A stretch of 29,080 nt of DNA from a virus: IMG/VR virus record IMGVR_UViG_3300025789_000113, positions 1 through 29,080 of that record; one strand, written 5' to 3'. The notes under the pieces were generated by a model. It was not told where the DNA came from, ran no database searches, and saw only the letters and a list, made by a program, of their open reading frames with translations. The position numbers were made by a program, and so were the translations under genes. Of this stretch, positions 1 to 29,080 are shown in pieces (the stretch's first letter is position 1; every line of letters begins with the position of its first letter).

Positions 1-1
1 G

Positions 2-2335
2 GACAATCAAAAGTCCAGCTTTGTTGACATGGTGATGGAGCGCAATACCGCCGCTACCATTACAACCAAGATTGGAAATCCTACCGAAAAGAAAATTTGG
101 AGTGACTTGATTGGCGTTGGATTTGATCGAATGCTCCGATCTTGGTCATCTTACAACTACAATGTTGAATTGGATGTTGAGGAAATGAGCCTGTACGGAA
201 AAGGTTTTGAGATTGCTGAAGACCGGGACGGGTGGCCTACAAAGAGTTTCCATAACTCCAATGTTCTTATTCCAGACAAGACATTTGCCGATCTTACCAA
301 CCTTGGCGAAATGTGCATCAAGCGTAGCTATACGCCGCTTGAGTTTTGGTTGAAGATTACGGGTGGAGAAGAAGATCCAGAGAAAGCACAGAAACACGCA
401 ACCGATATGGGTTGGAACTTTTGGGCTTGCGTGGATGCGCTCCGAATGTTCACCACAAACTACCGCAACACATATACCAACACCGAATGGTTAAGGGATG
501 TGGCAAGCGGTAACATGAACCTTTCCCGATTATATACGCTCCGCATTGAGTTGTATGAGCTTTACATTATGGAGTTCAACGGAAGCATTTCCAAGATGAT
601 GCTCCTCCAGAATTACGGTGGGCTTGTCCTTGGTTACAAAGAAAATGGACGCAAGGATCTTACGGAAGAAGAGTATCGTGACCAAACTGGATTCCTTTAT
701 TACAAAAAAGATTGGGTAGAAAAGGATGAAGATGGTTGGGAAGACATTATTGCTCCCATGACTGATTCAACTGGATCTGGAATCTGGCATGAGATTCAAG
801 GTCTTGCTGAAGCTATTTTTATCCAATGCCGAGCATACGACATCCATATGAACCGTTTCATGGATGCCGTTGATTGGAATACCCGTTTGATGTTCAAGGG
901 GGGTTCTGCTGAAGCAACCAAAAAGCTCAAGCAAATGGAATGGTCGCCAATGCTTATCTTGCCACAAGATGTTGATCCTGTTCAAGTTAATGTAAACATC
1001 CCATTCAATGAGGTTCTTTCTGGTATTCAATTCTACCAATCCGATCTCTATCGTGGAATTGGTGCTTACAACATTGGAATGGCAAATAAGGGTGGAAAGC
1101 AAAGGACAAAAGGAGAAGCACAACTTGATGCGGCTGAAAGTGCCAAACTTCAAGGCACACAGATTCGCCGCTTCAATGATAATCAAACCCGTTGGCTTAA
1201 ACTCCTGTACAAACGCATGAGCCGTACCACAAAAGGTGGATATGGTTATAAACTCAAACAGCGTTTTGTGGAGTTCATGGATGAAAATGGAGTTCCAAAA
1301 GAAGCATGGAAGTGGGAAAACATTGAGAATCTTGAGTCCAATATGCTTGCTGGTTCTGGTAGCCCGTCCTACAAGCTGATGGCGGCACAGCAGACTGTTT
1401 CTCTCACGGGCATGACCCCAATTAATGATGGTCAAGCCAATGCCATTGAAGATGCTATTGCCGCACTTAATGGTCGCCAGAATGTTACCCGTTATTTCCA
1501 GCACACCAAGGTTGATATTCCAGACGAGCAAGGAATCATCTCAATGGAAAACATTGGCATGACTGATCCTAAAGGAAACGCCGCAAACTTTAGGGTGTAT
1601 CCAGATCAGAACCATGTGGAACACTTTAAGGGTCACATCCAAGATGCCGCCGTATCAATGCAGGAGGCTCAAGCGGCCCTTCAAAGTGCCGGCGTTAATC
1701 CTCAAGCACCAACCAGGGGACAAGCCGCACAGGGAGTATCCGAGGAAGCTGTGGAGCTTATCAAGGACATCTACGCTTGCCTCATGCGCTTCAAGGGGCC
1801 ACATCTTGTTGCTCACCTTGGATTCATCCAAAAAGATCCTACCAAGAAGCAAATTGCTCAACAGTTTGGTCAGCAGATGCAACAGCTTCAGCGTGGAGTT
1901 GATGAGCTTGGTAGCCAGCTTGCACAGATTGAGAAAGCCAATCAGCAACAGCAGGGCCAGGGTGGAGATCAAGATCCTCACACGATCAAGTTGCAAGCAC
2001 TCGTCGCCAAAGAAGCAATCATTACCGATACATTGCAGAAAAAGGAAAACATCAAGCTGGCGGCAATGGCACAAAAAGCCCAACTCCATAATGTCAATGC
2101 AATGGAGAAGGCATCAACTGACCTCGCAACCAAGAGGGCAAAGGCCGCAAACGATATTCAGATTCACAGGGCAAAGGCTTCACACAATATGCAAGCCATG
2201 CAGGATCAACATGAACAGGAACTTGATCAGCAACAGCAGATGAACACTCAAGACATGGCGGCACAGCAAGCCGCCATTGCACAACAAGAACAAGTAACCA
2301 CGCAAAATCCCGGCATCGGGCAAGAAAATGGCTGA
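2..2335 (+). CDS. Portal protein, 5' end cut by window edge
   Basis: Likely portal: the dodecameric ring at one capsid vertex through which DNA is packaged and ejected. The frame is open to the first base of the window, so the ATG at 29 is probably internal and the real start lies upstream. About 777 codons are visible. The central part (roughly residues 330-400 from the ATG) has the Gly/Lys-rich stretch followed by a long helix with EAQLDAAESAKLQ, as in podovirus-type portals. The last 150 residues are Gln/Ala-rich and probably coiled coil, a usual portal tail. It is followed by a coiled-coil scaffold candidate and a capsid candidate, the standard head order, with the terminase expected just upstream. 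I see no specific signature that proves the family; size, fold-like composition and position carry the call. Confidence 0.8.
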   Translation, partial: DNQKSSFVDMVMERNTAATITTKIGNPTEKKIWSDLIGVGFDRMLRSWSSYNYNVELDVEEMSLYGKGFEIAEDRDGWPTKSFHNSNVLIPDKTFADLTNLGEMCIKRSYTPLEFWLKITGGEEDPEKAQKHATDMGWNFWACVDALRMFTTNYRNTYTNTEWLRDVASGNMNLSRLYTLRIELYELYIMEFNGSISKMMLLQNYGGLVLGYKENGRKDLTEEEYRDQTGFLYYKKDWVEKDEDGWEDIIAPMTDSTGSGIWHEIQGLAEAIFIQCRAYDIHMNRFMDAVDWNTRLMFKGGSAEATKKLKQMEWSPMLILPQDVDPVQVNVNIPFNEVLSGIQFYQSDLYRGIGAYNIGMANKGGKQRTKGEAQLDAAESAKLQGTQIRRFNDNQTRWLKLLYKRMSRTTKGGYGYKLKQRFVEFMDENGVPKEAWKWENIENLESNMLAGSGSPSYKLMAAQQTVSLTGMTPINDGQANAIEDAIAALNGRQNVTRYFQHTKVDIPDEQGIISMENIGMTDPKGNAANFRVYPDQNHVEHFKGHIQDAAVSMQEAQAALQSAGVNPQAPTRGQAAQGVSEEAVELIKDIYACLMRFKGPHLVAHLGFIQKDPTKKQIAQQFGQQMQQLQRGVDELGSQLAQIEKANQQQQGQGGDQDPHTIKLQALVAKEAIITDTLQKKENIKLAAMAQKAQLHNVNAMEKASTDLATKRAKAANDIQIHRAKASHNMQAMQDQHEQELDQQQQMNTQDMAAQQAAIAQQEQVTTQNPGIGQENG

Positions 2336-2612
2336 CATTAATGCAACAAACCTATCGGCATCTATTGTAAACGATAAAAGGTATTCGGATCTAAAGACGG
2401 CAATCTATGAGGAGTTGGTCAACAAAGACCACGCAACCGTAGTGGCTGTATTCAAGACACTCCAAGAGTGGGCAACGGAAGCAGAGGACAATAAATTTGA
2501 GAAGATTGAGAAACCTAAATCCGTTGTCTCAAGAGTAAGTACGCATGATTTGGATCTTGATCCCGATCTTGATGACTCACTTACTGAAGAAGAACTTTCT
2601 AGTCGCAAATAA
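2328..2612 (+). CDS. Small acidic hypothetical protein in head cluster
   Basis: A 94-residue protein I do not recognise. Its ATG overlaps the end of the portal gene by 8 bases, so translation is probably coupled to portal. The N-terminal 60 residues look helical. The C-terminus is strongly acidic (DLDLDPDLDDSLTEEE). Its place between portal and scaffold suggests a head-assembly helper, but no function can be read from the sequence. Confidence 0.75.
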   Translation: MADINATNLSASIVNDKRYSDLKTAIYEELVNKDHATVVAVFKTLQEWATEAEDNKFEKIEKPKSVVSRVSTHDLDLDPDLDDSLTEEELSSRK

Positions 2613-2636
2613 CAACCACAAACAACCACAAAAAAT

Positions 2637-3959
2637 ATGTCTGAAGCTGTAGCTGAACCCGCATTGAATCCTAATCTTACCGCCGCATCTGCCGCTGATA
2701 AAGCCGCAAGAGATGCCGCCGTAAAGCAAGCGGATAACTTTTTTAAAGGAAAGATGAGTGAAGCCCCCAAGGGTAATCCTTCCGATCTTTTCAAAAAGAT
2801 GGCAGAGAAGTTGAATCAAGATTCGTCTGCATTCCAAGAAAAAGTTGATGAGGAAAAGCAATCCAGACTTGAAGCGGAAGAAAACCGCCCGGAACCAGAA
2901 ATCAAATCCTCACTTGTTGATGATGAGAAAAAGCCGGGATATATCAAGTCCCTTAAACAGACCAATGAACAGCTTGCCAAGGAAGCCGCTGAACTCAAAT
3001 CAAAGGTTGCAGAATATGAGAAATCGAAAGCTGAAATCGAGGAGCTTCGGGCAAAGATTGATGACTCCGAAACCAAGAAACAAATGGAGAAACTCCAAAA
3101 AGAATTGGAGTTGGCAGTCAAGGAAAAGCAGGAGCGTGAAGAAGCCCTCACAAACGATCTTGAGCAACTTCGCAAGGCAAATGCATTCCTTAATCTCCCT
3201 GCTGATCCTGTCTTTAAGGAAAGCTATGATGCGCCAATCCTAAACGGCTACAACCAGGTCAAGATGATCATTGGTGATGATCAGACCAGTATTACCGAAT
3301 TTGAGAAAGCCGTTGCCGCATACGAAACATCACTCCGCACTCAAGATCCAAATGAACGAGTCAGACAGCGTGAGATTTCCAAACAGACTCTTAACTCCAT
3401 CTACGAGAATCTGTCTCCTATGGAACAGGCTAAATTCAATAGCACAGCTTACGATGTACTTGGCAAAGTCGAGGCTCGTATCAATGCTCTCCAAAATTGG
3501 GAAGTAACCAAGGCACAGGCTGATGAGGAGAAGGCTCGTCGTGCATCCATGAGCAAGAATCAGATCCAGAAGCGTTGGCAGGATGCATTCATCCAAGCCA
3601 AACAATCGCTTGAAGATTCCGTAAAATACCCGGAAGAGATCGCCAAGATCATTGCATCACAAAGCATTGATGATGACACAACGGAAGATGAGATGATTGC
3701 TGAAGCCGCATTGCGTGAGAATAGCAATTATGCGCCAGAACAAATTACCAGGGTGCTTCAACAGGGTGCTAAATTTAAGAAAGCCAAGGCATATAGTTTT
3801 GCTCTTGAAAAAGAAAATGCAGAACTAAAGGAAACGATTAAGAAAATGCGTGGCTCGTCTACTTCGGAGGGAAGCGTTGGGTCATCAGCTTCTGGCAAAT
3901 CAAGCCAATCAGAGGATCTAACTCCTGCTGGTCTTTTTGCTAAATTTAGAAATAGATAA
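2637..3959 (+). CDS. Putative capsid scaffolding protein
   Basis: A 440-residue, highly charged protein. The N-terminus is Ala-rich (residues 1-30). Residues about 105-190 form a long Glu/Lys/Leu coiled coil, further helices follow, and residues 390-430 are a Ser/Gly-rich linker before a short basic end (LFAKFRNR). Scaffolding proteins of tailed phages are helical, charged and placed directly before the major capsid gene, with a basic C-terminal helix that often binds the shell; all of this fits. I see no serine-protease motif, so a protease-scaffold fusion is not supported. The leader is AC-rich (repeated AACAACCACA) and lacks a Shine-Dalgarno site. Family not recognised by sequence. Confidence 0.7.
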   Translation: MSEAVAEPALNPNLTAASAADKAARDAAVKQADNFFKGKMSEAPKGNPSDLFKKMAEKLNQDSSAFQEKVDEEKQSRLEAEENRPEPEIKSSLVDDEKKPGYIKSLKQTNEQLAKEAAELKSKVAEYEKSKAEIEELRAKIDDSETKKQMEKLQKELELAVKEKQEREEALTNDLEQLRKANAFLNLPADPVFKESYDAPILNGYNQVKMIIGDDQTSITEFEKAVAAYETSLRTQDPNERVRQREISKQTLNSIYENLSPMEQAKFNSTAYDVLGKVEARINALQNWEVTKAQADEEKARRASMSKNQIQKRWQDAFIQAKQSLEDSVKYPEEIAKIIASQSIDDDTTEDEMIAEAALRENSNYAPEQITRVLQQGAKFKKAKAYSFALEKENAELKETIKKMRGSSTSEGSVGSSASGKSSQSEDLTPAGLFAKFRNR

Positions 3960-3973
3960 AAAAAGATATTGAC

Positions 3974-4000
3974 GAACGATTAGAAAACTAATAATCGTTC
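3974..4000 (+). terminator. Hairpin after scaffold gene, possible terminator
   Basis: A perfect 9-bp inverted repeat, GAACGATTA and TAATCGTTC, with a 9-base loop, begins 15 bases after the scaffold stop. It is AT-rich and not followed by a proper T-run (next bases AAATGACATTTT), so it may be a weak terminator, an RNA processing site or an operator rather than a strong intrinsic terminator. Confidence 0.35.
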
Positions 4001-4063
4001 AAATGACATTTTAACTGGAATGGTCGGTTTTAATTACCCGCCTGTTCTTGGTGGAAGCAACGA

Positions 4064-4155
4064 GTCTGATAGCGTCAGACATAAATAAACAGCGGGTTGC
4101 CAAGCTAAAGAATAGTAGGGTGGTTAAAAAAGACCCGCGATGGTTGCCAGATCGC
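4064..4155 (+). promoter_or_regulatory. Possible structured RNA leader of capsid gene
   Basis: Several pairings can be drawn. GTCTGA/TCAGAC (4064-4069 with 4075-4080) is a compact hairpin. GCGGGT (4092-4097) pairs with ACCCGC (4133-4138). GCGAT (4137-4141) pairs with ATCGC (4151-4155) and overlaps the previous stem by two bases, so the two are mutually exclusive. GGGTT (4094-4098) could instead pair with AACCC (4157-4161). Alternative pairings can mean a switch, but no known riboswitch class is recognised and short stems arise by chance. Confidence 0.3.
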
Positions 4156-4233
4156 AAACCCACAAACACTAATCATGTTTCAAGGGGGAGCGATCCTTTT
4201 TGGAACACAAACTAACCAAAACAACCTAAAATT

Positions 4234-5646
4234 ATGGCGGCTCAAAACGGCGTTACTTTTAGTTCGTGCCAAGATGTGGACACTCTGTTCCGCGAGGCTC
4301 GTACTTACTACAATCCCTTCTTCATCAAGAAGATGGCGATTAACTCAATTTACTATGGTCGTCTCGAAACCGAGACTTGGCCTCTGAATACTCTCCCGAC
4401 ACAGAAAGCATTCCGCTTCGGTCGTGGATGGTACAATCCCGATCAACCATGGGAGCAAGTTCAAAGCGGTCGTTGCATCCAGAATGCAGACGATGTTCAG
4501 TTTGAGACGATTGCTCACCCCGGAACTGAATCATATAGCTTCAGCCTCTTCACCAAGGCAATGCGCACCGATTGGTATCAGCTTACTGATTTCATGTATC
4601 GTCTCTTCCCTCAAGAGGAAATGGATCACATCATGGCTACCAATGTCAACATCACCAAAAATGTCCATGAGGAGTTCGCCCGTTCCAACTGGATCGGTGG
4701 TGCTGGTCACAAGTGGGTTCCTATCTCCAACGGTCAGAGCCTTGTCTCTTGCGTTGCTGAAGATGATCAGATGTTCATCGTTCAACCTTTCGAGGGAACG
4801 AACGAGGGTTCCTTCAACATGGGCTATGTCTATGTGAAGCTCCCTGCCAGCCAGCTTGGTAACATTGGCCTTCTCTCGCTTGATACGCTTGATGACATCC
4901 TCATCAACCTTCAGCGTGAGGATGATGCTTATCGTCTGGATGTTTCTGAAGCCGCCGGTCGCCCTCTTCTTGAGGTGATCGTTCCAGATGCCCGTGTCCT
5001 TCGTCAGCTTTGGCAGTATGCCAAGCAGAGTGGTGGATGGTGGGAGAGTGTTAGCGATTTCGATGACAAGCAACTTCAGTACTCCCTGGGTATTGATCGC
5101 GTGATCGGAAACTACGCTTTCTGCAACGACATCAACGGTGTTCGCCTTGCGGTGGATTGGGTGTACAATGCATCCCTTCCTACCTTCAATGTGAATGATC
5201 CGACCACATGGCCCCGTCTGGTGCGTGTGCTTCCATACTACCCGGTTACGACCGAGCTTGGTTGCAAATATGTCCAAAACCCCGCTTACAACAATGCGGA
5301 CTTCGGAATCACCAACCCTTGGGTTAACAAGGCAATGATCAAGTGGATCAGCCCGTCCCAGAGCGGAATCGGTGAAGCCCAGGGCATGACCCAAAACTAT
5401 GCCGGTGATTGGGAGTGGAAGAACCCGGATTGGGAGTGCAACATCAAGCGTGACCAAGGTTTCTTCTGGAACCAGTTCCGTATGGGTATGCAGTTCCAAG
5501 ATCCTACACTGATGCATTCAATCCTTCACAGGTTGAACACCAGCAGGCTCATCATCCCTGCTCCTTGCACCCTGTCTCCGAGCTACGCCCCGCAATACAC
5601 CCCGGATTGCTACGCTTGCTCCAGCACGGTTAGCCAGCCCATCTAA
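4234..5646 (+). CDS. Major capsid protein (probable)
   Basis: A 470-residue protein following the scaffold candidate, in the place and size range of an HK97-fold major capsid protein. It is rich in Trp, Tyr and Phe with an even, soluble composition. Its DNA is more GC-rich and uses C-ending codons (AAC, TTC, ATC, CGT) more than its neighbours, as expected for the most highly expressed virion gene. The C-terminus carries several Cys and Pro (last 30 residues). The start is the ATG after an A/C-rich leader; no Shine-Dalgarno site is present. The call rests on position, length and codon use; I do not recognise a family motif. Confidence 0.75.
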   Translation: MAAQNGVTFSSCQDVDTLFREARTYYNPFFIKKMAINSIYYGRLETETWPLNTLPTQKAFRFGRGWYNPDQPWEQVQSGRCIQNADDVQFETIAHPGTESYSFSLFTKAMRTDWYQLTDFMYRLFPQEEMDHIMATNVNITKNVHEEFARSNWIGGAGHKWVPISNGQSLVSCVAEDDQMFIVQPFEGTNEGSFNMGYVYVKLPASQLGNIGLLSLDTLDDILINLQREDDAYRLDVSEAAGRPLLEVIVPDARVLRQLWQYAKQSGGWWESVSDFDDKQLQYSLGIDRVIGNYAFCNDINGVRLAVDWVYNASLPTFNVNDPTTWPRLVRVLPYYPVTTELGCKYVQNPAYNNADFGITNPWVNKAMIKWISPSQSGIGEAQGMTQNYAGDWEWKNPDWECNIKRDQGFFWNQFRMGMQFQDPTLMHSILHRLNTSRLIIPAPCTLSPSYAPQYTPDCYACSSTVSQPI

Positions 5647-5665
5647 TCAAATACGGTAACATCCT

Positions 5666-5998
5666 ATGTCACTCAATAACGCTAATTACGCTCCGTCGAG
5701 TGTCCTCAACGCCCCGGCCCTGCTTTACGCAGGGTACGGGCAACCGTTGACTCCGTACTTTGTTTCAGTCACAACTGGCAATAGTTTCACCATTCCTACA
5801 AGTGCGCTTTCATGGTCGGTTACGGCTAATGGAACGGGATCTTGCACGGTCAATGGAGTTTCTCTTGTTGGTTCTGCTAGTCTGTCTGGAAATGGCCCTC
5901 TCGCAAACCCGATTGTTGTATCGGATGTGGGATCGGACAATGTCTATGTCAGCTATACTCTGAACAATGTCATTTACAACACTCCTAGCTACTACTAA
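5666..5998 (+). CDS. Small beta-rich protein, possible head decoration
   Basis: A 110-residue protein rich in Ser, Thr, Val, Asn and Gly, with alternating hydrophobic residues typical of a beta-sandwich and no membrane segment. It starts 19 bases after the capsid stop. Small beta proteins right after the capsid gene are often decoration or cement proteins, but this is inference from position. Not recognised by sequence. Confidence 0.7.
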   Translation: MSLNNANYAPSSVLNAPALLYAGYGQPLTPYFVSVTTGNSFTIPTSALSWSVTANGTGSCTVNGVSLVGSASLSGNGPLANPIVVSDVGSDNVYVSYTLNNVIYNTPSYY

Positions 5999-6018
5999 AA
6001 CTTAACAAACTAAAAAAT

Positions 6019-6711
6019 ATGTCCGTCCCTAAACCCACTCCTAATAATCTCACCTTTGTTCGTTTCGGCCCTCTTTCGGTCGACTTCACAAAGACCGGGA
6101 CTTATGACCTTGGAAACATTAACTACGATGAGAATACTTTTATTCCCACCGCTTCGTTCATTGTTTACACCAATGCCCTTGGAACCAATGGCACTCAAGC
6201 CGCTGTTGCCATTGACAATGGAACCACCAACGAAAACATTGCTACGGGAACGCTGATTGCCGCACCTGTTGCTACTAGCCCAAATGCTAGTGGAAACTTG
6301 TCGCAACAGCTTCTTACTGCACAAGCCGCAAGTGGAAACGGTTATGTCCTTGGACAAGTTCCTGTTTCCACGACGATTCCTAGTAATGGAGCCGCCGCCA
6401 CACAGTATCTGCGAGTCAATGTTACCACCGCCGCTATTCCTGCGCTGGCTACCACGAATCGTGTTACTGCCAACAACATCAGCACCCTCACGGTGTCTAG
6501 TGTTCCTGCTTGGCTGGTTCCGGGTGTTCAAGTCAAGGTTCTTACGGTTGGCAATGCCGCTTATAACGGTCTTGTTACTGTTATTTCCACGACTGCTACA
6601 ACCTTCTCGTACTACAATCCATCCCTCACGACCGAGGCTTCCACGGCTGATACCGCTGGACGCATTGGTGCGCTGACGGGTGATGTGTATGTTGTCGGTC
6701 TTCTTCAGTAA
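6019..6711 (+). CDS. Beta-rich structural protein, unrecognised
   Basis: A 230-residue protein very rich in Thr, Ala, Val and Asn, with an N-terminal part (to about residue 130) and a C-terminal part that look like separate beta domains. No signal peptide or membrane helix is seen. Its leader is A-rich (AACAAACTAAAAAAT before the ATG) without a Shine-Dalgarno site. It sits between the capsid gene and a strong hairpin, so it is likely the last gene of the head transcript. Head decoration or another capsid-associated role is possible. Confidence 0.7.
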   Translation: MSVPKPTPNNLTFVRFGPLSVDFTKTGTYDLGNINYDENTFIPTASFIVYTNALGTNGTQAAVAIDNGTTNENIATGTLIAAPVATSPNASGNLSQQLLTAQAASGNGYVLGQVPVSTTIPSNGAAATQYLRVNVTTAAIPALATTNRVTANNISTLTVSSVPAWLVPGVQVKVLTVGNAAYNGLVTVISTTATTFSYYNPSLTTEASTADTAGRIGALTGDVYVVGLLQ

Positions 6712-6724
6712 AAACTGATTGATA

Positions 6725-6750
6725 TAGCGGGGGTGTAAAAGCCCCCGCTA
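6725..6750 (+). terminator. Perfect GC-rich hairpin after head genes
   Basis: TAGCGGGGG (6725-6733) and CCCCCGCTA (6742-6750) form a perfect 9-bp stem with an 8-base loop, 13 bases after a stop codon. It is the strongest simple hairpin I noticed. No T-run follows, so it may be a terminator of a type not needing U residues, an mRNA 3' stabiliser or a processing site. Confidence 0.6.
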
Positions 6751-6769
6751 CATCCAACTATAATCTGTC

Positions 6770-7009
6770 ATGTCTTATACTCCTCTTGCATTCGCCCCAT
6801 TTGTTGATACCACAAGTAGTGAACAAAATTGGCAGATTTTTAATGCTATCTCTGGAACCAATCCAGCCTGGACAAGCATTACCCTTTCTAATTATTCGGG
6901 AACCAATCCCGGCACGGTTCAGTATTTTGATGCCAGCGGTAGTGTCGTGTTGACATTGACCCTTACTTACGATGGTAGCGGCAATCTGACTTCGGTTGTC
7001 CGTAGCTAG
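6770..7009 (+). CDS. Small beta-rich protein, unrecognised
   Basis: A 79-residue protein rich in Thr, Ser, Asn and Gly. The C-terminal half reads as beta strands (VVLTLTLTYDGSGNLTSVV). It is the first gene after the 6725-6750 hairpin and ends 8 bases before the adhesin gene. It may be a minor virion protein or a partner of the adhesin; there is no recognisable domain. Confidence 0.65.
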   Translation: MSYTPLAFAPFVDTTSSEQNWQIFNAISGTNPAWTSITLSNYSGTNPGTVQYFDASGSVVLTLTLTYDGSGNLTSVVRS

Positions 7010-7017
7010 GACAACTT

Positions 7018-8829
7018 ATGGCAACGCTTTATTTTAACGCTACAGCAAGCGGGGATCCTAGCTATAGCAATGTAGCTAACTGGTGGACAAATGTAGGAGC
7101 TACGATTCCTGCTGGAACAATTCCAAGCAATTACGACGATATTATTGTCCAGACACCAATGATTTCAGATTCCAATTCAGCTTATATTGGAGTAAATACC
7201 GCAATATTCAATAACAACACATATCTAGATAGTGTTTCTTATTACTTTTACCCATTGTCTGCAAATGTAGCAACATTTAATGGAAATTCATATATAACTC
7301 TAAATAGTGGGATTACTAATTACAATAATCAATTAGGAAATGCTGTATTTAACAATACTGCAACTAATCGTGGAGGATATGTTTTTGGAACCGCAACATT
7401 TAATTATCTTACAGCAACTTTTAATGGTTCTGGATACGCAGTAACTGATATTACTGGATATGGTGTTGGTAATGCTGTACTAGGAGCTTTTGATAAAAAC
7501 AACATTTTAATTAACATAGTTAATTTTGTTAATACTGATTTTCAATCTGATGGATTTATGCAGAATGAATATGCAAATCCAGTAGCTATTAATTTTTATG
7601 ATAATACCGTTAATTATGGGAGCATTTTTGGAACCGCTACTTTTTATGATTATTCCCAAAACTTTGGATCATTGGATGGATTGCCAGTTATAGTTTATCC
7701 TAATCCTAATGTGGTAGTTGGTGGACAATATTTTGCAGGACAAAATACTGGAGCAATTTATGTAGGTTATGGTATTTATTTTAATAATATTATCATTACT
7801 GGTGGTGGAGATTCAGATTTTGGAAATGTAAATAATTGGTTCCAAGATGGAACTACTCCACTTGGTTTTATTCCATCTAGTTCATTACCACTTACTGTTT
7901 CAGTATTTGATTGTTCTATTCTTACTAATACATACGGATCTGCTAGTTTAGATACTATTGAAATTTATGGTAATACTCAACTTGCAATTGATGTAAGTGC
8001 TACTGGTCTTTTTTATAATAACTCTTTTAATACAGGAACTTTAACTGGAACTTTAATTGGAGGGTATGTTGAATTTTATAATTCAAGTCATAATGCAGGA
8101 ACAATAAACATTGATACTACTGGTAATAATTTTTATGATAATAGTTATAATAGTGGCACTATTAATAATTCTCAATCAATTACATTTAATGGAAATAGCT
8201 ACAATTCTAATATTGTAACAGGAACAAGTGCTTTCTATGGTAATTCCTACAACTCTGGACAAGTAGGAACTGCTGGAGGCACTACGGCATCTTTCCACGA
8301 TGCTTCCCAAAACCAAGGAGTAATTGGATCTACAAGTCCATCAGCAATCTCCAATGGAGACTTTAACAACACCTCAATCAATATCGGAAGCATCACAGGA
8401 AACGCAAGATTCCGTTATGTGACTGCAACTAGCGGTGTTGCCGTTGACATCACGGGATATGCTAATGGCCCTGTAAACGGAACAACCTACGATTCCGCAA
8501 ACAATGTCATCACAACTTGGAAATTCCAAGGGACTGATTTCATGCAATCTGGAGCAACCGTGACAGGCAATGCTATCTTTGTCCAAAATACGGGAGCAAG
8601 CGGCATTTCTGTTTGTTTGATTACTGGCAATGCAATAGTAACAAGCCCTGCCCAAAGACCACTCCAAGCAACCGTACTTGGTTCAATAACCTATGTTGGA
8701 TATGGTGGGCCACCAGTAAACATTTTTGTGATGCTGAACTTTCCGTTCCCGCTTAACTATATCCTTGGCAAAACCAATCCTTTTGGAGTTTCGTCATTGT
8801 TGAAACTGCCGTTTTATATTAACAAATAA
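7018..8829 (+). CDS. Internally duplicated beta-solenoid adhesin
   Basis: A 603-residue Asn/Gly/Thr/Tyr-rich protein. Two halves share the same order of parts: a head with NVxNWW near residue 18 and NVNNWF near 267, then short beta repeats, then a TAT...DITGY module near residues 132 and 469 followed by NTDFQS or GTDFMQS. The second half has about seven copies of a 16-23-residue repeat of pattern F-x-x-x-S-x-N-x-G (residues about 332-455), as in a beta-solenoid. The first two thirds of the gene are AT-rich, while the DNA from about 8280 onwards resembles the neighbours, suggesting mosaic origin. Likely a tail- or head-attached receptor-binding or carbohydrate-binding protein. No signal peptide is present. 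Function is inferred from repeats and context. Confidence 0.75.
   Translation: MATLYFNATASGDPSYSNVANWWTNVGATIPAGTIPSNYDDIIVQTPMISDSNSAYIGVNTAIFNNNTYLDSVSYYFYPLSANVATFNGNSYITLNSGITNYNNQLGNAVFNNTATNRGGYVFGTATFNYLTATFNGSGYAVTDITGYGVGNAVLGAFDKNNILINIVNFVNTDFQSDGFMQNEYANPVAINFYDNTVNYGSIFGTATFYDYSQNFGSLDGLPVIVYPNPNVVVGGQYFAGQNTGAIYVGYGIYFNNIIITGGGDSDFGNVNNWFQDGTTPLGFIPSSSLPLTVSVFDCSILTNTYGSASLDTIEIYGNTQLAIDVSATGLFYNNSFNTGTLTGTLIGGYVEFYNSSHNAGTINIDTTGNNFYDNSYNSGTINNSQSITFNGNSYNSNIVTGTSAFYGNSYNSGQVGTAGGTTASFHDASQNQGVIGSTSPSAISNGDFNNTSINIGSITGNARFRYVTATSGVAVDITGYANGPVNGTTYDSANNVITTWKFQGTDFMQSGATVTGNAIFVQNTGASGISVCLITGNAIVTSPAQRPLQATVLGSITYVGYGGPPVNIFVMLNFPFPLNYILGKTNPFGVSSLLKLPFYINK
8008..8390 (+). 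repeat. Coding repeat, about seven solenoid units
   Basis: Degenerate units encode FYNNSFNTG, FYNSSHNAG, FYDNSYNSG, FNGNSYNSN, FYGNSYNSG, FHDASQNQG and FNNTSINIG at intervals of 16-23 codons. The Asn-Gly pattern at fixed places fits turns of a beta-helix. The DNA itself has diverged, so the array is old or under selection at protein level. Confidence 0.65.
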
Positions 8830-8832
8830 CTT

Positions 8833-9204
8833 ATGAGCCTTCTTCCTATAGCCCCAACACCAAAAACCATAGTTGTTACGCCTCCTCCCCTTACCCAAAA
8901 GGATGGAACGGTAAAAACTTTTGAACCAATCACAATTACCGGGGATCTTGATTATCAAGTCACCTACGACAACTCCAAAAAGATTGCGTTTGCCATCATT
9001 AAAAAGGTCAATCTTGTGGTCAATCTTTGGTCTGGAGCCGCATACGATGCCGCTGGAGAGTTCACCGATACTGACGTCAACAACCGATTGACTGAACTAC
9101 TTGGCTCTACACCAGAAGAGATTTCCGCATCGTTGCAAAAGCTATATAAGACTCCTCCAGCAGTTAAGACTCCTTCTGCTAAACCCTCAACTCCAGCCTC
9201 CTAA
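8833..9204 (+). CDS. Unrecognised 123-residue protein
   Basis: A Pro-rich N-terminus (residues 1-25) and a Pro/Lys/Ala-rich C-terminal tail flank a compact middle (residues 30-110) with strands followed by helices. It is 3 bases after the adhesin stop and 3 bases before the first lysis-cassette gene. It has no membrane segment. It could be an adhesin-associated virion protein; no family is recognised. Confidence 0.7.
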   Translation: MSLLPIAPTPKTIVVTPPPLTQKDGTVKTFEPITITGDLDYQVTYDNSKKIAFAIIKKVNLVVNLWSGAAYDAAGEFTDTDVNNRLTELLGSTPEEISASLQKLYKTPPAVKTPSAKPSTPAS

Positions 9205-9207
9205 TTT

Positions 9208-9483
9208 ATGGCAAACGAGATTCCCCAAAATAATGAGGTAACTGCCATACTCAATCTCATCCTTGGGTATCTCAAGGCATATGGGCTTGCCACATTGTGT
9301 ATTTTCTTTGCCGGCGTTTGGTTTGTCCTGGTAGATCACTTCAGTCTTGTCCGGGTTACTGAAGAAACAGATTGGATGAAGCCCAGGGTTCAATCACTCT
9401 GGTACAAGAGTCATCCAGATATGTCGGAAAGTGTGGACGCAACTCAAAGCCATATCAAAGGCGAGTCTCCTTCTGGTCGATGA
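9208..9483 (+). CDS. Single-pass membrane protein of lysis cassette
   Basis: A 91-residue protein with one hydrophobic helix (about residues 28-47, containing LATLCIFFAGVWFVLV), a short N-terminus and a polar, charged C-terminal half. Its TGA overlaps the next ATG (ATGA at 9480). Position at the head of a run of membrane proteins ending in an endolysin suggests a role in lysis, such as a holin or antiholin, but one helix and a long soluble tail do not settle which. Confidence 0.65.
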   Translation: MANEIPQNNEVTAILNLILGYLKAYGLATLCIFFAGVWFVLVDHFSLVRVTEETDWMKPRVQSLWYKSHPDMSESVDATQSHIKGESPSGR

Positions 9484-9644
9484 AATACCTTCCATTTATT
9501 GTTATGTTTTTTGTTGGATGCACTCATGCGCCCGTGAGTACATTCCCCACACAAGACCCGCATTTGAATGCCGCAATTTCTGATGTTGACAGGATAGACG
9601 GAAAAGCAGTCGTTGTGGAAAAATGGCTCATGTCTACAAAATGA
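9480..9644 (+). CDS. Small lipoprotein, candidate outer-membrane spanin
   Basis: A 54-residue protein. A longer in-frame reading from 9372 exists, but the ATG at 9480 is chosen because it forms an ATGA overlap with the upstream stop and begins a proper lipoprotein signal: MKY, a hydrophobic run, then a lipobox ending VGC at Cys14. The mature part would be about 41 residues. Small lipoproteins beside endolysins act as o-spanins, which join an inner-membrane partner to disrupt the outer membrane at the end of lysis. The coiled-coil membrane protein encoded next would be the partner. The -3 position of the lipobox is Phe, which is unusual. Confidence 0.6.
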   Translation: MKYLPFIVMFFVGCTHAPVSTFPTQDPHLNAAISDVDRIDGKAVVVEKWLMSTK

Positions 9645-10078
9645 GAAAACTTGTACATATCATTGCCGTGATGTCGATGCTTTCGACATTTCTTTACACA
9701 TCAAAGGCCGAAATAAGCCGAGCAGATATTTTGGCAACTGTTCGCCATATGCAAACGTTGGCACAGGACGAGAAGATCCAACTCCAAAAAGCGCAAGCGG
9801 ATTACCAAGAACAAGCAATCAAACTTCAAGAACAAACACTCCTTGCCAACAAGTGGCAACTGGAGGCTCACGCTAACGCAAAACAACGAGATGTTCTTAT
9901 TTATTTGTTCAGCGTGATATGCGGGTTCTGGTTTCTTTCTGGATACCAAAACTTCCAGATTCCTGTGCTTCCTCCTTGGAAGTGGGCAATTGAAGCAGGA
10001 TTCTTTGCACTAGGATTTGCCGCCGCATATGCCGCTGGAAGATATTTTCTTGTTTGGGCTTCTCACTTTATTCCATGA
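9641..10078 (+). CDS. Coiled-coil membrane protein, possible spanin/holin
   Basis: A 145-residue protein starting at the ATG in the ATGA overlap with the lipoprotein gene (an ATG 18 bases upstream is less likely). Parts in order: hydrophobic signal-like segment (4-20, possible cleavage after SKA), Gln/Glu/Ala-rich coiled coil (about 33-82), then two membrane helices (84-101 and 115-138). A periplasmic coiled coil fits an i-spanin, but i-spanins normally have only one N-terminal anchor; the C-terminal helix pair resembles a holin. It may combine both roles or be a new arrangement. Its stop overlaps the next start. Confidence 0.6.
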   Translation: MRKLVHIIAVMSMLSTFLYTSKAEISRADILATVRHMQTLAQDEKIQLQKAQADYQEQAIKLQEQTLLANKWQLEAHANAKQRDVLIYLFSVICGFWFLSGYQNFQIPVLPPWKWAIEAGFFALGFAAAYAAGRYFLVWASHFIP

Positions 10079-10380
10079 ACTTCATTAAGGGCATTATAAG
10101 CGAAAGCAATGGGACTCCATCAAGTCTCCGAATCTCCTTTCTTACTTGGGAGATTATTCTTGTTTGTGCCTTTACTGTTCTTATTGGATACACCGTGATT
10201 TCTCATCACTTCCATCCAGAGAATCAATTTAATCCTTCATCAGCATTGACTTGGGTGGCATCCATCTTTGCCGCAAATCGTGGATCAAAACTGATCCAGA
10301 AACCATTTGAGTCTGACTCCATTGATAATCAAGACGAATCAATAGAACCGACTCACCCAATTCAGACCAAGGATCTATGA
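10075..10380 (+). CDS. Putative holin-like membrane protein
   Basis: A 101-residue protein whose ATG is chosen from the ATGA overlap with the upstream stop. It has one clear membrane helix (about residues 21-43), a weaker amphipathic segment (about 57-70, SALTWVASIFAANRG) and a polar acidic tail. The N-terminal SNGTPSSLR before the helix resembles a pattern I know from small phage holin-like proteins. It lies directly before the endolysin, again with ATGA overlap. Holins form inner-membrane lesions that let the endolysin reach the wall. Best holin candidate in the window, not proven. Confidence 0.55.
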   Translation: MNFIKGIISESNGTPSSLRISFLTWEIILVCAFTVLIGYTVISHHFHPENQFNPSSALTWVASIFAANRGSKLIQKPFESDSIDNQDESIEPTHPIQTKDL

Positions 10381-10934
10381 CAATCAGCGACATCATTAGT
10401 GCGGCTAAAACCAAATTCCCCGAAAGGTTTTGTTTTTGGTTGAACTTCATTTGCGAGGCTGAAGCCACAATTGGACAGGATGGAAATATCTTGAGGGAAG
10501 ATGATCACGATGGGGCCGGGATCACATTCTGTGGATTGACCCAAAGGGATGATCAGCTTCCAGACAATCCGACTCCACAATGGGTTGCAGATAAGTATCA
10601 TGATGGCTATTGGGCCGAATCTAGGGCCGATCTTCTTCCCAAAGGAGTAGGAGAAGAGGTTGCCAACATTGCCGTGAATGAGGGGCTAGGAACCGCTTTT
10701 AAGATCCTCCAACAATCAATCAATGCTTTGGGAGTTCACATCAATGTAGATGGCAAGATTGGTTCTCAAACTGAAGATGCGGCATTTAAGGAAGATGCTC
10801 ACCAACTGGCACTCAAGATTGCTGAATACAATGATCAGCATTATAAAGATATTGCTGACAGAAGGCCCGACTTGCGTAATAATCTGCGAGGCTGGTTGAA
10901 TCGTGACCAGTTAATGGTCAAAACCTTTGCATAA
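10377..10934 (+). CDS. Endolysin, GH108-type muramidase
   Basis: A 185-residue protein that would cut peptidoglycan glycan strands at the end of infection. Features fit glycosyl hydrolase family 108 with a C-terminal peptidoglycan-binding part: a Glu pair in the first helix (Glu27 and Glu29, in CEAEA), a DGAGITFCGLT segment at 45-55 matching the family's GG-T-FGIT region, YHDGYW at 74-79, then AVNEGLGTAFKILQQ (99-113) and VDGKIGSQT (124-132), typical of the binding domain. The usual Glu-x-Gly-Gly is altered, since residues after the Glu are Ala-Glu-Ala, so the catalytic residue needs care. No signal peptide, hence holin-dependent. Start from ATGA overlap. Confidence 0.8.
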   Translation: MTISDIISAAKTKFPERFCFWLNFICEAEATIGQDGNILREDDHDGAGITFCGLTQRDDQLPDNPTPQWVADKYHDGYWAESRADLLPKGVGEEVANIAVNEGLGTAFKILQQSINALGVHINVDGKIGSQTEDAAFKEDAHQLALKIAEYNDQHYKDIADRRPDLRNNLRGWLNRDQLMVKTFA

Positions 10935-11209
10935 TGAATTACCAGAACGGACAATCTTGTTGCAGTAACAACCCACTTGGCGGGAGCAGTAACTATTGTG
11001 GTTGTGGTCAACCGTATCCCATTGTGCCGGGATCTAACCCATCTCTCCAGACATGGAATGGTCAAGCGTTTGTTGTGGCAGATGGATCGGTTCAGCTTCC
11101 TATTTCGCTTCCGTATCTCCAGCAGACTACTCGCTCCAATATTCAATTTGTGGTTGGAGTAACCGCTACCGGCACTCTTTCTCTTGTGCCTGTATCCTCA
11201 TTTAATTGA
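10934..11209 (+). CDS. Short Cys-rich fibre-like paralogue
   Basis: A 91-residue protein whose start overlaps the endolysin stop by one base (TAATG). It is Cys-containing near the N-terminus (Cys9, 10, 22, 24), then has NPSLQTWNGQAFVVADGS and LPISLPYLQQ (50-64). The same order appears in the next two proteins, so it looks like a stand-alone copy of their N-terminal domain. It may be a tail attachment module or adaptor for the fibres. No known family is recognised. Confidence 0.7.
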   Translation: MNYQNGQSCCSNNPLGGSSNYCGCGQPYPIVPGSNPSLQTWNGQAFVVADGSVQLPISLPYLQQTTRSNIQFVVGVTATGTLSLVPVSSFN

Positions 11210-11210
11210 T

Positions 11211-12032
11211 ATGCCCTGCTTCAATACAGTACCAATTAGCATCATCCCTCCTACCGCCCAGGGACAGGGGCCGCTTGTATGGCAGAATGGTAGCCAGATC
11301 AACAGGCTTAATTCTCCGCTGAATCCATCATTGGTATTGTTTGATGGTAGCGTTACCCGATTTGGTGATGGGTCAGCGCAATCTCCTATTTACTTGCCAA
11401 ACATTCAACAAGTATCTGGTTCTCCAACATTTATTTTAGGTGCAAATTCTTCTGGAAAATGGGGTTTTTATAATCAAACTGTTTCTGGATTGGGAACGCC
11501 AAATCAAATCCTTACTACTAATTCTAGTGGAACTGCAACTTTATGGCAAACAGGAGTAACAGGAGTTACAAATGGATCTACAAGCAATGGCACAAATACA
11601 GCAGTTGGTGGAACTGGATTGTATGGAGAGTTTATTACATCATCTGTTGCTCAAGCATCAGCAGTAACTTTAAGTGGAAATGCTCCAAAAACTGTAACTT
11701 CAATTACTCTTACTTCTGGAGATTGGGATGTTCGAGGACAAGTAGATTATGTTAATCCATCTACAACAGCAACTGCTCTGGTAACACTTATCCAACAAGG
11801 AATTAATGTTGGAACACCAAATGCTTTTGGAGGCCAAGATACTTACAGTATTTTGCAAATGTCTCAAATTACTTTAGGAGTACTTGGAGTTAGCACTCTT
11901 GGTATGCCAATTAGGATTCAAAGGGTAAATATTCCAGCATCTACTACAACTGTAGTTTATCTTATTGCCTCTTCTAATTTTTCTGGATCTTTATCTGCTT
12001 TTGGAACAATTGAAGCTCGTCGAGTTAGATAA
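11211..12032 (+). CDS. Tail-fibre-like protein with C-terminal sandwich
   Basis: A 273-residue protein; the ATG one base after the upstream stop is chosen over an earlier in-frame ATG at 11184. Residues 35-67 hold the shared module ending DGSAQSPIYLPNIQQ. Residues 96-115 carry a GTPNQILTTNSSGTATLW segment like the GQVLT repeat found in many tail fibres. From about residue 137 there is a beta domain with SGDWDV and a basic end GTIEARRVR, resembling C-terminal receptor-binding domains of phage fibres. The DNA from about 11400 to the stop is AT-rich, so the tip domain was probably acquired or swapped. Likely a host-recognition protein. Confidence 0.7.
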   Translation: MPCFNTVPISIIPPTAQGQGPLVWQNGSQINRLNSPLNPSLVLFDGSVTRFGDGSAQSPIYLPNIQQVSGSPTFILGANSSGKWGFYNQTVSGLGTPNQILTTNSSGTATLWQTGVTGVTNGSTSNGTNTAVGGTGLYGEFITSSVAQASAVTLSGNAPKTVTSITLTSGDWDVRGQVDYVNPSTTATALVTLIQQGINVGTPNAFGGQDTYSILQMSQITLGVLGVSTLGMPIRIQRVNIPASTTTVVYLIASSNFSGSLSAFGTIEARRVR

Positions 12033-12080
12033 CAATCTATATTGCAAATTTCTCATAAACCAAATACAACTTATTGATCT

Positions 12081-13499
12081 ATGTCTTGCGGAAACAACTA
12101 CAACGGATGGGGTGGAGGATGCGGGTGTGCAAACACCGTTCAGTATGCTCCCCCGGCTTGCAATCCCAACTTCCCAACTTATTGCACCGCACTTAACGAT
12201 GGGAATATTGTTCGTCTCGTTGGTGAGGATTCCGCTTTTTGCAAGTACACAGTTCCTACTTTTAAAGCAACGGATTCAAACACCCAAGCTCAAAGCATTC
12301 TAACCTACAATAAAGTTGGAAATGTTTCTTGGGGGGATGGTTCTTCAAACAAGCCAATTTATATTGCTCCTCCAGACAACACGGCAACGGGTCAAGCACT
12401 TCAATCTCCTACTTTTAGTGATGTTCCCTATGCTGGTGTTAGTTTGCAAGCAACAACTGGTGCTGGTCAATTGGTGGAATTTGCACCCGCATCAAGCCTT
12501 TCATCTAAATCCCAATTCCCGGTAGTTGCTCCAAATAAAAGCACGACTACTTGGGGAACCATTGACAACATTATCCCGAATGATGGTGTTGTTTATAGGT
12601 CTAGCGGAACGGTTGCAGAAGCATCACTTGGAACTAACGGTCAAGTTTTGACAATGGTTAGCGGGGTTCCCGCATTTTCTACCCCATTGGCTCCAGCATT
12701 TATTGATGCTCAATCAATTAAATTGGTTTACAATACTGTTAATAGTATTCTTGTTTCTTTTGGTGAATTGGTTCTGACTAATTTCTCCACGGGAGCGCAA
12801 ATCTTCAAAGATGGAAGTGCTTCTACTTATACATTAACGATTAATACGGGCACGGGGCCGGGATCAATGGATATTGCAGGAACAACGGCAAGTAACTATT
12901 ATTATGTTTATGCCATTTACAATTCCGCAACTTCTACATTCAGCGTTGTTGGATCAAGTCAAAGCACTTCGCCAAATACAACAAATCTTGGCGGGTATGG
13001 AACAACAAACCAAACGGGTTATTACAGGATGATTGGTGTTTTCTATAGCGGATACAACAATCAAATCTCTTCTTACTACATCCAAAACGGAAGGAATGTT
13101 TATTTTGGGTTGACTGATCAACCTCAAATTCTTCCTAGCACGGGAAGTACGCAGATTTATTTTGGTGGAGCAGTTACTGGATTGCCTGTTGCTTCTGTTG
13201 CCGACAAAGCAAATTTGCTTTTGTCTGCTACTGTTCAACCAGCAAGTCAATTTGTTTCTTGTGTTATATCTCAAGCATATTCAAATGGAACAACTCACTA
13301 TTGGGTTCCATACAACTATGAAGTTTATGGATCATGTTCTATTGCTGGAATAGTTTCTCAAAGTTCTGTATATGCAAATTTTGATATGCCAATTGTTTCT
13401 GGTGCTGGATACAATATCAACCTTGCGGTTGCACAAACAGGAGCAACTAATCAAGGAATTTCATTAACTGTTGCTGGTTGCACTTTAAGAGCATTCTAA
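12081..13499 (+). CDS. Long fibre-like paralogue, host recognition candidate
   Basis: A 472-residue protein sharing the N-terminal plan of its two upstream neighbours: Cys-rich start (Cys3, 14, 16, 27, 35), then GDGSSNKPIYIAPPD (85-99). A fibre-type GTNGQVLTMVSG segment lies near residue 190. The rest is Ser/Thr/Asn/Gly/Tyr-rich beta structure with no membrane segment. Likely a trimeric tail fibre or tip protein. It starts after an AAC-rich leader with no Shine-Dalgarno site and ends 3 bases before the large tail protein gene. Confidence 0.7.
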   Translation: MSCGNNYNGWGGGCGCANTVQYAPPACNPNFPTYCTALNDGNIVRLVGEDSAFCKYTVPTFKATDSNTQAQSILTYNKVGNVSWGDGSSNKPIYIAPPDNTATGQALQSPTFSDVPYAGVSLQATTGAGQLVEFAPASSLSSKSQFPVVAPNKSTTTWGTIDNIIPNDGVVYRSSGTVAEASLGTNGQVLTMVSGVPAFSTPLAPAFIDAQSIKLVYNTVNSILVSFGELVLTNFSTGAQIFKDGSASTYTLTINTGTGPGSMDIAGTTASNYYYVYAIYNSATSTFSVVGSSQSTSPNTTNLGGYGTTNQTGYYRMIGVFYSGYNNQISSYYIQNGRNVYFGLTDQPQILPSTGSTQIYFGGAVTGLPVASVADKANLLLSATVQPASQFVSCVISQAYSNGTTHYWVPYNYEVYGSCSIAGIVSQSSVYANFDMPIVSGAGYNINLAVAQTGATNQGISLTVAGCTLRAF

Positions 13500-13502
13500 T
13501 TC

Positions 13503-15704
13503 ATGGCACAGGATGGAAGAGTTTACGATGGCTCTACTGTAACGATTGGAATGGATGCGGAAACGCATCCTTCAATCTTGCCAGCAGAATATGTCTCGTC
13601 TTGCGTAAACAGATCCTTTCGCCAAGGCATTAATTCTACTCGTCCTCCGTTTACGGAGATTCCAATTACGCCAGCATATGGGCAAGACCCATCAATACTT
13701 TCTGATTTCCAAACTGGAAACTTCCAGGGAGCCTGGCCCTACAAAGCAATAAAGACAGGATCAGCGGATGGGTTTGTTGTATCGGTTGCTGGAACTATTT
13801 ATTTCCTTTCCATTGTCAACAATATTGGAACGCTTTACAAATTGATTGGCGGCAATGATCCGACCATGATGCACACTTGGTTTGTTCAAGCGGAAGATTG
13901 GATGTACATTCAAAATGGATACCAAGATCCTATTGCATGGTCTGGAGATATTTCTGGAACACCAACCAACCTTCAAGCACAAGGGGATGGATTAACAACG
14001 ATTGCATTGACTTGGACTGACAATGCACCGGGAGCAAAAACCAATCAAATACAATGCCAATACAACGGTAGCGTATTTTTTGATGTGGCATCCGTACCAT
14101 ACAATCAAACCCGTTATAATTTCAGCGCATCTTCATCCACTCAATCATACGCATTCCAAGTCCGTAGCGTATATCCAGATGGATCGTTTACTCCTTGGTC
14201 AAACATTGCTAATACTTCAGCGGCAACCGAAACCATTACAGCGGAACAAAATAACACGGTATACAGGCTCAATCCCGTGAAGCAACAGATGCCGATTGGT
14301 ACAATCATGGCATATGCATATGGTCGAGTAGCTGTAAGTGATGCTAACAACAACATTTATGTTTCCGACATCATTTACGGAAACGGATTTACAACCACAT
14401 CCAATACCCAAAACTTCACAGAACAAACCTATTGGGCCGAGGGAGGATCATTTACTCCTCCTGCCAACCTTGGATTGATTACCGGGATGAGGGTGATGCC
14501 TTCACTCAATATCAATGTGCGTGGACAGGGTGAACTTGTGGTCTTTTGTGAGAATGGATCATTCACGCTTGATCTCTCCCAAGACAGGACAACTTGGCAA
14601 GCGAACAATATCCAAAAAGTATCCCTAATCGGAAGAGGTTGCCGGTCACCCTGGAGTATTTGTGGAGTAAACAACGATGTCTATTTCCGTTCTGATGATG
14701 GATGGGCTTTTTATAACAATGCTCAAGTAGATTTCTATGAGGCTTTGTCATTCCGTAAAATCTCCCGTGAGGTTCAGCCTTGGGTTAATTATGATACCCC
14801 TTGGATGAGGCAATTTGAGTCAGCAATGTTCTTTGACAATAGGCTGATTGCTACGGTTTCCCCATTCACGGTTGCCAACGCTAATCCAAATTACGGGCTT
14901 CATCGTCCTAGCAGGGCAATGATTGTTCTGGATGTGGAGCAAGAAAGCAGGATCTCGCCAGATGCTTCCATGCCTACTCGCTGGAATGGTCTTTGGGAGG
15001 GGCCGCAACCCACACAGCTTGCTACTGCTCAAATCAATGGGGTACAGCGTGGATTTGCTTTCTCGTTTGATGCTGATGGCGTGAACAGGATTTACGAGCT
15101 TGCCAATAGCAGTTCACTCCTCACAGGAGTTGATGATTACTCTGTCCAATATGGTAGCGTTCCAATTGGATCATATTTTATTACCAAGCGTTTTGACTTT
15201 GTTCCAAACCCCGGAGCATCAAAGTTTGTTCGCAAACAACTTGCTGGTGGAGAAGTCTGGATTTCAAACTTAAAGGAAGCGGTTACTGTCTCTTGCGAGT
15301 ATAGGCCAGATTCTTATCCTTGCTTCACCACGCTTTCTAAACCAATCACGGTTGGATTGGATGAATGTACACCCGTGACATATGGATGCGTTCCTGCTGT
15401 ATCACAGCCCCGCTATCAGCAACTTAAATTCCCTTCTCCAGACATCAATGAGTGTGAAACTTTTGCACAGAACTCAAATCAAGAAGGAGCAGAGTTTCAA
15501 TTGAAGATTGATATTCAAGGTTCGTGCATTGTCGATAGGGTAAGGCTTTCTGGCATATTCAATGACTCTCTGGATCTTCCACAGGGAGATTGCCCGGATA
15601 CTTTCTATAATGATCCAACTCCAATCCAATGTTCCTGCCAACCCGATCTTGATTACTATCGAATTGTTCCGTTGCCTACAGCAATTTATTCTGTTGCTGG
15701 TTAA
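13503..15704 (+). CDS. Large tail protein with FN3 domain
   Basis: A 733-residue protein. The N-terminal part (1-150) and the part after residue 250 have repeated strand patterns (GTIYFLS, DVYFRSDDGWAFYN, RIYELAN) like a beta-propeller or nozzle-type tail protein. Residues about 152-240 form a fibronectin type III domain: TNLQAQGDGLTTIALTW at its start and SYAFQVRSVYPDGSFTPWS at its end. The last 130 residues have many Cys. By size and place it may be the tail nozzle or plug (functional counterpart of the P22 tail needle-shaft region or the T7 nozzle), which holds packaged DNA; this is inference. FN3 domains in virions commonly bind surface sugars. Confidence 0.7.
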   Translation: MAQDGRVYDGSTVTIGMDAETHPSILPAEYVSSCVNRSFRQGINSTRPPFTEIPITPAYGQDPSILSDFQTGNFQGAWPYKAIKTGSADGFVVSVAGTIYFLSIVNNIGTLYKLIGGNDPTMMHTWFVQAEDWMYIQNGYQDPIAWSGDISGTPTNLQAQGDGLTTIALTWTDNAPGAKTNQIQCQYNGSVFFDVASVPYNQTRYNFSASSSTQSYAFQVRSVYPDGSFTPWSNIANTSAATETITAEQNNTVYRLNPVKQQMPIGTIMAYAYGRVAVSDANNNIYVSDIIYGNGFTTTSNTQNFTEQTYWAEGGSFTPPANLGLITGMRVMPSLNINVRGQGELVVFCENGSFTLDLSQDRTTWQANNIQKVSLIGRGCRSPWSICGVNNDVYFRSDDGWAFYNNAQVDFYEALSFRKISREVQPWVNYDTPWMRQFESAMFFDNRLIATVSPFTVANANPNYGLHRPSRAMIVLDVEQESRISPDASMPTRWNGLWEGPQPTQLATAQINGVQRGFAFSFDADGVNRIYELANSSSLLTGVDDYSVQYGSVPIGSYFITKRFDFVPNPGASKFVRKQLAGGEVWISNLKEAVTVSCEYRPDSYPCFTTLSKPITVGLDECTPVTYGCVPAVSQPRYQQLKFPSPDINECETFAQNSNQEGAEFQLKIDIQGSCIVDRVRLSGIFNDSLDLPQGDCPDTFYNDPTPIQCSCQPDLDYYRIVPLPTAIYSVAG

Positions 15705-15748
15705 AAGTATTGCTTCAAATCAAAAACAACTCTATAACTTAACCAATT

Positions 15749-16237
15749 ATGCAGAATCAGAGTTCACCAGCCCAACTATTGTTTCCAGTAGTGCCAGCTA
15801 ACTATTGTCCAGAGGGCAAGTGGAGTGACATTCTGAACAGTTTTATTCAGCTTTATCTGAACAATGGTACGGTAAATATCCCCGGCCTTGGACAAGTTAC
15901 GCCTCAACAGATTGCTACAATCAATCAGAACATCCAGAATCTACAGAATGAATATGATGCTCTGACGAGCAACATTAGAAGCGGAACAATTCCATCTCCC
16001 GCTACTGGAACAAATGTAAATGCAATTACATTTTCCTCTCCAATGCCAAATTCAAATTATCAGATTTACATTGAATTTGTATCTTCTACTGCAACAAATA
16101 CTGGAACGACTCCTCAAATGTGGGCAATTGTTGGTGGAACAAAAACTGCCACAGGATTTTCATTAAGAACAGACATAGCCGCTGGTGACGCAATTACTTC
16201 CATTAACTGGCAAGTATTCTCTTTAACAACATCTTAA
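15749..16237 (+). CDS. Short fibre: helical stalk plus beta tip
   Basis: A 162-residue protein. Residues 22-85 are helical with a likely coiled coil (QQIATINQNIQNLQNEYDAL), and residues 95-162 form a beta domain (ITFSSPMPNSNYQIYIEF) like the tips of small receptor-binding proteins. Probably trimeric. The leader is AAC-rich (AACTTAACCAATT before the ATG) with no Shine-Dalgarno site. A spike or fibre role is inferred from structure and from lying after the large tail protein. Confidence 0.65.
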   Translation: MQNQSSPAQLLFPVVPANYCPEGKWSDILNSFIQLYLNNGTVNIPGLGQVTPQQIATINQNIQNLQNEYDALTSNIRSGTIPSPATGTNVNAITFSSPMPNSNYQIYIEFVSSTATNTGTTPQMWAIVGGTKTATGFSLRTDIAAGDAITSINWQVFSLTTS

Positions 16238-16268
16238 CCTCAACATAACCCCAAACTAAACAACCCAT

Positions 16269-16451
16269 ATGGCAAAGGACATCAATAGGGCAACACAGCC
16301 CAAGCTCCAATCCGAAGGCTTTTCCACCCGTGGAACCGTCAAGGAAAACATGAGCAACAATCCTCGCGGTACGGAGTTCAGCGGCATTTTCTATGCTGGC
16401 AAGCTCCAACCCGAACCGACCAGCCCCGGTCGTGGATCTTCCAAGAAATAA
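16269..16451 (+). CDS. Tiny basic hypothetical protein
   Basis: A 60-residue protein, polar and basic (Lys, Arg, Asn, Ser, Pro-rich), with no hydrophobic core and likely disordered. It is first of three consecutive tiny genes. The stop TAA is 1 base before the next ATG. Its A/C-rich leader matches those of other virion genes here. Function unknown; a small head- or tail-associated protein is possible. Confidence 0.6.
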   Translation: MAKDINRATQPKLQSEGFSTRGTVKENMSNNPRGTEFSGIFYAGKLQPEPTSPGRGSSKK

Positions 16452-16452
16452 T

Positions 16453-16704
16453 ATGGCATCTCACGGCGTTCAATACACGGTTGATAAGACCGAGCGTGGG
16501 ATTGTCTCTGATCATGCAATGCCTCAACCGATGCAAAGCGTTCAGATCAAGGGAGACATTCCTACGATTCGTGCTTACAAGGATGCCCGTACCGCCCGTA
16601 TCAAAGCCATTGGTGAAGCCAACCAGAGAGTTTACTCTGTAGGTGGCCCCGCCAATGAGACTTCTATGGGCAAGGGATCTCCTTTCCATAGCGATTTCCT
16701 CTAG
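16453..16704 (+). CDS. Small polar hypothetical protein
   Basis: An 83-residue protein starting one base after the upstream stop. An in-frame ATG at 16393 would overlap the previous gene by 59 bases and is less likely. It has a helical, basic middle (about residues 33-58, with YKDARTARIKAIGEANQ) and a Gly/Ser-rich end. Not recognised. Part of the tiny-gene group before the homing endonuclease. Confidence 0.65.
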   Translation: MASHGVQYTVDKTERGIVSDHAMPQPMQSVQIKGDIPTIRAYKDARTARIKAIGEANQRVYSVGGPANETSMGKGSPFHSDFL

Positions 16705-16707
16705 CAT

Positions 16708-16875
16708 ATGGCTCTCCCAAAGCTCCCAAAACTTGGGGCTATGAGGGCCAAAATGCTCAAGGCTAAAACATCCCCCTCTATCAAGTTGGGGATGCTAAAT
16801 GCACAGAACGGCCCCAAGCGTCCAATGACCCGCAATCTCAAGGGTCATCCGATTACCCGTGGCGAAATGATCTAA
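16708..16875 (+). CDS. 55-residue very basic protein
   Basis: A short gene below usual length cut-offs. It begins MALPKLPKLGAMRAKMLKAK and ends ITRGEMI. By my count it has about 12 Lys/Arg and one Glu, so the predicted charge is strongly positive. It lies 3 bases after one stop and 4 bases before the GIY-YIG gene start, in the same tight pattern as its neighbours, which supports a real gene. It may bind DNA or RNA or pack against the virion interior; this is inference. Confidence 0.6.
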   Translation: MALPKLPKLGAMRAKMLKAKTSPSIKLGMLNAQNGPKRPMTRNLKGHPITRGEMI

Positions 16876-16879
16876 TCTT

Positions 16880-17428
16880 ATGGCATCTGCATCTGGAATC
16901 TATTGCTGGAAACACATTGAAAGCGGAAAGCGATATATTGGACAGGCTAAAAATGTCATTAAGAGAATGTCATCTCACAGAACAAGATTGCGTGGAAATT
17001 ATCACGACAATAAACATTTTCAAAATTCATGGAACAAATATGGAGAAAATGCTTTTGATTTTTGTATAATTGAGCATTGTCCAGAAGAAATGCTTGGATG
17101 GAAAGAAGCAGAATGGATTAAACAATACAAATCTTCTGATTTTAATTTTGGTTTTAATTTAACTACTGGAGGGGAAGAACCTAAACATTCTGAAGAAACC
17201 AAAAAAGTAATTTCTATTTGTAGTACTGGTAGAAAACATTCAGAAGATGCTTGTAAAAAAATATCTAATGCTAGGAAAGGAATGATGTTTGAAAAAGAGC
17301 ATATAAAAAATCTATCTGAATCAGCAAAGCAAAAATGGAAACGAATTGATTACCGAATCAAAAATTTGGTTACTCTTGCTGAAACAAGGAAGAAAAGGTA
17401 TATACTAGAAAAATTTTACTGCGCCTAG
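16880..17428 (+). CDS. GIY-YIG homing endonuclease with NUMOD3 repeats
   Basis: A 182-residue free-standing endonuclease of the Seg/I-TevI type, a selfish gene that cuts DNA lacking it and spreads by repair copying. Visible parts: GIY at 6-8, YIG at 19-21, likely catalytic Arg29, Glu76 (in KEAEWI) and Asn93 (GFNLTTGG). Two NUMOD3 DNA-binding repeats follow: KHSEETKKVISICSTG (102-117) and KHSEDACKKISNARKG (119-134). A basic C-terminus ends the protein. The gene is clearly more AT-rich than its flanks and sits 4 bases from each neighbour, so it looks like a recent insertion between genes rather than an intron. The catalytic residues appear intact. Confidence 0.9.
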   Translation: MASASGIYCWKHIESGKRYIGQAKNVIKRMSSHRTRLRGNYHDNKHFQNSWNKYGENAFDFCIIEHCPEEMLGWKEAEWIKQYKSSDFNFGFNLTTGGEEPKHSEETKKVISICSTGRKHSEDACKKISNARKGMMFEKEHIKNLSESAKQKWKRIDYRIKNLVTLAETRKKRYILEKFYCA

Positions 17429-17432
17429 TTTT

Positions 17433-18440
17433 ATGCTTTATTCTGTACAAGACATGCTTCAAATACTGCGACCGTATTGCGGTAACAGTGGTACTTGCAA
17501 TCAAGTATTACAGCTTCAGTATCTTAATAAAGGAAGAAGTCTTCTTTGGAATAAAGTCGATATAGATAGCACTTGCGAGTATGTCTGCATCAAGTGCGTC
17601 AACAATGTTCTGACTCTTCCTAGCCTGTACAAGCAAGTAAGGTTGGCATGGATTGATGGAGTTCCTGTATCTCTTGGGAACGAATGGTATCAGAGCATTC
17701 CCCAAGACTCATGGGGTGATGCCGCAAGCGGTGGATATGGAAATGGTTGGGGACAGGGATATGCTTGGAACGGAGGAAACAAGAAGTTCATTGAGATTGG
17801 TGGAAAGCACATCACCTTCCAGAACTACGATTACGCACCCTATCAACTCGCCATAGAAGCCGAGTCTCCTACTGATGCGGGGGCGCAACTCACCTTTTTT
17901 GGCGAAGATGCATACGGAACGAGGATCAGCGAGACGATCACACTTGGCGTTGCTCCCGCATATACTTACTCGACCAACTTTTTCAAGACTGTTTTCCAAG
18001 TCACCAAGACCCAAACTACTGGCAGGGTAAGGTTGTATTCTTGGAATCCCGACAACAATGCTTTGATGTTGTTGTCCATTTATCAACCACAGGATGTCAA
18101 CCCATCCTTTAGGAAGTATGCCATCCAGGGCAGAGTAAGGGATTCGGTGATCCTGTACTGCAAGAAGAATTACCAAGACTTGTTCAATCTGACTGACCAA
18201 GTGGAGTTTACGCCAGAGGCAATGATCTCTGCTGTGATGGCGGTTGTCTATCGTGAGAACAAAGGTAGTGACCAGCTTTATGCTATCTCTCTCCAGAATG
18301 CAATATTTGAAGTCAACAGGGAAACCGCTGATAGGGAAGAACCTACTGGTAGTACGATTCGCCAGTTCTCAAACAACATGATGCTCAATGCTCTGATCCC
18401 GACATATGTGTGGGATGATGGGGCTACATGGCCCTATTGA
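17433..18440 (+). CDS. Virion structural protein, unrecognised
   Basis: A 335-residue protein with an N-terminal helical part containing several Cys (residues 16-55), a Gly/Trp/Tyr-rich linker (about 90-115), a beta-sandwich-like middle (115-210, with a stretch HITFQNYDYAPYQLAIEAES) and a helical end. It starts 4 bases after the endonuclease gene. The mix fits a tail adaptor or head-tail connector, and its position before ejection proteins agrees, but no family is recognised. The +1 spacing to the cupin gene suggests coupled translation. Confidence 0.7.
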   Translation: MLYSVQDMLQILRPYCGNSGTCNQVLQLQYLNKGRSLLWNKVDIDSTCEYVCIKCVNNVLTLPSLYKQVRLAWIDGVPVSLGNEWYQSIPQDSWGDAASGGYGNGWGQGYAWNGGNKKFIEIGGKHITFQNYDYAPYQLAIEAESPTDAGAQLTFFGEDAYGTRISETITLGVAPAYTYSTNFFKTVFQVTKTQTTGRVRLYSWNPDNNALMLLSIYQPQDVNPSFRKYAIQGRVRDSVILYCKKNYQDLFNLTDQVEFTPEAMISAVMAVVYRENKGSDQLYAISLQNAIFEVNRETADREEPTGSTIRQFSNNMMLNALIPTYVWDDGATWPY

Positions 18441-18441
18441 T

Positions 18442-18930
18442 ATGAAAGAGTTATCACAAGTTTCTTCAATGGACAAATTGGAGCTAGAAGTTGGCAATGC
18501 ACCTCAAGTTGAATGTCCTTTGGAGCATTTTTTTACTCCAGAAATCTATACCAGAAAGATATTTATGCCAGCTGGCACAATTGTGGTTTCGCTTAAACAT
18601 AAAACAACTCATCCTTTTTTTATACTAAAAGGAAAAGTTGCCGTTTTAAAAATAACATCTGATGGGTCTTTTGAGCGTGAAGCACTATATGTTGCTGGAG
18701 ATATGGGCATTACTAGACCGGGAACAAAACGCTTTCTTTACAACATTGAAGATACTGTTTGGGTTACTTGTCACTCTAATCCAGAAAATATTGAAGATCC
18801 CGATAAAATTGTGATAAAACTTTCAGAACCTAATGAAAACCCGCTAATTGATACATCTAAACCAGAGTTCAGTATGTGGAAAAAAGAAGTAAGTCCAAGT
18901 TTAATCCATAAAGAACTTCAACTCGCATGA
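18442..18930 (+). CDS. Cupin-fold protein with eroded metal site
   Basis: A 162-residue protein; the ATG one base after the upstream stop is chosen over an earlier in-frame ATG. Residues 25-112 read as a cupin barrel: GTIVVSLKHKTTHPFFILKG (45-64) matches motif 1 in place, but the His-x-His is spread (His53, His57) and the Glu is missing; RPGTKRFLYN (92-101) matches motif 2 with Phe in place of His. So a metal enzyme is unlikely and a binding or structural barrel is more probable. The gene is AT-rich compared with its flanks. Cupin-like barrels occur near podovirus tail genes; a virion-bound sugar or ligand binder is possible. Confidence 0.7.
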   Translation: MKELSQVSSMDKLELEVGNAPQVECPLEHFFTPEIYTRKIFMPAGTIVVSLKHKTTHPFFILKGKVAVLKITSDGSFEREALYVAGDMGITRPGTKRFLYNIEDTVWVTCHSNPENIEDPDKIVIKLSEPNENPLIDTSKPEFSMWKKEVSPSLIHKELQLA

Positions 18931-19997
18931 GATTTTTAATACCATCACAGACATTTGGAGAACATAAGCATCGTCTGATGCCTGTGTATGAAACTTTTGG
19001 ATTGAGTGCTACTTCTATAGCCGCAATCGGAGCAGTAACTGCCGCCGCTGGAACTGCTGGAAGTCTTGGTATGCAAGCCTATAACGCATCCAAGAAAGCT
19101 CCCGGCTCACCAAACTTTAATCAATTTGGTGAAGAAGCAAAAAAATATGTGCCCACTCCTACTGATTATCAAGCGGCACAACTTTCACAAGAGCAAAACA
19201 TTTTAGGTACTGGATTTCAGCCGACAAGCACGGCTGGATTTGCTCAACAATTTGCCAATCAAGGAACGGCACAACAGATTGCGCTCCAAAACAAAGTAAC
19301 GCCTGGATCGCAAGCGCAAAGGGAACTTGCTCAAAAGCAAATCAACTCCTACATCCAAGGAGAAGTTCCCGCTGATGTTCAACAGAATATCAATCGCCAA
19401 GTAGCACAGAATCTTGGTGGGGGATTCAACCTTTTCTCTGGTGGTGGACAAGCTCCACAGAACTTTGCCCGTAACATTGGTCAGACAAGTCTTGGTCTTT
19501 CCCAATACGGATTGAGTGCCGCCCCCACATGGCAACAACTCGCAAATAGCATGGTTGTATCACCAGTTACTGGAGCGCAACTTGGAATGCAAGCCGCCGG
19601 GATTGGGAATCAGCAAGTTTATGAAAGGGGACAACTTGGAATGCAAGCATCTGGACTTGGAATGACGGGTGCTGAAAATCAATATCAAGCACAAATGAAT
19701 CAATATGGATCGCAACAAGCCCAAGGACAAGGAATAGCTCAAGGATTGGCTAGTCTTGGAAGTGCTGGAATCGGATTGATGAATGCCGGCAATATGGCAA
19801 ATTATTATTCCAATCTTTCTACCCCACAGCAAGGAACTGCGGCATATGGAAATCAATTTGGTTCTGATCAATTGAGTTCTGGCGGTTTTTATGAAACTCC
19901 TGCCGCCGTTCAATCGGCATTTGGAAAAGGAGCAATTCCTGCTTATTATTCTGGCGGTGGACAGTCTGGTTACTATAATCAAGGATTTAACGGATAA
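18927..19997 (+). CDS. Ejection-type internal virion protein
   Basis: A 356-residue protein rich in Gln, Gly and Ala. After a short N-terminus comes a small-residue hydrophobic helix (about residues 28-50, SIAAIGAVTAAAGTAGSLG), then low-complexity Gln/Ala/Gly helices and a Gly/Tyr/Ser-rich end (from about 300). This composition, with a membrane-like helix, is typical of podovirus ejection proteins that leave the head with the DNA and help form a channel across the cell envelope. The start overlaps the cupin stop (ATGA); a later ATG at 18978 is an alternative. Contains the repeated GQLGMQA... motif (residues about 216-250). Confidence 0.65.
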   Translation: MRFLIPSQTFGEHKHRLMPVYETFGLSATSIAAIGAVTAAAGTAGSLGMQAYNASKKAPGSPNFNQFGEEAKKYVPTPTDYQAAQLSQEQNILGTGFQPTSTAGFAQQFANQGTAQQIALQNKVTPGSQAQRELAQKQINSYIQGEVPADVQQNINRQVAQNLGGGFNLFSGGGQAPQNFARNIGQTSLGLSQYGLSAAPTWQQLANSMVVSPVTGAQLGMQAAGIGNQQVYERGQLGMQASGLGMTGAENQYQAQMNQYGSQQAQGQGIAQGLASLGSAGIGLMNAGNMANYYSNLSTPQQGTAAYGNQFGSDQLSSGGFYETPAAVQSAFGKGAIPAYYSGGGQSGYYNQGFNG

Positions 19998-20002
19998 ATC
20001 AT

Positions 20003-21064
20003 ATGGCAATTGGATATTACAATTTTGGAAACATCCAACAAGGGAATCAAACGGTCGCAAACTCGTTGGCTTCTCTTGGTCAACAGATTTCTGGAGCAAT
20101 TGAGAATCATGCCCAAACACAAGCGGCTCAAGCAATGCTTCCTTCTTTGCAAAACCAGGTTCAGCAAGGAATGAGCAAAATCGCTAACGGAGATTCTACG
20201 GGCCTTGGAGATGTTTATGGAGCGGCAATGAATGCATCTCAAATTCCCATTCTTGCTCCAATGGCTAATCACGCCGTTAACATGGCACAGTCTGCCAACA
20301 TCAATGCACAGCATATGTTGAGGACGCAAGCAATGCTACAGGGAAGAATGGATTCTTTGGAAAGGACTCACCCAGGAACATATGACGAGAATGGCAATTT
20401 TATTCCCGCAACAAAGTCAATGACCCCTTTCCAGCAACAAAGCATTGATCTTAAAAACGCTGGAATCAAGGCCAAACAAGTTGGCTTGTATTCCAACCTT
20501 TGGAATGGTCAACCGGCACAAGGACAAACTCCCGCTACCCCCGGTGCTTCAGAAGCCGCCGATAATATTCAAACTGCAATTGAAGAGGATAAGCCAATTT
20601 CTCAAGATGATATGAGAAAATTTGCCGGCGCGTATTCCCAATACAAGCAGACTCAAGCCGCTCTTGGAAATGCTGGCATTCCAGATGCAAACTTTGAAAG
20701 TGCTTATCAAAGAATTGGAGATCAGTTGTTAAAGGAAAAAACCAAGCTGGGCAATCATATTGCCACATTACCCAAGGGAACTGATTTATCCCACGTTGAT
20801 GGTCATAATTGGCCCATTATTGGAATTTGGGGAGGAAAGGATGTGAAGACGCAACAGCAAAATCTTGATCAAGCTATAAGGAATTTTTCGGCATTGAAGA
20901 ATATCGGTCAGCAACAATCTGCTGTTGGCGGCATTCCCGCCGCACAAGCTGGACAAGAAGCTCCCGTGGATGCAAGCCAGATCCAAACTCCTCCAGATGC
21001 CGCTACGCCAGCGGCAATGGCAACAGACACAAATCGCCCTCCGCTGACATCTTTCTACCGCTAA
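20003..21064 (+). CDS. Second ejection-type internal virion protein
   Basis: A 353-residue, Gln/Ala/Asn-rich, mainly helical protein without a clear membrane helix. Residues 1-110 are amphipathic helices; the middle (about 150-185) is Gly/Pro/Gln-rich; the end is Pro/Ala-rich and flexible. It lies 5 bases after one ejection-type gene and 3 bases before the giant protein gene. Podoviruses often have three such proteins in a row, and this set fits that plan. No sequence family is recognised. Confidence 0.6.
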   Translation: MAIGYYNFGNIQQGNQTVANSLASLGQQISGAIENHAQTQAAQAMLPSLQNQVQQGMSKIANGDSTGLGDVYGAAMNASQIPILAPMANHAVNMAQSANINAQHMLRTQAMLQGRMDSLERTHPGTYDENGNFIPATKSMTPFQQQSIDLKNAGIKAKQVGLYSNLWNGQPAQGQTPATPGASEAADNIQTAIEEDKPISQDDMRKFAGAYSQYKQTQAALGNAGIPDANFESAYQRIGDQLLKEKTKLGNHIATLPKGTDLSHVDGHNWPIIGIWGGKDVKTQQQNLDQAIRNFSALKNIGQQQSAVGGIPAAQAGQEAPVDASQIQTPPDAATPAAMATDTNRPPLTSFYR

Positions 21065-21067
21065 AAT

Positions 21068-24000
21068 ATGCCATTTGATATCAACGGCGCAAGAAAAGCC
21101 GGTTATTCTGATGAGCAGATTTCTGAATTTCTCTCGTCGAACAACCCTAGCTTTGATGTGTCTGGAGCGCAAAAGGCTGGGTACACGCTGGATGATATAG
21201 CTGGAACTTTGGCACAACCAAAACAACAGCAAGATACGCAACTTCCCACGCCAGAGCAGACAGGTAAGGTTATTAATCTTCCTCCCATTCCAGAAATCAC
21301 CCAAGCAAAGCCAATGGGTTTTATGGAACAAGCAGGAAGATTCATGTCTCCATTGCTTGGCCCTACGGAAGCGCAAAAAATTGAAGAAGCTGTTCCTTTT
21401 GGTAAAACCGCAACAGGAGAAACCAAGTATGAATACAAGCCATTAGCAAGTCGATTAGAGCAGGAGCAGGGGATTTTTACACCTTTTATTACCACTCCAC
21501 AACTTCAGTCAACTCCAACAGATACAACCGCTGAAGCAATAGGAAAGGGAGCTTTCAATGTGGGAGCAGGGGTGTTGGGATCTTTTATGAGTCCTGGTGG
21601 CGTGCTTCTTGGCGGGGTTCCAAAAGAATTAGAAAGTGCCGCTGAAGGAGTAAAGCAAATTGGCAGGGGGGCGGCTGGATTGTTTGCTGGTCAAATGCTT
21701 GGAGCAATTCCTGGCCAAGTGCAGGAAGCAATTAATCCTAATTTGCCATTGCAGGAGAGAATTCAAGGAGGATTGGGTGCTGTTGTTGGATTGGGATTTG
21801 GAGGTCTTGCCGCCAAACACGCAATAATGGGAGAAAAACGTCCATCGCCCGAAAATATACCCGGCCCCGCTCCAGAGGTTGCTCCATCTACCGTCCCTGG
21901 CGTTGACTCAAAAGAAGCGGCAATTATTTCCAAAGCGGATGATTTGCATGAGGTTCCCTCGCCCCCCAGTGAGGTTACCGGCCCTACGATTAATATCCCT
22001 GCCGCAACTTCAGAGGAATTAAACCGCGCAAAGATTTCCGATCTTGTTGCCCAACAACTGGAGCATGAGGAAGGATCGCCAGAGCATACTGCCATTCAGC
22101 AACAGATTGATGCTTTACAGAAACCCGCTGAAAAAACTCAATTTCCTGATCTAAATGAATGGACTGAAAATCAGAAGCAATATTTACAGCAATTAGAACA
22201 ACAGAAACCCGCTGAAGAAATTTCTAATGCTCCTGAAAATGATCTAGATAAACAGCTTCAAGATCTTACTGATGAACAAAATAGGCTTGTCATAGATGAA
22301 CTACCAAAATATCCGGAAGGAAGCATTGGAAGGAGACAAGTTCAAGACAGAATTGATGCAATACGCTTACAGCAAGTTGATCTTAATAAACAAAGGGAAC
22401 TTGTAATTTCAGAGGAAACCAAACCCGCTGAAGCCCCTGCTGAAGCAAAACCTAAAGAAGAAAATGCCGTTCAAGTCGAAAAAACAGGAGAAGTGGGCGT
22501 TCGCAACGCACCAACCGTGGGCGAAGGAGTGGGCGCAGAAAACAAACCAGAAGTCCCTGCCACAGAAGGTGAAGAAAAGCCCAAAGAAGAAGTAGCTCCA
22601 ATAACAGAAAACAGCAGAACTACAAATCGTGATTATAGTGGCTACCCAAAAGGAACCCAAGTAGAAATTGTTTCAAGAAGCAAAGATCCTTTATCTACGG
22701 ATGTAAAAATAAAGTATCCCGATGGCAAAATTGATTCTTTTCCAGAGGCGTGGCTTAAAAAACCAAAGACATCTGCAACAAAGCCAAAAGAAACCCTTCC
22801 AAGTCTTGTTAAAACAAGGGGAAGAGATGCAGTAAATGATCTTCTTAATGAGTGGAACGAAGCTGAATTAAGTCCAGATGGTAAATACATTTTAGGTGTT
22901 GTTGATCCAAGATCATCAATGAAGCCAGAGCGCATTCCTGTAAGGGAGTTCCTTGATTGGTTGCAAGATAAGGAATCAACATCAAAAGTAGAAGTAGGGC
23001 CAGAAGCCGACGCTACTACCCCAACTATTGAGACTACTGGCGAAGGACAGTTATTCCGAGAGGATGCTCTTCCATTTAATCTTGCTGGAGAAGAGTTGCC
23101 GCCAGAACCTGAAAAGCCAACTGTAGGCACAGAGGAAGAGCAACAGCTTCCTATGGGCGAAACTCCAAAGCCAACGGAGCCAGAGAAGCCATCAAACCCA
23201 TACAAGGATCTTCTTAATAAAGTAGTAACCAGCATCAAGACTCATTCAGAATTTGCAAACGAAGCTGAAAAAGTAGCAAAGAAAACGCGCAATAAATTTC
23301 TCCAAGAATCGGTAGACAATTACCGGGACGCAATGGAAATCGGAGCGGACATGGAGTCAGAGTTCGAGAAGTTGCTTGCCGATGTTGAGCGTGAAGCCAA
23401 TTACCATGATCAAGGAATAAAACCATCAGAGCGAGGATTGCCAAAAAGCAGATATAGAAAACCCCAATACTTTGGAGGCAAAAATGGAGATGAAGTAATT
23501 CGATATCTTCAAGAGAACAAAATCCTTCCAAAGAAAGCATGGGAAAAGAAAATTCGTGAAAGCGGTAGGCAAGTTACCGGCGGGGAATATGATGATATGC
23601 CAGAGATCCCCCAAAAGCATTCCAAGACTCTTTATGGAACTAATGGGGAAGGCCAGGTAATTGATGATGCATTGACAGGATTACATAGTGCCGGCTTGGG
23701 ATTGAATATAGAAACTGTTCCAGAACTTTGGCAGTACATCAAAGATGCTTCCGATAGTGCATTAAAAGAAGAAAAGGAAACTACGGAACAATCCCGGATT
23801 GAAAAGAAAATTGAAACCGAAAGGGAGAAGATGCGGAAGTTGGCTCAAAAAGATCCAGAGAAATACGCTTCCGAAATGGATCAAGACTTGAGGGACTACT
23901 TCAATGCTCGCCGTGGAGATACAGGAGGATTCCTTGAATTTCCAGATTCAGTAAAAGAAGCGGCAACCAATTTCGGCAAAGCTATTTATAAGGCTGGAAT

Positions 24001-27000
24001 GACATTTCGTGATTGGTCACGCGAAATGATTTCTCGTCTTGGAAATGGAGTTCGTGATTTCCTGCGACAAATCTGGAATGCGTGGAGTTCAACAGGGAGA
24101 TCTGGAGGAATTGGTCGAATTCCTGGTGAAGATGAAGCGGCATTGCGCGCAAGAATTGAAAGGGAAAAGTACGGCCCCCCTTCTCCCCAAGAGGCATACG
24201 CAAATAAACTTTACGATGCTCTGACAAAAACTCATGGAAGTCCCGCTACGGAAGAGGAACTGTCTCGCGGACTGTCCAGCAAGTTCCCCGGCATTACATC
24301 CCGCGAGATTACGGATCTTTACAACAAAGCATCTGGAAAAGCGGAGGCAAGACCATCCGTTACTGCTCCAGAAACGGGCGGCGAGGGTCGCACGACCGGC
24401 CTTAAAAGGGCCACAGTTTCACAAGAAAGACTCGCCCGTGGGTTGGAGGAATTAAATCCAGAAGAAAGACCCGGAGCCGAGGAAGCCGTTGCTAATGCCG
24501 TTGAAAAAAACAAAGACACAACAGCTTCATCAAACCTTGTTGCAAATATTTTAGAAGGAGGCAAGCGAAACATCAGTCATGATGATGCCGCTTTATTGCT
24601 GGCAGAAAGAAATAGGGTTCTTGGAGAACAGGAAAAGTGGCAAAAGATTTATCTTGATGAAAAAACAAATGATGTTGAAAGGGCAAATGCTGAAAACAAA
24701 TTAAACGAAATAGAATCTCAACTTGATCGACTTGATAAGGCCCAAAAAATTGTTGGCACTCAATGGAGTGATATTGGTCGTTTATATCAACGATTGATTG
24801 CTGAAGATAATTCAATTCAAGCAATACAGACAAGGTGGAGAAAGGCCAAGGGGTCTTCTTTGTCTCCAGAAGAAAATATTCAGATTTCCGATCTTTCCAA
24901 AAGACTTACAGATTTGCAGAAAAAGTATGAGGAACTCCAAAATAAGATAAACGAAACAAAATCTGATGGCGTAAAGGAGACTTTGGAAAAGACCATAAAG
25001 GATTTGGAAGACAAGTTGGCTAAATCACAAAAGGAAAAGAAGCCAACATCTGAAAAACAACCAAAGGAAGGGCCAAAGTATAGCGACAAAATCATCAACA
25101 AGATTAGCTCTTTGGCTGAACAGGCTAGGGAAAGAAAAGCCAAAAGAAGAGCAGAAGGACGGTTTATGTCGGGATATGATCCCGCTGAATTTGCTGACGA
25201 TGTAATAATTGCATCTGAATATATTGCTCATGGAGTAAAAAATGCCGCCGATTTTGCAATAAAGATAAAAAATGAACTTGGCGATGTAACTAAAGAATAC
25301 ATTGATAAGCTATATAAAGCGGCAAATGAAAAAATAAAACAGTTGGATAAGTCCGAATCATCCGATGATGTGAGGGCCAGGGTAAAAGCTGAAGCAGTTG
25401 CCGGCGATGAATTGTCCCAAAAAAGCATTTATGATTTAGTGGTAGCGCATCTTCAAGAAGGATTACATGAAGAGAACGAGGTCATGAATGCCGTTCTTGA
25501 TGATGTAAAAGAAGCATATCCAGAAGCAACAATAAGGGATGTTCGCAGAGCATACACCAATTACGGTAAATATAAATTTCCAAGCAAAGACGAAATCCTT
25601 ACACGCGCCAGGGAATTGCGAACTCTTTCTAGGCTACAGGAAAGCATTGACCGATTAAATGAAGGATTGAGGCCGCTTAAAACAGGATTACAGCGCGATA
25701 AGGCAATTCAAGAAATTAGGGAAAAGCAAAAGCAGTTAAATGATTTACTGGCAAAAGCAAACGAACCTACTCGCGAACAGTTTCTTGCTTCAAGGTCTGA
25801 TGCTGCAAAAACTAGATTGCGAAATGCAATTGAAGATTTAGACAAGCAGTTGAGGACGGGAGAAAGACCCACTCCAAGGGAAAGAATTGAAGAAGACCCG
25901 GAGGTTGAGCAATTGCGTTCCGAAAAAGAGGCAATGCAGAGACTCCGAAATGAGATTGACAGGCAAGAGGCTCCAAAGGATTCGCCAGAGGAAAAGGAAA
26001 ATGAGCGTTTGCGTAAACTGTATGATAAGCAAATTGCCGATCTTGATGAAAAATTAAGAGGCATTGAAAAGCCAAAGCCAGAAAAGCCAACATTTGAGCA
26101 AAGCAGGGAAAATGAACAAAAGATGGCAGAGCGTGATGCAATGCGTGAAAAGCTCAAGGAGATTGAAAAAGAAGAAGCAGATCGAAAAAAACCATCCTCG
26201 GAACAAGCGGAAATTGATCGCATTCAAAAAGCAATTGATGATGTCAATGACCGCATTGCAAAAGGTGAAAAAATTGCACCTACTCCCAAAAAAGAACCTT
26301 TGACTGAATATGCAAGGAGACTGCGTGAAGATTTGGAAAAAGCGAGAAAGCAATACAAAAGAGTCACAGGCAAAGAACCAAAGACTCCAGAGCAACGCTA
26401 TAATGAAGCCAGACAAAAAGCCTGGAAGAAGAAAATTGATGAATTAAATGATAGAATAAAAAGAGGTGATTTCAAGGAAGCTCCAAAAAAACCAACCCCA
26501 AAATTAAATGAGGAGTCGAGAAAAGTATTCTCGGAACTTGAAAAAACAAAACAAGAGGCAAAAGAAGCTGAACAAAAGTTAGCTTTTGAAAACAGGACTC
26601 CTGTACAGAAATTGATAGATAGGGTTATTAAGGCTCCGTGGCATTTCCTAACCGCAATAAAGGTTTTGGGGCATGGAACGGTAGGAATGCTTACTCATGC
26701 TGGAGGTGTGCTGTGGAGGCCGACAAGGGCTTTGATATATTGGAAAAATTTCCTGCGCCAATTCCCTTTGTGGTTAAGTCCAAAGTATCATGAGAAGATT
26801 ATTTATGATTTGATTCACGACAAGGATTTCCAAAAATGGAAAGATGCCGGCGCAAGTATTGACCCAAGGGAAGAGTATACAGATTATGGAATGTATGCCA
26901 AATGGATGGGTAAATTTGCGGCTGGAGGCAAGCGTGGATTCGATGCTCTAAACCTTGTGCGACTTGAATTAAACAAAAAAGATTGGGAGAATGTTTCGGA

Positions 27001-27979
27001 TGATATAAAGGCCAATCCAGAACAAGCTGAAGAAACCAGAAAATATATTGCCGCATTAAACAATAAAGCAACTGGGGCATTGCCAAAGGGATATTCGGCT
27101 GGAAGACAAATAGCTAGAAACCCATTGATGGATTGGCTTTTCTTTGCCCCAAAATTATACGCAACCAGATTTTCGCGTGTTTTGTTTGATCCTGTTAGAA
27201 CTATCAAAACATTTGGTGATTGGTCAAATTCCACACCAGCAGAAAAATACATTGCTACCAAGAGATTGAAAAATGCCGGTGAGTTTGCGGCTACATACAT
27301 TGGGGCATTAATGATAAACCAGGCTATTTTGAGTGCTACCGGAAGCAAGCAACAGGTTAACTTTACCGATCCTTCAAAAACCGATTGGTTAAAAATGAAG
27401 ATTGGGAATAAAGTTGTGATGGCAGATGGTGGATTGCTTGATCCAATTAGGCTTATTGGTCGTATCGTGTATGGAGATTTGATTAAACCGAGAACGGAAA
27501 GGGAGGTTTACTTGAAGGGGAATCGTTACCAGCAAGCCATGAAAGACTTAACGGAGTATGTCAGAGGAAAAATGAACCCAACATTGGGCATAATTACTGA
27601 TGTATCTACTGGAACTGATTTTCAAGGAAGACCATTGCCTGGGCCGTTGGCAAGGGGAGAAAAGGCGAAATATGCCGATCAGCCTCAATACACATGGAAA
27701 GAATGGTTGCTGGAGCAGGGGCCGATTCCTTTGTCTGGAGCGACAAAAGATGTATATGAATCCATGAGAGAAAAAGGATTAAGTGATGTACAGGCTCAAG
27801 ACATATTAAAGGGCGCGGCTTTGACTGCCGTTGGAATGACCGGGGCACACGCACAAGAAGATTACTCCCTATTGCCAAAAACACCTCCAAAATTAAGAAA
27901 TAAAGGAGCATCATCAAATCCTTTTGGATCTACTGACAGTTCAACCAAGTCACAAAGGAACCCATTTGGAAGTTTTTAA
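21068..27979 (+). CDS. Giant polyvalent-type internal virion protein, 2303 aa
   Basis: The largest gene, about a quarter of the window. In order: two copies of an FDxxGAxKAGY repeat (residues 3-25 and 29-50); a Gly/Ala-rich hydrophobic region (about 155-255) that may insert in membranes; a long Glu/Pro/Lys-rich section; a helical module seen twice (about 961-1006 and 1374-1420, pattern G-x4-DF/W...LG...); a SKDEI...LKTGLQR module (about 1491-1545); four 67-residue repeats (1588-1856); a hydrophobic stretch (about 1860-1910); and a C-terminal region with FFAPKLYATRFSRVLF and TDWLKMKIGNKVVMADGG. The later modules resemble regions I know from large polyvalent proteins of phages and plasmids. No methylase, ADP-ribosyltransferase or lysozyme motif is seen. 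Most likely packaged and injected with DNA. Confidence 0.75.
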   Translation: MPFDINGARKAGYSDEQISEFLSSNNPSFDVSGAQKAGYTLDDIAGTLAQPKQQQDTQLPTPEQTGKVINLPPIPEITQAKPMGFMEQAGRFMSPLLGPTEAQKIEEAVPFGKTATGETKYEYKPLASRLEQEQGIFTPFITTPQLQSTPTDTTAEAIGKGAFNVGAGVLGSFMSPGGVLLGGVPKELESAAEGVKQIGRGAAGLFAGQMLGAIPGQVQEAINPNLPLQERIQGGLGAVVGLGFGGLAAKHAIMGEKRPSPENIPGPAPEVAPSTVPGVDSKEAAIISKADDLHEVPSPPSEVTGPTINIPAATSEELNRAKISDLVAQQLEHEEGSPEHTAIQQQIDALQKPAEKTQFPDLNEWTENQKQYLQQLEQQKPAEEISNAPENDLDKQLQDLTDEQNRLVIDELPKYPEGSIGRRQVQDRIDAIRLQQVDLNKQRELVISEETKPAEAPAEAKPKEENAVQVEKTGEVGVRNAPTVGEGVGAENKPEVPATEGEEKPKEEVAPITENSRTTNRDYSGYPKGTQVEIVSRSKDPLSTDVKIKYPDGKIDSFPEAWLKKPKTSATKPKETLPSLVKTRGRDAVNDLLNEWNEAELSPDGKYILGVVDPRSSMKPERIPVREFLDWLQDKESTSKVEVGPEADATTPTIETTGEGQLFREDALPFNLAGEELPPEPEKPTVGTEEEQQLPMGETPKPTEPEKPSNPYKDLLNKVVTSIKTHSEFANEAEKVAKKTRNKFLQESVDNYRDAMEIGADMESEFEKLLADVEREANYHDQGIKPSERGLPKSRYRKPQYFGGKNGDEVIRYLQENKILPKKAWEKKIRESGRQVTGGEYDDMPEIPQKHSKTLYGTNGEGQVIDDALTGLHSAGLGLNIETVPELWQYIKDASDSALKEEKETTEQSRIEKKIETEREKMRKLAQKDPEKYASEMDQDLRDYFNARRGDTGGFLEFPDSVKEAATNFGKAIYKAGMTFRDWSREMISRLGNGVRDFLRQIWNAWSSTGRSGGIGRIPGEDEAALRARIEREKYGPPSPQEAYANKLYDALTKTHGSPATEEELSRGLSSKFPGITSREITDLYNKASGKAEARPSVTAPETGGEGRTTGLKRATVSQERLARGLEELNPEERPGAEEAVANAVEKNKDTTASSNLVANILEGGKRNISHDDAALLLAERNRVLGEQEKWQKIYLDEKTNDVERANAENKLNEIESQLDRLDKAQKIVGTQWSDIGRLYQRLIAEDNSIQAIQTRWRKAKGSSLSPEENIQISDLSKRLTDLQKKYEELQNKINETKSDGVKETLEKTIKDLEDKLAKSQKEKKPTSEKQPKEGPKYSDKIINKISSLAEQARERKAKRRAEGRFMSGYDPAEFADDVIIASEYIAHGVKNAADFAIKIKNELGDVTKEYIDKLYKAANEKIKQLDKSESSDDVRARVKAEAVAGDELSQKSIYDLVVAHLQEGLHEENEVMNAVLDDVKEAYPEATIRDVRRAYTNYGKYKFPSKDEILTRARELRTLSRLQESIDRLNEGLRPLKTGLQRDKAIQEIREKQKQLNDLLAKANEPTREQFLASRSDAAKTRLRNAIEDLDKQLRTGERPTPRERIEEDPEVEQLRSEKEAMQRLRNEIDRQEAPKDSPEEKENERLRKLYDKQIADLDEKLRGIEKPKPEKPTFEQSRENEQKMAERDAMREKLKEIEKEEADRKKPSSEQAEIDRIQKAIDDVNDRIAKGEKIAPTPKKEPLTEYARRLREDLEKARKQYKRVTGKEPKTPEQRYNEARQKAWKKKIDELNDRIKRGDFKEAPKKPTPKLNEESRKVFSELEKTKQEAKEAEQKLAFENRTPVQKLIDRVIKAPWHFLTAIKVLGHGTVGMLTHAGGVLWRPTRALIYWKNFLRQFPLWLSPKYHEKIIYDLIHDKDFQKWKDAGASIDPREEYTDYGMYAKWMGKFAAGGKRGFDALNLVRLELNKKDWENVSDDIKANPEQAEETRKYIAALNNKATGALPKGYSAGRQIARNPLMDWLFFAPKLYATRFSRVLFDPVRTIKTFGDWSNSTPAEKYIATKRLKNAGEFAATYIGALMINQAILSATGSKQQVNFTDPSKTDWLKMKIGNKVVMADGGLLDPIRLIGRIVYGDLIKPRTEREVYLKGNRYQQAMKDLTEYVRGKMNPTLGIITDVSTGTDFQGRPLPGPLARGEKAKYADQPQYTWKEWLLEQGPIPLSGATKDVYESMREKGLSDVQAQDILKGAALTAVGMTGAHAQEDYSLLPKTPPKLRNKGASSNPFGSTDSSTKSQRNPFGSF
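25829..26633 (+). repeat. Four tandem 67-residue repeats in giant protein
   Basis: The anchors IEDLDKQLRTGERP (residue 1588), IADLDEKLRGIEKP (1656), IDDVNDRIAKGEKI (1723) and IDELNDRIKRGDFK (1790) are spaced 68, 67 and 67 residues. Each is followed by a Pro-rich linker and a second charged helix. The units would form helical hairpins. DNA identity between units is low, so the array is old. Confidence 0.75.
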
Positions 27980-28032
27980 CTCTTGCCTTACTTGCCGGTT
28001 TCCGAAAGGATTGCCGCTTAACCAACCACGCC

Positions 28033-28341
28033 ATGAGCAAAAAATACATCCTGCCTCCTTCCCTTAAATATCCCTTTGAGCAGTCAGAGTTCCCCGGTGA
28101 TCTGAATCTACGAGAGATTCGTGAACAGGGAGAGAAGAACAAGTTGCCAGAGGTTAGCTTTTATCAAGCTATCGTTATCTCCCTTCTGGAGCAGAGGAAC
28201 TACTTTGTTGTCGAAACCCTCCGCTATGCCAAGCAGTATGGTCAACTTCCTCCGCAACAGGAGGAGACTCCAGAACCAGAAGAGAAGAAGGACTTCCCTA
28301 CGCTGACGCTAATCCACCGTTTCCATAAGAAGTACGAGTAA
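28033..28341 (+). CDS. Small hypothetical protein, charged
   Basis: A 102-residue soluble protein. The middle (about 25-70) is helical, followed by a Pro/Glu/Lys-rich linker (QQEETPEPEEKK) and a short basic end. It starts after a TTAACCAACCACGCC leader without a Shine-Dalgarno site and ends 3 bases before the glycosyltransferase GTG. It does not resemble the virion proteins upstream. Function unknown. Confidence 0.65.
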   Translation: MSKKYILPPSLKYPFEQSEFPGDLNLREIREQGEKNKLPEVSFYQAIVISLLEQRNYFVVETLRYAKQYGQLPPQQEETPEPEEKKDFPTLTLIHRFHKKYE

Positions 28342-28344
28342 GTC

Positions 28345-29080
28345 GTGGCTACATATCTCAACCTCGGAAGGTACGGAGATGTATGCTCATTCCTTCCTGT
28401 TCTCCAAAATGAGTACAACGAGACAGGCACAAAGCCTAGTCTGATCATATCCAAGGACTACGCTGACATTCTGGATGGAGTCAGCTATGTGGAACCAATT
28501 GTCTACGATGGCCCTTTTGAAGACATTGCTGGAGCATTGGATTATGCCAAGACGCTAGGGCATACAGTAACCACAACCCAAGTTGTCGGGATTACGGATG
28601 TTGTGGTAAGCCAAGTCTATGGGAACCATCATGGCCCTGCCATTATCTGTGACTCTTTCCAACAAGATGCTTGGAGGTTGGCTAACAAGCTGGATCTATG
28701 GCCCCGCCAATTGCCTTTGGTATTCGATAGACGGGACAAGAAAAGGGAAAAGAGACTGTACAGGGGCATTCCAAAGACAAAGCCTTGGATCGTTGTTTCC
28801 TCCGGGGGAAACTCCTCACCATTTCCATACAATGATTTGCTATGGGAGATCCTAAAGAACTGCCTTCCAGAGTTCCACATCATTGACCTAGCTGAAATCA
28901 AAGCTGAAAAGTTCTATGATATTTTAGGTATCATGGATCACCCCAACACGGCGCATCTCATCCTCACCGATAGCGGCCCTATACACCTCGCATACGCCAC
29001 TACAAAGCCTGTTCATGCAATCGTGACAGATAGACCATCTCTGTGGCATGGGACGGCTTGGAGACCATTCTACGCTTCCT
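28345..29080 (+). CDS. GT9/heptosyltransferase-like glycosyltransferase, 3' cut
   Basis: An open frame of 245 codons running off the window. The start is GTG at 28345: an in-frame stop lies 6 bases upstream and the next Met is about 195 codons in, so no other start is reasonable. The N-terminus YLNLGRYGDVCSFLPVL matches the nucleotide-sugar transferase opening (Gly-x-x-Gly-Asp, then a Leu-Pro helix) of the ADP-heptose LPS heptosyltransferase family. WIVVSSGGNSSPFPY begins the second domain, and LILTDSGPIHLAYATTKPV is the family's sugar-nucleotide binding segment. A GT-B enzyme in a virion gene block probably modifies phage or host surface sugars. Not expected among strict structural genes, so it may open another module. 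Confidence 0.75.
   Translation, partial: MATYLNLGRYGDVCSFLPVLQNEYNETGTKPSLIISKDYADILDGVSYVEPIVYDGPFEDIAGALDYAKTLGHTVTTTQVVGITDVVVSQVYGNHHGPAIICDSFQQDAWRLANKLDLWPRQLPLVFDRRDKKREKRLYRGIPKTKPWIVVSSGGNSSPFPYNDLLWEILKNCLPEFHIIDLAEIKAEKFYDILGIMDHPNTAHLILTDSGPIHLAYATTKPVHAIVTDRPSLWHGTAWRPFYAS

What the first reader, a model, noticed from the sequence alone, without database searches (positions are those of the whole stretch)
1..29080. GCWGC is almost missing from 29 kb
Reading the whole window for GCAGC and GCTGC, I found one site, GCTGC at 25802-25806. From base composition (roughly mid-40s percent GC, estimated by eye) some 30-40 would be expected. GCCGC and GCGGC are common, so the loss is specific to a central A or T. 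Ala-Ala pairs are nearly always written GCC-GCN, while single Ala codons often use GCT or GCA, so codon choice seems shaped to avoid the site. Selection by a host (or prophage-borne) restriction enzyme with this specificity is the plain explanation. The single site sits inside the giant protein gene. A few sites may have been missed by eye.
Basis: partly seen in the sequence, partly recalled or inferred. Interest (0 to 1): 0.75.

Follow-up and report, generated by a model that had tools for sequence, protein, structure and literature searches.

The report
Phage genome stripped of restriction sites
An uncultured virus of bacteria has almost no copies of several short DNA words of the kind that bacterial restriction enzymes cut, and its relatives have each lost a different set, as if each genome recorded the enzymes that its hosts carry.

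Summary
In detail: GCAGC 0, GCTGC 1 (25802-25806), where Markov models expect 39-53 and synonymous-codon shuffles average 52-62 (0 of 500 reach it in either design). But GCWGC is one of many lost words: CTNAG and GGWCC are 0; CASTG, ACGT, TCAGG/CCTGA, RCATGY, YGGCCR and WCCGGW 1-4; GATC, GANTC, GCSGC and YCATGR are not depleted. The window belongs to a 51.4-kb uncultured phage (record G001) with one GCWGC in all. Among 48 group records (window included; capsid-position protein 91-100% identical), GGWCC and RCATGY are avoided in 48, GCWGC in 30, with at least 6 changes on the tree; CCWGG, ACGT, CCGG, GCGC, CGCG and CASTG also switch. Two sisters 93% identical: none of 12 GCWGC sites of one is kept in the other (11 lost by synonymous change only), but 13 of 16 GCSGC are. 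Selection by host Type II restriction enzymes, changing with host repertoires, is the best explanation, but no host was found and no cognate enzyme shown. Relatives carry differing anti-restriction genes (C5 and PF01555 methyltransferases, Mom, ArdC). A known strategy in a broad, fast-switching form.

The parts
1..29080 (.). Region depleted of GCWGC (1), CTNAG (0), GGWCC (0), CASTG (3), ACGT (4), CCTGA/TCAGG (3), RCATGY (1), YGGCCR (1), WCCGGW (2), AAGCTT (0). It matches record G001 at 100% over 12191 and 12851 bp and at 99.2% over 3939 bp.
25802..25806 (+). The only GCWGC site (GCTGC), codons GCT-GCA (Ala-Ala); the same site is the only one in G001
21068..27979 (+). 2303-aa ORF that holds the single site; function not assigned
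   Evidence: no family search was run on it
29..2335 (+). ORF cut by the window start (871 aa in G001); portal candidate by position only
   Evidence: no Pfam or PHROG match
2637..3959 (+). 440-aa ORF, scaffold candidate by position only
   Evidence: no Pfam or PHROG match
4234..5646 (+). 470-aa ORF, capsid candidate by position only; used to find the relatives (91-100% and about 49-50% identity groups)
   Evidence: no Pfam or PHROG match
10377..10934 (+). Endolysin (glycosyl hydrolase 108 just over its cut-off, plus peptidoglycan-binding domain)
16880..17428 (+). GIY-YIG homing endonuclease
18406..18930 (+). Short tail fibre-like protein (phrog_12032)

Best explanation
The window is part of a phage whose genome has been purged of the recognition sites of its hosts' Type II restriction enzymes. 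Each incoming genome with an unmethylated GCWGC, CTNAG, GGWCC and so on risks being cut, so changes that remove the sites, mostly synonymous, are favoured until almost none remain (here Ala GCA/GCT become GCC/GCG before a codon that starts with GC). Some enzymes seem present in all hosts of the group (GGWCC and RCATGY avoided throughout group A), while others come and go, so each phage lineage carries its own list of forbidden words, which changes within a few percent of sequence divergence. Shown: the depletion, its word specificity, its independence of codon and amino-acid choice, its symmetry between strands, its switching between close relatives, and varying anti-restriction genes in relatives. 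Inferred: that host restriction enzymes are the selecting agent, and that the direction in the sister pairs is loss.
For: Depletion against Markov and codon-shuffle nulls (codon shuffles on 17 further records, 100 each). Hexamer edges like those of enzymes, in G001: ACATGC 1 of 26, ACATGT 0 of 12, GCATGC 0 of 14 but ACATGA 24 of 28; AGCGCC 0 of 16 but AGCGCA 26 of 21; AAGCTT 0 of 25 but AAGCTC 30 of 32; GGATCC 1 of 25 and AGATCT 3 of 20 but AGATCC 66 of 45. Both strands depleted although the 26 ORFs used all read one way. Tree of 48 records: GCWGC avoided (O/E<0.2) in 30, tolerated (>0.5) in 16, 2 between, at least 6 changes; CGCG 7, GCGC 7, CASTG 4, CCWGG 4, ACGT 4, CCGG 3, CCTGA 3, CTNAG 2, GTAC 1; GGWCC and RCATGY avoided in 48 of 48; GATC and GANTC tolerated in 48 of 48. 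Sister pairs: G031 to L044 (92.8% nt) GCWGC 12 sites, 0 kept, 11 by synonymous change only, against GCSGC 13 of 16 and GATC 27 of 32 kept; G026 to L035 (87.8%) CTNAG 11 to 0, ACGT 10 to 0; G001 to G002 (95.0%) CCWGG 10, 0 kept. T7 shows the same kind of signal (GATC 6/140, CCWGG 2/83). [quoted passage not shown] no PF00589 integrase in 15 of 15 records.
Against: No host, hence no cognate enzyme or methylome. An asymmetric word (TCAGG/CCTGA) is strongly avoided in several lineages, whereas PMC6286503 reports avoidance almost only for orthodox Type II sites. G002 carries Mom and ArdC-domain genes and still avoids GCWGC, CTNAG, CASTG and CCWGG. One group B locus, L071, has 12 GGWCC of 28 expected, so that avoidance is not universal beyond group A. 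Summed over all 64 palindromic hexamers, O/E in the window (0.48) is no lower than in T7 (0.47), and lambda is at 0.56. Markov expectations come from the same sequence, and pairs were chosen after the states were seen.
Confidence: 0.88

Rival explanations
1. A base-composition or codon-usage artefact: the word is rare because the codons and amino acids that make it are rare.
For: Many GCWGC would arise from an Ala codon followed by GC, so codon preference could matter.
Against: Codon shuffles that keep protein and codon usage average 52-62 sites, never fewer than 38; GCA and GCT are the commonest Ala codons except before GCN; relatives with similar proteins have normal counts.
Confidence: 0.01
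2. Mutation rather than selection: methylation at the site makes 5-methylcytosine, which decays to T and erodes the motif.
For: 8 of 10 CCWGG sites of G001 that are lost in G002 show a C to T change of the second C (or its complement), and 7 of 10 ACGT losses between G026 and L035 are ACGT to ATGT.
Against: At lost GCWGC sites over four pairs only 21 of 67 base changes are C>T or G>A; 30 are a central A/T to G/C change. Complete loss at 5-15% divergence while most control sites are kept needs more than a mild bias.
Confidence: 0.04
3. The phage copies the word usage of its host genome, which itself avoids these words, without direct cutting of phage DNA.
For: Avoidance of Type II sites has been shown in many prokaryote genomes (PMC4687349, start of abstract in the listing).
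Against: Near-exclusion is said to be more frequent in phages than in prokaryote genomes (PMC6286503 discussion), and the states differ between sisters. No host genome was available to compare.
Confidence: 0.04
4. Avoidance of CRISPR target motifs, or of an RNA-level signal such as an RNA-cutting toxin.
For: Motif depletion tied to CRISPR has been studied in phages (PMC4246573, title and start of abstract in the listing).
Against: The depleted words are mostly palindromic, many at once, and depleted on both strands of a block of ORFs that read one way.
Confidence: 0.02

Closest known systems
Restriction-site avoidance in lytic phages, as in phage T7
   Same: Near-elimination of short palindromic words while similar words stay; T7 measured here by the same script: GATC 6 of 140 expected, CCWGG 2 of 83. 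Overall depletion of palindromic hexamers is alike: 0.47 in T7, 0.48 in the window.
   Different: T7 shows 2 four- or five-base palindromes at the threshold used; the window and 12 long relatives show 4 to 9 each (CTSAG and CTWAG counted apart, and CCSGG counted beside CCGG). Palindromic hexamers with no copy: 19 of 64 in T7, 23-36 of 64 in the 13. The sets differ between close relatives.
Survey of recognition-site avoidance, Rusinov et al. 2018 (PMC6286503)
   Same: Complete or almost complete elimination is reported for about one tenth of viral genomes, far more in non-temperate phages, and mostly for orthodox Type II sites (abstract).
   Different: In what I read of it (abstract, four passages, part 1 of 2 of the discussion) I saw no account of avoidance states switching between close relatives, and asymmetric sites are said to be rarely avoided.
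Phage-borne cytosine-5 DNA methyltransferases (PF00145; phrog_363)
   Same: G001, not the window, encodes a 240-aa protein matching PF00145 (1.5e-31), phrog_363 (1.3e-61) and M.HhaI (1.7e-11).
   Different: Four relatives carry versions whose first 225 bases are 76-84% identical and the rest 57-58%, which suggests exchange of the recognition half, though stronger constraint on the first part is possible; specificity unknown.

Membership tests
Restriction-site avoidance (anti-restriction by site loss) | Site nearly eliminated relative to composition | tested here: met
   GCWGC 1 vs 38.5-52.7 expected
Restriction-site avoidance (anti-restriction by site loss) | Not explained by codon or amino-acid use | tested here: met
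   0 of 500 shuffles at or below the observed count in each of two designs
Restriction-site avoidance (anti-restriction by site loss) | Specific to the word, with similar control words kept | tested here: met
   GCSGC, YCATGR, GATC, GANTC not depleted; hexamer tables
Restriction-site avoidance (anti-restriction by site loss) | Acts on both DNA strands | tested here: met
   + strand: GCAGC 0 of 29.2 and GCTGC 1 of 23.5 expected; CTCAG, CTGAG, CACTG, CAGTG, CCTGA and TCAGG all 0-3 of 17-23
Restriction-site avoidance (anti-restriction by site loss) | Host encodes a cognate restriction-modification system | not testable with these tools
   No host found
Restriction-site avoidance (anti-restriction by site loss) | Non-temperate lifestyle (trend of the class) | tested here: inconclusive
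   No PF00589 integrase in 15 of 15 records; other integrases and repressors not searched
Cytosine-5 DNA methyltransferase (relative G001, not in the window) | Family profile and catalytic motifs | tested here: met
   PF00145 1.5e-31; PCQ and ENS motifs read by eye; M.HhaI alignment
Cytosine-5 DNA methyltransferase (relative G001, not in the window) | Methylates RCCGGY (proposed here) | not testable with these tools
   Only indirect: RCCGGY 55 of 39 expected in G001 against 13 of 269 summed over 29 other representatives

The most novel reading that the evidence does not exclude
Each phage genome in this group is a readable barcode of the restriction repertoire of its hosts: sites are purged genome-wide, mostly by synonymous change, within a few percent of divergence when hosts gain an enzyme, and drift back when the enzyme is lost or when the phage gains a methyltransferase for that site. 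In this reading the exchangeable recognition half of the phage C5 methyltransferase and the list of forbidden words change together, and G001's enzyme protects RCCGGY, which among the 30 representatives compared only this phage keeps. Such barcodes would let host restriction repertoires be read from uncultured virus sequence.
Probability: 0.5. Interest if true: 0.75.

Novelty: new member of a known kind. Interest (0 to 1): 0.55.

Why it matters
Site avoidance is known, but how quickly it is gained and lost is hard to see in isolates. Here dozens of related natural genomes differ in which words they avoid, some pairs at 93-95% identity, so the rate, direction and completeness of genome-wide site purging could be measured directly, and host restriction repertoires might be inferred for phages whose hosts are unknown.

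Tried and rejected
Composition and codon explanations were tested and rejected. Deamination was tested on the base changes and rejected for GCWGC, but not for CCWGG or ACGT. Host search: the capsid-position alignment A1 and the terminase alignment A4 against the GTDB contigs gave 53 and 23 pattern stretches, none a relative; tblastn of the portal-position protein, terminase and capsid-position protein against phage records gave no match; a DUF7227 protein matched 185 phage records, 166 of Pseudomonas phages and some of cyanophages, and did not point to a host. Gene content: 139 representatives (of 309 clusters of predicted proteins of 80-999 aa from 19 records) were scanned; 25 of 35 Pfam and 25 of 51 NCBIfam families were shown, and I saw no host marker among those shown.

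The idea that a private tolerance always reflects a phage methyltransferase was weakened: G039 alone keeps AAGCTT (27 of 31 expected; 29 of 29 other representatives avoid it) but has no match to PF00145, PF01555, PF02086, PF05869 or PF02384, only a shortened C5 remnant; and G005, G006 and G017 carry C5 methyltransferases without any private tolerance. The idea that Mom frees the genome from avoidance was rejected for G002. Whether tolerated sites are evenly spread was looked at in five records: the longest stretch without GCWGC exceeded permutations in G039 (none of 5000) and G010 (0.0054), not clearly in G017, G018 or G015.

Paper searches aimed at avoidance in uncultured phages or its differences among close relatives showed nothing on point in the titles and abstract openings listed (0, 7 of 7, 15 of 77, 20 of 47 and 1 of 1 papers); that is a statement about those listings only. 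Structure prediction, fold search, covariance-model searches and the PADLOC library were not used.
Full report
WHAT WAS CHECKED. The window (29,080 bp, G+C 43.5%) holds no GCAGC and one GCTGC, at 25802, while GCCGC occurs 54 times and GCGGC 29 times. Expected GCWGC is 52.3, 52.7 and 38.5 under order-1, order-2 and maximal-order Markov models. Shuffling synonymous codons within each of 26 ORFs picked (9173 codons, 94.6% of the window) gives 61.9 sites on average (sd 5.5); shuffling while keeping the base after each codon gives 52.0 (sd 5.0); 0 of 500 shuffles reach the observed value in either case, and GCSGC is over-represented (83 vs 36.5 and 46.0).

GCWGC IS ONE OF MANY LOST WORDS. With the within-gene codon shuffle as null, CTNAG is 0 vs 74.6, GGWCC 0 vs 26.5, CASTG 3 vs 32.0, ACGT 4 vs 61.3, CCTGA/TCAGG 3 vs 57.2, YGGCCR 1 vs 19.3, WCCGGW 2 vs 21.1, SAGCTS 1 vs 25.7, AAGCTT 0 vs 11.6, RCATGY 1 vs 11.1. 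Less extreme: ACCTG 8 vs 44.6, CCCAG 11 vs 45.7, TGCA 113 vs 159.0. Not depleted: GATC 137 vs 132.1, GANTC 113 vs 91.8, CCGG 59 vs 59.1, YCATGR 26 vs 24.0, CAWTG 143 vs 76.0. Depletions of TCGA, GTAC and CCWGG shrink to z -1.2 to -1.9 when the following base is kept, so I do not count them. The edges of the depleted sets are as sharp as enzyme specificities: in G001, ACATGC 1 of 26, ACATGT 0 of 12, GCATGC 0 of 14 against ACATGA 24 of 28, CCATGA 59 of 36 and GCATGA 30 of 30; AGCGCC 0 of 16, AGCGCT 0 of 8, GGCGCC 0 of 7 against AGCGCA 26 of 21; AAGCTT 0 of 25 against AAGCTC 30 of 32. Many of these words are, from memory, sites of named enzymes (GGWCC AvaII, CTNAG DdeI, RCATGY NspI, RGCGCY HaeII, YGGCCR EaeI, AAGCTT HindIII); those names come from no call. 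Both strands are depleted although the 26 ORFs used all read one way (GCAGC 0 of 29.2 and GCTGC 1 of 23.5; TCAGG 0 of 22.8 and CCTGA 3 of 19.0), which speaks for double-stranded DNA as the target.

WHAT CARRIES IT. The window is a whole virus record. Another record, G001 (locus L002, 51,550 bp), matches it at 100% over 12,191 and 12,851 bp and at 99.2% over 3,939 bp and has an exact 127-bp terminal repeat, so although its ends are classed linear it looks like a complete, circularly closed assembly of about 51.4 kb, with one GCWGC in all, the same one. Gene content: endolysin, GIY-YIG endonuclease and tail-fibre-like protein in the window; terminase large and small subunit-like, exonuclease, RecT-like, replication initiation-like and C5 methyltransferase in G001. 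The portal, scaffold and capsid labels used here are by position only; those proteins have no Pfam or PHROG match. Three proteins have no match in the phage collection. No PF00589 integrase in 15 of 15 long records.

RELATIVES SWITCH. The capsid-position protein brought 80 loci (best 80 of 196): 53 at 91-100% identity (group A) and 27 at 49-50% (group B). Motifs were counted on all of them. For the later work I used 59 records: 54 of group A including the window, and 5 of group B; five of these were fetched slightly short of full length (G017, G032, G033, G036, G040). Of the 54, 48 in which each of three proteins is covered to at least 70% went into a tree; 6 were dropped (G006, G015, G018, L006, L011, L050). 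On it, with O/E under 0.2 as avoided and over 0.5 as tolerated: GGWCC and RCATGY avoided in 48 of 48; GATC, GANTC and GCSGC tolerated in 48 of 48; GCWGC avoided in 30, tolerated in 16, 2 between, at least 6 changes; fewest changes for CGCG 7, GCGC 7, CASTG 4, CCWGG 4, ACGT 4, CCGG 3, CCTGA 3, CTNAG 2, GTAC 1, records between the two thresholds not counted. The records are related and some are near duplicates, so counts of records are not independent; the changes on the tree are the better measure. No group B locus is as low in GCWGC as the avoiders (lowest 20 of 45, L068); GGWCC is low in group B too, except L071 with 12 of 28. The five group B records avoid RGATCY, and the three long ones also GTAC (that output was cut in the middle, for other records). 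Codon shuffles on 17 further records agree with the states, for example GCWGC 43 vs 48 in G007, 45 vs 45 in L023, 84 vs 102 in G039, against 1 vs 93 in G021, 0 vs 23 in L044 and 2 vs 108 in G023.

SISTER PAIRS. Pairs were chosen after the states were known. In codon alignments of up to seven genes: G031 to L044 (92.8% nt, 97.1% aa identity), 12 GCWGC sites, 0 kept, 11 lost by synonymous change only, 0 new; controls GCSGC 13 of 16 kept with 11 new, GATC 27 of 32, GANTC 19 of 22, CAWTG 18 of 22, TTSAA 16 of 23. G026 to L035 (87.8%): CTNAG 11, 0 kept, ACGT 10, 0 kept, GCGC 8, 0 kept with 1 new; controls GCSGC 15 of 19, GATC 27 of 35, GANTC 10 of 18, CAWTG 13 of 22, TTSAA 15 of 25. G009 to G004 (89.4%): GCWGC 7, 0 kept; in the other direction CCWGG 4 and CCCAG 7, 0 kept. 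G010 to G012 (84.9%): GCWGC 14, 0 kept. G001 to G002 (95.0%): CCWGG 10, 0 kept with 1 new; RCCGGY 4, 1 kept. G039 to the window (77.8%): GCWGC 19, 0 kept; CASTG 8, 0 kept with 2 new. Direction is not proven. In L044, 7 of the 12 sites read GCSGC, which fits purging there. Of 67 base differences at lost GCWGC sites over four pairs, 30 are central A/T to G/C and 21 are C>T or G>A, so methylcytosine decay is not the main cause for this word; 8 of 10 CCWGG and 7 of 10 ACGT losses are C>T at one C or its complement, so a mutational share is open there.

ANTI-RESTRICTION GENES VARY. C5 methyltransferase (PF00145) in 4 of 44 records (G001, G005, G006, G017); PF01555 in 4 of 44 (G010 and G026 over the whole profile, perhaps CcrM-like since one scanned representative matches NF050803; G030 and G035 over half of it); Mom in 2 of 57 (G002, G003); ArdC N-terminal domain in 5 of 57 (G002, G003, G019, G021, G032); PF02086, PF05869 and PF02384 in 0 of 32 each. 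Many records are fragments, so absences in them mean little. Among the four C5 enzymes the first 225 bases are 76-84% identical and the rest 57-58%, as if the recognition half had been exchanged, although stronger constraint on the first part could also do this; G039 keeps a version shortened in the middle. Over 30 representatives, only G001 keeps RCCGGY (55 of 39 expected; others 13 of 269 in sum, 23 of 23 testable others under 0.35), which would fit an RCCGGY-specific phage methyltransferase. Against reading too much into that: only G039 keeps AAGCTT (27 of 31; others 26 of 510) without a recognised methyltransferase, weaker private tolerances appear in G007, G010, G031, G039 and L032, and the other three C5 carriers show none.

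COMPARISON. By the same script, T7 avoids GATC (6 of 140) and CCWGG (2 of 83), while lambda (48,000 bp used), P60 (46,000) and Ma-LMM01 (50,000 of 162,109) avoid no 4- or 5-base palindrome at this threshold; the window and 12 long relatives avoid 4 to 9 (CTSAG and CTWAG counted apart, CCSGG beside CCGG). Palindromic hexamers without a copy: 19, 2, 13 and 0 of 64 in the four, 23-36 in the 13. Summed over all palindromic hexamers, however, O/E is 0.47 in T7 and 0.56 in lambda against 0.28-0.51 here, so the overall hexamer deficit is not out of the ordinary for the window (0.48). Four phages are a small benchmark. Rusinov et al. 2018 (PMC6286503; abstract, four passages and part 1 of 2 of the discussion read) report complete or almost complete elimination in about one tenth of viral genomes, much more in non-temperate phages, and mostly for orthodox Type II sites. 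The present case is therefore the same strategy; the number of short words, the avoidance of an asymmetric word on both strands and the rapid switching are what stand out.

VERDICT. The finding is real and the restriction explanation is very likely, though no host enzyme was shown. It should be read not as a missing GCWGC but as a lineage-specific list of forbidden words that turns over quickly.

Noticed in passing
L126:11646-18675 (record G015): 14 of the 18 GCWGC sites of this 35-kb record lie in this stretch, and 10 of its 13 CCGG sites between 10 and 20 kb: perhaps a segment imported from a phage with another avoidance list. A run-length permutation on GCNGC sites did not support clustering (0.34), so it is only a lead.
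   Followed up: partly
G039:C1:37819-38241 (within L107): A C5 methyltransferase shortened in the middle but still an open frame, keeping its start and end and lacking the PC motif region, next to the exonuclease-like gene.
   Followed up: partly
window; records G001, G023, G044: The asymmetric word TCAGG/CCTGA is avoided on both strands in some lineages (window 3 of 41-42, G001 10 of 81, G023 11 of 82, G044 10 of 97) and not in others, although asymmetric sites are said to be rarely avoided.
   Followed up: partly
L083:12978-13051, L095:18928-19193, L107:10702-11241: tRNA-Gln (TTG) in 8 of 9 long group A records, with tRNA-Asn in 4 and tRNA-Trp in 4; none found in 3 of 3 long group B records (scanned in pieces).
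   Followed up: no
L083:15358-16326:-: A dimethylarginine dimethylaminohydrolase-like protein (PF19420, 8.9e-12) in a phage genome.
   Followed up: no
window:28345-29079: ORF cut by the window end; no Pfam or PHROG match, and the full 505-aa version in G001 has none either. It looked to me like a glycosyltransferase, from memory only.
   Followed up: no
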